Part shown: piece after piece, positions 1 to 64,000 of the stretch
Position numbering within the stretch: position 1 is the first letter of the stretch
Layout of the letters: the number at the start of each line of letters is the position of its first letter
From: Fictibacillus arsenicus
GTDB lineage: Bacteria; Bacillota; Bacilli; Bacillales; Fictibacillaceae
Assembly (NCBI RefSeq): GCF_001642935.1
Contig: NZ_CP016761.1
Span: forward strand, 1,798,001 to 1,862,000
Reading direction: 5' to 3'
DNA length: 64,000 nucleotides
Made by a program: the position numbers and the translations under genes
Notes under the pieces: generated by a model
Databases searched by the model: none
Seen by the model: only the letters and a program-made list of their open reading frames with translations
What the model was told of the DNA's origin: nothing

Positions 1-797
1 CGAACTTCACCATCAATATGTGTTAAAGAAATGACCGAAAAGTATTCTTTCTTTTCAGTTGTGATCATCTGCGGTTCATAACGTTTTTCAGCCAACTGAT
101 TCATAACTGACAAAAAGGCGTCAGCTACTTGATCTTTGATGGTTAAGCCTGCCCGTTCAAGTATTTCTTTTGCGATTAAAGGAGAAAAGCCGCTGAATCT
201 CGCAACAAGCTGTTTGTCCAATTTACCTTCATTCCAAGAAATTTTTGAAATAAATTCTTCTTTCTCAGAAATAGAATATGGATCTATTTTTTCCTGTGCA
301 GGAGGAAGCACATAAGAAAAGCCTGGCAGGACGGTTCTATGCCTGTTTTGAAAACTAGGAATATGTTTGATGCTGTCTATTATTTTCTCAGACTTTTCAT
401 CAATTAAAATAATGTTTGAGTGTCTTCCCATGATTTCCACATAAAGCACTTTTGTGGTCTCGTCTCCGATTTCATCCCTGTTTTTAACGGTAATCTTAAT
501 TATTCGTTCTACGTCCAGCTGTTCAATTTTTTCAATAAAAGCGCCTTCTAGATGTTTTCTGAGCAGCATGCAAAACATAGGAGGAGTGTCAGGATTTTCG
601 TATTGGTGTTCTGTAAGATGTATCCGTGCAAATGATGGATTTGCGGATATCAATAGCTTATGATTTTTTCCGTTTGAACGAATGGTAAATACTAGATCTG
701 TTTTATGAGGCTGATAAACTTTTGAAATCCGTCCGGATGTTAAAGTCTCCTGAAGTTCAGCAGTTACAGCACGTGTCATTATTCCATCAAAACTCAT
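1..797 (-). CDS. rqcH: Rqc2 homologue RqcH (YloA, NFACT family), N-terminal part
   Basis: The gene reads leftwards and runs off the left edge; about 265 codons of a protein usually near 570 residues are present. The translation begins MSFDGIMTRAVTAELQETL and continues through the NFACT-N region (segments such as MLLRKHLEGAFIEKIEQLD and VEIMGRHSNIILID). RqcH binds 50S subunits carrying stalled peptidyl-tRNA and adds C-terminal alanine tails that mark the chain for degradation; that role is family knowledge. The ATG at 797-795 has GAGGTG eight bases upstream. It is divergent from the Ca2+ ATPase gene, as in Bacillus. The catalytic coiled-coil and NFACT-R parts lie outside the window. Confidence 0.93.
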   Translation of the reverse strand, partial: MSFDGIMTRAVTAELQETLTSGRISKVYQPHKTDLVFTIRSNGKNHKLLISANPSFARIHLTEHQYENPDTPPMFCMLLRKHLEGAFIEKIEQLDVERIIKITVKNRDEIGDETTKVLYVEIMGRHSNIILIDEKSEKIIDSIKHIPSFQNRHRTVLPGFSYVLPPAQEKIDPYSISEKEEFISKISWNEGKLDKQLVARFSGFSPLIAKEILERAGLTIKDQVADAFLSVMNQLAEKRYEPQMITTEKKEYFSVISLTHIDGEV

Positions 798-826
798 GAT
801 AAGTTCACCTCTTATTTCTGATTCAT

Positions 827-855
827 AGTATAGCATTTTTGCGGACATGCCTGCA
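827..855 (-). promoter_or_regulatory. Putative SigmaA promoter for rqcH
   Basis: On the minus strand TGC-TATACT (extended -10, 832-827) lies 30 bases before the rqcH start. A poor -35 (TGCAGG, 855-850) sits 17 bases further upstream, so the extended -10 would carry recognition. Inference only. Confidence 0.4.
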
Positions 856-894
856 TATAAATGGCTTTAACTAATCTTATTAGAGGTGGAAGCT

Positions 895-3567
895 ATGAAT
901 TGGTACCAGCTGCCGCAAGACGAAATTGAATCAATACTCAACAGCAGGTTAGATGAAGGTCTAACGAAGAATGAGCAAGAAAAGCGATTGAAGCTTGATG
1001 GACCCAATCAGCTAGAAGAAGTTAAAAAGCAATCAGCTATTCTGATGTTCCTTGCACAGTTTAAGGATTTTATGGTGCTCGTGCTTTTGGCAGCAACATT
1101 GCTGTCTGGTTTTTTAGGCGAGTATCTGGATGCGATTGCTATTATCTTAATCGTTGTGATGAACGGAATTCTAGGGTTTATTCAAGAAAGAAAAGCAGAG
1201 AAATCCCTTGCTTCACTAAAAGAATTATCCGCTCCGACCGCACAGGTTTTAAGAGAAGGTAAGTGGGTTTCGATCGCAGCGAAAGATGTGGTTACAGGTG
1301 ATGTAGTAAAAATTAAGAGCGGTGACAGAGTTGGAGCAGACATTCGATTGCTCAAAACATCAGGCCTTCAAATTGAAGAGTCTGCTTTAACGGGTGAATC
1401 CGTTCCTGCCCAAAAGCATAACAATATTTTAACTGCAGACGAGCTTACACTTGGTGACCAGGATAACATGGCGTTTATGGGAACGATGGTAACTCGGGGG
1501 ACGGGACAAGGGATCGTAGTTGCAACTGGCATGAAGACTGAGATGGGGAAAATTGCTCACTTAATACAATCAGCTGAGAACTTGGCAACTCCTCTTCAGA
1601 TGAAACTTGAACAACTCGGAAAAATTTTGATCGCTCTGGCATTGCTGTTAACCGTTCTTGTTGTTTTAGCTGGGGTTTTGCAAGGGCACGATCTGTACAG
1701 CATGATTTTAGCAGGGGTTTCTTTGGCTGTTGCCGCAATACCTGAAGGGCTGCCTGCTATTGTTACGATTGCGCTCGCGCTTGGTGTACAAAAGATGATC
1801 CGTAAACGAGCGATTGTGCGCAAGCTCCCTTCGGTCGAAACACTCGGGTGTGCTACCGTAATCTGTTCCGACAAAACAGGAACGCTTACACAAAATAAAA
1901 TGACAGTGACTCGAATCTGGTCTCAAGGCAGACAGTGGATCGTAAATGATGATGGTTTTGAAGTTGCGGGATCAGGAATTAATGAAGACGGTAAGAGAGG
2001 AGATAAGCTTACTGAAGTTTTAGCTTATGCCGCTCTTTGTAACAACGCTACACTCGAGGAAGGCAAGAATGGTTCTTTTATAGAGGTTGGAGATCCGACA
2101 GAAACAGCTTTATTAGTCAGCGCTTATAAAGCTGGTATTACTAAAGAATCATTAAGTGAACAGTTTACGATTCAGCATGAGTTTCCTTTTGATTCAACAA
2201 GAAAAATGATGAGTGTAATTGTTCAGGATACAGAAGGGAATCAGATGCTCGTTGTAAAAGGAGCTCCTGATGTCTTAATGGAAAAAAGTGATTATATTGT
2301 ATGGGATGATAAGAAACAGTTAATTAAGCAAGCTCATAAAGAACGGATTAAAGAAGCGATCTATGCATTAGGAAGCCAAGCTTTGAGAACGATCGCTGTC
2401 GCTGTCCGGCCACTAAAGGAGGGGGAATATTACGCCCAAGCCTCCTTCGCAGAAAGAAGCCTCACTTTTGTCGGACTTCAAGGAATGATGGATCCGCCTC
2501 GTCCAGAAGTAGAAGAAAGTATAAGAGACTGCCAGACTGCAGGTATTAAAACGATTATGATCACAGGTGACCATGTAGTAACTGCAGCGAGCATCGCCAA
2601 AAAGCTGAACATGCTTCCTGAAGGCGGCAGAGTGATGGAAGGTGCCGAGTTAGCGCAGCTTAATGACGAAGAACTGGACAAAGTTTCAGAGAATGTTTAC
2701 GTGTATGCGCGAGTATCACCGGAACATAAATTGAAAATTGTAAAGTCTCTGCAGAGAAAAGGCCATGTAGTAGCGATGACGGGTGACGGGGTGAATGACG
2801 CCCCTGCCATTAAGTCGGCTAATATTGGAATTGCTATGGGGATCACCGGAACAGATGTGGCAAAAGAAGCTTCTTCTCTTGTACTGGGGGATGATAACTT
2901 CGCAACCATTCGTTCAGCCATAGAAGAAGGAAGAAACATCTATGAAAATATCCGTAAGTTTATTCGATATCTATTAGCTTCAAACGTCGGAGAAATTCTC
3001 GTCATGCTTTTTGCGATGATCATGGGACTGCCTTTGCCTCTCGTACCGATTCAAATTTTGTGGGTGAACCTCGTTACAGACGGACTGCCTGCAATGGCTT
3101 TGGGTGTGGACCAGGCAGAAGAAGACGTCATGAGACGTAAACCACGGCAAGCAAAAGAAGGGGTCTTCTCAAGAGGACTCGGATGGAAGATTGTTTCCCG
3201 CGGATTTTTAATAGGGGCAGCAACGATTCTCGCATTCTGGGTAACTTTAAAAGAAAATCCAGATCAGTTGATCGTGGCACAGTCAGTCGCGTTTGCTACA
3301 CTTGTTATGGCGCAATTAATTCATGTGTTTGACTGCAGAAGTGAACGTTCGGTTTTCCACAGAAACCCGTTTCAAAACGGATATCTTGTTCTAGCAGTCA
3401 TCTCATCGATTTTACTTCTGCTTGTCGTAATGTATGTCCAGCCTTTACAAGAGATTTTCCACACTGTACCGCTGTCACTAAGACAATGGCTGCTCGTAAT
3501 GGGCATGGCATCTATACCGACATTTGCTTTAGCAGGTTTTCAGCTGTTTAAAAGAGAAATAAGATAA
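895..3567 (+). CDS. yloB: P-type Ca2+-transporting ATPase (YloB)
   Basis: An 890-residue P2A-type ATPase that pumps Ca2+ across the cytoplasmic membrane. Visible signatures are the actuator loop TGES (about 166-169), the phosphorylation motif CSDKTGTLT with Asp near 326, the transport-site segment [18 protein letters not shown] in M4, the hinge TGDGVNDAP (about 629) and a C-terminal bundle of hydrophobic helices including [18 protein letters not shown]. An in-frame GTG at 886 lies inside the AGAGGTG Shine-Dalgarno, so the ATG at 895 is the start. In B. subtilis the orthologue is expressed during sporulation; nothing seen here proves that. A terminator follows directly, so it is likely monocistronic. 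Confidence 0.93.
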
Positions 3568-3571
3568 ATAG

Positions 3572-3617
3572 AAAGCTGGCTCACTTTTTTTAGGAGCCAG
3601 CTTCGTTTGTTTTTTAC
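3572..3617 (+). terminator. Intrinsic terminator after yloB
   Basis: A ten-base-pair stem, AAGCTGGCTC (3573-3582) with GAGCCAGCTT (3594-3603), is followed by a T-rich tract ending TTTTTT. Confidence 0.85.
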
Positions 3618-3651
3618 TAAAAAACAAGCAAGTTCTGAAAAGAATTTGCTC

Positions 3652-3763
3652 GATTTATGCTCGCCCGGGAAGATTTACGAGCGGTTCCCAGGATTTACGA
3701 GCGAATCATAAACTTTACGGTGTTCAACGAGATAAATGAGCTTCCAAGAAGTTATAAATCCGA
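3652..3763 (+). repeat. Periodic array A: about 20-base period, word GATTTACGAGCG
   Basis: GATTTACGAGCG occurs at 3672 and 3692. Degenerate forms occur at 3652 (GATTTATGCTCG), 3712 (ACTTTACGGTG), 3731 (GATAAATGAGC) and 3753 (TATAAATCCGA). Spacings are 20, 20, 20, 19 and 22 bases. The array fills the gap between yloB and remA where Bacillus usually carries yicC. The rest of this 383-base gap holds only the yloB terminator and the remA promoter. Confidence 0.6.
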
Positions 3764-3823
3764 TCGCTTTAAAGAGTCCCATGCTAATTATTGATGATAT
3801 TTCCTCAAATTGAGGGAAAATAG

Positions 3824-3852
3824 TTTAGATTCTCGATTTTGTGTGCTAAAAT
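3824..3852 (+). promoter_or_regulatory. Putative SigmaA promoter for remA-gmk-rpoZ
   Basis: TTTAGA (3824-3829), a 17-base spacer and TAAAAT (3847-3852) lie about 100 bases before remA. Confidence 0.5.
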
Positions 3853-3950
3853 ATAGGAACATGTGTACAGTTTTTCACAATATCGTGCAATTAGCGTATG
3901 ACCCGTTATTCCATTTGGCTAGAATAGTAGCAGGTTAGGGGCGGTTAAAG

Positions 3951-4208
3951 ATGAAATTAATTAATATTGGTTACGGAAATATTGTTGCTGCTCACCGGAT
4001 TATTGCGGTAGTCAGTCCAGAATCTGCACCGATAAAACGATTAATCACGGTCGCAAGAGAAAAGAATATGCTGATTGATGCTACATATGGCCGCAGAACG
4101 AGAGCGGTCGTTGTGACCGACAGTGATCATGTCATTCTGTCGGCTGTACAGCCAGAAACTGTAGCTCACAGACTGATGTCGGTTGATGAGGGCTCAGAAG
4201 AAAGTTAG
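3951..4208 (+). CDS. remA: Extracellular matrix regulator RemA (YlzA, DUF370)
   Basis: An 85-residue protein beginning [20 protein letters not shown], matching the RemA/DUF370 family in length and in the conserved core [24 protein letters not shown]. RemA is a DNA-binding activator of matrix (eps, tapA) and osmoprotection genes in B. subtilis and assembles into ring-like oligomers. It sits directly upstream of gmk as in other Bacilli. In those genomes yicC normally precedes it; here the upstream gap holds no such gene. The start ATG has a GGGGCGG-type binding site upstream. Confidence 0.93.
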
Positions 4209-4223
4209 GTTGTGGAGGTTTAT

Positions 4224-4841
4224 ATGGAAAAAGAAAGAGGCATTCTGTTTGTGCTATCCGGTCCTTCTGGTGTAGGGAAGGGTACTGTATGTAAAGCACT
4301 TCGAGAACAAAAGCTGGACATTCAATACTCAGTCTCAGCCACGACGAGGCAGCCGCGTGAAGGCGAACGACATGGGGTAGAATACTTCTTTAAAACAAAA
4401 GAAGAATTTCTGAGCATGATTGAAAATAAAGAATTGCTCGAGTGGGCAGAATATGTCGGCAACTATTATGGAACGCCGATCGAATATGTGAACCGCACAC
4501 TTGATGAAGGCAAAGACGTTATTTTAGAGATTGAAGTTCAAGGTGCACTTCAAGTGAAAAATATTTTTCCGGAAGGTGTATTTATCTTCTTAACACCACC
4601 TAGTCTTGATGAACTAAGAAGCCGTATTGTCGGGCGGGGCACTGAAACAGAAGATTTGATAAACAATCGCATGTCAGTTGCCAAAGAAGAGATCGAGCTT
4701 ATGAAGCACTATGACTATTCTGTGGTTAATGATGAGATTGATTCAGCATGTAACCGAATTAAAGCTATCATTACAACTGAACATTGTCGTGTTGACAGAG
4801 TTCGTCCGAAATACCAAAAAATTTTAGGAGATGACCAATAA
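4224..4841 (+). CDS. gmk: Guanylate kinase
   Basis: A 205-residue kinase converting GMP and ATP to GDP and ADP in the cytoplasm. The P-loop GPSGVGKGT is at about residues 13-21. The GMP-binding segment [21 protein letters not shown] and the lid region [16 protein letters not shown] are recognisable. An in-frame GTG at 4212 lies in the GTGGAGG ribosome binding site; the ATG at 4224 has the correct spacing and gives the usual family length. Its stop codon overlaps the rpoZ start (TAATG), indicating translational coupling. Confidence 0.95.
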
Positions 4842-5047
4842 TGCTATATCCATCCATCGATTCTCTTATGGAAAAGATAGACTCAAAATACTCACTTGTA
4901 ACACTTAGTTCAAAACGTGCAAGAGAAATTCAAAAGTATGGCAACCAGCAGATTGCTAAACCTGTATCATACAAGTTTGTTGGTAAAGCACTTGAAGAAA
5001 TTCAATCTGGTATCTTAACAAAAGTTGGGGAAACACCTGCTGATTAA
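4841..5047 (+). CDS. rpoZ: RNA polymerase omega subunit
   Basis: A 68-residue omega subunit that helps beta-prime fold and assemble into RNA polymerase. The sequence [19 protein letters not shown] followed by a segment with KRAREIQ is characteristic of Bacillus RpoZ. The start overlaps the gmk stop by one base, with TAGGAG upstream inside gmk. It is the last gene of the remA-gmk-rpoZ unit; a terminator follows within 25 bases. Confidence 0.95.
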
Positions 5048-5068
5048 TATATAGAACCTGAAAAAATA

Positions 5069-5099
5069 TACAACCTTGTCTAAAGGTTGTTATTTTTTT
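5069..5099 (+). terminator. Intrinsic terminator after rpoZ
   Basis: ACAACCTT (5070-5077) pairs with AAGGTTGT (5083-5090), followed by TATTTTTTT. Confidence 0.85.
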
Positions 5100-5102
5100 G
5101 TT

Positions 5103-5222
5103 CTACTTTCAGAAAGTATAACTTGTTAGCAAGATGATTTTCGACGTAGCAAAACAAGTTTAGGTCGAAAGTGTAAGCGCAACTAAGGCTGAAGCGAAAG
5201 GCTTGGCGTCAGCCAAGTTTTC
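5103..5222 (+). repeat. Structured intergenic element with interleaved inverted pairs
   Basis: About 120 bases follow the rpoZ terminator and contain several inverted pairs: ACTTTC/GAAAGT (5105-5117), AACTTGTT (5120-5127) with AACAAGTT (5153-5160), TTTCGAC (5139-5145) with GTCGAAA (5164-5170), and CTTGGC/GCCAAG around 5202-5217. The second and third pairs interleave. It resembles short dispersed Bacillus intergenic repeats, but only one copy lies in this window, so its repeat nature is inferred. No coding capacity seen. Confidence 0.45.
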
Positions 5223-5241
5223 TTTATAAAAATTCATAAAG

Positions 5242-5270
5242 TTTTTTAATACATATAAATGCTGTAAAAT
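5242..5270 (+). promoter_or_regulatory. Possible promoter for the coaBC operon
   Basis: TAAAAT at 5265-5270 lies 44 bases before coaBC, but the -35 position (TTTTTT, 5242-5247) is poor. Confidence 0.35.
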
Positions 5271-5313
5271 AGATGTGAATTGTTAAGCAAATGAGCGGCG
5301 GAAGGGGTTTATT

Positions 5314-6522
5314 ATGGAAAAGAAAAAAATATTGCTTGCTGTTTCAGGCGGAATCGCTGCCTATAAAGCAGCTCCCGTAGCAAGTAAATTATATCAAAGC
5401 GGATATGAAGTGAAAGTTATACTCACAGAATCTGCCCAGAAATTCATTACACCGTTAACCTTTCAAACGCTGACAAGACAAGCTGTATATACAGATACGT
5501 TTGAGGAAAGAGAACCTTCAATTGTCAGTCATATCGATCTTGCAGATTGGGCAGACCTTGTACTGATCGCTCCTGCTACTGCGAACGTTATCGGGAAACT
5601 GGCAAACGGCATCGCGGACGATATGCTGACTACAACATTACTTGCAACAAAAGCAGATGTGCTGATCGCGCCTGCTATGAATGTAAATATGTTTAATCAT
5701 CCAGCTGTAAAAAAGAACATGGAAACTCTTGCTGTGTTCGGGTGGCGGTTTATTGAGCCGAATGAAGGACTCCTTGCCTGCGGATGGATTGGCAAAGGAA
5801 GACTTGCTGAACCAGAGGAACTCATAAATGCTGTTCATATGTACTTTAAGGAAAAAAGTGAAGATCAGATAATGCCTCTTTCAGGAAAGAAAGTCATGGT
5901 AACAGCTGGTCCTACACGAGAGGAACTGGACCCAGTACGTTATTTTACAAACCATTCCTCAGGAAAAATGGGATATGCGATTGCTTCTGCAGCAAAAAAA
6001 CTTGGAGCAGAAGTAACTTTAGTAACGGGTCCTACATCACTTGAAATACCATCAGGAGTACAAGTTGAAAGAGTCATTTCTGCAAAAGAAATGTTTGATA
6101 AAACAATCAGTCATTACCGAGATCAAGATATCGTCATTAAATGTGCAGCCGTAGCAGATTATACACCTGTTACTGTTCATTCAAATAAGTTTAAGAAAAA
6201 GAATGATACGTGGACGATTGAACTAAAGAAAACAGATGATATTTTAAAAGCGCTTGGCGAGAGAAAAGAACATCAAATTCTCGTTGGATTTGCTGCGGAA
6301 ACTGAAAATCTTGAAGACTATACAAAAGATAAATTAGTAAGAAAGAATTTGGACATGGTAGTTGGAAACGATGTATCAAAAGAAGGGTCCGGTTTTGGAA
6401 GTGATACAAACGAAATTATCATGATTAAAAAAGATGGCTCTATACGGCCGCTGCCAATTCTTACAAAAGAACAAGCAGCGAATGAAATATTAGAAGAAGT
6501 GATGGAAATGATGAAAAGATGA
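5314..6522 (+). CDS. coaBC: Bifunctional phosphopantothenoylcysteine decarboxylase / phosphopantothenate-cysteine ligase
   Basis: A 402-residue fusion catalysing two consecutive steps of coenzyme A synthesis. The N-terminal CoaC flavoprotein shows catalytic His near 73 (SHIDLADWADLVLIAPATAN), the PAMN motif with Asn near 123, and the flap cysteine near 156 in LACGWIGKGR. The CoaB half begins near residue 190 with VTAGPTREELDPVRYFTNHS. Length and domain order are normal. It heads a packed operon: its last codons overlap the priA start (ATGA). Confidence 0.95.
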   Translation: MEKKKILLAVSGGIAAYKAAPVASKLYQSGYEVKVILTESAQKFITPLTFQTLTRQAVYTDTFEEREPSIVSHIDLADWADLVLIAPATANVIGKLANGIADDMLTTTLLATKADVLIAPAMNVNMFNHPAVKKNMETLAVFGWRFIEPNEGLLACGWIGKGRLAEPEELINAVHMYFKEKSEDQIMPLSGKKVMVTAGPTREELDPVRYFTNHSSGKMGYAIASAAKKLGAEVTLVTGPTSLEIPSGVQVERVISAKEMFDKTISHYRDQDIVIKCAAVADYTPVTVHSNKFKKKNDTWTIELKKTDDILKALGERKEHQILVGFAAETENLEDYTKDKLVRKNLDMVVGNDVSKEGSGFGSDTNEIIMIKKDGSIRPLPILTKEQAANEILEEVMEMMKR

Positions 6523-8927
6523 TTGCGGCAGTCGTTGTTGACGTCCCTTCAGGCAGTGTAAATAAGACGTTTGATTATAAGGTTCCTCCAGGGTTGGAGA
6601 ATTGGGCTGAACCAGGTATGCGTGTGATCGTGCCGTTCGGACCAAGAAAACTTCAAGGCTTTATATTAGCAGTAAAGCAATCGTCTTCTGTAAAAGGTAT
6701 AAAAAACATCACAGAAATACTCGATCCTCTTCCTGTCCTTACGCCGGAACTAATAGATCTAGGCCAATGGCTGGCAGAGAACACGCTAAGTTTTTATATC
6801 ACTGCTTATCAGGCAATGCTTCCTGCAGCAATGAAAGCAACTTACGAAAAATTTTTTACAGTACTTAGGCCGGAAATGTTATCGAGTGAAGTGTCTGTTC
6901 TTTTCTCCGCGAGTGGAGAACTAAGCTTAAACGAGGTAACAAAAAACCATGTTCATCTGCTCAAGAAGCTTCAGGAACTGACAAAAACAGGAGTCTTGGA
7001 TGTTGTCTATAAAGTAAAAGACAAAGCAAACAAAAAGAAAGTCAAATTTGTTTCACTAGGAAACAAAACTGAAGCCGAAGAACTCCTGAACCAAAATGGC
7101 AAAAGAGCTGAAAAACAAAAAGCTGTAATTTCAGAACTTTTAAGCAGACCTCCAGGCGAATATTCTCTGCAGGAAATTCTTCATGAGACAGGTGCTTCCC
7201 TATCTTCAGTTCAGTCGCTTTGTAAAAAAGGTGCCGTGTATATCGAAGAAAAGGAAGTATACAGAGATCCTTACCAAGGGAGAAACATCAAACAGACCGA
7301 ACCGCTTCCTTTAACGGAAAACCAGCAAAATGCCATAACTCCGGTTTTAGATTCTATTGAAAACAATGAACATCAAACCATACTCGTTCATGGTGTTACC
7401 GGAAGCGGAAAGACAGAGATCTACCTTCAATCTATTCAATCTGTCTTAGATAAAGGGAAGGAAGCTATCGTACTAGTTCCGGAGATCTCGCTCACACCTC
7501 AGATGGTCAACAGATTTAAAGGACGATTCGGAAGCTCTGTTGCAGTATTGCACAGTGCTTTGTCTATTGGAGAGAAGTACGATGAATGGAGAAAGATCCT
7601 TCGAAAAGAAGTTTCAGTAGTTGTTGGTGCTCGGTCTGCCGTTTTTGCACCTTTTGAAAATTTAGGAATCGTTATCATAGATGAGGAACATGAATCAAGC
7701 TATAAGCAGGAAGATCATCCACGCTATCATGCAAGAGATGTAGCGATCTGGAGAGGAAAGTATCATTCTTGCCCGATTGTACTTGGAAGTGCAACACCTG
7801 CTTTGGAAACTTATGCAAGAGCACAAAAAGGACGCTATCAACTTGCTGAATTAAGTTCCCGTGTTCATTCAAATCCGATGCCTGAAGTGACTATTGTGGA
7901 TATGAGGGATGAGTTGAAAAAAGGAAACCGCTCGATGTTTTCTAATGAATTAATGGAAAAACTAAAAGCTGGAATTGAAAAAGGAGAGCAATCTGTTCTT
8001 TTTCTTAACCGGCGCGGCTATGCTTCATTCATATTGTGCAGAGATTGCGGATATGTAGCGCAATGTCCGCATTGCGATATTTCTTTAACCTATCACAAAA
8101 GATACGGTGAATTAAAATGCCACTATTGCGGTTATAAAGAGATTACTCCGTCCGCATGTCCTTCGTGTTCCTCAGAACATATTCGTTTTTTCGGAACAGG
8201 AACGCAAAAGGTAGAAGAAGAGCTTGCTAAAGTTCTTCCTGAAGCTAGAGTCATTAGGATGGACGTAGATACAACATCTAAAAAAGGAAGCCACGAAAAA
8301 CTGCTTACTTCTTTTGGGGAAGGTGAAGCAGATATATTGCTTGGCACACAGATGATCGCAAAAGGACTTGATTTCCCAAAGGTAACATTAGTAGGCGTTT
8401 TGGCTGCTGATACGATGCTGCATTTGCCTGATTTCAGAGCGTCTGAAAAAACATTTCAGCTTCTTACACAAGTGAGCGGCCGGGCAGGGAGGCATGAGCT
8501 GGAAGGGAAAGTGATTGTTCAAGGATATGACGTTGAACATTACAGCATCCAGCTAGCTTCACAGCATGATTATCTCAGTTTTTATAATCATGAAATGAAA
8601 ACAAGGAAACTGCATCAATACCCGCCATTTTATTATTTGGGCCTTCTTACCTTCAGTCACCTGGAATTGATGCAGGTTGTTGAAGCAAGTGAAAAGGCAG
8701 CAAGCTTTTTGTCAAAAAGGCTGTCACCTGACAGTCTCCTGCTTGGCCCTGTTACGTCACCGATCGCACGTGTGAAGGATAGATATCGGTACCAGGTAAT
8801 GATAAAATACAAAAATGAACCAGAGCTTAGAAATTGGTTTGAAGAAATAATAGCCCATTTTCAAAAAGATAAAAGTATAAAAGATCTGCAGATTACTGGA
8901 GAGTTAAATGCCCAGACACTTATGTAG
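6519..8927 (+). CDS. priA: Primosomal protein N', replication restart helicase PriA
   Basis: An 802-residue SF2 helicase that reloads the replisome at stalled forks. Walker A HGVTGSGKTEIYL is near residues 291-303, the DEEH box near 388, and the paired zinc-binding cysteines begin near residue 507 (CRDCGYVAQCPHC) and continue through CHYCGYKE and ACPSC. The N-terminal MIAAVVVDVPSGSVNKTFDY is the 3'-OH DNA-binding domain. Its start overlaps the coaBC stop by four bases. Full length, no disruption. Confidence 0.95.
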   Translation: MIAAVVVDVPSGSVNKTFDYKVPPGLENWAEPGMRVIVPFGPRKLQGFILAVKQSSSVKGIKNITEILDPLPVLTPELIDLGQWLAENTLSFYITAYQAMLPAAMKATYEKFFTVLRPEMLSSEVSVLFSASGELSLNEVTKNHVHLLKKLQELTKTGVLDVVYKVKDKANKKKVKFVSLGNKTEAEELLNQNGKRAEKQKAVISELLSRPPGEYSLQEILHETGASLSSVQSLCKKGAVYIEEKEVYRDPYQGRNIKQTEPLPLTENQQNAITPVLDSIENNEHQTILVHGVTGSGKTEIYLQSIQSVLDKGKEAIVLVPEISLTPQMVNRFKGRFGSSVAVLHSALSIGEKYDEWRKILRKEVSVVVGARSAVFAPFENLGIVIIDEEHESSYKQEDHPRYHARDVAIWRGKYHSCPIVLGSATPALETYARAQKGRYQLAELSSRVHSNPMPEVTIVDMRDELKKGNRSMFSNELMEKLKAGIEKGEQSVLFLNRRGYASFILCRDCGYVAQCPHCDISLTYHKRYGELKCHYCGYKEITPSACPSCSSEHIRFFGTGTQKVEEELAKVLPEARVIRMDVDTTSKKGSHEKLLTSFGEGEADILLGTQMIAKGLDFPKVTLVGVLAADTMLHLPDFRASEKTFQLLTQVSGRAGRHELEGKVIVQGYDVEHYSIQLASQHDYLSFYNHEMKTRKLHQYPPFYYLGLLTFSHLELMQVVEASEKAASFLSKRLSPDSLLLGPVTSPIARVKDRYRYQVMIKYKNEPELRNWFEEIIAHFQKDKSIKDLQITGELNAQTLM

Positions 8928-8948
8928 CAGTTAGGAGAATAGAATACG

Positions 8949-9422
8949 ATGACAATTCTTAAGATTGTAGAACACCCAGATCCAGTTTTAGAAACAGAAT
9001 GTGAACCGGTAACAGCGTTCGATAAAAAGTTAAAAAAACTGATAAACGATATGTTTGATACGATGTATGATGCAGAAGGAGTAGGTCTTGCAGCTCCTCA
9101 GATCGGGATTGCTAAACAGATCGCAGTTGTAGATGTTGGTGATGAAGAGGGACAAATCGTGTTGATCAATCCGGTCGTAACAGCAGCTACCGGAAGCCAG
9201 ACTGGACCAGAAGGCTGCTTAAGTTTCCCCGGGCTCTTCGGTGAGGTTGAACGCCCTTTTGAAGTAACTGTGAAAGCACAAGATGAGAACGGAAAAGAAT
9301 TTACTATAAAAGCAAACGATTTTCTTGCCAGGGCACTTCTGCATGAGATCGATCACCTGCATGGCATTTTGTTTACATCTAAAGTAATCGCTTATTACGA
9401 AAACGAGGAAATGGAGAGATAG
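8949..9422 (+). CDS. def: Peptide deformylase
   Basis: A 157-residue metalloenzyme removing the N-formyl group from nascent proteins at the ribosome. All three motifs are intact: [10 protein letters not shown] (about 44-53), EGCLSFPG with metal-ligand Cys90, and [10 protein letters not shown] with His132, Glu133 and His136. TAGGAG lies upstream of the ATG. It is followed six bases later by fmt, the enzyme that adds the formyl group to initiator tRNA, the usual pairing. Confidence 0.96.
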
Positions 9423-9427
9423 GTTAC

Positions 9428-10357
9428 ATGAAGATATTATTTATGGGAACACCTGACTTTTCCGTGCCCGTACTTCGTCAGCTAGTAGAAGATGGTTATG
9501 AAGTTATTGGCGTTGTTACCCAGCCAGACAAGCCAGTAGGAAGAAAAAAAGAAATTAAGCAGACACCTGTTAAAGAAGAAGCGATCAAACATGGAATTAA
9601 AGTGTATCAACCCGTAAAGCTGCATGAAAACTATGAAGAGATTCTGGCTCTTAAACCTGATCTGATTGTTACGGCCGCTTACGGACAAATCCTGCCTAAT
9701 GCAATTTTGGAAACACCTAAATATGGATGCATCAATGTCCACGCCTCATTGCTTCCAAAATACAGAGGCGGAGCGCCGATCCATAAAAGCATAATCGACG
9801 GAAATGATAAAACCGGCATCACGATTATGTATATGGTTGAAAAATTAGACGCAGGTGATATACTTACCCAAGTTGAAGTACCGATCGAAGAAAATGACCA
9901 CGTAGGTTCTATGCATGACAAATTAAGTGCGGCGGGTGCTAAATTATTATCAGAAACTATCCCTTTGCTTGTTGAAGGAAAGATTACTCCTGTCCCCCAA
10001 AAGGAAGATGAAGTAACTTTTGCCTGGAACATAACTAGAGAACAGGAAAAGATCGATTGGACCCGATCAGGAAAAGAGATCCATAACCATATACGCGGTC
10101 TTCATCCGTGGCCAGTTGCTTATACGTTATTAAACGGCCAGCCTCTTAAAGTTTGGTGGGCGGAAAAGCAAGAAACGAGTTACTCTGCAGAACCTGGTAC
10201 TGTAATTGGCATACATGAAAATGGACTTCAGGTGGCCACCGGGGATCAGACGAGCATCATTATTACAGACTTGCAGCTTTCCGGGAAAAAGAGAATGCTC
10301 GCAAGTGATTATCTTAAAGGAGCAAGCGTACCACAAGGCTTGAAATTAGGTGAATAA
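9428..10357 (+). CDS. fmt: Methionyl-tRNA formyltransferase
   Basis: A 309-residue enzyme transferring a formyl group from 10-formyl-THF to Met-tRNA(fMet). It begins [19 protein letters not shown]. The folate and catalytic region [19 protein letters not shown] and the later [13 protein letters not shown] are diagnostic. The C-terminal tRNA-binding domain follows [12 protein letters not shown]. Packed between def and rsmB, with two bases before the next start. Confidence 0.96.
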
Positions 10358-10359
10358 AG

Positions 10360-11733
10360 TTGGAAAACAACATACGGGCAATCGCCCTGGACGTTTTAAT
10401 TAAAATCGAACAAAATCAGGCATACTCAAATTTACAGCTGAATCAGACGCTCCAAAAAGCAAATGTAAAAGAAATTGATAAAGGTCTTTTAACGAGCATT
10501 GTTTATGGTACGATCCAGCGTAAAAACACGATAGATTTTTATTTAGATCAACTGCTGAATAAACCAATAAAGAAAAAAGACCGCTGGGTTATATCGTTGC
10601 TTAGACTGTCCATTTTCCAGATGCTATACATGGACCGTGTTCCAGATCATGCAATCATTCATGAAGCTGTAGAAATCGCTAAACAAAGAGGACATCAAGG
10701 TCTTGCAGGTCTTGTAAACGGTATTCTGCGCAAATTGCAGCGTGAGGGAACAGCTGAAATGGACAAAAAAGCAGGTGCAGGTTCCGAAAAAGCGGCTTTA
10801 ACATACAGTATGCCGCAGTGGCTTTTTGACCGCTGGAGCTCTCAATTCGGAAATGAAGATGCTGAAAAAATGGCCGAATCAAATCTTTTGCCGTCTCCGG
10901 TTACAGCGAGGGTAAATACGATGCTAACGACAAGAGACGAAGTTCTTCAGCAGCTGGAGCAAGAAGGAGTTTCTGCAGAAGAAGGAGAATTGTCTCCTGA
11001 GGGTATCATAATAAAAGACGGCTATCTTCCAGGAACAGAAGTATATAATAAAGGCTTAGTTACGATTCAGGATGAAAGCTCAATGCTTGTTGCTAGAGCT
11101 GTAGCTCCATTACCTGGAGAAGTCATTCTAGATGCATGTGCTGCCCCAGGCGGCAAATCAACCCATATGGCTGAAATGATGAAAGGAAATGGAAAAGTTG
11201 TTTCTTTAGACCTTCATGCCCATAAGATAGAATTGATTAATAAACAAGCAAAGAGACTGGGTCTTGAAAATATCGAAGCCTCAGTTTTAGATGCTCGAAA
11301 AGCAGGAGAAAAATACGACTCTGCATCTTTTGATAGAGTTCTTGTTGATGCCCCTTGCAGCGGTTTTGGTGTAATCCGCAAAAAGCCGGATCTTAAATGG
11401 TCTAAAACAGAAGAAGATGTTTTAAAGCTTGCATCCATTCAAAAGGATATATTGGAATCCGCTTCTCAAATGGTGAAAGCTGGAGGTCAGCTTGTCTACA
11501 GCACTTGTACAGTAGATCAGGAAGAAAACAGTGAAGTAGCAGAATGGTTCCTTCAAAATCATCCTGAATTTGAATGGGATCCGGACTTTTCCGAAAAGAT
11601 GCCAGAAAAAGTGAAAACCTTTATAATAGAAGGACGATCAGATCTGCAAATTATGCCTCATTATTTTAATAGTGACGGCTTTTACATTGCGGCTTACAGA
11701 AAAAAGACAACAGGTGGTGAGAAACATGCTTAA
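10360..11733 (+). CDS. rsmB: 16S rRNA (cytosine-967-C5)-methyltransferase RsmB
   Basis: A 457-residue enzyme with an N-terminal NusB-like RNA-binding domain (about 1-130) and a C-terminal SAM-dependent methyltransferase domain. Motif [17 protein letters not shown], motif [17 protein letters not shown] and motif [13 protein letters not shown] carry the two cysteines typical of m5C RNA methyltransferases. The start is TTG, with AGGTG seven bases upstream inside the end of fmt. Its last eight bases overlap rlmN. Confidence 0.94.
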
Positions 11734-12811
11734 ACCATTAACAGATAAACAGACAAAGCCTAATATTAAACCTTCTATATTCTCATTGGAGCTTCACGAA
11801 CTTGAAGCTTGGCTGACGGATATTAGAGAACCTAAATTCAGAGGCAAACAAATCTTTGAATGGCTGTATCAAAAACGTGTGTCCTCTTTTGAGGAAATGA
11901 CAAACCTTCCAATAGGTTTGCGTGAGAAGCTGGAAAAAGATTTTTATATCAAACCTTTAAAAGAAGTGATACGCCAAGAATCAGCAGATGGTACGATCAA
12001 ATTCTTATTTGAACTGCAAGATGGCTATTCCATTGAAACAGTACTTATGAGACATGAGTATGGAAACAGTATTTGTGTAACGACACAGGTTGGATGCCGA
12101 TTAGGCTGTACTTTCTGTGCTTCTACTTTGGGAGGATTAAAGCGCAATCTGCAAGCTGGCGAAATTGTTGCCCAAGTTCTTCAGGTTCAGAGAGCTTTAG
12201 ATGAAACAGAAGAAAGAGTAAGTTCTGTTGTTGTCATGGGGATCGGTGAACCGTTCGATAATTATGAAGGACTTATGTCTTTCCTTAAGATTATCAACCA
12301 TGATCTAGGGCTAAATATCGGTGCTCGCCATATCACGATTTCAACAAGTGGCGTGGTACCTTATATTTATAAATTTGCTGATGAAGGAATGCAAATTAAT
12401 TTTGCGATCTCTCTTCATGCTCCAAACACAGAAACAAGAAGCCGCCTAATGCCAGTTAACAGAATGTATCCATTAAACGAACTAATGGATTCCATTAGTT
12501 ATTATATTAAGAAGACCGGCAGACGTGTAACATTTGAATATGGTTTATTCGGAAAAGTTAACGATACAGTGGAACACGCAAATGAGCTCGCAGATCTTAT
12601 TAAAGATATTAAGTGCCATGTTAATTTAATTCCAGTAAACTATGTACCAGAAAGAGATTATGTAAGAACACCGAAAACACAAATATTTAAGTTCTTAGAG
12701 ACGTTAACCTCAAGAGGCATTAATGCCACCATCAGAAGAGAACAAGGACATGACATTGACGCAGCATGCGGTCAGCTGCGTGCGAAGGAACGTAAAGAAG
12801 AGACGAGGTGA
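11726..12811 (+). CDS. rlmN: Dual-specificity RNA methyltransferase RlmN (radical SAM)
   Basis: Methylates C2 of A2503 in 23S rRNA and A37 of some tRNAs. At 361 residues it carries the radical-SAM cysteines CRLGCTFC at 124, 128 and 131 and a catalytic cysteine near 348 ([10 protein letters not shown]). The ATG at 11726 is chosen because AGGTGGTGAG lies just upstream; longer in-frame extensions into rsmB lack a binding site. It overlaps rsmB by eight bases (ATGCTTAA) and is seven bases from prpC. Confidence 0.94.
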
Positions 12812-12818
12812 CGGGGAT

Positions 12819-13577
12819 ATGCAAATTGCCTTTCAAACTGATGTTGGAATGGTAAGGAAGCATAATGAAGACAGCGGGGAAGTGTTCACAAAGGGTGAAC
12901 ACTTTCTTGCAGTTATTGCTGATGGTATGGGCGGTCATAAAGCGGGGGATATCGCAAGTCAGGAAGCCCTTAAAGTGATTAAAGAAGCTTGGGTTCATTT
13001 TGAAGAAAACTTGGGAAATATTAAAGACTGGATTCAAAGTGTACTGAACGATACTAATAAACATATATTCCAATTTTCTCAAGTTAACCCTGAGACTAGA
13101 GGGATGGGTACAACGATTGTGGCTGCATTGGGAACGAAAAACGAGATTACAGTTGCTCATATTGGTGACAGCAGATGTTATTTATATTCAAAAGGTGAAT
13201 TGAAAAGGGTAACGGATGACCATTCACTTGTTCAGGAACTTGTGAAGTCCGGTCAGATCACAGAAGATGAAGCTGAAATTCACCCAAGACGAAACATGAT
13301 TATGAAAGCAGTTGGAACCGATGAAACCGTTGAGGCAGAATTAAACGTGATCACTTGGAATTCCGGTGATTACCTGTTGCTGTGTTCAGATGGATTATCA
13401 GACAAGGTATCATTTAAAAAAATTAAAGAAGCGTTGGATAACTCAATGGAAACCGTTGCCGATAAGGTTGAAAAATTAATAGCCTGGGCAAAAGATGCGG
13501 GTGGAGAAGATAACATAACTGCTATCCTTATTCAAAATAGTTCTGACACAGAAATAAAAGGGGAAGCAAAAGCATGA
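12819..13577 (+). CDS. prpC: PP2C-type protein phosphatase PrpC (Stp1)
   Basis: A 252-residue Mn2+-dependent phosphatase that reverses phosphorylation by PrkC, its downstream neighbour. PP2C motifs visible are TDVGMVRKHNEDS, VIADGMGGHKAGDIAS, HIGDSRCYLY, LLLCSDGLSD and AGGEDNITAIL, supplying the metal-binding aspartates. The ATG at 12819 has GAGGTG upstream; the reading frame is open further upstream inside rlmN but without a binding site. The stop overlaps the prkC ATG (ATGA). Confidence 0.95.
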   Translation: MQIAFQTDVGMVRKHNEDSGEVFTKGEHFLAVIADGMGGHKAGDIASQEALKVIKEAWVHFEENLGNIKDWIQSVLNDTNKHIFQFSQVNPETRGMGTTIVAALGTKNEITVAHIGDSRCYLYSKGELKRVTDDHSLVQELVKSGQITEDEAEIHPRRNMIMKAVGTDETVEAELNVITWNSGDYLLLCSDGLSDKVSFKKIKEALDNSMETVADKVEKLIAWAKDAGGEDNITAILIQNSSDTEIKGEAKA

Positions 13578-15544
13578 TTGGAAAAAGAGTCAGTGGCCGC
13601 TACAAACTTTTAGAAGTAATTGGTGACGGCGGAATGGCCATCGTTTATCGAGCAAAAGATTTAATTCTGGATCGGGATGTTGCTGTAAAAGTTCTTCGTT
13701 CAGAGTTTAATAAAGATGAAGATTTTATTAGAAGGTTTAAAAGGGAAGCAGAATCAGCTACAAGTCTGGACCATCCGAACATTGTAAGTATATATGATGT
13801 AGGAGAAGACGAAGAAATCTATTTTATTGTTATGGAGTACGTGCAAGGGAAGACACTTAAACAATACATAAAAGAACACGGAAAAATATCTGTAGAAGAA
13901 TCCTTGCACATCATGAAACAAATTGTTTCGGGTATGGCAGTTGCCCATGACCATGGAATTATTCATCGTGATATTAAACCGCACAATATTTTAATTACTG
14001 ATAATGGAACAGCGAAACTTACCGATTTTGGGATTGCACTGGCTATTACTTCTGCAACCATTACACATACTAATTCAATATTGGGTTCTGTTCATTATTT
14101 TTCTCCTGAACAGGCTCGGGGAGGAATTGCCAATGCAAAATCGGATATTTATTCCTTTGGTGCTGTTTTATATGAAATGGTTACAGGCAGAGTGCCTTTT
14201 GTTGGTGAATCACCGGTTTCTGTTGCTTTAAAACACCTTCAGGAAAATGTGATAGAGCCTCGGAGGCTAAATCCGGAGATTCCTCAAAGTGTTGAGAACA
14301 TAATTTTAAAAGCACTGGCAAAAAATCCTCTTAAAAGGTATGACAGTGCCCAAGAACTGTTAAATGACATGAACTCTGCGCTTCAGCCGGAACGCATGTA
14401 TGAGCAAAAATGGAATGAGGACAGTGATGAGGATGAGAAAACAAAATTCATACCTCCCATTGTTCCTCCGCCTGTTGAAGAAACACCTGTTATGAAAGAA
14501 GAAGAGAAAGCCCCCGAAAAGAAGAAAAAGAAATGGTGGCTGATTCTATTAATTACCTTTCTTTTATTAGGAGGAGCGGCAGTAGCTGCATTTACCATTT
14601 GGTCGTCCGTATTTTCTGTTCAAGAAGTCAATGTTCCAGATGTAGTTGGAGACGATTATGAGGATGCTTTTGATAAATTAAAAGCAAAAAGTCTGGATGT
14701 AAAACGCGAGGAAGTTTTTGATCCTGAAATAGAAGACGGTCATGTAATACGCCAGAACCCTTCTCCTGGAACGGCTGTGAAAGAACACGCTGTAATTACA
14801 CTGCATGTTTCAAAAGGACCTGAAAAGGAAAATATGCCTGATGTAGAAGGCTACAACATCGAATCTGCACAAGCACTTTTAAAAGATAAAGGATTCACAG
14901 ATATTGATATCAATTATGAGGAATCTGATTCAGAGCCAGAAGGGACGGTACTTACTCAAAGTCCTGACAGAGATGAGAAAGTAACTCCTGCTGAAACTAC
15001 GGTTACTTTAACCGTAAGCTCGGGTACACCAACTGTCCAAATTTCAAATCTAATCGGATTAACTCAGCAAGACGTTGAAACATTTGCAGATAATGAGGGA
15101 CTTGTAGCTGAATTTACGTCTGAGTATTCGGATACTGTAGAAAAAGGAAAAGTCATTTCCCAAGACCCGGCACCTTTTACACAAGTTGAAAAAGGAGCGA
15201 CGATTACAGTTGTTCTGTCGGATGGTCCAGATCCAAATAAAGAAGAAGATGCAGAAGAATCCGATGAAATTGGGGGAGACCGCACTACAACGGAAAATAT
15301 CGAAGTTAAGCTAAACAAAAGAGATAAGAATGAGCCTGCCCGGGTAAAAATTGTTTATTCGGACAAAAATGCAGCAAATGAAGTTTTCGTGGAAGAGGAG
15401 ATAACAGAATCAAAGGAGTATTCTCTCCCTTTGACTATTGCTGAAGGCGGTACCGCTTCTTACGTTGTTTATATCAATGATAAAGAAGCAAAGAAAGAAA
15501 CAATAAATTATGATGATATTCAGGAAGGGGACGATGGTGATTAA
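13574..15544 (+). CDS. prkC: Membrane Ser/Thr kinase with PASTA domains (PrkC)
   Basis: A 656-residue kinase. The cytoplasmic kinase domain (about 10-265) has Lys39 in DVAVKVL, the catalytic loop HRDIKPHNILI with Asp133 and DFGIALA. A lysine-rich stretch precedes one transmembrane helix (about 321-345), followed by three extracellular PASTA repeats beginning near VNVPDVVGDDYEDAFDKL, MPDVEGYNIESAQAL and ISNLIGLTQQDVETF, then an acidic C-terminal domain. PASTA domains bind muropeptides; in B. subtilis PrkC signals spore germination and stationary-phase exit. Co-encoded with its phosphatase. Confidence 0.96.
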   Translation: MIGKRVSGRYKLLEVIGDGGMAIVYRAKDLILDRDVAVKVLRSEFNKDEDFIRRFKREAESATSLDHPNIVSIYDVGEDEEIYFIVMEYVQGKTLKQYIKEHGKISVEESLHIMKQIVSGMAVAHDHGIIHRDIKPHNILITDNGTAKLTDFGIALAITSATITHTNSILGSVHYFSPEQARGGIANAKSDIYSFGAVLYEMVTGRVPFVGESPVSVALKHLQENVIEPRRLNPEIPQSVENIILKALAKNPLKRYDSAQELLNDMNSALQPERMYEQKWNEDSDEDEKTKFIPPIVPPPVEETPVMKEEEKAPEKKKKKWWLILLITFLLLGGAAVAAFTIWSSVFSVQEVNVPDVVGDDYEDAFDKLKAKSLDVKREEVFDPEIEDGHVIRQNPSPGTAVKEHAVITLHVSKGPEKENMPDVEGYNIESAQALLKDKGFTDIDINYEESDSEPEGTVLTQSPDRDEKVTPAETTVTLTVSSGTPTVQISNLIGLTQQDVETFADNEGLVAEFTSEYSDTVEKGKVISQDPAPFTQVEKGATITVVLSDGPDPNKEEDAEESDEIGGDRTTTENIEVKLNKRDKNEPARVKIVYSDKNAANEVFVEEEITESKEYSLPLTIAEGGTASYVVYINDKEAKKETINYDDIQEGDDGD

Positions 15545-15546
15545 GC

Positions 15547-16437
15547 ATGCCTGAAGGAAGAATCGTTAAAGCGCTGGCTGGTTTTTATTACGTAAAGGAA
15601 CAAGGCAAGACTGAAGTTTTCCAATGCAGGGGAAGGGGGAACTTTCGAAAGAAGAAAGTGAACCCGCTTGTTGGTGACTGGGTAGAATATGAATCCAGCA
15701 ACGTTACGGATGGCTATATTCTTGATGTGAAAGAAAGAAAAAATGAATTAGTCCGCCCACCCATCGCAAACGTAGACCAGGCCATTCTCGTTTTTTCGGC
15801 AACCGAACCTGATTTTAGCACGCTTCTCTTAGATAGGTTTCTTGTTCACATAGAGGCAAATGATATTCTGCCTGTAATCTGTATTTCTAAAATGGATCTT
15901 GTCCAGGGTACTGATGACCTTGATGAGATTCAAAAATATATAGAAACATACAAAAGATTAGGATACGATGTGTTTCCCACTTCAACAAAAACAGACGACA
16001 GCCTGGAGATGTTCTATCCGCTTTTTAAAGATAAAGTAACGGTTTTTGCTGGGCAGTCCGGTGTCGGAAAATCATCGTTATTAAATGCCATTAACCCAGA
16101 GCTCATGCTTGAAACGAACGAAATATCGAGCCACTTAGGACGGGGTAAACATACAACTCGGCATGTTGAACTCATCTTGTTTGGAAACGGTCTTGTCGCT
16201 GATACACCTGGATTCAGTTCCTTGGATTTCATGAACATTGAAGCTGAAGACTTGTCTATGTATTTTCCTGAGATGAATGAGAGACGCGGAAATTGTAAAT
16301 TCCGATGGTGTTCACATACTTCAGAACCTAAATGTGCTGTCAAACAGGGTGTCGAAGAAGGAGCAATTCCACAATTTCGATATGATCACTATGTAAGCTT
16401 TTTACAGGAAATAAAAGATCAAAAACGGAGGTACTAA
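15547..16437 (+). CDS. rsgA: Ribosome small-subunit-dependent GTPase RsgA (CpgA/YloQ)
   Basis: A 296-residue circularly permuted GTPase assisting late 30S maturation. An N-terminal OB fold (GRIVKALAGFYYV onward) precedes the G domain, in which the G4-like SKMD comes before the P-loop GQSGVGKSSLLNAI and G3 DTPGFSS. A C-terminal zinc-binding segment has Cys in CKFRWCSHTSEPKCAV. It starts two bases after prkC and ends directly against rpe (TAAATG). In B. subtilis the homologue is a PrkC substrate, consistent with the neighbourhood. Confidence 0.95.
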   Translation: MPEGRIVKALAGFYYVKEQGKTEVFQCRGRGNFRKKKVNPLVGDWVEYESSNVTDGYILDVKERKNELVRPPIANVDQAILVFSATEPDFSTLLLDRFLVHIEANDILPVICISKMDLVQGTDDLDEIQKYIETYKRLGYDVFPTSTKTDDSLEMFYPLFKDKVTVFAGQSGVGKSSLLNAINPELMLETNEISSHLGRGKHTTRHVELILFGNGLVADTPGFSSLDFMNIEAEDLSMYFPEMNERRGNCKFRWCSHTSEPKCAVKQGVEEGAIPQFRYDHYVSFLQEIKDQKRRY

Positions 16438-17085
16438 ATGGTTAAAATAGCTCCTTCCATTCTATCGGCTGACTTTTCAAAGTTAGGCGAAGAAATAAAA
16501 GCGGTTGAGATGGCCGGTGCCGATTACATTCATGTAGACGTGATGGATGGACATTTCGTACCAAATATTACGATGGGTCACCTAGTCCTTAAAGCTATAC
16601 GTCCATTGACTGAATTGCCGCTGGACGTACATCTAATGATAGAGAATCCGGATTCATATATTGAGGATTTTGCAGAGGCAGGTGCAGATATTATTACTGT
16701 CCATGTTGAAGCGGCAACTCATCTTCACAGAACGATACAACTGATTAAAGCTAAAGGTGTTAAAGCAGGCGTTGTATTAAACCCAGCTACTCCAGTTGAT
16801 GCAATAAAGCACATCATCCATGATATCGATATGGTATTGCTTATGACAGTTAACCCTGGATTTGGCGGACAGTCTTTTATCCAAAATGTTGTCCCAAAGA
16901 TCAAAGAAGTTTCTGAGCTAGTACAGACTCATGGGCTGAATGTAGAAATTGAGGTAGATGGCGGTGTTAATGCTGAAACTGCCCCTTTATGCATTGAAGC
17001 AGGTGCGAACGTTTTAGTAGCCGGTTCTGCCATATATGGGAAAAAAGATTTAAAAGATGCAATAAACTCCATTCGTGGTGTATAA
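16438..17085 (+). CDS. rpe: Ribulose-phosphate 3-epimerase
   Basis: A 215-residue TIM-barrel enzyme interconverting ribulose 5-phosphate and xylulose 5-phosphate in the pentose phosphate pathway. Signatures are [52 protein letters not shown] and [17 protein letters not shown] lies at the end of rsgA. Its stop codon overlaps the -10 of the promoter feeding the thiamine riboswitch. Confidence 0.96.
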
Positions 17086-17086
17086 T
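17057..17086 (+). promoter_or_regulatory. Putative promoter of the TPP riboswitch transcript
   Basis: A perfect TATAAT (17081-17086) overlaps the rpe stop, with ATGCAA 18 bases upstream (17057-17062). The predicted start near 17093 falls just before the riboswitch. Confidence 0.55.
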
Positions 17087-17108
17087 TAAGATGTCAATAA
17101 AATAAGTA

Positions 17109-17201
17109 ACCACAGGGGGAGTCCTATAAATGGGCTGAGAGGGGAGTGTACTCCCGACCCTTTGAACCTGAAGCTGGATAATGCCTGCGTAGGGATGTGG
17201 A
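17109..17201 (+). promoter_or_regulatory. TPP (thi-box) riboswitch
   Basis: The conserved TPP aptamer is recognisable from the CTGAGA block (17135-17140), ACCCTTTGAACCTG (17157-17170), and TAATGCCTGCGTAGGGA downstream. Helix P1 is formed by CCACA (17110-17114) and TGTGG (17196-17200). It should sense thiamine pyrophosphate and control the downstream thiT-thiN genes. Confidence 0.95.
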
Positions 17202-17235
17202 GTCGTACTTTTTGCATTCAGATGATATGAATCTT

Positions 17236-17270
17236 AAAGCAACCGCACTCACATGCCGGTTGCTTTTTTT
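17236..17270 (+). terminator. Riboswitch expression-platform terminator
   Basis: AAAGCAACCG (17236-17245) pairs with CGGTTGCTTT (17257-17266), followed by a T tract. It lies 35 bases after the TPP aptamer, so ligand binding would favour premature termination. Confidence 0.88.
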
Positions 17271-17278
17271 ATTTTATT

Positions 17279-17510
17279 AAAGGCTCTTTTCGTAATCTTT
17301 GTTGCTATTAGAAGACGTTGATATCCGCTCCAGGATGCTCGCTTTCCGCGGGGCGTGCGGTGAGCCCCCTAGGCTAATCAAGCCTGCCGGGGTCTCACCT
17401 GTCCCGCTACTCCCGCAGGAGTCTCGCACCTTGCGCTCCAATCAACAATTCAACGATGTTCCATTTAAAAAAACATTCAAAAGCAGCAAGCTTTTAGAAA
17501 ACAGCCTTTT
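17279..17510 (+). repeat. Dispersed MITE-like element, copy 1 (short form)
   Basis: 232 bases bounded by AAAGGCTCTTTTCGTAATC on the left and, inverted and imperfect, TTTTAGAAAACAGCCTTTT on the right. The core GCTTTCCGCGGGGCGTGCGG is shared with the other copies. It lies between the TPP riboswitch terminator and thiT, so the thiT leader must be transcribed through it. Apparent open frames inside it are repeat-derived. Confidence 0.85.
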
Positions 17511-17537
17511 CAAATCATCGATCGAGGAGGATAAAAG

Positions 17538-18107
17538 ATGAAAAACAATAACATTTTACTATTAACAGAAATTGCTATTATGGCTGCACTTTCATTGATT
17601 TTAGGACTTATAAAATTCAATGGTGTTTGGCCGCAAGGGGGTTCTGTCTCTCTTGAGATGGTGCCGATTTTTCTAATAGCATTCAGAAGGGGATTGAAAG
17701 CAGGGGTTTTTACAGGATTAGCAGTAGGATTGCTTCAATTGCTTGTAAATCCATATATCGTCCATCCTGCTCAGCTTATTTTAGATTACCCGCTTGCTTT
17801 TGCTTTAGCAGGTGTTGCAGGTGCATTTGCGCCGTCAATTACTCAAAATAAAGCAAAGAGAACTTTATTGATGCTTACAGGGATTTTTATTGGATGTGCC
17901 TTGAGACTTGCTTCACATGTATTATCGGGGGTTATTTTCTTTAGTGATTTTGCCGAAGAGATGAATGTATGGCTTTATTCAATCATGTACAACGGTTCGT
18001 TTATGGTCGTCATTTTTGGAATTACATCTCTAATCGTGATTTTTATAACTAACACTGCTCCAAGATTATTGCATGCAGCAAGAAAGGGATATCATCAGGC
18101 AGCATGA
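17538..18107 (+). CDS. thiT: Thiamine ECF transporter substrate-binding component ThiT (YuaJ)
   Basis: A 189-residue integral membrane protein of six hydrophobic segments, beginning LLLTEIAIMAALSLILGL. The thiamine-binding signature region includes NGVWPQGGSVSLEMVPIFL and NPYIVHPAQLILDYPLAF. ThiT works with the shared ECF energy-coupling module to import thiamine. The TPP riboswitch upstream and overlap with thiN support this assignment. GAGGAGG lies before the ATG. In B. subtilis the orthologue sits elsewhere; here it has joined the rpe-thiN-spoVM neighbourhood. Confidence 0.93.
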   Translation: MKNNNILLLTEIAIMAALSLILGLIKFNGVWPQGGSVSLEMVPIFLIAFRRGLKAGVFTGLAVGLLQLLVNPYIVHPAQLILDYPLAFALAGVAGAFAPSITQNKAKRTLLMLTGIFIGCALRLASHVLSGVIFFSDFAEEMNVWLYSIMYNGSFMVVIFGITSLIVIFITNTAPRLLHAARKGYHQAA

Positions 18108-18748
18108 AAATAAGAATTGTCGCCGGTGGTCCAGATCATCTGATCCCAGAACTTAAAAACTATGATTCCTCACCAGGAGATCTGTGGGTTGGCGTTGACA
18201 GAGGTACATTCATCCTTTTGCAGAAAGGGATAAAGCCTGCATATGCTTTCGGTGATTTTGATTCGGTTTCAGCAGCAGAAAAGGAGAATATACTAAAGTC
18301 AGATATTATCCTGAATGAATACCAGTCGGAAAAAGACCACACTGATATGGAATTAGCGCTTGAATGGGCAATGGATCAAAAACCAAAAGAAATACTATTA
18401 TTCGGCGCAACTGGAGGAAGACTGGATCACGAGATGATAAACATCCAGCAGCTCTATAGAACCATTTCTAGCAATGTTGAAGTTAAAGTAGTAGATCTTA
18501 AAAATGAAATCTCACTAAAGCTCCCTGGAAAATATACGATTGAAAGAGAGGATCTTTACTCCTATATTTCTTTCTTAGCTTTTCAAGGAGAAGTAAAAGG
18601 CATCACGCTAAAGGGATTCAAATATCCTTTAGAAAAAGCTTCCTTGAAGATGGGGTCTTCCCTCTGTATATCAAATGAGCTTGTAAATAAAAATGGTACT
18701 TATTCTTTCGACTCTGGCATAATATTGATGGTAAAGAGCCGTGATTAA
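18104..18748 (+). CDS. thiN: Thiamine pyrophosphokinase
   Basis: A 214-residue enzyme converting thiamine and ATP to TPP and AMP. Recognisable motifs are GVDRGTFILLQKGIKPAYAF-like substrate loop, GDFDSVS, SEKDHTDMELALEWA and FGATGGRLDHEM. It overlaps thiT by four bases (ATGA), making an uptake-plus-activation salvage pair under one TPP riboswitch. TPP, its product, would shut off its own expression. Confidence 0.95.
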   Translation: MKIRIVAGGPDHLIPELKNYDSSPGDLWVGVDRGTFILLQKGIKPAYAFGDFDSVSAAEKENILKSDIILNEYQSEKDHTDMELALEWAMDQKPKEILLFGATGGRLDHEMINIQQLYRTISSNVEVKVVDLKNEISLKLPGKYTIEREDLYSYISFLAFQGEVKGITLKGFKYPLEKASLKMGSSLCISNELVNKNGTYSFDSGIILMVKSRD

Positions 18749-18853
18749 AAAAATTACGGAAAACAGGTCCCGAGACACCTTTTTATAACACGGGGAATAA
18801 TGTATGTTAGGTTTTGCTCTTATCATTTTTTATGGGCCTGGAGGAGGGGTAAG

Positions 18854-18934
18854 ATGAAATTTTATACCATTAAACTTCCTAGATTCTTAGGGGGATTCGT
18901 ACGTGCCATCTTAGGTTCTTTTAAAAAAGGATAA
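18854..18934 (+). CDS. spoVM: Stage V sporulation protein M
   Basis: A 26-residue peptide beginning MKFYTIKLPRFLGGFVRAIL and ending GSFKKG, closely matching Bacillus SpoVM in length and sequence. SpoVM is an amphipathic helix that recognises the convex outer forespore membrane and recruits SpoIVA for coat assembly, and it inhibits FtsH. GGAGGAGGGG lies upstream of the ATG. Its place between thiN and rpmB is conserved in Bacillus. No SigmaE promoter was convincingly recognised in the 105 bases upstream. Confidence 0.96.
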   Translation: MKFYTIKLPRFLGGFVRAILGSFKKG

Positions 18935-18936
18935 CA

Positions 18937-18970
18937 AACAAAAAAAGCGCCCTGTGCGCTTTTTTTGTTT
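18937..18970 (+). terminator. Strong terminator after spoVM
   Basis: AAACAAAAAAAGCGC pairs with GCGCTTTTTTTGTTT around a five-base loop (about 18937-18970). The A tract on the left makes it potentially bidirectional. A repeat element begins at its right end. Confidence 0.9.
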
Positions 18971-19254
18971 GGCTGTTTTCGCAATACTTTGTTGCTTTTG
19001 AAAGTAGTTGATTTCCGTTACAGGATATTCGCTTTCCGCGGGGCGTGCGGTGAGCCTCCTTGACACTTTGTGTCATTAGGAGTCTCACCTGTCCCACTCG
19101 TCCCGCAGGACAAGGAAGGCTTCGGCAGCGTTACATCGCACGAAGAAAATGTGATTTTTCATTTTCGAGGAGTCTCGCACCTTGCACTCCATCCAACATG
19201 TCAATGAAGATATTAAAAACTACTCAAAGCACAAACTTTTAGAGAAGAGGCTTT
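18971..19254 (+). repeat. Dispersed MITE-like element, copy 2 (long form)
   Basis: Bounded by GGCTGTTTTCGCAATACTTT on the left and TTTTAGAGAAGAGGCTTTT on the right. It carries the conserved core plus a 61-base insert (19111-19171) placed after CCCGCAGGA. The same insert at the same point is found in copy 7. It begins immediately at the spoVM terminator. Confidence 0.85.
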
Positions 19255-19335
19255 TGTTTTTATAAAGATATTTTGTGAGGATATTTACGGTACGTGTTCT
19301 TAAATTTATTACACGTTTGCGCAAAATATATGTAA

Positions 19336-19428
19336 TTTCACGCAAAGAGGCTCTAGTTTCACGCGGGTTAGAAAGAGGTTTCACGCAGAATCTCTTTCTG
19401 ACCAAGCAGAACTGGTCTAATTCCACGC
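19336..19428 (+). repeat. Periodic array B: about 21-base period, word TTTCACGC
   Basis: TTTCACGC occurs exactly at 19336, 19357 and 19379, and as TTCCACGC at 19421. Spacings are 21, 22 and 42 (two periods). The stretch lies between repeat copy 2 and the rpmB terminator and has no coding signal. Confidence 0.55.
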
Positions 19429-19498
19429 ACGATGTGTAATAAGTGTCAAAAAAGCTGCACTAAAAAGTGTACGGCCTCTACATATATATTGAAAATAA

Positions 19499-19529
19499 AA
19501 AAAACAGCAGCTTCTGCTGCCGTTTTTTT
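19499..19529 (-). terminator. Terminator of rpmB, possibly bidirectional
   Basis: CAGCAGC and GCTGCTG-type arms with CTTCT between them are flanked by A and T tracts on both sides, so the hairpin works for the minus-strand rpmB and could stop + strand read-through. Confidence 0.85.
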
Positions 19530-19530
19530 A

Positions 19531-19719
19531 TTAAACGCGTTCTACTTTACCTGATTTAAGTGCACGAGCAGATACATATACGCGCTTAGGCTTTCCGTCC
19601 ACAAGAATGCGAACCTTTTGGACATTAGCTCCCCAGCTTTTCTTTGATTTGTTCATAGCGTGAGAACGCTTGTTTCCAGTTTTAGGTCCTTTTCCAGTAA
19701 TAAAACATTTACGAGCCAT
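19531..19719 (-). CDS. rpmB: 50S ribosomal protein L28
   Basis: A 62-residue basic protein beginning [20 protein letters not shown], with [20 protein letters not shown] near the C-terminus, matching bacterial L28. It is the only ribosomal protein gene on the minus strand here, as in B. subtilis. A GGAGG binding site lies upstream (forward CCTCC at 19730). It has its own promoter and terminator, so it is monocistronic. Confidence 0.96.
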
Positions 19720-19786
19720 AGTAGGTGAACCTCCTTTACAGCAAAAAAGCTTTGCATCAATTCAATCGTATGTTAAATACTAAATA

Positions 19787-19815
19787 ATATTAGCATGACT
19801 CTCTGAGCATTGCAA
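19787..19815 (-). promoter_or_regulatory. SigmaA promoter of rpmB
   Basis: On the minus strand TTGCAA (19815-19810), a 17-base spacer ending TGC and TAATAT (19792-19787) form a good promoter with an extended -10. Confidence 0.7.
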
Positions 19816-19846
19816 CATATTCATTATGGTTTTCAAGTAAATTTCC

Positions 19847-19875
19847 TTGACAATACTTTTTACATAGTGTGAAAT
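19847..19875 (+). promoter_or_regulatory. Putative SigmaA promoter for asp23-like gene and fakA
   Basis: A consensus TTGACA (19847-19852) is followed after 17 bases by TGAAAT (19870-19875), 78 bases before the gene. Divergent from the rpmB promoter. Confidence 0.55.
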
Positions 19876-19953
19876 GTAGTAGTCCTTTCAAAAAAACATA
19901 ATGTATAGTAAAATATTTGTTAGCCATTTAACAATTTAAAGGGGGATGTAAGC

Positions 19954-20316
19954 ATGTCCATTGAAATGAAAACAACCTATGGTCAAATTGATATTTCTAA
20001 TGAAGTGATTGCTACTATCGCTGGCGGTGCAGCAATTGATTGTTACGGAATTGTTGGCATGGCATCAAGAAAGCAATTAAAGGATGGATTAACTGAACTT
20101 TTAGGACGTGAAAATTTCTCCCGAGGGATCGTTGTCCGACAAGAGGAAGATGAAGTACATATTGATATGTATATCATTGTAAGCTACGGAACAAAGATTT
20201 CTGAAGTGGCTCATAATGTTCAGAACAAAGTGAAATATACCCTGGATCAAATGCTTGGATTGGCGGTTGACTCAGTCAATATCTATGTTCAGGGTGTCAG
20301 GGTGACAACCCCTTAG
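19954..20316 (+). CDS. yloU: Asp23/Gls24 family envelope stress protein YloU
   Basis: A 120-residue protein of the Asp23 family, recognised by the segment GQIDISNEVIATIAGGAAIDCYG early on and VNIYVQGVRVT at the end. Family members are abundant cytoplasmic proteins linked to envelope stress; the molecular role is poorly defined. AAAGGGGG precedes the ATG. It sits directly upstream of fakA with a 15-base gap, an arrangement conserved across Firmicutes, so the two are probably co-transcribed. Confidence 0.9.
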   Translation: MSIEMKTTYGQIDISNEVIATIAGGAAIDCYGIVGMASRKQLKDGLTELLGRENFSRGIVVRQEEDEVHIDMYIIVSYGTKISEVAHNVQNKVKYTLDQMLGLAVDSVNIYVQGVRVTTP

Positions 20317-20331
20317 TTAGGAGGAAGTTTT

Positions 20332-22005
20332 GTGTCTTTAAAAGTATTAGACGGAAAAAAGTTTGCAAAAATGGTGCTCGAGGGTGCTTCAAACTTATCA
20401 AGAAATGCAGCAATGGTCGATGCACTTAACGTATTTCCTGTACCAGATGGTGATACAGGAACAAACATGAACTTAACGATTACATCTGGTGCAAAAGAGG
20501 TTGAGAAAAACACTTCAAGTCAAATAGGCGCTGTAGCAAATGCGTTCGCTAAAGGGCTTTTAATGGGAGCAAGAGGGAACTCTGGCGTTATTTTATCACA
20601 GTTATTCAGAGGGTTCTCTAAAGCTATTGAAGGCAAAGAATCCATTACAGCGGTTGAGTTTGCTAATGCATTTGACAAAGGTGTAGAAACTGCATACAAA
20701 GCTGTTATGAAGCCTGTCGAAGGTACAATTTTAACAGTTGCAAAAGATGCTGCTAAAAAAGCAGTTAAAGAAGCAAAAAAATCAGATGATGTCCTTTATA
20801 TTATGAAGGAACTCGTTAAAGAATCTAAAGCTTCCTTAAACCGTACACCAGATCTTCTTCCTGTTTTAAAAGAAGTAGGAGTAGTAGATTCGGGCGGACA
20901 AGGTCTAGTCACTGTATATGAAGGCTTTTTAGCTGTATTAGAAGGAAAAGAACTGCCAAAAGTATCAGTAAATGCTCCTTCAATGGGTGAACTTGTCAAC
21001 GCGGAACATCACAAAGCTCAAATTCACATGAAAACTGAAGATATCCACTTTGGATACTGCACAGAGTTCATGGTGAAATTTGAATCAAATAAAATCAAAA
21101 ACAATCCATTTGATGAAACAAACTTCCGAAACGAGCTCGCAGAACATGGTGACTCACTTCTCGTTGTTGCGGATGATGATGTGGTAAAAGTACACATTCA
21201 TACAGAGCAGCCAGGCAACATGCTGACTCTTGCTCACCGTTATGGGAGTTTGATCAACATTAAGATTGAAAATATGCGTGAACAGCATTCGGCTATCTTA
21301 GAAAGTGAAAATGAAGTTATTCCTTCATACTCTCAGCCTGCTGAGAAAAAGAAAGAATACGGGATTGTAACAGTAGCTATGGGCGAAGGAATCGAAGAAA
21401 TGTTTTCTTCAATGGGAGCATCCGTTATCCAAGGCGGACAGACTATGAATCCTAGTACAGAAGACATTGTGCGTGCTATTTCTGAAGTGAATGCAGAAAA
21501 AGTATTCATTCTTCCTAACAACAGCAATATCATCATGGCTTCTGAACAGGCTGCTAGCGTTGTTGATGAAGAAGTTGTCATCATCCGCACTAAGACTGTT
21601 CCACAAGGCATCGCTTCCATCCTGGCGTTTAATCCTTCGGCAGATATGAAAGAAAACGAAAAGAAAATGAACGAAGCAATTACTTCTGTAAAATCCGGGC
21701 AAGTAACTTACGCTGTCAGAGATACATCAATCGATGGTGTTGAGATTGGTAAGGGTGACTTTATGGGGATTTCAGAGGGTAAAATCATCACTTCAAAGAC
21801 AAATAAGCTAGAAGTGACGAAAGAGCTTTTAGAAAAAATGATGGATGAAGATACAGAAATCGTAACCATCATTTATGGTGAAGATTCTTCTGAAGATGAA
21901 GCGCAAGAACTTGCCGATTTCATCGAAGAAAAATTCCCCGATGCTGAAGCTGAGATCCATAACGGAAAACAGCCGATCTACTCATTTATCCTTTCAGTTG
22001 AGTAA
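20332..22005 (+). CDS. fakA: Fatty acid kinase catalytic subunit FakA (YloV)
   Basis: A 557-residue kinase that phosphorylates fatty acids held by a FakB protein, feeding exogenous acids into phospholipid synthesis through PlsX and PlsY. The N-terminal DhaL-like ATP-binding domain shows VFPVPDGDTGTNMNLT and GARGNSGVILSQLFRGF; a middle domain and a C-terminal DegV-like domain follow. The start is GTG with GGAGG upstream. plsX lies 4.7 kb downstream in the window, consistent with shared lipid metabolism. The stop codon abuts repeat copy 3. Confidence 0.92.
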   Translation: MSLKVLDGKKFAKMVLEGASNLSRNAAMVDALNVFPVPDGDTGTNMNLTITSGAKEVEKNTSSQIGAVANAFAKGLLMGARGNSGVILSQLFRGFSKAIEGKESITAVEFANAFDKGVETAYKAVMKPVEGTILTVAKDAAKKAVKEAKKSDDVLYIMKELVKESKASLNRTPDLLPVLKEVGVVDSGGQGLVTVYEGFLAVLEGKELPKVSVNAPSMGELVNAEHHKAQIHMKTEDIHFGYCTEFMVKFESNKIKNNPFDETNFRNELAEHGDSLLVVADDDVVKVHIHTEQPGNMLTLAHRYGSLINIKIENMREQHSAILESENEVIPSYSQPAEKKKEYGIVTVAMGEGIEEMFSSMGASVIQGGQTMNPSTEDIVRAISEVNAEKVFILPNNSNIIMASEQAASVVDEEVVIIRTKTVPQGIASILAFNPSADMKENEKKMNEAITSVKSGQVTYAVRDTSIDGVEIGKGDFMGISEGKIITSKTNKLEVTKELLEKMMDEDTEIVTIIYGEDSSEDEAQELADFIEEKFPDAEAEIHNGKQPIYSFILSVE

Positions 22006-22006
22006 C

Positions 22007-22208
22007 ATTGTTGCTTTGGAAGTGGTTGATTTCCGCTCCAGGGTGCTCGCTTTCCACGGGGTGTGCGGTGAGCCTCCTGCCGCTTTGCGCCATTAGGAGT
22101 CTCCACCTGACCGCTCGTCCCGTAGGAGTCTCGAACCTTGCGCTCCAATCAACTTGCATCTGATGAGAATTGAAAAAGCCAAAAGCAACAATCTTTTATA
22201 AAAGAGCC
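22007..22208 (+). repeat. Dispersed MITE-like element, copy 3 (left end truncated)
   Basis: The conserved core is present, but the left terminal repeat is cut to about ATTGTTGCT and begins one base after the fakA stop. The right end AACAATCTTTTATAAAAGAG is intact. A hairpin terminator lies eight bases beyond it. Confidence 0.8.
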
Positions 22209-22215
22209 AAAATTA

Positions 22216-22270
22216 AAAGTATTCTCTCTTAAACTTAAAGTGTGATAAAGTTAAGAGGGAATACTTATTT
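22216..22270 (+). terminator. Long hairpin terminator after fakA
   Basis: AAGTATTCTCTCTTAA (22217-22232) pairs with TTAAGAGGGAATACTT (22251-22266) with one G-U pair, then ATTTTATT. It would terminate fakA transcripts that have crossed repeat copy 3. Confidence 0.7.
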
Positions 22271-22303
22271 TATTGGGAAAAAACGCAATCGAAGGAGATC
22301 GTC

Positions 22304-22966
22304 ATGAAATATAAAAGTGTTTTTGATATTATCGGTCCCATCATGATCGGACCATCAAGTTCACATACAGCCGGTGCTGCTAGAATTGGAAGAGTAGCAA
22401 GACATTTATTTGGCAGAAAGCCGGAGTTTGCCAAGATTTCTTTTTACGGTTCTTTTGCGAAAACGTATCGCGGTCATGGAACTGATGTTGCTATAGTCGG
22501 TGGAATATTAGACTATGACACATTTGATACCCGGATTGTGGATGCGCTTACAATAGCGAAGCAGGAAGGCATTGAAGTATCGATGACTGAGGAAGATGCA
22601 GTCACTGACCACCCTAATACGGCAAGAGTAATTATTGGTGATAAGAATGGGCAGATTGAAGTTGTAGGAATTTCAATTGGCGGCGGAAAGATCGAAATTA
22701 CAGAATTGAACGGATTCAGTTTGAGGCTTTCGGGCAACCATCCGGCACTTCTTATCGTTCATAATGACAAGTACGGAGCTATTGCAGGTGTTGCAAACAT
22801 TTTGGCAAAGCATGAGATTAACATTGGACATATGGAAGTTTCACGTAAGGAAAAAGGAAAAGAAGCATTAATGGTGATTGAAATTGATCAGAATGCGGAT
22901 GAAGTTATCATCAATGAATTGAATTCTCTTCCTATCGTCCAGCAAGTCGTAAAGATACATGATTAA
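22304..22966 (+). CDS. sdaAB: L-serine ammonia-lyase, iron-sulfur dependent, beta subunit
   Basis: A 220-residue subunit of the heterodimeric L-serine dehydratase, which deaminates serine to pyruvate. The motif IGPIMIGPSSSHTAGAARIG is diagnostic of the beta domain. A C-terminal ACT domain (HNDKYGAIAGVANILAKHEI onward) probably senses an amino acid. GAAGGAG precedes the ATG. The alpha subunit follows after 14 bases. Confidence 0.95.
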   Translation: MKYKSVFDIIGPIMIGPSSSHTAGAARIGRVARHLFGRKPEFAKISFYGSFAKTYRGHGTDVAIVGGILDYDTFDTRIVDALTIAKQEGIEVSMTEEDAVTDHPNTARVIIGDKNGQIEVVGISIGGGKIEITELNGFSLRLSGNHPALLIVHNDKYGAIAGVANILAKHEINIGHMEVSRKEKGKEALMVIEIDQNADEVIINELNSLPIVQQVVKIHD

Positions 22967-22980
22967 GAGGTGAGGAACGA

Positions 22981-23868
22981 ATGTTTCGTAATGTAGCTGA
23001 ATTAATAGAATTAGCTGAATCAAAGAAAAGCAAAATTGCAGATATAATGATTGAACAAGAGATGGAAGTAACAGGCCGTTCAAGAGAAGAAGTTACTTCA
23101 TTCATGGACCGGAATCTAACGGTAATGGAAGAAGCGGTATTACGAGGGATAACAGAGGACGTTAAATCTCATTCTGGTTTAACTGGAGGAGATGGAAAGC
23201 TTTTACAGGCGTATATTAAGTCTGGTAAATCCCTTTCCGGAGATCTGATGCTTGATGCAGTAAGTAAAGCTATGGCAACAAATGAAGTAAATGCTGCAAT
23301 GGGAACAATCTGTGCGACTCCAACTGCGGGCTCTGCAGGCGTTGTCCCAGGAACTTTATTTGCATTAAAAGGAAAACTTAATCCTACTCGGGAACAGATG
23401 ATTGAATATTTATTTACAGCAGGTGCATTCGGATTTGTTGTAGCTAATAACGCATCTATTTCAGGAGCAGCAGGAGGCTGTCAAGCAGAGGTTGGATCAG
23501 CTACTGGTATGGCAGCGGCAGCGATTGTAGAATTAGCTGGAGGAACACCTTCACAGGCAGCAGAGGCAATGGCTATCGCCTTAAAGAACATGCTTGGTTT
23601 AGTTTGTGATCCTGTAGCAGGTCTTGTAGAGGTTCCGTGTGTAAAAAGAAACGCGATGGGAGCAAGCAATGCAATTGTTGCTGCAGACATGGCTTTAGCT
23701 GGCATCGTAAGCAGAATTCCTTGTGATGAAGTAATAGATGCCATGTATAAGATTGGACAGTCAATGCCTTCTGCACTTCGTGAAACCGCTCAAGGCGGTC
23801 TTGCTGCTACTCCAACTGGAAGAGAGCTTGAGGCAAAAATATTCGGCATTCCGCTAAATGAGAAGTAA
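22981..23868 (+). CDS. sdaAA: L-serine ammonia-lyase, iron-sulfur dependent, alpha subunit
   Basis: A 295-residue catalytic subunit binding a [4Fe-4S] cluster. Candidate cluster cysteines lie in GGCQAEVGSATG, LVCDPVAGL and EVPCVKRNAMG. The segment CATPTAGSAGVVPG is also conserved. GAGGTGAGG precedes the ATG. With sdaAB it forms a two-gene unit; recG begins two bases after the stop. Confidence 0.95.
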   Translation: MFRNVAELIELAESKKSKIADIMIEQEMEVTGRSREEVTSFMDRNLTVMEEAVLRGITEDVKSHSGLTGGDGKLLQAYIKSGKSLSGDLMLDAVSKAMATNEVNAAMGTICATPTAGSAGVVPGTLFALKGKLNPTREQMIEYLFTAGAFGFVVANNASISGAAGGCQAEVGSATGMAAAAIVELAGGTPSQAAEAMAIALKNMLGLVCDPVAGLVEVPCVKRNAMGASNAIVAADMALAGIVSRIPCDEVIDAMYKIGQSMPSALRETAQGGLAATPTGRELEAKIFGIPLNEK

Positions 23869-23870
23869 TT

Positions 23871-25907
23871 ATGATTACGGAATCTATAACTGCCGTTCAA
23901 GGAATCGGTGAGAAAAAAGCAGAAGAATTAGCAAGTATGGGGATTTTTAATGTCCAGGACCTACTTGAGTATTTGCCTTATCGATACGAAGATTATCAGA
24001 AAAAAGATTTATCAGAGATCGCACATGACGAAAAAGCTACCATTGAAGGGAAGGTTCATTCTGAGCCTTCTTTGCGTTATTTTCCGAAGAAAAAATCAAG
24101 ACTCTCGTTTCGGATGCTGATCGGCAAGTATTTAATTACTGCTGTAATCTTTAATCGTCCATTTTTAAAAAGTCAAATAACCCTTGGACAATCTTTGACC
24201 ATCACAGGTAAATGGGACCGTAATAAAATGACGTTAACAGTGAGTGATGTTCATTTTGGAACATTTTCCGATGACAGAAAAATAGAACCTGTATACTCTG
24301 TTAAAGGTACATTGCACGGAAAAACGATGCGAAAATTCATTTTTCAAGCGTTCAAACAATTTTCCGGCCAGATTCCGGACCCATTGCCAGAAAAACTTCG
24401 TGAAGTATATCGTTTGCCTGAAAAAGAAGCGGCTTTAAAAATGATGCATTTTCCTGAAAGTTTCCAAGTCCTAAAGGCTGGGAGAAGAAGACTCGCTTAC
24501 GAGGAGCTTTTATTTTTTCAGTTTAAGATGCAGATTTTCAGAAAGTGGAACAGACAGCAATCTGAAGGTGCTTCTCTATTATACGACAGGTCTAGAGTTG
24601 ATCTTTTTATTCAGTCGCTCCCTTTTCAGCTTACAGAAGCCCAGCTGCGGGTAGTAGAAGAGATTTTAAAGGATCTTTCTGATACGAGCAGAATGAACAG
24701 GCTTCTGCAAGGAGACGTCGGCTCGGGAAAAACAGTAGTAGCTGCGATCGCCCTATATGCTGCTGTCACAGCAAACAGACAGGGTGCACTGATGGTCCCT
24801 ACAGAAATTCTTGCTGAACAGCACTTTCAATCTTTGAAAGAGCTTTTTAAGCCATTTGGCATAACCGTGGCTTTGTTAACAAGTTCAGTTAAAGGGAAAC
24901 TTCGAAAAGAAACCCTTAGATTGTTAAGTGAGGGTGAGATTCAGATCATGGTAGGGACGCATGCATTGATTCAAGAAGAAGTGGATTTTAAAAATCTCGG
25001 ATTAGTCATAACAGATGAGCAGCATAGGTTTGGTGTAAATCAGCGCAGAGTTCTCAGGGAAAAAGGAGAAAAGCCGGATGTCCTTTTTATGACAGCTACT
25101 CCTATACCTCGTACACTTGCCATTTCTGCGTTCGGCGATATGGATGTTTCTACAATAGATGTTATGCCAGCAGGAAGAAAACCTATCATTACGCATTGGG
25201 CAAAGCATGGAATGTTAGAACGTGTTCTTGATTTTATCAGAAAAGAGATTGTTAATGGCAGGCAAGCATACGTTATTTGTCCTCTTATTGAAGAATCAGA
25301 AAAAGTAGATGTCCAAAACGCTATAGATGTACATGCCCAATTAAGCCAATACTTTCATGAATACGAAGTAGGGTTAATGCATGGCAGACTTCATTCTTCG
25401 GAGAAAGATGAAGTGATGCGGCAGTTCGCTGCAAACCAATGCCAGATCCTCGTTTCAACAACTGTTGTTGAGGTAGGTGTGAATGTACCTAATGCTACCA
25501 TCATGGTCATTTATGATGCTGAAAGATTTGGATTATCACAGCTTCACCAGTTGCGAGGAAGGGTTGGCCGTGGCAGTGAACAATCATATTGTGTGCTTAT
25601 CGCAGATCCCAAAACAGAAGAAGGCCAAGAACGCATGAGAATCATGACTGAGACGACGAACGGTTTTGAGCTTTCAGAAAAAGACTTAGAGCTTCGCGGG
25701 CCGGGAGACTTCTTTGGCAATAAACAAAGCGGTCTGCCAGCATTTAAAGTTGCTGACCTCGTGCATGATTATCGAATTTTAGAGACAGCAAGAAATGATG
25801 CTGCTAAACTTGTAAATTCAGATGAATTTTGGACTGACGAAATGTACGCATTAATTAGAGAAATACTTACCAATGAAGGTGTGCTGGATAAGGAAAGGCT
25901 CGATTAA
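23871..25907 (+). CDS. recG: ATP-dependent DNA helicase RecG
   Basis: A 678-residue branch-migration helicase that remodels stalled forks and recombination intermediates. It has an N-terminal wedge OB domain, then Walker A LQGDVGSGKTVVAAIAL, the DEQH box in VITDEQHRFGVNQR, motif III TATPIPRTL, and motif VI LHQLRGRVGRGSEQSYC. Length is normal. The start follows the sdaAA stop within two bases. Confidence 0.96.
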   Translation: MITESITAVQGIGEKKAEELASMGIFNVQDLLEYLPYRYEDYQKKDLSEIAHDEKATIEGKVHSEPSLRYFPKKKSRLSFRMLIGKYLITAVIFNRPFLKSQITLGQSLTITGKWDRNKMTLTVSDVHFGTFSDDRKIEPVYSVKGTLHGKTMRKFIFQAFKQFSGQIPDPLPEKLREVYRLPEKEAALKMMHFPESFQVLKAGRRRLAYEELLFFQFKMQIFRKWNRQQSEGASLLYDRSRVDLFIQSLPFQLTEAQLRVVEEILKDLSDTSRMNRLLQGDVGSGKTVVAAIALYAAVTANRQGALMVPTEILAEQHFQSLKELFKPFGITVALLTSSVKGKLRKETLRLLSEGEIQIMVGTHALIQEEVDFKNLGLVITDEQHRFGVNQRRVLREKGEKPDVLFMTATPIPRTLAISAFGDMDVSTIDVMPAGRKPIITHWAKHGMLERVLDFIRKEIVNGRQAYVICPLIEESEKVDVQNAIDVHAQLSQYFHEYEVGLMHGRLHSSEKDEVMRQFAANQCQILVSTTVVEVGVNVPNATIMVIYDAERFGLSQLHQLRGRVGRGSEQSYCVLIADPKTEEGQERMRIMTETTNGFELSEKDLELRGPGDFFGNKQSGLPAFKVADLVHDYRILETARNDAAKLVNSDEFWTDEMYALIREILTNEGVLDKERLD

Positions 25908-25910
25908 TTC

Positions 25911-25939
25911 TTGAAAGATGAATACTGATACTATATACT
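25911..25939 (+). promoter_or_regulatory. SigmaA promoter of the fapR operon
   Basis: TTGAAA (25911-25916), a 17-base spacer and TATACT (25934-25939). It starts four bases after the recG stop and is followed directly by the FapR box. Confidence 0.8.
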
Positions 25940-25943
25940 ACTA

Positions 25944-25960
25944 TTAGTACCAGCTCTTAA
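25944..25960 (+). promoter_or_regulatory. FapR operator
   Basis: TTAGTACCAGCTCTTAA matches 13 of 17 positions of the B. subtilis FapR box TTAGTACCTGATACTAA. It covers the predicted transcription start of the fapR operon, a position suited to repression relieved by malonyl-CoA or malonyl-ACP. Confidence 0.8.
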
Positions 25961-25978
25961 TAGCAGAAAGAACATACA

Positions 25979-26012
25979 GCAGGTACGCCAATACATACGG
26001 CGCCTGCTTTTC
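25979..26012 (+). terminator. Leader hairpin upstream of fapR
   Basis: GCAGG-TA-CGCC (25979-25989) pairs with GGCG-CCTGC (25999-26007), leaving a TA bulge, followed by TTTTCT. Because the fapR promoter lies upstream, it is a candidate attenuator as well as a terminator for recG read-through. The U tract is short. Confidence 0.5.
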
Positions 26013-26085
26013 TAACGCCCTTCATTTGCAGAGAGAATATCTTTCTCATAAATGGGACCTTTTTAACGGAAGAAGGAAAGTATTT

Positions 26086-26658
26086 ATGAAAAAAACAAAA
26101 CGGGAGCGGCAAGAGCTGCTAAAGGAAACGATAAAACAAACACCTTTTATTACTGACGAGGAACTTGCGGAGAAATTCAGTGTAAGTGTGCAGACAATCC
26201 GTCTTGACCGGCTGGAACTTTCAATACCTGAGCTTCGGGAGAGGATTAAGTCTGTAGCTGAAACGAAGCTGGACGATGTTAAAGCACTGCCTCTTGAAGA
26301 AGTAATCGGTGAGATCATTGATCTTCAATTAGATGAGTCAGCTATCTCGATTCTTGATATAAAAGAAGAACACGTATTTTCACGCAACAAGATAGCGAGA
26401 GGACATCATGTATTTGCTCAGGCGAACTCTCTTGCAGTTGCTATTATTAATGATGAACTCGCTTTAACTGCACGGGCCAGCATTCGTTTTTCTCGCCCTG
26501 TAAGAGTTGGCGAAAGAATTGTGGCAAAAGCGAAAGTTACAGAAAAAGGCTCAGAACGGACAACTGTTGATGTTAATAGCTATGTTGAAAAAGAGCTTGT
26601 CTTTAACGGTGAGTTTACGATGTTCAGATCAAAACAAGATTCAAAGGAAGGAAGTTAA
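26086..26658 (+). CDS. fapR: Fatty acid and phospholipid biosynthesis repressor FapR
   Basis: A 190-residue repressor with an N-terminal helix-turn-helix ([21 protein letters not shown]) and a hot-dog-fold effector domain that binds malonyl-CoA or malonyl-ACP (region around [20 protein letters not shown]). The ATG at 26086 has AGAAGGAAAG upstream and gives the family's normal length; an upstream in-frame TTG at 26026 lacks a binding site. A FapR box at its own promoter indicates autoregulation of fapR-plsX-fabD-fabG. Confidence 0.95.
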
Positions 26659-26664
26659 ATCAGC

Positions 26665-27663
26665 ATGATTATCACAATAGATGCAATGGGCGGTGACAAT
26701 GCACCGAAGGAAATCGTAAAAGGTGCATTGCTGGCTGTTGAACAATATCCTGAACTAAACATTACTTTGGTTGGTGACCAAGATAAAATCAATGAACATT
26801 TACCAAGCGATCATTCATTTAAAATTATTCATACAACTGAAGTAATTGAAGCAGCTGAGGAACCTGTTCGCGCTGTACGCCGAAAAAAGGATGCTTCGAT
26901 GGTATTGGCGGCAAATGAAGTGAAGACAGGAAATGCAGATGCTTATATTTCTGCGGGAAATACGGGAGCTCTTATGGCAAGCGGACTCTTTTACGTTGGC
27001 AGAATTAAAGGGATCGAACGGCCAGCGTTGGCACCTACGCTCCCTACACTCGATGGAAAAGGATTCTTATTTCTAGACGTGGGTGCGAACATGGATGCAA
27101 AACCTGAGCATCTATTACAATATGCCTTGATGGGATCAGTCTATTGCAAAGAAGTCAGAGGAATCGATAATCCTCGTGTAGGTCTGCTTAACGTCGGCAC
27201 AGAAAGTGAAAAAGGCAATGCTTTAACGAAAGCAGCTTTTCCTTTGCTGAAGGACGCAAACATTAATTTTGTGGGGAACGTTGAATCCAGAGATCTTTTA
27301 ATGGGCGCAGCAGACGTTGTCGTATGTGACGGTTTTGCAGGCAATCTTGTATTGAAGTCCATTGAAGGTACTGCGATGAGCATGTTCTCAATGATTAAAG
27401 AAACGCTCACATCAAGCTTAACGAGCAAAATTGCAGCAGGTGTATTAAAACCGAAGCTTAAAGGAATTAAAGATAAACTGGACTATACAGAATATGGCGG
27501 TGCAGGATTGTTCGGATTAGCTGCACCAGTTATTAAAGCGCACGGCTCATCCAATGCAAATGCAGTCTTAAACGCAATCAGACAAACTAAAGATATGGTA
27601 GACAAAAATGTTGTGAATACTATATTGAGCCATATTCAGCCTGACAGCCAAAAGGAGGAATAA
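26665..27663 (+). CDS. plsX: Phosphate acyltransferase PlsX
   Basis: A 332-residue peripheral membrane enzyme making acyl-phosphate from acyl-ACP for PlsY, the first committed step of phosphatidic acid synthesis. It begins [20 protein letters not shown] and carries [15 protein letters not shown] and [25 protein letters not shown] lies upstream. Six bases from fapR and three from fabD: one operon. Confidence 0.96.
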
Positions 27664-27666
27664 CTT

Positions 27667-28617
27667 ATGGGTAAAATCGCCTTTCTTTTTCCAGGACAAG
27701 GTTCTCAATTCGCGGGAATGGGAAAACAAATAGCAGAACAAGAAACTCTGGCAAAAGATATTTTTGATAAAGCAGACGAAGTATTAAAATTCGATCTTTC
27801 AAAGATCATTTTTGAAGGTCCTGAAGATCTTCTCAAGAGAACAGAGAATACTCAGCCAGCATTGCTTACTGTATCAACAGCTGTACTTGAAGTTTTTAAA
27901 AAACATGGTATCTCTGCTGATTACACTGCAGGGCATAGTCTTGGGGAATATTCAGCACTTGTCGCAGCTGGAAGTATTTCGTTTGAAGATGCGGTTTATG
28001 CTGTTAGACACCGCGGACTCCTAATGGAAGAAGCTGTTCCTGCTGGTGTAGGAACAATGGCTGCTGTAATCGGATTCGATCAAGAACGCCTTGAGGCAAT
28101 TACTGCTGAAGTTTCAGAGTACGGAGACAGTGTGCAAGTGGCTAATTTGAACTGTCCAGGTCAAATTGTTATTTCTGGAACGGTAAAAGGTGTTGAATCA
28201 GCGGGCAGCAAAGCAAAAGAAGAAGGCGCAAAAGTAATTCCTTTACAGGTAAGCGGACCTTTTCACTCTGCTTTAATGAAACCAGCGGCGGAAAAATTTG
28301 CAGAAGTTTTATCAAATATTACAATACATGATGCGAAAACGCCTGTAATCGCAAACGTTACGGCGAAACCTGTTACATCGAAAGAAGAAATTAAGTCCAA
28401 GCTGATTGAACAGCTATATTCTCCTGTACGCTGGGAGGAAACCATTAGAGAGTTAATGGATTCGGGTGTTGATACATTCATTGAGATCGGACCTGGTAAA
28501 GTATTGTGCGGTCTTGTAAAAAAGGTAAATCGCCGAGCTAACGTGTTAGCGATCGGAGATATGGATTCAATGATGCAAGCTTTGGAAAAACTGAAAGGGG
28601 AATCTGTTGATGCTTAA
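27667..28617 (+). CDS. fabD: Malonyl-CoA:ACP transacylase
   Basis: A 316-residue enzyme transferring malonyl from CoA to ACP to supply fatty acid elongation. [15 protein letters not shown] opens the protein and the catalytic serine lies in [15 protein letters not shown]; the partner histidine is in [23 protein letters not shown] precedes the ATG. The last eight bases overlap fabG. Confidence 0.96.
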
Positions 28618-29350
28618 TAATAAATCTGTGTTAATTACAGGTGCTTCTCGAGGTATTGGACGTGCAATTGCCCTTTATTTTGCAAAAAATGGCGCGAAAG
28701 TAGCGGTCAACTATTCTGGAAGTGAAGCAAAAGCCAATGAGGTAGTTGAAGAAATTAAAGCAAACGGCGGTACAGCCTTCTCGATTAAAGCTGATATTTC
28801 AAGTTCAGAAGACGTGACGAATATGGTTAAGTCTGTCATAGATGAATTTGGAAGCCTTGATGTTCTTGTAAACAACGCAGGAATTACAAGAGATAACCTT
28901 TTAATGCGAATGAAGGAAGAAGACTGGGACGCAGTCATAAACACTAACTTAAAAGGTGTATTCTTAACAACAAAAGCTGTTTCAAGACAGATGATGAAAC
29001 AACGAAATGGCCGTATTATAAATATTGCTTCGATCGTCGGTGTTTCAGGAAACGCAGGACAAGCAAACTATGTTGCCGCAAAAGCGGGAGTAATCGGACT
29101 TACAAAAACGACTGCGAAGGAGCTTTCTTCAAGAGGAATTACGGTTAACGCAATTGCTCCTGGTTTCATTGAAACAGATATGACAGGCAAGCTTGAAGAA
29201 GGAATTAGGGAAGATATGCTAAGAAATATTCCATTGGCACGCTTCGGCCAGCCGGATGATATTGCAGCAGCTGCGGCGTTTTTAGCAGGTGATTCCAGCT
29301 CGTATATTACTGGCCAGACACTTCATGTTGATGGCGGAATGGTTATGTAA
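28610..29350 (+). CDS. fabG: 3-oxoacyl-ACP reductase FabG
   Basis: A 246-residue NADPH-dependent short-chain dehydrogenase reducing 3-oxoacyl-ACP. The nucleotide motif [17 protein letters not shown], the NNAG motif and the catalytic Ser and YVAAK in [19 protein letters not shown] are present. The ATG at 28610 matches the B. subtilis start; a TTG three bases earlier is in frame. It overlaps fabD by eight bases. A repeat element separates it from acpP. Confidence 0.96.
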
Positions 29351-29380
29351 TCCTGCTGGTTAGCTTAATAGGGTGTTACA

Positions 29381-29605
29381 AAAGGCTAGTTTCTAAAAGA
29401 TTGTTGCTTCTTGTCTTATTTTGTCTCCCTTGTCAAGTTGATAGGAGTGTAAGGTGCGAGACTCCAGCGGGATCAGTGTGACAGGTGAGACTCCTAAGGG
29501 CGCATGGCGCCGAGGAGGCTCACCGCACGCCCCGCGGAAAGCGAGCATCCTGAAACGGAGATCAACTACTTACAAAGGCAACAATGATTTTTGCAAAAAC
29601 AGACT
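29381..29605 (-). repeat. Dispersed MITE-like element, copy 4 (short form, reversed)
   Basis: A 225-base copy in reverse orientation, starting AAAGGCTAGTTTCTAAAAG and ending in GCAAAAACAGACT. It fills most of the 329-base gap between fabG and acpP. Beyond it only a CCTCTA/TAGAGG hairpin near 29624-29642 and the acpP binding site are seen. Confidence 0.85.
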
Positions 29606-29679
29606 AATTTATACAACGTAATCCCTCTAGTTTTTTTAGAGGAAAAAGCATATACTATTGAAAGGAGGTGACACACAAA

Positions 29680-29913
29680 ATGGCAGACGTTTTAGAAAGA
29701 GTTTCAAAGATTGTTGTTGACCGTCTAGGTGTTGACGCGTCTGAGGTTAAGCCTGAAGCTTCCTTTAAAGAGGATCTAGGTGCAGACTCTCTTGATGTAG
29801 TGGAACTAGTTATGGAACTTGAGGATGAGTTCGAATTAGAAATTTCTGATGAAGATGCTGAGAAAATTGCAACTGTTGGTGACGTTGTAGATTACATAAA
29901 CAGCAAACAATAA
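29680..29913 (+). CDS. acpP: Acyl carrier protein
   Basis: A 77-residue acidic protein carrying growing acyl chains. The phosphopantetheine attachment serine is Ser37 in [29 protein letters not shown] lies ten bases before the ATG, making this the start; an upstream in-frame start overlaps the binding site. Normally the last gene of the fap regulon operon; here a dispersed repeat separates it from fabG, so it may rely on read-through or a promoter not clearly visible. Confidence 0.96.
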
Positions 29914-29925
29914 GGTTTTACGGAT

Positions 29926-29966
29926 AAAGTCCCGTGTATAAATGCGGGGCTTTCTTCCCTTTTTGG
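29926..29966 (+). terminator. Probable terminator after acpP
   Basis: AAAGTCCCG (29926-29934) pairs with CGGGGCTTT (29945-29953), with one G-U pair, followed by a pyrimidine-rich tract ending CTTTTT. Confidence 0.6.
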
Positions 29967-30012
29967 GGAGGAAACAGCAAATAGCCCTTTACGAGATTTT
30001 TGGAGGAAGTTT

Positions 30013-30804
30013 ATGAAAGGTTCAAAACATCAATCAACTCAAAAGAAAACAGTTAAAAACCGGTTTAAATCGGCTTCCAAAAAGGGCATGGATGACAAAG
30101 TGCGCATTCAGAAAGTAGCCCCTCTTCAGGAACGTTTAAACATTCAGTTTGAAAATGTAAAACTATTAGCACAAGCTTTTACGCATTCATCATATGTGAA
30201 TGAGCATCGAGGAAGAACATTCGAGGATAATGAAAGACTGGAATTTCTGGGAGATGCTGTTCTGGAACTGACAATTTCTCAATACTTGTACACCAAGTTT
30301 GCAAACATGAGTGAAGGTGAGCTCACAAAACTTCGAGCGGCTATCGTTTGTGAACCATCATTGGTGCTGTTTGCTAACGACCTGCACTTTGGTGACTTTG
30401 TACTATTGGGAAAAGGAGAAGAAAACACTGGTGGACGATCACGGCCTGCTCTTTTAGCTGATGTCTTCGAGGCATTCATAGGAGCGTTGTATCTTGATCA
30501 GGGACTCGACAAGGTAAAGGAGTTTTTAAATCAGTACGTTGTACCACGGATAAACGAAGGTGCTTTTTCTCATGTGATGGATTTTAAGAGCCAGCTGCAA
30601 GAATATGTTCAGCGTGAAGGATTAGGTCATATTGATTATAAGATCGTACAAGAAAAAGGACCTGCTCATAACAGGGAATTTGTTTCTGAGGTCAGATTAA
30701 ATGATGCTGCGTTTGGCATCGGGTATGGAAGATCCAAAAAAGAAGCAGAACAGCACGCTGCACAAGAAGCGATTGAAAAGGTTGCAAAAAAAGTGAACCA
30801 ATAA
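30013..30804 (+). CDS. rnc: Ribonuclease III
   Basis: A 263-residue dsRNA endonuclease for rRNA and small RNA processing. The catalytic signature [14 protein letters not shown] is intact, the partner acidic residues lie in [16 protein letters not shown], and a C-terminal dsRNA-binding domain follows ([20 protein letters not shown] to [16 protein letters not shown]). TTGGAGG precedes the ATG. In B. subtilis (rncS) smc follows directly; here a convergent DUF1128 gene and a repeat intervene. Confidence 0.96.
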
Positions 30805-30807
30805 TTA

Positions 30808-30853
30808 AAACCCCCTTAAAACTTGGCGAATGCCATGCAAGGGGGTTTCTGTT
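30808..30853. terminator. Bidirectional terminator between rnc and the DUF1128 gene
   Basis: AAACCCCCTT (30808-30817) pairs with AAGGGGGTTT (30839-30848) between two convergent genes, with an inner GGC/GCC hairpin. Confidence 0.8.
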
Positions 30854-31076
30854 ATTTCTTTTTAAGGGATGCAAGTTCTTCTACGATTCCTTCCATATCC
30901 CTAATGCTGAATGAAGGCATTTTCATTACCATGTCATATAGTTCTTTAATATCATCGTATTTGTTCAGCTCATAATCTTCAGGCTGAATCAGTCCGCCGT
31001 TAACCAGCTGCAGTTTCTTTTTTAAGCTTTCAATCATAAAAGCTAGATTCTCATGATTTTCATTTGTTAAGTCCAT
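30852..31076 (-). CDS. DUF1128 (UPF0435) family protein, YfkK-like
   Basis: A 74-residue minus-strand protein: MDLTNENHENLAFMIESLKK, then KYDDIKELYDMVMKMPSFS and a C-terminal EELASLKKK. Pattern, length and the LYDMVMK block match the UPF0435/DUF1128 family (B. subtilis YfkK), whose function is unknown. AAAGGAGC lies eight bases before the ATG on the minus strand, strongly supporting translation. It has no signal peptide or membrane segment. It converges on rnc and interrupts the usual rnc-smc adjacency, suggesting a lineage-specific insertion. Confidence 0.8.
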   Translation of the reverse strand: MDLTNENHENLAFMIESLKKKLQLVNGGLIQPEDYELNKYDDIKELYDMVMKMPSFSIRDMEGIVEELASLKKK

Positions 31077-31280
31077 AGTGAAGCTCCTTTAGCATTTAAT
31101 AAGTGAAACCTAATATCAGTCTGTATGAGGGCCGTTCAATTAACTTTCTCTATTTTAGCATACAGTAATCTTTGTGACTATGAGAGAGTAAATCTATGAT
31201 AAAATAAAACAGTTAAAGAATTTTTTTTACATAATTTAAGAATTTGTTAACTGTAAGGATGGGTAACTGAACTTAATCTA
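31077..31280. other. Intergenic gap upstream of the DUF1128 gene
   Basis: A 204-base AT-rich gap. On the minus strand TTGAAC near 31137 and TATTAG near 31113, 18 bases apart, could be the DUF1128 promoter. Nothing else was recognised before repeat copy 5. Confidence 0.4.
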
Positions 31281-31572
31281 AGGCTCTTATCTAATAGATT
31301 GTTTTTTGAAGTTCCTTCGTCGACAATTTGATTGGAGCGCAAGGTGCGTGCCTACCACATGAGAAGCTTCTCGCTAGGCATGCGACGAGGAAGCTCACAT
31401 CGGTAGCATTTACTTGTAGACGCAGGAGCAAGGATACTTCCATGAAGCGGTCAGGTGAGACCATTCAATGTCGCAAAGCGCCGAGTGGGCTCACCGCACA
31501 CCCCGCGGAAAGCGAGCATCCTGGAGCGGAAATCAATCCTTTCAAATAGCAACAAAGTTTACGAAAACAGTC
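31281..31572 (-). repeat. Dispersed MITE-like element, copy 5 (variant with a different insert, reversed)
   Basis: Ends AAGGCTCTTATCTAATAG and ACGAAAACAGTC match the family, and the core is present at 31488-31520 in reverse. Between the outer CAAGGTGCG (31339-31347) and the inner GGTCAGGTGAGAC (31449-31461) lies about 100 bases unlike the insert of copies 2 and 7. Located between the DUF1128 gene and smc. Confidence 0.8.
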
Positions 31573-31644
31573 AAATCTAAAATTACTGAAATAACCGTTT
31601 GAACACGAATGCTTATATAAAGCAGGAAAAAGGGGGATTTAAAG

Positions 31645-34600
31645 ATGTTCCTCAAACGAATTGATGTAGCAGGATTTAAATCATTTGCAGAGCGGATACA
31701 AGTAGAATTTGTTCAGGGAGTAACTGCTGTAGTTGGGCCGAACGGAAGCGGAAAAAGCAATATATCAGATGCTGTAAGATGGGTGCTTGGCGAGCAGTCT
31801 GCCAAGTCGCTTCGCGGCTCTAAGATGGAGGATATCATTTTTGCCGGCAGCGATAATCGCAAACCGTTGAATGTCGCTGAAGTCACTCTCACTTTAGATA
31901 ACGAAGACCAGCATCTTCCTCTTGATTATAATGAGATTTCTATTACAAGAAGAGTTTATCGCTCAGGTGATAGTGAATACTTAATCAATAAGCAGCAATG
32001 CCGCTTAAAAGACATTGTTGAATTATTTATGGACTCTGGACTTGGAAGAGAAGCTTTTTCTATTATTGGACAAGGCCGGGTAGAAGAAATTTTAAGCAGT
32101 AAATCTGAAGAGAGAAGAAAAATCTTTGAAGAAGCCGCAGGAGTTTTAAAATATAAAACAAGAAAACAAAAGGCTGAACAAAAACTATTTGAAACTCAGG
32201 AAAACTTAAACAGGGTTGAAGATATCCTTCATGAACTTGAAGGGCAGGTTGAACCTCTAAAAATACAGGCATCTATTGCGAAGGATTATCTTGAGAAGAA
32301 ACAGGAATTAGAGGTCGTTGAGACTGCTGTTCTCGTTCAGGAGATAGAAGACCTTCACGAACGCTGGGAAAAACAAAAAACATGGGTGGCAGAACTACAG
32401 AAACAAGAATCTGAACTTTCCGTAAAAGTTAAGCAGGGTGAATCTGCGATTGAAAGAGCCAGACTTGATATGCAGGCGATGGATGAATCTATTGATGAAC
32501 TTCAGGGAGCTCTTCTATCAGCAAGTGAAACGCTGGAAAAACTTGAAGGAAAAAAAGAAGTTTTAAAAGAGAGAAAGAAAAACTATGATCAGAATAAAAC
32601 TTCACTTTTAGAGCAGATTCAGCAACTGAAAGTAAAAAAAGAACAACTAGAAACACAATTGCTCTCAGAGAAAAGTATTTTAGCAGATAAAGAAAAGCAA
32701 TTAAAAACGGTTCGAAAACAAGTTACTGAGGAAGAAAGCCGTTTGACTGTCCTTGAAATGGATGTGGAAGCAGAGCTTGAAAAACTAAAAAGTGATTATT
32801 TTGAACGCCTAAATGAACAAACGACTATCAAAAATGAAATGCGTTATATTGAGGATCAGTCTAAACAGCAAAACTTTAAAAGCAGCAGATTGGATGAAGA
32901 AAACAATAGATATCTTCATCAAAGGGAAGAATTAAAGAAGACGAAAGAACAGGCTGAGCAGAGCTATAAAGAAGCTGAAACTCAACTGAAGAAGAAACAG
33001 GAAGAGTATCAGAACTTAAAATCCGCTGTTTCTTTAGAAGAACAAGAAAGCCGTTCAAGTCAAGAGAAATTGTATCAGGCTTATCAGTATATCCAGCAAT
33101 TTAAATCAAAGAAAGAAATGCTAGAATCGATGCAGGATGAATATGCCGGATTTATGCAGGGAGTAAAAGAAGTATTAAAGGCAAAGGAGACGAGGTTATC
33201 TGGAATTGAAGGTGCCGTAGCCGAACTTCTTTCTGTTCCGTCTGAGGTTGAAACCGCTATTGAGACAGCTTTAGGGGCTTCTATGCAGCATGTTGTTGTC
33301 GATCACGAACAGAACGCAATGAAAGCCATCCAATTCTTAAAACAAACAAGAGCTGGCAGAGCAACATTCTTACCGTTAAACGTAATTAAAAGCCGCAATG
33401 TTTCGAGTGCGGATGTTCATAATGCACGCACAGTTGATTCTTTTGTTGGAGTCGCAGCTGACCTCGTGCATTTTGATCAAAAGTATAAGAACATAGTTGG
33501 AAACTTATTAGGAAACATTATAATTTCCAAGGATCTAGCTGGAGCAAATGCGATTGCAAAGCAAGTGAACTATCGCTATCGAATAGTTACCCTTGAAGGG
33601 GATGTTGTCAGCCCAGGCGGTTCAATGTCTGGGGGAAGCCTCAAACAGAAGAGTTCCTCTCTTTTAAGCAGACAAAGAGAAGTTGAAGTACTGACTGAAA
33701 AATTAGCTGCAATGGAGAAACAAACTCTTAGCTTAGAAGAAAAAGTTACTAATCTAAAAGCAAAAGTTACAAAAAACAAAGAAGCATTAGACAATCTTCA
33801 AGCTGAAGGTGAGAAACTAAGAGAACTTGAACAAGAACTCAAAAGTAACCTGCGTGAGATTGAGATTCAAGAAAAGAGTTTAAACGACAGGCTGCAATTG
33901 TATGATCGTGAAAAACATACATTTGAGTCTGAGCGTTCGGCCGCTGACACGAGATTAATGAATCTTAAGAAGAGGCTTGATAAAGCTGTGAAATCTGGCA
34001 GTGAACTGGAGAAAACAATCGCAGACCTAACTGAAAAGAAGAAGATGCATCAGTCTTCTAAAGAAGAGCTTAGAGAAACTTTGACACAATTAAAAATTAA
34101 AACTGCCGAGCTTGAACAGCAAGTGGCAAATCTTAAAGAAAAAAGTCTGCGGCTCGAAGAAGAGTTTGCAGGTGTAAGTGCTAAAAGCAAGGAAACAGAG
34201 GAAGATTACTGGCTTCTTGAAGAAGAAATGAATTCAAGTTCGTCAGGAGAGGATTCTCTCGATGAACAGATTAAGCAAAAGAGACATGAAAAAAATACTG
34301 CATTAAAACTGATAGCTGAACGCAGACAAGAAAGAACAGAGTCATTCCGCTCTATCGAAAAAATGGAAATTGAGCTTAAGGAAGCGAAGCGCCAATACAA
34401 ACAATTGAGTGATGGATTAAGAACGGAAGAAGTGAGCATAAACAGACTTGATGTGGAACTTGAAACCCGTCTGACCCATCTCCGGGAAGAGTATGAACTG
34501 TCATATGAAGGTGCTAAGCAAAAACACAAACTTGAGATGCCGTTGGAAGATGCTAAACGAAAAGTAAAGCTGATCAAAATGGCGATCGAAGAGCTGGGTG

Positions 34601-35211
34601 TTGTCAATATCGGTGCCATTGAAGAATATGACAGAGTCAGTCAGCGTTTTAATTTCCTAACAGAACAAAGGGATGACCTGACGGAAGCTAAAAATACACT
34701 GTATGGCGTAATTTCTGAGATGGATGAAGAAATGAAAAATCGTTTTGAAGAGACGTTCACAGCCATCCGATCGCATTTCGGGGTCATCTTCAAAGAGTTA
34801 TTCGGAGGCGGCCGAGCAGACCTTGTGCTGACTCAGCCAGACGACATGCTTGCAACAGGTGTTGATATAATGGCGCAGCCTCCTGGTAAAAAGCTTCAGC
34901 AACTAGGGTTGTTATCTGGGGGAGAGCGTGCTTTAACTGCAATAGCACTACTCTTTGCCATCCTTAAGGTGCGTCCTGTTCCATTTTGTATTTTGGATGA
35001 AGTAGAAGCCGCATTAGATGATGCAAACGTGAACCGTTTTGCAAAGTATTTGCGGGCATTCAGCAAAGAAACACAGTTTATCGTTGTAACCCATCGAAAG
35101 GGTACAATGGAGGAAGCCGACGTATTGTATGGGGTGACCATGCAGGAATCAGGCGTTTCAAAACTTGTTTCAGTACGCTTAGAAGAAACTAAAGAACTGG
35201 TAACATCGTAG
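31645..35211 (+). CDS. smc: Chromosome segregation ATPase SMC
   Basis: A 1188-residue SMC protein. The N-terminal head has FKSFAERI and Walker A VVGPNGSGKSNISDAVRWVL. Two long coiled coils (about 170-500 and 680-1000) flank a hinge (about 510-660, including LLSVPSEVETAIETALG and the glycine-rich SPGGSMSGGS). The C-terminal head has the signature LLSGGERALTAIALLFAIL and Walker B FCILDEVEAALDDANV. SMC with ScpAB organises and segregates the chromosome. AAAGGGGG precedes the ATG; ftsY follows 12 bases later. Confidence 0.97.
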   Translation: MFLKRIDVAGFKSFAERIQVEFVQGVTAVVGPNGSGKSNISDAVRWVLGEQSAKSLRGSKMEDIIFAGSDNRKPLNVAEVTLTLDNEDQHLPLDYNEISITRRVYRSGDSEYLINKQQCRLKDIVELFMDSGLGREAFSIIGQGRVEEILSSKSEERRKIFEEAAGVLKYKTRKQKAEQKLFETQENLNRVEDILHELEGQVEPLKIQASIAKDYLEKKQELEVVETAVLVQEIEDLHERWEKQKTWVAELQKQESELSVKVKQGESAIERARLDMQAMDESIDELQGALLSASETLEKLEGKKEVLKERKKNYDQNKTSLLEQIQQLKVKKEQLETQLLSEKSILADKEKQLKTVRKQVTEEESRLTVLEMDVEAELEKLKSDYFERLNEQTTIKNEMRYIEDQSKQQNFKSSRLDEENNRYLHQREELKKTKEQAEQSYKEAETQLKKKQEEYQNLKSAVSLEEQESRSSQEKLYQAYQYIQQFKSKKEMLESMQDEYAGFMQGVKEVLKAKETRLSGIEGAVAELLSVPSEVETAIETALGASMQHVVVDHEQNAMKAIQFLKQTRAGRATFLPLNVIKSRNVSSADVHNARTVDSFVGVAADLVHFDQKYKNIVGNLLGNIIISKDLAGANAIAKQVNYRYRIVTLEGDVVSPGGSMSGGSLKQKSSSLLSRQREVEVLTEKLAAMEKQTLSLEEKVTNLKAKVTKNKEALDNLQAEGEKLRELEQELKSNLREIEIQEKSLNDRLQLYDREKHTFESERSAADTRLMNLKKRLDKAVKSGSELEKTIADLTEKKKMHQSSKEELRETLTQLKIKTAELEQQVANLKEKSLRLEEEFAGVSAKSKETEEDYWLLEEEMNSSSSGEDSLDEQIKQKRHEKNTALKLIAERRQERTESFRSIEKMEIELKEAKRQYKQLSDGLRTEEVSINRLDVELETRLTHLREEYELSYEGAKQKHKLEMPLEDAKRKVKLIKMAIEELGVVNIGAIEEYDRVSQRFNFLTEQRDDLTEAKNTLYGVISEMDEEMKNRFEETFTAIRSHFGVIFKELFGGGRADLVLTQPDDMLATGVDIMAQPPGKKLQQLGLLSGGERALTAIALLFAILKVRPVPFCILDEVEAALDDANVNRFAKYLRAFSKETQFIVVTHRKGTMEEADVLYGVTMQESGVSKLVSVRLEETKELVTS

Positions 35212-35223
35212 GGAGGAAATAAA

Positions 35224-36213
35224 GTGAGTTTTTTAAAGAAGCTAAAAGAAAAATTTTCAAATCAACCATCAGAATCCTCTTCTGAGAAATTTAAAGATGG
35301 ATTAGAAAAAACAAGAAGTTCTTTTTCATTTAAAGTAAATGACTTGTTAAAAAGGTATCGTAAAGTAGATGAAGAGTTTTTTGAAGAACTTGAAGAAATC
35401 TTGATCGGCGCAGATGTGGGAGTGCATACAGTTCTTGATATTATTGATGAACTAAAGGATGTAGCTCGTACAAGGAATATTAAAGATCCTCAAGAGCTTC
35501 GTTCAGCGATCACGGAAAAGCTTGCAGAAATGCTTCAAAAAGATGATAGCGAAAACAAGCTGAATCTACAAGCAGATGGCATGACAGTCATATTATTCGT
35601 TGGTGTTAACGGAGTGGGGAAGACAACTACGATTGGAAAACTGGCACACCAGCTTAAGAATGACGGCAAGAAAGTTATTCTCGCTGCTGGAGATACGTTC
35701 CGTGCAGGTGCGATCGACCAGTTGGAAGTATGGGGAGAGCGTGCAGGAGTTGACGTTATCAAACATCATGAAGGTGCCGATCCGGCTGCGGTAATCTATG
35801 ACAGCATACAGGCAGCAAAATCAAGAAAAGCTGACGTGCTTTTATGTGATACAGCCGGCCGACTCCAAAATAAAGTAAACTTAATGAACGAACTTTCGAA
35901 AGTAAAACGAGTGATCGAACGCGAAATACCCGGCGCACCGCACGAAGTTCTGCTGGTTGTAGATGCAACGACCGGGCAAAACGCGATGAACCAGGCTAAA
36001 ACATTTGGACAATCAACAGATGTGACAGGGCTTGTTTTAACAAAACTTGATGGAACAGCAAAAGGCGGAATCGTCCTAGCGATCCGCCACGAACTGGATA
36101 TCCCAGTGAAATTCGTAGGACTTGGCGAAAAAATTGATGACCTGCAGGAATTTGATCCGGAACAGTTTGTATACGGATTATTCGCTGGAACAGAAGAGGA
36201 AGAAGCAGAGTAA
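35224..36213 (+). CDS. ftsY: Signal recognition particle receptor FtsY
   Basis: A 329-residue SRP GTPase docking ribosome-SRP complexes at the membrane. NG-domain motifs are VGVNGVGKTTTIGKLAHQL, LAAGDTFRAGAIDQL, CDTAGRLQNK and LTKLDGTAKGG. The A domain is short, as usual in Bacillus. The start is GTG with GGGAGG upstream. The terminator stem pairs bases on either side of the stop codon. Its partner ffh lies 750 bases downstream. Confidence 0.96.
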   Translation: MSFLKKLKEKFSNQPSESSSEKFKDGLEKTRSSFSFKVNDLLKRYRKVDEEFFEELEEILIGADVGVHTVLDIIDELKDVARTRNIKDPQELRSAITEKLAEMLQKDDSENKLNLQADGMTVILFVGVNGVGKTTTIGKLAHQLKNDGKKVILAAGDTFRAGAIDQLEVWGERAGVDVIKHHEGADPAAVIYDSIQAAKSRKADVLLCDTAGRLQNKVNLMNELSKVKRVIEREIPGAPHEVLLVVDATTGQNAMNQAKTFGQSTDVTGLVLTKLDGTAKGGIVLAIRHELDIPVKFVGLGEKIDDLQEFDPEQFVYGLFAGTEEEEAE

Positions 36214-36232
36214 TATCTGCTTCTTTTCTTTT
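36201..36232 (+). terminator. Terminator overlapping the ftsY stop codon
   Basis: AGAAGCAGA (36201-36209) in the last ftsY codons pairs with TCTGCTTCT (36216-36224), followed by TTTCTTTT. The TAA lies in the loop. Confidence 0.8.
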
Positions 36233-36290
36233 AGGATGATAAAAAAGTCAAATTCCATCTGCGAAGACACATTTAAAAGTAAATTTGATG

Positions 36291-36395
36291 ATCACATAAA
36301 AAGAGTCATTAATCATATAAAAAAGCGCAATAATCACATAAAAAATGGACACAATCAAAGAAAAACGAGCGGCCATCACATAATTTAACATTTTA
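36291..36395 (+). repeat. Periodic array C: five tandem 21-base units
   Basis: Units begin exactly every 21 bases at 36291, 36312, 36333, 36354 and 36375, with leading words ATCACATAAAA, ATCATATAAAA, ATCACATAAAA, ATCAAAGAAAA and ATCACATAATT. The first half of each unit is conserved and the second half is variable. It lies in the 411-base gap between ftsY and ylxM. It is not a CRISPR: units are too short and have no repeat-spacer division. Confidence 0.7.
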
Positions 36396-36550
36396 TGGAA
36401 ATTGAAATACAGAGTCTGTCTATCTCATGGTAAACTTCAGCAAATTTATGTAACTACAGCCTTTGCATCCATCTAACTTCAAAGAGTTGAGCACCAAAGC
36501 ATCTATTGTGTATTGAATGCTGGCACTAACAAGTTATTCTGTTAAGAAAA
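36396..36550. other. Intergenic stretch without recognisable features
   Basis: AT-rich sequence between array C and the ylxM promoter. No gene, hairpin or repeat was found on either strand. Confidence 0.5.
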
Positions 36551-36554
36551 AAAC

Positions 36555-36583
36555 TTGACATCTATTTTTTATGGTTGTATAGT
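36555..36583 (+). promoter_or_regulatory. SigmaA promoter of ylxM-ffh
   Basis: Consensus TTGACA (36555-36560), a 17-base spacer and TATAGT (36578-36583), 41 bases before ylxM. Confidence 0.85.
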
Positions 36584-36624
36584 ATTCACGTAAAGGCATT
36601 TCACTTAACAAGGGTTGTGAAAGT

Positions 36625-36948
36625 ATGCTTGATAAAACGATGAGAATTAATTATCTTTTTGATTTTTACCAATCACTGTTAACCCCTAAGCAAAAGAATT
36701 ATATGGGCTTATATTATTTAGACGATTATTCTCTCGGTGAAATTGCTGAACAATATAATGTCAGCCGCCAGGCCGTTTATGATAATATTAAACGGACAGA
36801 GGCGATGCTGGAAGAATACGAAGAGAAGTTAGGGCTTTTTGCAAAGTTTCAGGAACGTGATCAGTTGCTGTCATCTTTAAGAGAGCTGCTGAAAACTGAA
36901 CCTGCTAACGTAATTGCAATTATCGATCGCCTTGAAAATATGGAATAG
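36625..36948 (+). CDS. ylxM: SRP-associated helix-turn-helix protein YlxM
   Basis: A 107-residue protein with a sigma-70-region-4-like HTH ([19 protein letters not shown]). It begins [19 protein letters not shown]. YlxM is conserved upstream of ffh in Firmicutes and has been linked to the SRP GTPase cycle in streptococci. A suboptimal binding site (AAGGGTTG) precedes the ATG. Sixteen bases separate it from ffh, so the two form one unit behind a strong promoter. Confidence 0.93.
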
Positions 36949-36963
36949 GAGGCGTTCAGTGAG

Positions 36964-38310
36964 ATGGCATTTGAAGGTTTAGCCGACCGTCTTCAGAACA
37001 CTTTACAAAAAATTCGCGGAAAAGGGAAAGTAAATGAAGCGGATGTAAAGGAAATGATGAGGGAAGTACGCCTTGCTCTTCTTGAGGCGGATGTTAACTT
37101 TAAAGTGGTAAAAGATTTTGTGAAAAAGGTATCTGAACGTGCAGTTGGTCAGGAAGTGCTAAAAAGCCTGACACCTGGACAGCAAGTTGTAAAAGTGGTT
37201 AATGATGAACTTACAGCATTGATGGGCGGAGAACAGAGTAAAATCGCTGTTTCCAACAAGCCCCCGACGGTTATTATGATGGTTGGTCTTCAAGGTGCAG
37301 GTAAAACAACCACTACAGGAAAGCTTGCGAATCATTTGCGTAAAAAACAAAATCGCAAACCGCTTCTTGCTGCAGCTGACATATACCGTCCCGCTGCGAT
37401 AAAGCAGTTAGAAACACTCGGGAAACAGCTTGATTTTCCAGTCTTTCAAATGGGAGACCAAGTTAGTCCCGTAAAAATTGCTGAATCAGCGATTGCGAAA
37501 GCGAAAGAAGAGCATCATGACTATGTGCTCATTGATACAGCCGGGCGTTTGCACATTGATGAAACGCTGATGGATGAATTGAAACAGGTTAAAGAAACAG
37601 CAAAACCTGATGAGATCTTCCTGGTTGTGGATGCGATGACAGGTCAGGACGCTGTGAATGTTGCAGAAAGTTTTAATGAAGCACTTGGAATTACAGGTGT
37701 CATTCTAACAAAGCTTGATGGTGACACACGCGGTGGTGCCGCGCTTTCAATCAAAGCTGTTACAGGACTTCCTATTAAATTTGTAGGTCTTGGTGAAAAG
37801 ATGGATGCTCTTGAGGCGTTCCATCCTGATCGAATGGCTTCTAGAATTTTAGGAATGGGCGACATGCTGACACTTATTGAAAAGGCACAGTCCTCAGTAG
37901 ATGAAGATAAAGCGCGTGATCTTCAGAAAAAGATGCGTGATATGTCGTTCACATTTGATGATTTTCTTGATCAGATGGGACAAGTAAGGAATCTTGGACC
38001 ATTAGATGAAGTGCTTGGCATGCTTCCTGGCGCGAACAAAATGAAAGGCCTTAAAAACGTTCAGATTGATGAAAAACAAATCGGTCACGTTGAAGCTATC
38101 ATTCGTTCGATGACTCTTAATGAAAGAGAACAGCCAGAGATTATCAATGCAAGCCGTAAAAGACGTATCGCTAAAGGCAGCGGACGATCAGTACAAGAAG
38201 TGAATCGCCTTATCAAACAATTCGAGGACATGAAGAAAATGATGAAACAAATGTCCGGAATGATGAATGGCAAGAAGAAAAAAGGTGGATTTAAATTCCC
38301 TTTTATGTAA
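36964..38310 (+). CDS. ffh: Signal recognition particle protein Ffh
   Basis: A 448-residue SRP54 homologue that binds signal sequences and 4.5S/6S RNA. G motifs are [41 protein letters not shown] and [15 protein letters not shown]. The M domain has the RNA-binding region [18 protein letters not shown] and a methionine-rich tail [18 protein letters not shown] precedes the ATG. Partner of FtsY encoded just upstream. Confidence 0.97.
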
Positions 38311-38392
38311 ACTGAATTTTCAGGTTTACAAACCTGTCAATTTATACTATCATATTATTTTGTGTGAACTATTTTCGGAGGTGCAAGTTATA

Positions 38393-38665
38393 ATGGCAGT
38401 AAAAATTCGTTTAAAACGTATGGGTGCTAAGAAAGCTCCTTTTTATCGTGTAGTAGTAGCAGATTCTCGTTCTCCTCGTGATGGACGTTTCATCGAAGAG
38501 ATCGGAACTTACAACCCAGTTGTTAACCCAGCTGAAGTTAAAATTAACGAAGAAAAAGCTCTTGAGTGGATGACAAACGGTGCGAAGCCATCTGACACAG
38601 TTCGTAACCTATTCTCAAAAGCTGGTCTTATGGAGAAATTCCATAACGCTAAAAACCAAAAATAA
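38393..38665 (+). CDS. rpsP: 30S ribosomal protein S16
   Basis: A 90-residue protein beginning [20 protein letters not shown], standard S16. CGGAGGTG lies upstream of the ATG at 38393. The in-frame upstream extension overlaps ffh and lacks a binding site, so it is not used. It starts the rpsP-khpA ribosome-biogenesis cluster. Confidence 0.97.
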
Positions 38666-38686
38666 TTTTGACGAAGGGGAACTGAT

Positions 38687-38914
38687 ATGACAGAGTTGAT
38701 CGAAGCGATTGTGAAAGCTCTAGTTGATCACCCAGAAGAAGTTAGCGTCAAAGAGGTTAATGAAGGACATCGCCTTGTTTATCAATTATCCGTGAACCAG
38801 ACTGATATGGGGAAAGTGATCGGCAAACAAGGAAGAGTGGCCAAAGCGATTCGTACCGTTGTAAATGCAGCAGGAACGAATCAAAATAAAAGGATTTCAA
38901 TCGAAATCGTCTAA
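38687..38914 (+). CDS. khpA: KH-domain RNA-binding protein KhpA (YlqC)
   Basis: A 75-residue single-KH-domain protein; the GxxG loop lies in GKVIGKQGRVAKAIRTVV. KhpA works with KhpB (Jag) in RNA binding and cell-size control in Gram-positives. AAGGGG precedes the ATG. In B. subtilis ylqD and rimM follow; here a terminator and repeat copy 6 come next and ylqD is absent. Confidence 0.94.
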   Translation: MTELIEAIVKALVDHPEEVSVKEVNEGHRLVYQLSVNQTDMGKVIGKQGRVAKAIRTVVNAAGTNQNKRISIEIV

Positions 38915-38947
38915 AAAGGATGAGGGAAACCTCTTCCTTTTTTTATC
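38913..38947 (+). terminator. Terminator after khpA
   Basis: AGGATGAGG (38917-38925) pairs with CCTCTTCCT (38930-38938) around a GAAA loop with one mismatch, followed by seven T. The stop codon is at its foot. Confidence 0.82.
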
Positions 38948-38952
38948 TTTTA

Positions 38953-39182
38953 AAAAGGTTTTTATCTAAAAGATTGTTGCTTAAGGTCTTTTTTTTCATT
39001 CTCATCCTTGACATGTTGATTGGAGTGAAAGGTGCGAGACTCCTGCGGGATTAGCGGGACAGGTGAGACTCCTAAGGGCGCATAGCGCCGAGGAGGCTCA
39101 CCGCACGCCCCGCGGAAAGCGAGCATCCTGTAACGGAAATCAACTACTTTCAAAAGCAACAAAGTATTGTGAAACAGCCTTT
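38953..39182 (-). repeat. Dispersed MITE-like element, copy 6 (short form, reversed)
   Basis: Ends AAAAGGTTTTTATCTAAAAG and GTGAAACAGCCTTT are inverted repeats. The core is present in reverse at 39094-39130. It starts six bases after the khpA terminator and fills most of the 351-base gap to rimM, where ylqD is usually found. A weak TTTAAA (N18) TATGAT promoter would have its -35 at the element end. Confidence 0.87.
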
Positions 39183-39265
39183 AAAAAATATACATACCTG
39201 GATTATGATAAACTTTAGACTAGATAATAATAAGAATAAGTCGTACGAGAGAAGGTTTTAAAATT

Positions 39266-39781
39266 ATGGAAAAATGGCTGAACGTCGGAAAAATCGTTAA
39301 CACACACGGCATTAGAGGGGAAGTTCGTGTTATTTCAAGAACAGATTTTCCGGAAGAACGATATAAGACAGGCAATACCTTATATGTAGAAAAAGAACCT
39401 GGAAACCTTATACCTGTAACCATTGAAGCTCATCGCAAACATAAGCAGTTTGATCTTTTAACGTTTGAAGGTTTAGGCAACATTAATGATGTTGAACCAT
39501 TTAAAGGGCATTTGTTAAAAGTTCCAAAAGAACAGCAAGTGTCTTTAGAAGAAGGTGAATTCTTTTACCATGACATCATTGGGTGTGCTGTTTTTACGGT
39601 TGATGGCGAAGAACTAGGGAAGGTGAAAGAAATTTTATCACCAGGTGCAAATGATGTATGGGTAGTAAAACGCAAAGGGTTTGGCTCGGACATTTTGATC
39701 CCTTATATTCCATCCGTTGTTAAAACAGTTGATTTAGAAGGTAAGAAGATTTCAATAGAACCTTTAGAAGGACTTTTCTAA
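39266..39781 (+). CDS. rimM: Ribosome maturation factor RimM
   Basis: A 171-residue 16S processing factor binding S19 in the 30S head. It begins with [20 protein letters not shown], typical of the RimM N-domain, and the PRC-barrel domain follows around [20 protein letters not shown] to [27 protein letters not shown] precedes the ATG. Its stop directly abuts trmD (TAAATG). Confidence 0.96.
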
Positions 39782-40522
39782 ATGAAAATAGATGTATTAA
39801 GCCTGTTTCCAGATATGTTTTCAGGTGTTTTCGGCCAGTCTATTTTAAAAAAAGCACAAGAAAAAAGTGCGGTTCAGTTTCAGGTGCTCGATTTCCGCGA
39901 ATTCTCATCAAATAAACATAGAAATGTAGATGATTATCCTTATGGCGGAGGAGCGGGAATGGTGTTGACGCCACAGCCGTTATTCGATGCAGTTGAAACC
40001 TTAACGAAAGAAACATCTGAGAAACCAAGGATCATCCTGCTTTGTCCACAAGGAGAGAGGTTTTCTCAAAAGAAAGCGGAAGAACTCTCTAAAGAAAAGC
40101 ACCTGATCTTTTTATGCGGCCATTACGAAGGCTATGACGAGCGAATCAGAGAATATTTAGTTACAGATGAGATCTCAATCGGCGACTATGTCTTAACAGG
40201 CGGTGAACTTGGTGCGATGGTAGTGATTGACGCAGTAACAAGATTACTACCTGGTGTACTTGGAAAAGAAGAATCGCATCTTCAGGATTCGTTCAGTACA
40301 GGTCTTTTAGAACATCCTCAATATACGAGGCCAGCAGACTTCAGGGGTATGAAGGTACCTGATGTTCTTATGTCTGGAAACCATAAAAATATTGAAGAAT
40401 GGCGAAAAAAAGAATCATTAAAACGGACTTACGAAAGACGTCCTGATCTTTTGGAAAGCATAGAGTTAACTAAAGAAGAAGAAAATTGGCTGAGAGAAAT
40501 AAAAGATAATAAAACAACTTGA
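39782..40522 (+). CDS. trmD: tRNA (guanine-37-N1)-methyltransferase TrmD
   Basis: A 246-residue SPOUT methyltransferase modifying G37 to prevent frameshifting. Motifs are [44 protein letters not shown] and the knot region [20 protein letters not shown]. Coupled to rimM. The rplS promoter overlaps its stop codon. Confidence 0.97.
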
Positions 40523-40548
40523 TACTCGTCTGATTTATATGGTATTAT
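40519..40548 (+). promoter_or_regulatory. SigmaA promoter of rplS
   Basis: TTGATA (40519-40524), an 18-base spacer and TATTAT (40543-40548). The -35 includes the trmD stop. Confidence 0.7.
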
Positions 40549-40550
40549 AT

Positions 40551-40626
40551 TGTTTGTGGCTTATGCCCGTTTAATCCGGTGTTCCGCTGCTTGATAATCA
40601 CGCAAGAACATCCATGGGAAGGGAGG
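40551..40626 (+). ncRNA. L19 leader (rplS autoregulatory leader)
   Basis: The untranslated leader between the promoter and rplS contains GTGGCTTATGCCCGTTTAAT, CGGTGTTCCGCTGCTTGATA and AAGAACATCCATGGGAAGG, which I recognise as the Bacillus L19 leader. It is thought to bind L19 and repress rplS. Boundaries are approximate. Confidence 0.75.
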
Positions 40627-40635
40627 CAATAAACT

Positions 40636-40980
40636 ATGCAACAGCTTATTGCAGATCTTGCAAAAGATCAATTAAAATCAGATTTACCAAAATTCCGTTC
40701 AGGTGACACTGTACGTGTACACGTGAAAGTAATCGAGGGTACTCGTGAGCGTATTCAGCTTTTTGAAGGTGTTGTTATCAAAAAGCGTGGGTCTGGGATT
40801 TCTGAAACGTTTACTGTTCGTAAAATTTCTTACGGTGTAGGTGTGGAGCGTGCGTTCCCTGTACATTCACCTAAGATTGCGAACCTTGAAGTTGTACGTC
40901 GCGGTAAAGTTCGCCGTGCTAAGCTATACTACTTGCGTGCACTTCGTGGTAAAGCAGCTCGTATTAAAGAAATTCGCTAA
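40636..40980 (+). CDS. rplS: 50S ribosomal protein L19
   Basis: A 114-residue protein at the 30S-50S interface. [20 protein letters not shown] and [20 protein letters not shown] are diagnostic. GGGAGG precedes the ATG. It has its own promoter, leader and terminator and so is separately controlled from rimM-trmD. Confidence 0.97.
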
Positions 40981-40989
40981 TAATTCTCG

Positions 40990-41021
40990 AAAGGAGCTTG
41001 ACTTACTCAAGCTCCTTTTTC
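40990..41021 (+). terminator. Terminator after rplS
   Basis: AAGGAGCTTGA (40991-41001) pairs with TCAAGCTCCTT (41007-41017), followed by TTT. Confidence 0.9.
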
Positions 41022-41064
41022 CATATTATAAGTAAGGAATTTCTACAGATGGTGAGGATTAAGA

Positions 41065-41616
41065 ATGGCTCGTACAAAAAACGAAACGTGGGAATGGATT
41101 AAAGCATTAGCTGCAGCATTGTTATTGGCAGGTATCATCCGGTTCTTCCTTTTTGCCCCTGTGGTAGTCGATGGACAATCAATGATGCCGACTCTTCACG
41201 ATGGAGATCGATTAATTGTTAATAAGTTCAGCTATATCATTGGAGAACCAAACAGATTTGACATTGTAGTCTTTCACGCTACAGAAGAAAAAGATTACAT
41301 AAAAAGAGTTATTGGTTTGCCAGGAGATACTATTGAATATAAAGATGATACTCTTTATGTGAATGGCAAAAAGGTGAAAGAAGAATACTTAGAAGCATAT
41401 AAGAAAAAAACAAAAGACGGAAATTTCACGTATGACTTCACTTTACTGGAAGTGACAGCAAAACAGAAGGTACCAGAAGGACAATTGTTTGTTCTAGGTG
41501 ATAATCGCCGGAACTCCAGTGACAGCCGGAACATCGGTACTGTTAACGAAGATGAAATCTTAGGAAAAGCATCATTCCGTTTCTGGCCGTTATCCGATAT
41601 AGGATTTGTAAAGTAG
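41065..41616 (+). CDS. sipS: Type I signal peptidase
   Basis: A 183-residue membrane protease cleaving signal peptides on the outer face. One N-terminal transmembrane helix (about 13-35) precedes catalytic Ser39 in DGQSMMPTL; the general base Lys80 lies in YIKRVIGLPGD; the conserved LGDNRRNSSDSRN box follows. It is the small single-anchor Gram-positive type. Which sip paralogue it is cannot be settled; the symbol is by family. In B. subtilis no sip gene lies between rplS and rbgA, but many other Bacilli have one here. Confidence 0.9.
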   Translation: MARTKNETWEWIKALAAALLLAGIIRFFLFAPVVVDGQSMMPTLHDGDRLIVNKFSYIIGEPNRFDIVVFHATEEKDYIKRVIGLPGDTIEYKDDTLYVNGKKVKEEYLEAYKKKTKDGNFTYDFTLLEVTAKQKVPEGQLFVLGDNRRNSSDSRNIGTVNEDEILGKASFRFWPLSDIGFVK

Positions 41617-41627
41617 GGTGAAATAAC

Positions 41628-42488
41628 ATGACCATTCAATGGTTTCCGGGCCATATGGCAAAAGCTCGCCGGGAAATAACTGAAAAACTTAAAATGATCG
41701 ATGTCGTTTTCGAGCTTGTAGACGCCAGAATTCCATTAGCATCACGAAACCCGATGATAGACGAGATACTTGGAGAAAAGCCGCGTATTGTTTTATTGAA
41801 CAAAGCAGATCTGGCTGATCCGAAAGTAACGTCAATGTGGCAAAGCTATTTTTCAGATAAAGGAATTCCATCTCTGGCAATAAACTCACAAGACGGAAAA
41901 GGTATTAAAAAAATTGAACCTATTGCACACGAACTTGTAAAAGAAAAGTTCGATAAGATGAGAGCAAAAGGAATCGTTAAACCGCGTGCTGTACGTGCTT
42001 TAATCGTTGGAATCCCAAATGTCGGGAAATCTACAATTATTAACAGAATGGCAGGCAAGAACATTGCTGTAACCGGCGATAAGCCAGGCGTAACAAAAAA
42101 ACAGCAGTGGATCAAAGCTGGTAAGACTCTTGAACTACTGGATACACCAGGTATTCTTTGGCCGAAATTCGAGGATCAGTCAATAGGTCTCAAGCTTGCT
42201 GTAACAGGAGCGATTAAAGAAACGTTATTTGATTTTACAGAAGTTGTACTATTTGCTGTGAAATATTTAAACGCACATTATCAAGAGCGTCTTGTTGAGC
42301 GATATAAATTATCAGACATACCCGATGATCCTCTTCGTTTATTTGAAGAGATCGGCAAAAAAAGGGGATGCATCATGAGCGGTGGTGAAGTTGATCTCGA
42401 AAAAACTGCAGAGATTGTGCTTCGCGACCTTCGTTCAGAAAAATTAGGCCGCTTGTCTTATGAGCTGCCATCAGCAATAAATGAATAA
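41628..42488 (+). CDS. rbgA: Ribosome biogenesis GTPase RbgA (YlqF)
   Basis: A 286-residue circularly permuted GTPase required for late 50S assembly. The order is G4 LLNKADL, then G1 [15 protein letters not shown], then G3 DTPGILWP. It begins [16 protein letters not shown], as in YlqF. It is preceded 11 bases upstream by the signal peptidase gene and followed by a terminator. Confidence 0.96.
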
Positions 42489-42494
42489 AGTGGT

Positions 42495-42531
42495 AAAACA
42501 GGCGCGTGAATTTTATGTGCCTGTTTTCTTT
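42495..42531 (+). terminator. Terminator after rbgA
   Basis: AAAACAGGC (42495-42503) pairs with GCCTGTTTT (42519-42527), followed by CTTT. The next unit therefore needs its own promoter. Confidence 0.75.
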
Positions 42532-42545
42532 GAATCGATAAAGTC

Positions 42546-42572
42546 TTAAAAGACAGATTAGCAAGCCGATAA
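42546..42572 (+). promoter_or_regulatory. SigmaD-like promoter before rnhB-ylqG-ylqH
   Basis: TTAAA (42546-42550), a 15-base gap and CCGATAA (within GCCGATAA, 42565-42572) resemble the flagellar SigmaD consensus (TAAA, about 15-16 bases, CCGATAT). It lies 26 bases before rnhB, directly after a terminator. Confidence 0.55.
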
Positions 42573-42598
42573 ATAATACATAAAGAGTGTGAATAAAA

Positions 42599-43384
42599 AT
42601 GAAGTTATCCATAAAAGAATGGGATCAGAAACTAAGAAACAGTTCCACAGAAGAAATCAGCCGCCTTCTTGAGTTTCTCGCTTCAGATGAGAGACAAGGT
42701 GCTAAAAAGTTATTTAAAACATATACAAGCCGTTTGTTAGAAGTGGAAGCGGAGTTAAGAAGGCTTGAAATCATGTGCTCCTTTGAAAAACAATGTACTG
42801 CAAACGGCAAAAATTTTATCGCTGGTGTCGATGAAGTTGGACGTGGCCCGCTAGCTGGACCTGTAGTGGCTGCGGCCGTTATTTTACCAGAAGGCTATAC
42901 TCTAAATGGGATTAATGACTCCAAAAAACTATCAGAAAAAAAACGGGAAGATTTATATGAAAGAATCGTAAAAGATGCTGTTTGCTATAGTACTTATTTA
43001 GTCCAGCCTGACAAGATTGATGAGATCAACATCTATCAGGCATCTAAACTAGCCATGACTGAGGCAGTTTACCAGTTGAAGATCCAGCCAGATCAGCTTT
43101 TGATCGATGCCATGGAAATTCCTCTGCCGATTGATCAGAAGAAAATTATAAAAGGAGATGAAAAAAGCATCTCTATTGCAGCGGCTTCTATTGTTGCAAA
43201 AGTTACACGGGACCGATATATGAAGAAGCTTGACCAAATGTATCCTCATTATGGTTTTAAATCAAATATGGGCTACGGCACGAAAGAGCATCTAGAAGCG
43301 CTGAGAACTTTCGGGGCAACTGAAATACATCGCAAAACGTTTAGTCCAGTAGGAGAAATTATTCAGTATACCGGGAGTGAATAA
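42599..43384 (+). CDS. rnhB: Ribonuclease HII
   Basis: A 261-residue enzyme that nicks RNA in RNA-DNA hybrids, including single ribonucleotides. The active site FIAGVDEVGRGPLAGPVV has the DE pair; a further aspartate lies in QLLIDAMEIPLP, and the region AASIVAKVTRDRYM is conserved. The start has only a weak binding site (GAGTGTG). The C-terminus overlaps or closely abuts ylqG. Confidence 0.94.
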   Translation: MKLSIKEWDQKLRNSSTEEISRLLEFLASDERQGAKKLFKTYTSRLLEVEAELRRLEIMCSFEKQCTANGKNFIAGVDEVGRGPLAGPVVAAAVILPEGYTLNGINDSKKLSEKKREDLYERIVKDAVCYSTYLVQPDKIDEINIYQASKLAMTEAVYQLKIQPDQLLIDAMEIPLPIDQKKIIKGDEKSISIAAASIVAKVTRDRYMKKLDQMYPHYGFKSNMGYGTKEHLEALRTFGATEIHRKTFSPVGEIIQYTGSE

Positions 43385-43385
43385 G

Positions 43386-44843
43386 GTGTTATCCATTAAC
43401 AACATCATCAATCCACAGCCGCTTGCACAAAATTCAGCAACAGGCATCAACCTGAAACTAAACCAATTGTTAACCGCTAAAATTTTGGAGATTTATCCCG
43501 ATCAAACAGCAAAAATTTTATATAATGGTGCAGCTGTGCATGCCAAATTAGAGGCTCCCTTAACAAAGGGGAGTCACTACTTGTTTGAAGTTGGGGACAA
43601 AAACGGCACAGTAATCTTAAAAAAAATAGATGTAGATCCTTTAAAATCAACAACTGAACAAATTCTGCAAAAGCTAAATCTTCCACAAACCGAAAATAAC
43701 AAAGAAGCTGCAGAATTTGTTGTCTCTGAAAAAATGCCAGTAACAAAAGAAAATGTTAAACAGGTAGCTGATATCCTTCAGCTTGCAGCAAACATACCAT
43801 TTAAAGAGAAGATAGAAGTCATTCATCGAATGCATGAACTTCAGCTCCCAGCTAAGCCTGCATCGGTTAATGCAGTCATAGCAAGTATTCAAAAAAAGCC
43901 TGATCAAGCTGAGATGCGTCAATTGTTCGAGTCTCTTACACCTTATGTACATAAAGATAAAAGCATAGCAAAAACTGTAGATCTGCTTCAAAGCTTATAT
44001 GGTTTTAAAAACAATCATTCAACACCTAAAGAAAATTCACAAGTGTCTGCAAGCTCTGCAAACACAATACATGTATCAAAAGAACCTTCAGTTCATCCTG
44101 GAAGTTCTGGTATAGAAATAAAAAGGTTTAGTAGTGAAACAAAGGATGAAGCAAAAACAAGCCAAACAAACCAGCCTGCCGGACAAAGAGCGGAAGCTTC
44201 AGTTAATGATATAAAACGCCAGTCTTCAAATGATTTTTTACAAGCTGTCCAAAAATGGTTTCAAAAGTCAGGTCTGCTGCACGAAAAGAATTTATTAACA
44301 GATCCAGTTCAATTGAAGCAAACAGAAACATTGAAATCACATATTATTTCATTAAAAAAAAATGCGGAATTTCTCGGATTACCAGAAAGTATCTCATTAA
44401 AGGCTGAACAAGCGCTTAACAGGCTTACGAGTCAGCAGCTGCAAAACATCCCAGTTAACGAACATCTGCAGCAGTTTGTTTTGCAGATTCCACTTGGACA
44501 AAATGAAAACCCAAGAGAGATTTCGATCCGATGGGAAGGGAAAAAACAAAACAGTCAATCGTTAGACCCCGACCATTGCAGAATGCTGTTTTGGCTGGAG
44601 ATGAAAAATTTAAAAGACATTGCAGTGGATGTTCAGATTCAAAACAGAATTTTATCCTTGAAAGTTTTTAGCGGTCACCCTTTGATCGAGAATCTTTCAA
44701 AAGCTTTTCTTCCATCTTTAAAGAAAAGCTTAAGTGAAATGAACTATACGCTATCTTCGATTACTTTTGCGCAAAAGCCAAAAAATGAAATAAAAAGCCC
44801 AGTGTCGAAAACAGGATATAAAGGGATGGATATGCGTATATGA
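43386..44843 (+). CDS. ylqG: YlqG, uncharacterised protein with a FliK-like C-terminal region
   Basis: A 485-residue protein without predicted membrane segments. The middle (about 210-290) is low-complexity, rich in Ser, Gln and Thr, while the C-terminal 150 residues, with MLFWLEMKNLKDIAVDVQI, LSLKVFSGHPLIENLSKAF and LSSITFA, resemble the FliK hook-length-control C-domain fold. I call the start at GTG 43386 because GGGAG lies eight bases before it; an in-frame GTG at 43377 would overlap rnhB. ylqH (an FlhB C-domain) overlaps its end. Function is not established; a role in an export apparatus is inference. Confidence 0.75.
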   Translation: MLSINNIINPQPLAQNSATGINLKLNQLLTAKILEIYPDQTAKILYNGAAVHAKLEAPLTKGSHYLFEVGDKNGTVILKKIDVDPLKSTTEQILQKLNLPQTENNKEAAEFVVSEKMPVTKENVKQVADILQLAANIPFKEKIEVIHRMHELQLPAKPASVNAVIASIQKKPDQAEMRQLFESLTPYVHKDKSIAKTVDLLQSLYGFKNNHSTPKENSQVSASSANTIHVSKEPSVHPGSSGIEIKRFSSETKDEAKTSQTNQPAGQRAEASVNDIKRQSSNDFLQAVQKWFQKSGLLHEKNLLTDPVQLKQTETLKSHIISLKKNAEFLGLPESISLKAEQALNRLTSQQLQNIPVNEHLQQFVLQIPLGQNENPREISIRWEGKKQNSQSLDPDHCRMLFWLEMKNLKDIAVDVQIQNRILSLKVFSGHPLIENLSKAFLPSLKKSLSEMNYTLSSITFAQKPKNEIKSPVSKTGYKGMDMRI

Positions 44844-45106
44844 AGAAAAACATTAAAGAAGCTGTAGCCCTTAAATATAATCCCGAAGAATCAAGTTCTC
44901 CCATAGTTACGGCCAAAGGAAAAGGTGAAACGGCTGACCGTATCGTTCAGACTGCATCAGAGCACAATATCCCTATTCAGGAAGACCCTTCACTTGTACA
45001 CTTATTATCAAAATTAGAAATCGATGAAAGCATACCAGAGGAACTTTATGAAGTAGTTGCTGAACTTTTTGCTTTTATATATCAAATCGACCAAGAAGCA
45101 AAATGA
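44840..45106 (+). CDS. ylqH: YlqH, stand-alone FlhB cytoplasmic C-domain homologue
   Basis: An 88-residue protein that aligns by eye with the part of FlhB after its autocleavage site: AVALKYNPEESSSPIVTAKG, then HNIPIQEDPSLVHLL and IPEELYEVVAELFAFIYQ. The NPTH cleavage tetrad and the membrane domain are absent. FlhB C-domains switch the type III export specificity together with FliK, and the overlapping partner ylqG is FliK-like. Whether YlqH substitutes for the FlhB fragment is inferred. The ATG overlaps the ylqG stop (ATGA). Confidence 0.85.
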   Translation: MKKNIKEAVALKYNPEESSSPIVTAKGKGETADRIVQTASEHNIPIQEDPSLVHLLSKLEIDESIPEELYEVVAELFAFIYQIDQEAK

Positions 45107-45158
45107 TAAACATAATTCTTGTTTAAACGGGCATTGCTAACATAAAGGAGTGTGCACA

Positions 45159-45317
45159 ATGCCAAAAAACAAACTTGTAGTACAACAATCTGAGCAATTG
45201 GTTAATCAGTTTAGAGAAGAGATGGCTGAAGAATTTGGTCTGTACCGTTCTGCTGCGGAAAAAGAAGCGATTACACCTAAGCTAATTAAAAAACAGGAAA
45301 ACGAGAAAAACAAATGA
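45159..45317 (+). CDS. Small acid-soluble spore protein-like (alpha/beta type), short
   Basis: A 52-residue open frame: MPKNKLVVQQSEQLVNQFRE, then EMAEEFGLYRS and EAITPKLIKK. The block LVNQFREEMAEEFGL corresponds to the conserved AALDQMKxEIAxEFG helix of alpha/beta SASPs, and ITPKLIKKQ to the ITKRLV motif, but the protein is shorter than typical 65-70 residues. AAAGGAG lies eight bases before the ATG and a strong terminator follows. Alpha/beta SASPs coat spore DNA. Confident as a gene, less so on family. Confidence 0.72.
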   Translation: MPKNKLVVQQSEQLVNQFREEMAEEFGLYRSAAEKEAITPKLIKKQENEKNK

Positions 45318-45360
45318 AATAAGCTTTGGAAGCTCCTATTTTTCAAAGGCAAAAAGCAGT

Positions 45361-45401
45361 GAAACCAAAACCGTATCATGAAGGTTTTGGTTTTTTATTT
45401 G
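45361..45401 (+). terminator. Terminator after the SASP-like gene
   Basis: AAACCAAAACC (45362-45372) pairs with GGTTTTGGTTT (45383-45393), 11 base pairs, followed by a T tract. Confidence 0.88.
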
Positions 45402-45425
45402 GTCATAAATCCTGTATGCGCTTGC

Positions 45426-45440
45426 AATTTTCTGAAGAAT
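45426..45440 (+). promoter_or_regulatory. CodY-like box upstream of sucC
   Basis: AATTTTCTGAAGAAT matches 13 of 15 positions of the CodY consensus AATTTTCWGAAAATT and lies just upstream of the -35. Confidence 0.6.
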
Positions 45441-45442
45441 AG

Positions 45443-45471
45443 TAGACATAAGACGCTTGGTCTTATACAAT
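45443..45471 (+). promoter_or_regulatory. SigmaA promoter of sucCD with internal palindrome
   Basis: TAGACA (45443-45448), a 17-base spacer and TACAAT (45466-45471). The spacer holds a perfect 7-5-7 inverted repeat, ATAAGAC (45448-45454) and GTCTTAT (45460-45466), in an operator-like position. Confidence 0.65.
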
Positions 45472-45518
45472 GATAACGGTACTTTAAGTTTTCACCATGA
45501 TAGGAGGATGGAGAGTAA

Positions 45519-46679
45519 ATGAATATCCACGAATACCAAGGTAAAGAGATACTTAGAAAATATGGTGTGGCTGTTCCAAACGGAAAAGTAGCATTTTCAG
45601 TTGAAGAAGCTGTAGAAGCTGCTAAAGAACTAGGGAGCGCTGTATCTGTTGTAAAAGCGCAGATTCATGCAGGCGGCCGCGGTAAAGCGGGTGGCGTAAA
45701 AGTTGCCAAGAATATCGATGAAGTGCGTACATACGCAAATGAAATTTTAGGTAAAGTTCTAGTAACTCACCAAACTGGCCCAGAAGGTAAGGAAGTTAAG
45801 CGCTTACTTATCGAAGAAGGCTGTGACATTAAAAAGGAATATTACATTGGTCTTGTGCTTGATCGTGCAACTTCAAGTGTAGTAATGATGGGATCTGAAG
45901 AAGGCGGTACTGAAATTGAAGAAGTGGCAGAAGAAACGCCTGAAAAAATCTTCAAAGAAGTAATCGACCCTGCAATCGGTCTTCAAGCATTCCAGGCAAG
46001 ACGTTTAGCTTATAACATTAACATTCCAACTGAACTAGTAGGTAAAGCTGTAAAGTTCATGATGGGATTATATACTGCATTCGTAGAAAAAGATTGCTCT
46101 ATCGCTGAAATCAACCCATTAGTTGTTACTGGAGACGGAAACGTAATGGCACTTGATGCGAAAATGAACTTTGATTCAAATGCTTTATACCGTCATAAAG
46201 ACATCCTAGAATACAGAGATTTAGAAGAAGAAGATCCAAAAGAGATCGAAGCATCAAAATATGATCTAAGCTATATCTCACTTGATGGAAATATCGGCTG
46301 TATGGTTAATGGTGCTGGACTAGCGATGGCTACAATGGACATCATTAAGCATTATGGCGGAGATCCTGCTAACTTCCTTGACGTTGGGGGCGGCGCTACA
46401 ACTGAGAAAGTAACTGAAGCTTTCAAAATTATTCTTTCTGACAAAAATGTTAAAGGAATTTTCGTTAACATCTTTGGCGGTATCATGAAATGTGACATCA
46501 TTGCTAATGGTGTTGTAGAAGCAACTAAACAAGTTGGTCTTGAGTTGCCTCTAGTAGTTCGTCTGGAAGGCACTAACGTTGATCTTGGCAAAAAGATCTT
46601 AAAAGAATCCGGACTTAATATTACAGCTGCTGATTCAATGGCTGACGGTGCAGAGAAAATCGTCGCATTAGTTAAGTAA
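45519..46679 (+). CDS. sucC: Succinyl-CoA synthetase (ADP-forming) beta subunit
   Basis: A 386-residue ATP-grasp subunit of the TCA-cycle enzyme interconverting succinyl-CoA and succinate. It begins [38 protein letters not shown] and [20 protein letters not shown] are conserved. TAGGAGG precedes the ATG. sucD follows 37 bases later. The upstream CodY-like box suggests nutrient control. Confidence 0.96.
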
Positions 46680-46716
46680 TAAAGAAAACATTGCAGGAAG
46701 GATGGGAATTTAAAGC

Positions 46717-47640
46717 ATGAGCATTTTTATTAATAAAGACACAAAAGTCATCGTTCAGGGTATTACAGGTTCCGTAGGTCTTTTCCATACGAAACAAATG
46801 CTTGAATATGGTACGAAAATTGTAGGCGGAGTTACTCCTGGTAAAGGCGGAACTGAAGTTGAAGGACTTCCAGTATTCAACACAGTTGCTGATGCAGTTA
46901 AAGAGACTGGAGCTAACGCTTCTGTTATTTATGTTCCTCCAGCATTTGCTGCGGAAGCGATCATCGAAGCTGTTGATGCAGAGCTTGATCTTGCTATTTG
47001 TATTACAGAAGGTATTCCTGTAATGGATATGGTGAAAGTTAAGCGCTATATGGAAGGCAAGAAGACTCGCTTAGTAGGACCAAACTGCCCAGGTGTAATC
47101 ACTCCTGAAGAATGTAAGATTGGTATCATGCCTGGCTATATCCACACTAAAGGACACGTAGGTGTTGTTTCCCGTTCTGGAACTTTAACTTATGAAGCAG
47201 TACATCAGCTCTCAGAGCGCGGAATTGGACAATCTACAGCTGTTGGTATCGGTGGCGACCCAGTTAACGGGACAGACTTTATTGACGTTCTAAAGGCGTT
47301 TAATGAAGATGAAGATACGTATGCGGTAATCATGATTGGTGAAATTGGCGGAACTGCTGAAGAAGAAGCTGCAGAATGGGTAAAAGCTAATATGACTAAA
47401 CCTGTTGTTGGATTCATCGGCGGACAAACTGCACCTCCAGGAAAACGTATGGGCCATGCTGGTGCGATTATCTCTGGCGGTAAAGGTACTGCTGACGAGA
47501 AGATCAAAACAATGAAGGCATGCGGAATTAAAGTTGCAGCAACACCTTCAGTAATGGGTGAAACTTTAGTTGAAGCGCTTAAAGAAAACGATCTTTACGA
47601 CGTTTGTGTTACAAACAAAGAAAAAGCATCAAAAGCATAA
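46717..47640 (+). CDS. sucD: Succinyl-CoA synthetase alpha subunit
   Basis: A 307-residue subunit with the CoA-binding Rossmann start [18 protein letters not shown] and the phospho-histidine near 247 in [35 protein letters not shown] is also conserved. AGGAAGG precedes the ATG. It forms the TCA-cycle operon with sucC. Confidence 0.97.
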
Positions 47641-47680
47641 ATATTACAAGAGGTGTGTTCTGCATCTCTAACATCGTGAG

Positions 47681-47707
47681 AAGCTCCCAGAAATAGGGGG
47701 CTTTTTC
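47681..47707 (+). terminator. Terminator after sucD
   Basis: AGCTCCC (47682-47688) pairs with GGGGGCT (47696-47702), with one G-U pair, followed by TTTTC. Confidence 0.72.
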
Positions 47708-47745
47708 ACTTTAATTAATCAATGATTCATGAGGGGGAAAAGGAT

Positions 47746-48612
47746 TTGGATTATGAACGCTTAATCTTTCTTCATCATTGCGAAGGACTAACATGGAATC
47801 ATTTCAAAAATATTTTAACAGCCGATCCGGAATTAGCTGATATATTTAAAATGGATGTTAAGAGCCTGATGATGTCATTTGCATTAAGCGAGAAAATGGC
47901 AGTACGTTTATATACCTTTATGAATCAAAAGAATAGTACATACATAATGAATGTTTTAAAGAAAAATTCGATATCTGCAATACCTTATTTTCATAAAGAT
48001 TATCCGCCTAGCTTGAAAACAATATTTGATCCGCCTTGGGTACTTTATGGAAGAGGAGATTGGAGTACGCTGAAACAGGATAAAATAATAAGTGTGGTAG
48101 GAACGAGAAACCCGAGTTCTGATGGATTGGGTGCATTAAGCAAGGTTCTCTCGCCACTGCTGAAGAATAGATGGGTGGTTGTCAGCGGGCTTGCAAGGGG
48201 AATAGATACATATGCACACAGGTTAAGTCTAGTAAATGGCACGCGAACTGCTGCAGTATTAGGTTCTGGAATAAAATGCGTATATCCCACCGAAAATAAC
48301 AAATTAGCAGAAGAAATTAGCAGTCAAGGCATTCTTATTTCAGAGTTTCCGCCTTTTGTTCAGCCAAAACGCTGGCATTTCCCATTGCGTAACCGTATAA
48401 TTAGCGGTCTCGGCAAAGCAACTCTAGTTGCTGAGGCAAGAACTAAAAGCGGATCGCTCATAACAGCCGATCAAGCGCTGGAACAAGGAAGAGACGTATT
48501 TGCAATTCCAGGATCTATTCTTGAAGATTGTGCAGCAGGTACAAATTTCTTGATACAAAATGGCGCAAAACTAGTAATGTGTGCAGAAGATATAGCGGAT
48601 GAATGGACTTAA
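47746..48612 (+). CDS. dprA: DNA processing protein DprA (Smf)
   Basis: A 288-residue protein that loads RecA on incoming single-stranded DNA during transformation. The Rossmann-like domain shows VVGTRNPSSDGLGA, VVSGLARGIDTYAHRLSL, VLGSGIKCVYPTEN, SEFPP and RNRIISGLGKATLVAEA with SGSLITADQALEQGR. TTG at 47746 is chosen because GAGGGGG lies eight bases upstream; an ATG at 47722 would add eight residues but has no binding site. The organism may therefore be competence-capable. Confidence 0.9.
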   Translation: MDYERLIFLHHCEGLTWNHFKNILTADPELADIFKMDVKSLMMSFALSEKMAVRLYTFMNQKNSTYIMNVLKKNSISAIPYFHKDYPPSLKTIFDPPWVLYGRGDWSTLKQDKIISVVGTRNPSSDGLGALSKVLSPLLKNRWVVVSGLARGIDTYAHRLSLVNGTRTAAVLGSGIKCVYPTENNKLAEEISSQGILISEFPPFVQPKRWHFPLRNRIISGLGKATLVAEARTKSGSLITADQALEQGRDVFAIPGSILEDCAAGTNFLIQNGAKLVMCAEDIADEWT

Positions 48613-48639
48613 CCGTTTTCATTTAAATTAGGAAACAGT

Positions 48640-48669
48640 TTGACAAAAGCAGATACATTATTTAATAAT
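48640..48669 (+). promoter_or_regulatory. SigmaA promoter of topA
   Basis: Consensus TTGACA (48640-48645), an 18-base spacer and AATAAT (48664-48669), 43 bases before topA. Confidence 0.65.
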
Positions 48670-48711
48670 AGGGAAGATTTCACTAAACCCTTAAAGGGGG
48701 ATAAACTGTAA

Positions 48712-50787
48712 ATGGAAAAATACTTAGTCATTGTTGAGTCTCCCGCAAAAGCAAAGACGATAAAAAAATATTTAGGGAGCAAATATGACGTAAAAGCATC
48801 TATGGGACATGTTCGTGATCTGCCCAGAAGCCAGACCGGCGTAGATGTAGAATCAAATTATGAACCCAAATACATTACAATCCGAGGAAAAGGTCCAATA
48901 TTGAAGGACTTGAAAACAGCAGCCAAAAAAGCGAAACAAATCTTTCTCGCAGCTGACCCGGATCGTGAAGGTGAAGCAATCGCATGGCATCTTGCTCACA
49001 GTTTAGAGATGGATTTAGATTCTGATTGCCGAGTTGTATTTAATGAGATTACTAAAACCGCGATAAAAGATTCATTTAAAAGACCGAGAAAAATCAATAT
49101 GGACTTAGTAGATGCCCAGCAAGCCAGAAGAGTTCTTGACAGACTTGTAGGGTACAAAGTCAGCCCGTTATTATGGAAGAAAATTAAAAAGGGTTTAAGT
49201 GCAGGACGTGTACAGACTGTAGCAGTCCGGTTGATTGTTGAACGCGAAAAAGAAATTGAAGCTTTTCAGCCAGAAGAATATTGGAAGATCAAAGGAATAT
49301 TCAGTGCTTCGGGCGAAGATTTTGAAGCTCAGTACTATGGACTTAATGGCAAGAAACAAGAGCTTTCTAATGAAAATGAAGTAAAAGATAACCTGAGTAA
49401 AATTAAAGGAAAATCCTTTACTATTGAATCTGTACAGAAGAAAGAACGAAAAAGAAATCCTTCACCGCCATTCATCACTTCTTCCCTGCAGCAGGAAGCT
49501 GCAAGAAAGCTTAATTTCAGAGCGAAGAAAACGATGATGCTCGCACAGCAATTATATGAAGGGATTGACCTTGGAAAAGAAGGTACAGTCGGTTTGATCA
49601 CATATATGCGTACTGACTCTACCCGCATCTCTGATACTGCAAAAAATGAAGCTTCGGAGTTTATTGCTAATGAATTCGGAAAACAATACGTGAACAGCTC
49701 GAGAGCTGAAAAGAAGGCAGGAAAGAATGCTCAGGATGCACATGAAGCCATTCGTCCTACTTCTGTTATGTATCATCCAAAAGATTTGAAAACCTATTTA
49801 TCCAGAGACCAGCTCCGTCTTTACAAGCTTATTTGGGAACGTTTTCTGGCAAGTCAGATGTCTTCAGCAGTACTGGACACTATGACTGTAGATCTTCAAA
49901 ACAATGGTGTAACATTCCGTGCAACAGGGTCAAAAGTGAAGTTCCCTGGATTCATGAAGGTATATGTAGAGGGCAATGATGATGGCAAAAAAGAAGAAGA
50001 CCGCATCCTTCCTGATGTACAAGAAGGAATGAAGGTTGATAAGAAAGACTTGGAGCCAACACAGCACTTTACACAGCCGCCGCCGCGCTATACTGAGGCA
50101 AGACTGGTACGGACGATGGAAGAGTTGGGGATAGGGAGACCTTCTACGTATGCTCCGACTCTCGATACGATCCAGAAAAGAGGGTATGTTGCTTTAGACG
50201 ACAAGAAATTCGTTCCAACAGAACTTGGAGAACTTGTCTTAGAGATGACCCTTGAGTTTTTCCCTGAAGTATTCAATGTTGAATTTACTGCCAAGATGGA
50301 AAGTGATCTCGATGAAGTTGAAGAGGGGAATATAGACTGGATCAAGATCATTGATGAATTCTATAAAAACTTTGAAAAGAAACTTAAAATTGCAGAAGCA
50401 GAAATGCAAAAAGTAGAAATTAAAGATGAGCCAGCAGGGGAAAACTGTGAGAAATGCGGACATGAGATGGTCTATAAGATGGGCCGTTTCGGCAAATTCA
50501 TGGCATGCTCAAATTTCCCGGATTGCAGAAACACCAAGCCGATCGTTAAAGATATAGGCGTTGAATGTCCTTCTTGTCATAAAGGATCAATTGTCGAAAG
50601 AAAAAGCAAAAAGAAACGAGTTTTCTATGGCTGCAACAGATATCCTGACTGTGAGTTCGTTTCATGGGACAAACCAATTGCAAGAACATGTCCAAAATGT
50701 AATAGCATGCTAGTAGAAAAGAAAACGAAAAAAGGAAAAGTCGTTCAATGTGTGTCTTGCGACTATTCCGAAGAGGAAGCAAAGTAA
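48712..50787 (+). CDS. topA: DNA topoisomerase I
   Basis: A 691-residue type IA topoisomerase relaxing negative supercoils. The TOPRIM domain ([34 protein letters not shown]) precedes the active-site tyrosine, about Tyr298, in [14 protein letters not shown]. Three C-terminal zinc-ribbon repeats follow: CEKCGHEM with CSNFPDC, CPSCHKG with CNRYPDC, and CPKCNSM with CVSC. AAAGGGGG precedes the ATG. Confidence 0.97.
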
Positions 50788-50798
50788 GGAGTTTTTCC

Positions 50799-52106
50799 AT
50801 GAGCCACCAACATGTTAACGTAATCGGAGCGGGTCTTGCAGGCAGTGAAGCTGCTTGGCAGATCGCAAGCCGAGGAATAAAAGTTAAATTATATGAGATG
50901 AGACCGGTTAGACAGACACCGGCTCATCACACTGAAAAATTTGCAGAGCTTGTATGTTCAAACTCATTGCGGGCAAACACATTAACAAATGCTGTTGGTG
51001 TTTTAAAAGAAGAAATGAGAAAATTGAATTCCGTTATCATTTCATCTGCAGATGATTGTGCAGTTCCTGCAGGCGGAGCATTAGCTGTTGACCGTCACGA
51101 GTTTGCGGGCCTTGTAACAGAACGCGTTAAGAACCACCCTAATGTAGAAGTAATAACAGAAGAAGTAACAGAAATTCCTGATGGCCCTACGATTATCGCT
51201 ACCGGTCCTTTAACTTCTGATAATTTATCAAAAGCTTTAAACTCTTTAACTGGCGAAGAATATTTATATTTTTACGATGCTGCAGCTCCTATCATTGAAG
51301 TAGATAGCATCAATATGGATAAGGTCTATTTGAAATCTCGCTATGATAAAGGTGAAGCAGCTTATTTAAACTGTCCGATGACAGAGGAGGAATTCGACCG
51401 TTTTTACGAAGCTTTAATCACTTCAGAAACTGTTCCTTTGAAAGAGTTTGAAAAAGAAATCTTTTTTGAGGGCTGTATGCCTGTTGAAGTAATGGCTAAG
51501 CGAGGAAAGAAGACTCTTCTTTTCGGACCGATGAAACCAGTTGGCCTTGAAGATCCGAAAACAGGAAAGATCCCATATGCTGTCGTTCAGTTAAGACAAG
51601 ACAATAGTGCAGGAACGCTGTATAATATAGTAGGGTTTCAAACACACTTGAAATGGGGACCACAAAAAGAGCTTATTCAGCTTATTCCCGGTTTAGAAAA
51701 TGCAGAGGTTGTACGATACGGTGTTATGCACCGCAACACATTCTTAAATTCACCTAAACTCTTAAAAGACACATATCAGCTAAAAGAAAGAGATAATCTT
51801 TTCTTTGCAGGGCAGATGACAGGTGTTGAAGGATATGTGGAAAGTGCTGCATCTGGACTGATCGCTGGTATAAATGCAGCAAAACTCGTAAAAGGCGAGG
51901 AGTTAGCAGTTTTTCCTAGAGAAACTGCAATCGGAAGTATGGCTTATTATATTACGACTGCAAATCCTGATAATTTCCAGCCGATGAATGCAAACTTCGG
52001 GTTGATGCCTCCGCTTGAAAAAAGGATTAAAAACAAGCAGGAAAGAAACACGGCAATAGCAGAACGGGCATTGGAAACTATTCAGAATTTTATAACAAAT
52101 TTGTGA
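50799..52106 (+). CDS. trmFO: Folate-dependent tRNA (uracil-54-C5)-methyltransferase TrmFO (Gid)
   Basis: A 435-residue flavoprotein making m5U54 in tRNA with methylene-THF. The FAD-binding start is [20 protein letters not shown]; conserved are [35 protein letters not shown] and [23 protein letters not shown] in front of the ATG at 50799 sets the start; the open frame upstream overlaps topA without a binding site. Confidence 0.95.
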
Positions 52107-52119
52107 ACATCTATTGCTT

Positions 52120-52156
52120 TAGCCCCTAAGTTGTGATACGATTTAGGGGCTTTGTG
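52120..52156 (+). terminator. Hairpin between trmFO and xerC
   Basis: AGCCCCTAA (52121-52129) pairs with TTAGGGGCT (52143-52151). The T tract is poor (TTGTG) and the xerC binding site begins four bases later, so it may be a partial terminator or affect xerC translation. Confidence 0.55.
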
Positions 52157-52167
52157 AGGTGTATGGA

Positions 52168-53070
52168 ATGGAATCAGAACGCCAGCTCGTGGTGGATTTT
52201 CTTAATTACTTGATGATTGAGAAGAACAGTTCACCATTTACGATCGAACACTATGAAAAAGATATTAATGATTTTACTTCTTTTTTGAAACAGCAAGCAA
52301 TCGAAGGATTCGCTGCTGTTTCTTATGTTTTAGTTAGACATTATCTCGTGACGCTTCATGAAAAGAAGTATGCGAGAAATACTGTTGCTAGAAAGATATC
52401 TTCCATGAGAAGTTTTTACCGTTTCTTGAATCGGGAAAAAATCGTGGAAGAAAACCCTTTTGCAATGGCCTCTCTGCCTAAAAAAGCAAAAATGCTTCCT
52501 CAATTTCTTTATGAAAAAGAGTTGGAGAAGCTTTTTAACGTGTCTGACATCAGCACGCCAATCGGACAAAGAAATCAGGCCATTCTCGAATTGCTTTATG
52601 GCACGGGTATTCGTGTAAGCGAATGCTGCAAACTGCAGCTGAAAGATCTTGACCTATTCGTAGAAGCTGCATTAGTTAAGGGAAAAGGGAAAAAGGAAAG
52701 ATATGTTCCTATCGGTTCTTTTGCCAAGGAAGCATTAGAAAGATATATCAGCGATGGCCGTAAACTTTTACTTGAAAAAACAGAAAATAGGTCAGATTCC
52801 CTGTTTTTAAATTATAAAGGGGAACCTTTAAGTGCGAGAAGCGTAAGAAACATATTGAATAAAATCATTGAAGAATCGTCGCTCAATATACATATCAGTC
52901 CACACGTATTAAGGCATACTTTCGCGACACACATGCTCAATGAAGGTGCAGACTTAAGAGCAGTTCAGGAACTGCTGGGACACTCACAGCTATCATCTAC
53001 ACAAGTCTACACACACGTAACGAAAGACCATTTGAAAAAAATCTATAATAATGCGCATCCTCGAGCATAA
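52168..53070 (+). CDS. xerC: Site-specific tyrosine recombinase XerC (CodV)
   Basis: A 300-residue recombinase that resolves chromosome dimers at dif with XerD. Catalytic residues visible are Arg149 (GTGIRVSECCKL), the HxxR in HVLRHTFATHML, His in LLGHSQLSSTQV and nucleophile Tyr281 in VYTHVTK. The ATG at 52168 follows TGAGGTG by six bases; an in-frame GTG at 52159 overlaps that site. It heads the xerC-hslV-hslU-codY operon. Confidence 0.95.
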   Translation: MESERQLVVDFLNYLMIEKNSSPFTIEHYEKDINDFTSFLKQQAIEGFAAVSYVLVRHYLVTLHEKKYARNTVARKISSMRSFYRFLNREKIVEENPFAMASLPKKAKMLPQFLYEKELEKLFNVSDISTPIGQRNQAILELLYGTGIRVSECCKLQLKDLDLFVEAALVKGKGKKERYVPIGSFAKEALERYISDGRKLLLEKTENRSDSLFLNYKGEPLSARSVRNILNKIIEESSLNIHISPHVLRHTFATHMLNEGADLRAVQELLGHSQLSSTQVYTHVTKDHLKKIYNNAHPRA

Positions 53071-53094
53071 AAAACAAAAAGGAGGGATTTTTCG

Positions 53095-53634
53095 ATGTCA
53101 ACTTTTCATGCAACCACAATCTTTGCTATTCAGCACAATGGGGAAGCTGCAATGACTGGAGATGGCCAGGTAACTTTCGGCAATGCAGTCGTAATGAAAC
53201 ATACTGCCAAAAAGGTGAGAAAGCTGTATGGCGGGAAAGTACTTGCTGGTTTTGCCGGTTCTGTAGCAGATGCTTTTACACTTTATGAAAAATTTGAAAG
53301 TAAACTTGAAGAATACAGCGGCAACTTACAGCGTGCATCTGTTGAAATGGCAAAAGAATGGCGTACTGATCAAGTTTTAAGAAAACTCGAAGCCTTGCTG
53401 ATCGTTATGAACACTGAGCATATGCTGCTTATTTCAGGAACAGGTGAAGTAATTGAACCTGATGACGGCATTCTAGCTATTGGCTCAGGCGGAAATTATG
53501 CTCTTGCAGCAGGAAGAGCATTGAAAAATAATGCTCCTCAGCTTTCTGCTAAAGAAATAGCGCTCGCTTCATTGCAAACAGCCGGTGAGATTTGTGTCTA
53601 CACAAATACGGAGATCGTATTAGAAGAACTGTAA
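53095..53634 (+). CDS. hslV: ATP-dependent protease proteolytic subunit HslV (ClpQ/CodW)
   Basis: A 179-residue proteasome-like peptidase. The N-terminus [20 protein letters not shown] keeps the extended, serine-containing Bacillus form (MSSFHATT in B. subtilis) rather than the MTT start of E. coli. GDGQVTFG and [20 protein letters not shown] are conserved. AGGAGGG precedes the ATG. HslU follows 25 bases later; together they form a two-ring protease. Confidence 0.95.
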
Positions 53635-53659
53635 AATCCTATATAAGGAGTGATTTTGT

Positions 53660-55054
53660 TTGAACAGTCAACTAACTCCAAGGCAGATCGTTGAAAAACT
53701 CGATCAATACATTATTGGACAAAAAGATGCTAAAAAAGCAGTGGCGGTGGCTCTCAGAAACCGTTACAGAAGAAGCCTGCTGGATGATAAACTTCGCGAT
53801 GAGGTTTCTCCAAAAAATATTTTGATGATCGGTCCGACTGGTGTCGGTAAAACTGAAATTGCAAGAAGGCTTGCCAAACTTGCTCAAGCCCCTTTTATTA
53901 AAATAGAAGCTACGAAATTTACTGAGGTCGGCTATGTAGGACGTGATGTCGATTCCATGGTTCGTGACTTGGTCGAAACATCTGTGAGGCTTGTGAAAGA
54001 GCTGAAAATGAATGAAGTCAAAGACAAGGCAGAGCAGAATGCTAATAAGCGTTTAGTCGAACTTCTCGTACCTGGTAAAAAAACAGAAACAAACTATAAG
54101 AATCCTCTTGAAATGTTTTTTGGCGGAGGGAATCAGAACCAGGAACAGTCAGCACAGCAGGATGACGAAGGGAACCTAAAGCAAAAACGAAATCAGATGG
54201 CTCAAAAATTAGCTCTAGGAGAAATGGAAGATCATCTTGTAACAGTGGAAGTAGATGAGCAAACCCCCTCAATGCTTGATATGTTTCAGGGCTCTGGCCT
54301 TGAACAGGTTGGAATGAATATGCAAGACATGCTGGGCGGAATTATGCCTAAGAAAAAGAAAAAAAGAAAACTTACAGTTCGTGAAGCGAGAAAAGTTCTG
54401 ACACAGGACGAAGCAGCAAAATTAATCGATATGGATGACGTAACGAGTGAAGCTGTTTATAAGACAGAACAAACAGGTATTATATTTATAGATGAGATTG
54501 ATAAGATTGCCGGAAAGAATCAAAATTCTGCAGATGTCAGCAGAGAAGGTGTTCAAAGGGATATACTTCCGATCGTAGAAGGATCCACTGTAATGACGAA
54601 ATATGGTTCAATTAAGACTGATCATATTCTTTTTATTGCAGCAGGAGCTTTTCACATGGCAAAACCTTCAGATCTCATTCCTGAGCTTCAAGGAAGATTC
54701 CCAATCCGGGTAGAATTAAATAGCTTGTCTGTTGAAGATTTTACACGTATATTAATAGAGCCTGATAATGCGATTGTAAAACAGTACAAAGCTCTATTAA
54801 GTACAGAAGGTATAAATGTTGAATTTTCTGACGATGCTATTGCTAAGATTGCAAGTATCGCATTTGAAGTCAATCAAGACACCGAAAATATAGGTGCAAG
54901 AAGGCTTCATACCATATTGGAGCGCTTACTCGAAGACTTGTCTTTTGAAGCGCCTGATATCAGTTTAGATCAAATTACCATTACACCCGAGTATGTAGAA
55001 GAAAAACTGGCTAATATCGCAAAGAATAAGGATTTAAGCCAATATATTTTATAG
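53660..55054 (+). CDS. hslU: ATP-dependent protease ATPase subunit HslU (ClpY)
   Basis: A 464-residue AAA+ unfoldase feeding HslV. Walker [20 protein letters not shown], the intermediate domain (about 110-240, with low-complexity Gln-rich and Lys-rich stretches), Walker [14 protein letters not shown] and sensor region [20 protein letters not shown] are clear. The start is TTG with AAGGAGTG seven bases upstream. codY follows at 24 bases. Confidence 0.96.
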
Positions 55055-55078
55055 GATGCAGTAGGAGGAAGAAATAAA

Positions 55079-55858
55079 ATGAATTTATTAAACAAAGCAA
55101 GAAGTATTAACTCAATGTTACAGCAAACAGGTGGAAAACAAGTAAACTTTAAAGAAATGGCTGAAACACTTAGCTCAGTAATCGGTGCTAATATTTTCGT
55201 AGTCAGCCGCAGAGGAAAATTATTAGGAACTGCTCTTAAACAAGATATTGAAAATGAGCGTATGAAAAAGATGATCCAAGATCGTCAATTTCCTACTGAT
55301 TACACGAAGAACCTTTTCAACATTACAGAATCAATGGCAAATATCGATGTTGAGAGTGATTACACTGCTTTCCCTGTTGAGAACAAAGATTTATTCTCGA
55401 CAGGTTTAACAACGGTCGTACCTATCGTCGGCGGCGGGGAAAGACTTGGAACTCTAATCCTCTCCAGACTGTCAACGTCGTTTGAAGAAGATGATCTAGT
55501 ATTAGCAGAGTATGGTGCTACAGTAGTTGGAATGGAGATCCTTCGCGAGAAAGCGGAAGAGATTGAAGAAGAAGCTAGAAATAAAGCTGTAGTTCAAATG
55601 GCGATCAGTTCATTATCATATAGTGAGCTTGAAGCGATTGAACATATCTTTGAAGAATTAGAAGGTAATGAAGGCCTGCTTGTAGCGAGTAAAATTGCTG
55701 ACCGTGTAGGTATTACAAGATCAGTAATCGTAAATGCTCTTCGCAAGCTGGAGAGTGCTGGAGTTATCGAATCTCGTTCACTTGGAATGAAGGGAACGTA
55801 CATCAAAGTATTAAATGATAAGTTCTTGCTTGAACTTGAGAAATTAAAAACTTCTTAA
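55079..55858 (+). CDS. codY: GTP-sensing transcriptional pleiotropic repressor CodY
   Basis: A 259-residue global regulator responding to branched-chain amino acids and GTP. An N-terminal GAF domain (about 1-155) is followed by a linker and a winged helix-turn-helix with [25 protein letters not shown] precedes the ATG. Possible targets in the window are the CodY-like box at sucC and a weak site before flgB. Confidence 0.97.
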
Positions 55859-55870
55859 TCATAAAAGTTC

Positions 55871-55906
55871 AAAAACCAATCCGGAGAGGGTTGGTTTTTT
55901 TTTTTG
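55871..55906 (+). terminator. Terminator after codY
   Basis: AAAAACCAATCC pairs with GGGTTGGTTTTT, with a G-U pair, followed by a long T run. Repeat copy 7 begins at its right edge. Confidence 0.88.
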
Positions 55907-56182
55907 GTCTCAAACATTGATGCTTTTGAAAGTGGTTGCTTTCCGTTCCAGGTACTCGCTTTCCGCGGGGCGTGCGGTGAGCCTCCTCGCGCTTTGCGCG
56001 TTCAGGAGTCTCACCTGTCCCGCTCGTCCCGCAGGACAAGGAAGGCTTCGACAGCGGTACATCGCACGAAGAAAATGTTGATTTTCATTTTCGAGGAGTC
56101 TCGCACCTTGCTCTCCAATCAACTTGTCAATGAAGAGAATGAAAAAAGACCGAAAGCAACTATTTTTTAGAGAGGAGCCCTT
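55906..56182 (+). repeat. Dispersed MITE-like element, copy 7 (long form)
   Basis: Begins GGTCTCAAACATTGATGC at the codY terminator and ends TTTTTTAGAGAGGAGCCC. It has the conserved core and the same 61-base insert (56037-56097) as copy 2, including a GAAAATG/CATTTTC hairpin. Confidence 0.85.
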
Positions 56183-56209
56183 CGTAATCTTTGTTGCTCT
56201 TGAAAGTGG
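56174..56209 (+). repeat. Truncated left end of a second element
   Basis: Head-to-tail with copy 7, the bases GAGCCCTTCGTAATCTTTG followed by TTGCTCTTGAAAGTGGT match the left terminal sequence of the family and stop before the core. Confidence 0.65.
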
Positions 56210-56446
56210 TAATTAATAAAAAATATGTCGATTGAAAAGATTAGTAAAGTTGTACAGTTCTGCAAATTACGACAGGGATTTTATTACTATATGTAGAATT
56301 AGGTATAAAGTCACGGTCGAAACGTAGTGCTTTCTATCGAAAAAAGTCATTTTGGGAAAAAATACATAGACACTTTTTGGATATATCACTTAAAATATGA
56401 TATAGCGGTAAGATTTAACATTAATTGAAACATCTATAGTAAAAAA
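56210..56446 (+). promoter_or_regulatory. Upstream region of the flagellar operon
   Basis: Non-coding. TAGACA (56367-56372) and TAAAAT (56391-56396) with an 18-base spacer may be a SigmaA promoter, and CATTTTGGGAAAAAA (56348-56362) is a weak CodY-like site (10 of 15). No clear SigmaD promoter was found. Confidence 0.35.
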
Positions 56447-56462
56447 GAGGGAAGTGATCAAC

Positions 56463-56843
56463 TTGTTCTCTAGCCCTGTCATGAAAAACTTGGAAATGGC
56501 ATTAGATGGATCAGCGTTAAAACAGAAAACCATTTCAAATAATTTGGCTAATGTGGACACTCCTGGATATAAAGCGAAAGAAACCGTTTTTAAACAGGAA
56601 TTTGAAAGAAGCTTAAATGCATACCGTACAAATCAGCAGCATTTTGCTTTCAGTACGGATAGACCATCTTCTTTTTATGTAAAAGAACAAGGCGGTACAA
56701 CTATGAACCACAATGGAAATAATGTGGATGTTGACAAAGAGATGGCTGAACTGGCAAAGAATCAATTGTATTATCAGACACTTGTACAGCGAATAAACGG
56801 AAAATTCAATTCAATTAAGATGGTTGTTAAAGGCGGGAGATAA
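56463..56843 (+). CDS. flgB: Flagellar basal-body rod protein FlgB
   Basis: A 126-residue proximal rod protein. The N-terminal helix NLEMALDGSALKQKTISNNLANVDTPGYK-like region carries the rod signature (SNNLANVDTPGYKAKE). TTG at 56463 is taken as start because GGAAGTGATC (56450-56459) pairs well with the 16S tail at normal spacing; a GTG at 56454 lies inside that site. First gene of the fla/che operon. Confidence 0.92.
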   Translation: MFSSPVMKNLEMALDGSALKQKTISNNLANVDTPGYKAKETVFKQEFERSLNAYRTNQQHFAFSTDRPSSFYVKEQGGTTMNHNGNNVDVDKEMAELAKNQLYYQTLVQRINGKFNSIKMVVKGGR

Positions 56844-56845
56844 AT

Positions 56846-57298
56846 ATGGGAATGTTTGATGCACTAAATTTTTCTGCATCTGGTTTAACAGCGCAGCGAT
56901 TGAGAATGGATGTTGCGTCTTCCAACATGGCAAATGTTGATTCGACACGAGGCAGGTTGTTAGAAAATGGCGAGTGGGAACCATATAGACGAAAAATGGT
57001 AGTGCTGGGTTCAGGAGAGTCCAGTTTTAAAAGCATGTTTAATAAAGCAGTAAATCAGAATGGGAATCTTAATGGTGTTAAAGTAAGTGAAATTAAAAAT
57101 GATGAGACACCTTTTAAATCTGTCTATCAGCCAGATCATCCGGATGCAGGGGAAGATGGTTTTGTACAGCTTCCAAATGTGGATCCTTTAAAAGAGATGG
57201 TTGATTTAATGAGTGCGACACGTTCATACGAAGCAAATGTAACAGCATTGAATGCAGCAAAGGGAATGTATTTAAAAGCCCTTGAAATCGGCCGTTAG
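56846..57298 (+). CDS. flgC: Flagellar basal-body rod protein FlgC
   Basis: A 150-residue rod protein with the shared rod motif MDVASSNMANVDSTRGR near the N-terminus and a C-terminal VDLMSATRSYEANVTALNAA helix. It starts two bases after flgB. With FlgB, FlgF and FlgG it forms the rod between MS ring and hook. Confidence 0.96.
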   Translation: MGMFDALNFSASGLTAQRLRMDVASSNMANVDSTRGRLLENGEWEPYRRKMVVLGSGESSFKSMFNKAVNQNGNLNGVKVSEIKNDETPFKSVYQPDHPDAGEDGFVQLPNVDPLKEMVDLMSATRSYEANVTALNAAKGMYLKALEIGR

Positions 57299-57310
57299 GA
57301 GAGGTAGCAC

Positions 57311-57610
57311 ATGGATAAAATTTCTTTAGGAACGATTCAAAGCATGAACAGCATATCTCCATCTGCAAAAACGACACCTTTTGAAGCTCAAGAAAGCTTT
57401 AAAAATTATCTGCAAGGTGCACTGGAGAATGTGAATGAGACACAAGCACAGTCTAACGCAGCTACACAAGCGTTGATGAATGGCAACATGGATAATCTTC
57501 ATCAAGTCATGATTACGGCAGAAAAAGCGAGTGTAACATTGCAGACCACTCTTGAAATTCGCAATAAAGTGGTTGAAGCATACCAAGAAATCATGAGGAT
57601 GCAAGTTTAA
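57311..57610 (+). CDS. fliE: Flagellar hook-basal body complex protein FliE
   Basis: A 99-residue protein linking the MS ring to the rod. FKNYLQGALENVNETQAQS and the C-terminal VMITAEKASVTLQTTLEIRN are typical of FliE. GGAGAGG precedes the ATG. Confidence 0.95.
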   Translation: MDKISLGTIQSMNSISPSAKTTPFEAQESFKNYLQGALENVNETQAQSNAATQALMNGNMDNLHQVMITAEKASVTLQTTLEIRNKVVEAYQEIMRMQV

Positions 57611-57691
57611 TACCTAATACATAATTCGAAGTGTGCATTCTATTTTGGGGGTAGCTTCAAAAAAATTTTTATTGTGTTTATCGGGGGAAAA

Positions 57692-59284
57692 ATGAAAGAA
57701 AAATGGAAACAAGTCACCAAGCAAATCACTGAACGTTTCAAATCGCGTTCTAATACACAAAAAGGACTAATTCTTGGCGGGATATTCATTTTTATAGCAG
57801 GCTTTATTTTTCTGACCGTGATGATGTCCAGTCCGAATCTTGTACCTTTATATACGAATCTTTCTCCGCAAGAAGCTGGGCAGATCCAAGAAAACTTAAA
57901 CAGTAAAGGGATTGCCAATGAAGTTCAGGATGGCGGGAAAACAATACTGGTTCCACAAGAGCAGGTTAATAATCTTCAGGTACAGCTTGCTGCTGAAGGG
58001 CTCCCTAAAAGCGGAAATATAGATTTTTCATACTTTGGAGAAAAATCGGGTTTTGGAATTACAGATAAAGAATTCGGAGTGCTTGAAAGAGAAGCAACAC
58101 AAACGGAAATTGCCAACTTAATTAAGAGTATTAATGGAGTAGATGACGCAAGTGTAATGATTACACTTCCAGAGAGCAGTGTCTGGGTCAATCAGGAAGA
58201 AGAGAAAGCATCTGCATCTGTAGTTCTTTCGTTAGGTGCTGGCGCACGGCTGGATGAAGAACAAGTGAAAGCGCTGTATCACCTTGTATCTAAAAGTGTC
58301 GCTGATCTTCCTATGGAAAATATCGTCATCACAGACCAATACTTTAATTATTATGATTTAAACTCAGTGAACTCTACTTCTTCAGCTTCAAAATATGAAG
58401 AGCAAAGAAAAATTAAACAGGATGTAGAAAGAGACCTTCAGCGCAGAGTGCAGCAAATGCTGGCTACGATCATGGGCCAGGGGAAAGTGGTAGCGACTGT
58501 TACGACTGATATTGATTTTACTGAAGAGAAACGAGAAGAAACCTTAATAGAGCCTTTTGATAAAGAAAACATGAAAGGCATTGAAATAAGTGTTGAACGC
58601 ATTCGTGAAACATTCACCGGCGAGGGTGCGGCTGCCGGGGGTGTATCCGGAACAGGTGATCAGGAAGTGCCAACATACCCTGGGTCAGCTGGTGGATCTA
58701 ACGGAGATTACGAAAAAGTAGAAGAACGTATCAATAATGAAGTAAATAAGATTCGTAAAGAAATTGTGGAGAGTCCATATCAGATTCGCGATTTAGGAAT
58801 TCAAGTAATGGTCGAACCTCCTAATCCGGAACAACCCGATTCATTGCCGCAAGAAAGATTAGATGATATTGAACAGATTTTGAGTGCGATCGTTAGAACA
58901 AGTATTTCAAAAGATATTAACAGCGAGCTTACAGAAGAGCAGATTCAACAGAAAATCTTTGTTTCTGCACAGCCATTTAATGGCAAGCAAGACATGGAGA
59001 CTGCAAAAGCTGGCATTCCACTATGGATCTATATTACAGGCGGTATCCTTCTGATTGTTATTATTCTATTAATCTTCTTACTGACGCGAAAAAGAAGAGC
59101 GGAACAAGATAAAGGAACGATAGAAGAGTACGAGATGGAAGAACAGCAGACATATTATGTGCCTGATGTGAATAAGGAGCAGGGCTCAGAAGGCACAGTG
59201 CGCAAAGAACAGCTGGAAAGAATGGCTAAAGAAAAACCAGAAGAGTTTGCAAAACTAGTACGAACGTGGTTGTCAGAGGAATAG
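57692..59284 (+). CDS. fliF: Flagellar MS-ring protein FliF
   Basis: A 530-residue membrane protein forming the MS ring. One transmembrane helix lies near residues 24-45 (LGGIFIFIAGFIFLTVMM), a second near 443-465 (IYITGGILLIVIILLIFLL). The ring-building motifs (VPLYTNLSPQEAGQI, GFGITDKEFGVLERE) and a C-terminal FliG-binding tail (PEEFAKLVRTWLSEE) are present. The ATG at 57692 follows GGGGG; an upstream in-frame GTG lacks a site. Confidence 0.96.
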   Translation: MKEKWKQVTKQITERFKSRSNTQKGLILGGIFIFIAGFIFLTVMMSSPNLVPLYTNLSPQEAGQIQENLNSKGIANEVQDGGKTILVPQEQVNNLQVQLAAEGLPKSGNIDFSYFGEKSGFGITDKEFGVLEREATQTEIANLIKSINGVDDASVMITLPESSVWVNQEEEKASASVVLSLGAGARLDEEQVKALYHLVSKSVADLPMENIVITDQYFNYYDLNSVNSTSSASKYEEQRKIKQDVERDLQRRVQQMLATIMGQGKVVATVTTDIDFTEEKREETLIEPFDKENMKGIEISVERIRETFTGEGAAAGGVSGTGDQEVPTYPGSAGGSNGDYEKVEERINNEVNKIRKEIVESPYQIRDLGIQVMVEPPNPEQPDSLPQERLDDIEQILSAIVRTSISKDINSELTEEQIQQKIFVSAQPFNGKQDMETAKAGIPLWIYITGGILLIVIILLIFLLTRKRRAEQDKGTIEEYEMEEQQTYYVPDVNKEQGSEGTVRKEQLERMAKEKPEEFAKLVRTWLSEE

Positions 59285-59297
59285 GAGGTAACGAACG

Positions 59298-60311
59298 ATG
59301 GCAAAAGGTGTAAAAGAGCTGTCAGGAAAAGAGAAAGCAGCGATCCTCGTTATCTCTTTAGGTCCTGATGTAGCAGCTCAAGTGTACAAGCATTTGAGCG
59401 AAGAAGAAATTGAAAGATTGACTCTCCAAATCTCTCAAGTTAGAAAAGTAGATTCAACCTTAAAAGAAGAGATTATCACTCAGTTTCACCAATTGGCGCT
59501 TGCTCAAGACTATATTACTCAAGGCGGTATTGGGTACGCCAAAACGGTTCTGGAAAAAGCAGTCGGCAAGGATGAAGCGATGCAGATTATCAACAGGCTT
59601 ACCTCCACACTGCAAGTTAGACCGTTCGACTTTGCGCGTAAGGCTGACCCTGGGCAGATTCTTAATTTTATACAAAATGAGCATCCGCAGACGATTGCAC
59701 TTATATTAGCTTACTTAGATTCATCCCAGGCAGGGCAGATCTTGTCTGAATTGCCGCAGGAAATGCAGGCTGATGTTGCAAAAAGAATTGCATTGATGGA
59801 CAGGACTTCACCTGAAGTGATCAATGAAGTTGAACAGATTTTGGAGAGAAAGCTGTCAGCTACAGTAACTCAAGACTTTACTCAGGCAGGCGGTGTAGAA
59901 GCTGTCGTTGAAGTGCTCAATGGTGTTGACCGCAGTACAGAAAGAACGATACTTGATGCATTAGAGATTCAAGATCCTGAACTTGCAGAAGAAATTAAGA
60001 AGAGAATGTTTGTGTTTGAAGACATTGTCACCCTTGATAATCGTGCGATTCAGCGCGTAATACGAGAAGTACAGAATGAAGACTTGCTTCTCGCTCTGCG
60101 TGCATCTAGTGAAGAAGTGAAAGAAGTTATGTTTAAAAACATGTCACAGCGTATGGCTGAGAACTTTAAAGAAGAGATGGAATTCATGGGTCCTGTACGT
60201 CTGCGTGACGTCGAGGAAGCTCAATCGAGAATTGTTGGAACGATCCGCAGACTTGAAGAAGCAGGAGAACTGGTCATCGCTAGAGGCGGAGGAGATGATG
60301 TGATTGTCTAA
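59298..60311 (+). CDS. fliG: Flagellar motor switch protein FliG
   Basis: A 337-residue rotor protein transmitting torque and switching. It begins ELSGKEKAAILVISLGPDVA; the EHPQTIALILAYL middle-domain motif and the C-terminal torque helix LLLALRASSEEVKEVMFKNM are intact. GGAGG precedes the ATG. The last bases overlap fliH. Confidence 0.96.
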   Translation: MAKGVKELSGKEKAAILVISLGPDVAAQVYKHLSEEEIERLTLQISQVRKVDSTLKEEIITQFHQLALAQDYITQGGIGYAKTVLEKAVGKDEAMQIINRLTSTLQVRPFDFARKADPGQILNFIQNEHPQTIALILAYLDSSQAGQILSELPQEMQADVAKRIALMDRTSPEVINEVEQILERKLSATVTQDFTQAGGVEAVVEVLNGVDRSTERTILDALEIQDPELAEEIKKRMFVFEDIVTLDNRAIQRVIREVQNEDLLLALRASSEEVKEVMFKNMSQRMAENFKEEMEFMGPVRLRDVEEAQSRIVGTIRRLEEAGELVIARGGGDDVIV

Positions 60312-61110
60312 GGTAATAAAATCTTTTAACAATCGCACGGCTGACAATAAAGAGAACGAAACTGATGTCGTAATCGGAATTCAGCCTGTTTCCATATTTA
60401 CTGCTCCATCGAGCGGTCTTTTTGAAGAAGATGATGAAGCCAAGATTCAGCGATTAAAAAAAGAGGCAGCTGAGCTCCTTGAAGAAGCAGAGAGCGAAGC
60501 AGCCAGAATAAAAGCAGATGCTGAAATGTTTCTTCAGGAGACACAACAAAGACTTGCTGCAGAAGAACAAGAGTGGCGCTTAAAGATGGAACAGGAACTT
60601 GAGATGACGAAACAAGAAGGCTATGAAACTGGTTTTCAGAATGGTTTAAATCAAGGGCTTGAAAATTGGAGAAATCAACTGGACGAAGTAAAGCGTTTTA
60701 TTGAAAAGACGAAGCAAGACTATTATCAAGTTTTAAGTGAAGCAGAACCGCAGATGATTTTATTAGCCATTAAAGCAGCAGAGAAAATTATCGGACAGAA
60801 GCTCGAGGAATCACCTGAAACGTGGGTATCGATCGTGAAGCAGCTTGTTAAAGAAGCGCGTGAGTTTGAAGAGGTAAAATTATATGTTCCAATCGATTGG
60901 TTCGATTTGACCGTCCAGCATCGTGAAGAATTGAAAAATATGCTTCAATCTACTGCATCTCTTTTCATCTATCCTGATGAATCTTTAAAAGAAAATGGAG
61001 CTGTTATAGAATTTCCGTTTGGAAAAATTGATGCCACTCTCGATGTTCAGCTAAAAGAAATAAGAGATAAGCTGCTGGAACAAATTGAGGTGACAGAAAA
61101 TGAACGTTGA
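60304..61110 (+). CDS. fliH: Flagellar assembly protein FliH
   Basis: A 268-residue regulator of the export ATPase FliI. A long charged helix (about 50-130, with QRLAAEEQEWRLKMEQ) precedes a V-ATPase-stator-like C-terminal domain (ILLAIKAAEKIIGQKLEE). The start is TTG inside fliG, with GGAGGAG upstream. Its end overlaps fliI. Confidence 0.9.
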   Translation: MSKVIKSFNNRTADNKENETDVVIGIQPVSIFTAPSSGLFEEDDEAKIQRLKKEAAELLEEAESEAARIKADAEMFLQETQQRLAAEEQEWRLKMEQELEMTKQEGYETGFQNGLNQGLENWRNQLDEVKRFIEKTKQDYYQVLSEAEPQMILLAIKAAEKIIGQKLEESPETWVSIVKQLVKEAREFEEVKLYVPIDWFDLTVQHREELKNMLQSTASLFIYPDESLKENGAVIEFPFGKIDATLDVQLKEIRDKLLEQIEVTENER

Positions 61111-62419
61111 TCACCTGCTGGATTCATTGCAATCGATAGATTCTTTTAAAAGATACGGAAAAGTGATTCGTGTCATCGGTCTGATGATTGAATCTAAAGG
61201 ACCGAAAACTTCCATTGGTGATGTTTGTTATATTCATACGGCCAATGGCAGAAAACAAAAAATAAAAGCAGAAGTAGTCGGATTTCAAGAAGAGAATGTG
61301 CTCTTAATGCCTTTTACATACGTGAAGGATATAAGCGTCGGCTCTCTTGTTGAGGCAACAGACAGGCCGCTTGAAATTAAAGTGGGACAATCATTAATTG
61401 GCAAAGTTTTAGACGGGATGGGTGTTCCGCTCGATGGAGCAGCTCTGCCAAAAGGGTTATTCCGGTATCCTACAGAAAATGAGCCGCCTAATCCGATGGA
61501 ACGTCCTAGAATTCATGAGAGCATTCAGTTAGGTATACGTTCCATTGACAGTCTTTTAACAGTAGGTAAAGGACAGCGTGTAGGAATCTTTGCTGGAAGC
61601 GGTGTAGGAAAAAGTACATTGCTTGGTATGGTGGCGAGAAATTCGACAGCTGATCTAAACGTTATAGCGCTTATAGGAGAACGTGGCCGTGAAGTCCTGG
61701 ATTTTATTGAAAGAGATCTTGGCGAGGAAGGGTTGAAACGATCCGTCGTAATCGTAGCTACTTCTGATCAGCCAGCGTTAATGCGTATAAAAGGTGCTCA
61801 GACAGCTACTGCAATTGCTGAATACTTCAGAGACCAAGGGAAGAATGTCATGCTCATGATGGATTCGGTAACACGTGTAGCCATGGCGCAGCGGGAAATC
61901 GGGCTGGCAGTAGGTGAGCCTCCGACAACAAAAGGCTACACACCAAGCGTATTCGCTGTCCTTCCTAAGCTGTTAGAGCGTTCCGGCACAAATAGAAAAG
62001 GAACGATTACAGCTTTTTATACGGTGCTTGTAGATGGAGATGACTTTAACGAACCGATTTCTGATACGGTCCGCGGGATATTGGATGGACACTTTATCTT
62101 AGACCGGAACCTTGCAAATAAAGGCCAATTTCCGGCTGTGAATATTTTAAAAAGCATCAGCCGTGTTATGAATGACATCGTCTCAAATGAACATCGGCAG
62201 GCTGCAGACCGGTTTAGAGAATTGCTCTCATCTTATGTTGATGCAGAAGATCTAATCAGCATTGGAGCATACAAGAGAGGTTCTTCTAAATCGGTAGATG
62301 AAGCCATTCAGATCTACCCAAACATTTTAGCTTTTTTAAAACAGCAGGTCGATGAAGATATAAGTTTTGACGAAGCCGTTGGACGGCTGCTTATGGAATT
62401 TGGAAAGGATGATCTGTAA
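61100..62419 (+). CDS. fliI: Flagellum-specific export ATPase FliI
   Basis: A 439-residue ATPase similar to F1 beta, driving type III export. Walker A GIFAGSGVGKSTLLG has Lys171; LIGERGREVLDFIERDLG and Walker B VMLMMDSVTRVAMAQREIGL follow. It overlaps fliH by 11 bases and fliJ by one. Confidence 0.97.
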   Translation: MNVDHLLDSLQSIDSFKRYGKVIRVIGLMIESKGPKTSIGDVCYIHTANGRKQKIKAEVVGFQEENVLLMPFTYVKDISVGSLVEATDRPLEIKVGQSLIGKVLDGMGVPLDGAALPKGLFRYPTENEPPNPMERPRIHESIQLGIRSIDSLLTVGKGQRVGIFAGSGVGKSTLLGMVARNSTADLNVIALIGERGREVLDFIERDLGEEGLKRSVVIVATSDQPALMRIKGAQTATAIAEYFRDQGKNVMLMMDSVTRVAMAQREIGLAVGEPPTTKGYTPSVFAVLPKLLERSGTNRKGTITAFYTVLVDGDDFNEPISDTVRGILDGHFILDRNLANKGQFPAVNILKSISRVMNDIVSNEHRQAADRFRELLSSYVDAEDLISIGAYKRGSSKSVDEAIQIYPNILAFLKQQVDEDISFDEAVGRLLMEFGKDDL

Positions 62420-62856
62420 TGTCGTTTCAATTTTCAATGGAGAAAGTTCTTACAGTTAAACAAAAAGAAAAAGAATCCATTGAACTTGAGCTTGGTGAAG
62501 CTGTTCAGGCATTCGAGAGTATTGCAGAAGAAATTTACAGTCTATTAAAACGGAAAGAAGATATTGAAAATCTTTCAAATCAGCAATTTCAGCAAAGAAT
62601 CGTCGTCAATGATCTTCAAAATACACAGCGATTTCTTCTATCCATGTCCAATAAGATTAAAGAATTGCAGCCAGTTCTGCAAAGGGCCAGAGAAAGAATG
62701 CAGGTTATCCAGCAAAAACTGCTTCAGCAGACAATCGAAGTGAAAAAGTATGAAAAGTTAAAAGAAAAACAAATTCATGCCTATGAAATGGAACTGACTT
62801 TGTATGAAAACAAACAGAATGATGAATTCTCCGTATTGCGTTATGCGAAGTCGTGA
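62419..62856 (+). CDS. fliJ: Flagellar export protein FliJ
   Basis: A 145-residue, almost wholly coiled-coil protein (FSMEKVLTVKQKEKESIELE onward) forming the central stalk of the FliI hexamer. It starts in the fliI stop (TAATG) and is followed by ylxF. Confidence 0.92.
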   Translation: MSFQFSMEKVLTVKQKEKESIELELGEAVQAFESIAEEIYSLLKRKEDIENLSNQQFQQRIVVNDLQNTQRFLLSMSNKIKELQPVLQRARERMQVIQQKLLQQTIEVKKYEKLKEKQIHAYEMELTLYENKQNDEFSVLRYAKS

Positions 62857-62870
62857 AAACAGGTGAGCTT

Positions 62871-63437
62871 ATGAAACAAAATGAAAAATCAAGCAAGATT
62901 GTATGGTTTCTTTTAGTAATTGCTGTTCCGGCAGTATTTGCTGTAACAGTATTTGGGATCGTTCTTTCCTTTTTGGGAGTAAACGTGATTGAAGAGGCAA
63001 ATAACACAGGGAAGAAGATTCCGATTGTGAAAAATGTTCTTAATGATGAAGCACCAGCAGTTGCTGTAAGTCAAAGTACAGAAAAACAATGGAAAGCTAA
63101 ATTCGATGAGCAAGAAGATTACATAAAAATTCTTTCGGCTGACCTTCAAAAGAAAGAAAAAGAAGTTACTGCCTTAAAGAGCGATATCGCATTGCTGGAA
63201 AAACAAGTGGAAGATGCTGAAACGTCTGTTAAAGCAGATGAGAATGAACAATTAAAAAAATTGTATGAAGCTATGTCAGCAAAAGATGCAGCGGCAGTAA
63301 TGACTGAGATGAACAATAATGAAGTACTAGGGATTCTCACACTATTACAAGCTGAAACACAAGCTGCCATTCTTTCAAAGCTTGATGCGAAAAGAGCTGC
63401 AGAGTTAACGGTATTAATGGCAAGCAATACTCTTTAA
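62871..63437 (+). CDS. ylxF: YlxF, MotE-like flagellar operon protein
   Basis: A 188-residue protein with one N-terminal transmembrane helix (about 10-35, IVWFLLVIAVPAVFAVTVFG), a periplasmic-side coiled coil (about 70-125) and a C-terminal MgtE-N-like helical domain (YEAMSAKDAAAVMTEMNNNE). This architecture matches YlxF/MotE chaperone-like proteins found between fliJ and fliK. The ATG at 62871 follows AGGTGAG; an upstream in-frame GTG overlaps the fliJ stop. Confidence 0.88.
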   Translation: MKQNEKSSKIVWFLLVIAVPAVFAVTVFGIVLSFLGVNVIEEANNTGKKIPIVKNVLNDEAPAVAVSQSTEKQWKAKFDEQEDYIKILSADLQKKEKEVTALKSDIALLEKQVEDAETSVKADENEQLKKLYEAMSAKDAAAVMTEMNNNEVLGILTLLQAETQAAILSKLDAKRAAELTVLMASNTL

Positions 63438-63451
63438 AGGAGGTGAAAAGA

Positions 63452-64000
63452 ATGCAAGTTATGATGGCACAAGTTTCAGCGCCGGTTCAAATGACACCGG
63501 GCAGTAAACAAACCAGCAAAACACAATCTCTTTTTTCACAGCTTCTGTTACCTGCAGAACAATTGCCATCTGAAAGCAGTGAAGGAGCGGGCGGAAACTT
63601 AGCTGAAATCATTGCGAACTTGTTATCAAGTACGGGAGAAATAGAGCAATTCTGGAATCCGGAAGCAACTGAGGATCAAGATGTGCAAGCATTGCTGAAC
63701 GAATTGCCTGGTGAAATAAAAGAAATGATCGAGACATTGATTAATGAACAGATTAGCGGTACAGAGAATATTCATACCCCTGCACCTGAAATGAAGTTAG
63801 CTTTTCTTTTACAAGCAATGTTCAATGATCGGCAGCACATGTTATCACAGCCGCAGAAAAAAGAACTTACTCAGTTGATTGAAAAATGGTTCCCGGGATT
63901 AAAACTGGAAAGCAAAGATTCCCTTCCGAAGCAAATTGAGCAAATTTTTAGCCAAATAAAAAAGCTGATGAATGAGAGTGGTTCAACAGATAAAAATAAT
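63452..64000 (+). CDS. fliK: Flagellar hook-length control protein FliK, N-terminal part
   Basis: The gene runs off the right edge; 183 codons are present. The translation MQVMMAQVSAPVQMTPGSK is followed by Ser/Gln-rich sequence, typical of the poorly conserved FliK ruler region. A perfect AAAGGAGGTG precedes the ATG. Assignment rests on position after ylxF in the fla/che operon; the diagnostic C-domain is outside the window. FliK measures hook length and triggers the FlhB switch. Confidence 0.85.
   Translation, partial: MQVMMAQVSAPVQMTPGSKQTSKTQSLFSQLLLPAEQLPSESSEGAGGNLAEIIANLLSSTGEIEQFWNPEATEDQDVQALLNELPGEIKEMIETLINEQISGTENIHTPAPEMKLAFLLQAMFNDRQHMLSQPQKKELTQLIEKWFPGLKLESKDSLPKQIEQIFSQIKKLMNESGSTDKNN

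Follow-up and report, generated by a model that had tools for sequence, protein, structure and literature searches.

The window, a stretch of 64,000 nucleotides from the chromosome of Fictibacillus arsenicus, contains seven copies of a short palindromic element in two forms. Form A is ~222 bp long and is represented by copy 1 (17282-17506, + strand, core 17317-17446), copy 3 (22004-22207, +, core 22025-22153, ~13 left bases missing), copy 4 (29385-29602, -, core 29437-29566) and copy 6 (38957-39180, -, core 39015-39144). Form B, at ~280 bp, carries an additional arm within the core's right half, between CCCGCAGGA and GAGTCTCGC, and is seen in copy 2 (18971-19251, +, core 19007-19110 and 19168-19196 with the extra arm between), copy 5 (31283-31571, -, core 31410-31536 plus a weak segment at 31328-31398) and copy 7 (55908-56178, +, core 55935-56036 and 56094-56123, ~8 left bases missing). 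Both forms look old, since a copy on a Paenibacillus urinalis plasmid has an insert at the point where the form B arm sits. Scanning the window with a core model returned 10 core segments, every one of them within these seven elements. The family of the original prediction was thus recovered with no other members in the window and with refined bounds, and its nested inverted pairs and near-invariant, GC-rich core were as first described. Copy 1 landed between a TPP riboswitch (17105-17212, with a terminator-like hairpin) and the next gene, and copy 2 sits within the T-run of a terminator-like hairpin. Just after copy 7, at 56181-56210, comes a truncated left end (TTCGTAATCTTTGTTGCTCTTGAAAGTGGT).

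Beyond the window the family proved far larger than seven copies. A single copy used as query against its own genome gave 42 listed matches, with 40 of 358 first-look candidates scored, and the best match besides the query itself (E 4e-66) was far beyond chance. In 464,000 contiguous bases of the chromosome, two profile models gave 45 hits, equivalent to ~40 elements, and 33 cores were longer than 90 model positions. Scaled up from these 464 kb, the genome-wide total is perhaps ~350 elements (~290-390). Flanks were analysed in a set of 61 pieces (452,660 bases), namely the window and 60 stretches picked for containing a left end, which held 95 non-redundant hits, 61 of them nearly complete and 60 with usable flanks. 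Over these 60 copies the element length was 207-312, with defined terminal inverted repeats and no transposase gene inside.

The element ends are GGCTGTTTTCG.../...GAAAACAGCC, and the element proper begins with GGCT and ends with AGCC. Terminal inverted repeats with defined ends are present as predicted, but the leading AAA (and TTT) that had been counted with them belongs to target DNA, since the flank match over 60 copies peaked (5.98 of 8) just outside GGCT...AGCC, at a length of 8. Target-site duplications of 8 bp were perfect in 19 of the 60 copies and agreed in at least 7 of 8 positions in 28; shuffled flank partners gave ~5%, with a maximum of 15% in 1000 shuffles. The duplications are variable and AT-rich, for example AAATAAAA, TAATAAAA and TTAATTAA. 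A strict end pattern, which gave 32 forward hits versus 12 for the reversed pattern, detected 16 end pairs in the 464 kb (two overlap), of which 12 enclosed a complete core, 3 a partial core and 1 none. Under this pattern 22 of the 33 cores had no detected end pair; either wear is frequent among the copies or the pattern is too strict.

Thirty full elements were comparable with at least one relative. Four of these (own-stretch positions 119456, 156580, 197282 and 198971), including window copies 1 and 2, were missing from both sister genomes, G006 and G014, where the gaps measured -7 to -16. The single target copy was plain at 119456 (TTAATTAA) and at 198971 (TTTTGTTT; single in G006), and less plain at 156580 and 197282. 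At further own-stretch sites (17773, 100369, 178423 and 284242) the element was missing irregularly. Copy 3 was absent from G006, and G014 has an inverted core hit at that place; copy 4 has an element at the corresponding place in G006, G014 and G009. The element-free sites in the sister genomes indicate that the family moved after the split from the sister species, at ~5-6% intergenic difference. Sites that are shared have not stayed constant either. Among 39 comparisons by position in which the gap was element-sized, 31 showed the same orientation, 6 the opposite orientation, 1 was mixed and 1 was without a hit, and at several shared sites the better-scoring form (A or B) differed although the flanks corresponded. 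Such changes of orientation and form could come either from replacement through recombination among copies or from re-insertion at hot spots.

The core, ~130 bp bounded by GTTGATT...AATCAAC, is a long hairpin of 48 pairs, 91.4% of whose cells were standard in a set of 51 cores (21 from this genome and 30 from elsewhere). Two-sided change occurred in 23 of the 48 pairs, against a mean of 9.7 after shuffling and 6-9 for slid versions, with compensatory replacements such as GGTGAG/CTCACC by GGAAG/CTTCC or GATGAG/CTCATC. Compensatory change was thus strong, and the core is not a case of conservation without covariation. Such covariation speaks for a structured-RNA core with a regulatory or mRNA-stabilising role, under host selection, with the MITE ends merely spreading it, an explanation that we nevertheless regard as improbable. 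Over all columns G-U cells also outnumbered A-C cells (115 versus 46), but this excess is owed to three U-G columns (in one, 50 of 51 sequences have U-G); without these columns the counts were 31 versus 46, and one-sided changes in positional pairs gave 42 versus 62. Rfam assigned the core to no family: the comparison over the window returned no described family for it, and copy 6 gave weak matches at chance level only. Between co-directional genes, 9 elements were oriented with transcription and 14 opposite to it. As evidence for an RNA function the wobble counts are mixed, while orientation and the Rfam comparison lend it no support. Lacking a G-U excess outside the three columns, and lying in either orientation to the genes, the core fits a DNA-level structure better than an RNA. 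Covariation could also come from template switching within the palindrome, which would involve no RNA function. Gene context was taken from simple ORF calls after 10 ORFs inside elements were dropped, and placed 23 of 37 elements in gaps between co-directional genes, 10 in convergent gaps and 4 in divergent ones (161, 35 and 50 for all gaps). Fewer insertions before promoters are what loss of harmful insertions would give.

Divergence from the sister species likewise argues against host selection on the core. In 13 pairs of the same form and orientation, hand-picked from the 31 same-orientation comparisons, the core differed at 140 of 1626 positions (8.6%) and the outer parts at 237 of 999 (23.7%; Fisher 6.5e-26), a contrast that taken by itself looks like strong selection. 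Ordinary intergenic DNA differed by 6.1% (117 regions, G006) and 4.8% (75 regions, G014), values biased low because only like-sized regions entered the control. The core difference is therefore not under the intergenic level of 4.8-6.1%, and purifying selection on the core at host level is not supported, since the control DNA differs less than the core. The fact that the whole element is unusually divergent at shared sites fits copy replacement and not constraint. Within the 464 kb, 21 form-A elements diverged from consensus by 10.8% in the core and 21.9% in the outer parts, and the two did not track each other (slope 0.03). The original prediction had offered recent spread or selection on structure; spread after the species split and pairing kept by compensatory change were both found, but selection by the host on single copies is unsupported.

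The core is distributed far more widely than the element. Our model R1 located it in at least 152 of 199 genomes of the order and at least 78 of 98 genera (17 candidates scored per genome), and a single copy as query had matches in 51 of 60 relatives. In 15 plasmid records (Priestia, Peribacillus, Bacillus and others) the match was confined to query positions 25-172 of 230, and among the matches listed for G050, G053 and G036 it was confined to query positions ~32-176; phage records gave no core match. In several genera the core is set between unrelated ends and the ends of the present MITE are missing. We distinguished several backbones. Backbone I, with GGCTGTTTTCG-type ends, is the MITE of this genome. 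Backbone II (GGCTCTGTTAAAC.../...CTTTAACACAGCC; G050 and G036) had perfect 8-bp duplications in 10 of 13 copies, and its ends resemble a second IS1595 subgroup (L129, L133, L135 and L136). Backbone III accounted for 9 of 10 fetched copies of G053, which share flanks; no clear inverted repeat was seen in it (none in 9 of the 10 copies, one poor hit). Of 14 copies fetched from G023 and G028, 13 had backbone IV (GGGGCTGTCCAAGAAG.../...GGACAGCCCC); these two genomes hold backbones I and IV side by side. The backbones on plasmids and the one labelled 'V' are represented by few copies. In G023 and G028 (L422-L435) some copies of backbone IV seemingly sit within palindromes, such as TGAAAAGC...GCTTTTCA in L426, a hint that their transposase may target hairpins. 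On plasmid pA of Peribacillus sp. R9-11 (L492:2150-3843), a core has a CAGACTGTAGACAAAC hairpin on one side and an IS1182 transposase gene on the other, and may lie within that IS.

Comparison between backbones separated the interior from its surroundings. The left 19 bases agreed by 11-36% and the right by 19-56%, as against 79-90% for the cores. The right-flank agreement of 54-56% is that of backbone I with IV, which suggests that backbone IV took its core from I together with some bases beyond the core. In a tree of 111 cores the backbone label changed at least 11 times (rows labelled 'other' excluded); the tree, built on 130 columns, is weakly resolved, with 50 of 86 inner branches open, and the label 'V' and some 'I' labels come from loose patterns. 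The backbone IV cores of G023 and G028 sat among the backbone I cores of the same genomes, and the backbone III cores of G053 adjoined backbone I cores of G096, G129 and G157, which have the same family code. If the family were an ordinary MITE, core and ends would have one history, and the unlike ends found elsewhere would reflect old divergence. The pairing of ends and core within this genome, where 15 of the 16 detected end pairs in the 464 kb (two overlap) enclose a complete or partial core, agrees with that account, but the differing ends of backbones I, II and IV with their sharp borders at GTTGATT/AATCAAC, and the coexistence of I and IV in G023 and G028, make it decidedly improbable. 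An order-wide core module borne by the unlike backbones I, II and IV is well supported, and core and ends have separate histories.

No transposase had been visible, and this holds for the whole genome as far as the ISL3 and IS1595 families are concerned, neither of which gave a match anywhere in it. An IS1595 query protein from the appropriate subgroup again had no match in this genome; a short fragment (67% identical) was found in G006, and G012 (45%) and G015 (42%) had IS1595 members of another kind. Transposases sharing the MITE termini were found in other genomes. In Alkalihalobacillus bogoriensis the sequences GGCTGTTTTCGTAAGGATTGTGGC and GGCTGTTTTCGTATAGATTGTTGC flank an IS1595 transposase, with a duplication that agrees in 7 of 8 positions, and the L130/L140 transposase, set between MITE-like ends, is IS1595 by NF033547 (203.9 bits, cut-off 75). 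Named genomes held 264 relatives; among the best 80 loci of these 264, 38 had both ends MITE-like in at least 17 of 24 positions, and 36 of the 38 had exact 8-bp duplications. One end of the element in Metalysinibacillus jejuensis (L152) was identical to the MITE consensus over 24 bases. The core string CCGCGGGG was inside none of the 38 matched IS1595 elements as bounded. To judge from these shared ends, the missing transposase probably belongs to the IS1595 family. The inverted repeats, the 8-bp duplications, the empty sites in the sisters and the occurrence of these ends on an IS family in other genomes bear out the description of the repeats as MITE-like, and the view that they are genuine MITEs with IS1595-type ends is well supported.

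REP elements, which are intergenic palindromes present many times per genome, are tied to RAYTs, and mobilisation of a REP-like element by a RAYT (Y1) transposase would agree with the RAYT-like gene in this genome and with Y1 matches in 53 of 60 relatives and, at least one each, in all 18 searched genomes of the genus. Yet the Y1 loci and 20 RAYT stretches that were fetched gave no core hit at E 1e-5, inverted repeats of at least 12 were absent from two of three RAYT stretches (the third had one), the core but not Y1 was matched in G021, G025, G027 and G039, and the 8-bp duplications indicate another type of enzyme, all of which leaves this explanation very improbable. The present family differs from REP/RAYT systems in having no link to a RAYT gene and in its ends and duplications, which are of another type; a RAYT/REP link was rejected, as no core was found near a RAYT gene in the fetched stretches. 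A RAYT-like Y1 transposase gene is located at L382:3308-3868 (186 aa). An ISL3-family mobiliser, which the general features of that family had suggested to us at first, deserves next to no credence: several ISL3 loci likewise have GG ends and 8-bp duplications, but ISL3 gave no match in 18 genomes of the genus and its best listed ends matched in at most 15 of 24 positions, versus 18-24 for the 38 IS1595 loci, and ISL3 was rejected as the source of the ends.

A MITE is usually taken to be an IS copy that has lost its interior, with a single IS as its source. The present elements resemble IS1595-family MITEs in being short and gene-less, with inverted repeats and 8-bp duplications common to an IS1595 element, but differ in that the interior is, as far as seen, not a deleted IS and that the core is common to MITEs with other ends. 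Literature searches, core-string text included, gave no account of this MITE family among the matches listed, subscription papers lying outside their scope. In the descriptions available to us, bcr1-bcr3 of the Bacillus cereus group are high-copy intergenic repeats likened to MITEs (PMC6542083, PMC3446304), and bcr1 is restricted to that group and has a TTTAT motif (PMC6542083). By that description bcr1 is set apart from our family, with its variable AT-rich 8-bp duplications, no TTTAT motif and an order-wide core. Bhal-1 of Bacillus halodurans, as described, is likewise an intergenic stem-loop repeat (74 bp, 36(32) copies; PMC2267715) for which that description gives no IS link; given this likeness in description, part of the present core might already have been seen there.

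We consider it likely that each copy is a two-part element, an IS1595-moved backbone with an independent hairpin core common to unrelated MITE backbones. The outside, ~35 bases on the left and ~58 on the right with GGCTGTTTTCG-type inverted repeats, is a non-autonomous backbone, which an IS1595 transposase of the matching subgroup would move into AT-rich sites with 8-bp duplications. The inside is a ~130-bp GC-rich interrupted hairpin, which several unrelated MITE backbones would have taken up and amplified. Since cores of unlike backbones cluster by host lineage, the most likely way for the core to change backbone is recombination or template switching among elements that share a genome. The hairpin most likely acts at the DNA level, aiding the spread of the element and not the host at each site, possibly by joining the two ends on single-stranded DNA or by making insertions more tolerable. 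A bolder proposal, which we put forward tentatively and think rather unlikely, is that the core is a hyper-parasite, a gene-less hairpin that passes repeatedly between backbones and outlives any one transposase across the order; single-strand or template-switch transfer at GTTGATT/AATCAAC would be its route.

The two-part reading means that interior and ends are separate evolutionary units, as seen from the core in at least 78 of 98 genera and from the unlike backbones where flanks were read. It opens the question of what a gene-less interior contributes to the success of a MITE. It also shows that a repeat can covary strongly and yet not be a functional RNA. For the organism itself, the site of copy 1, element-free in two sister genomes, provides a natural before/after pair for the output of the riboswitch.
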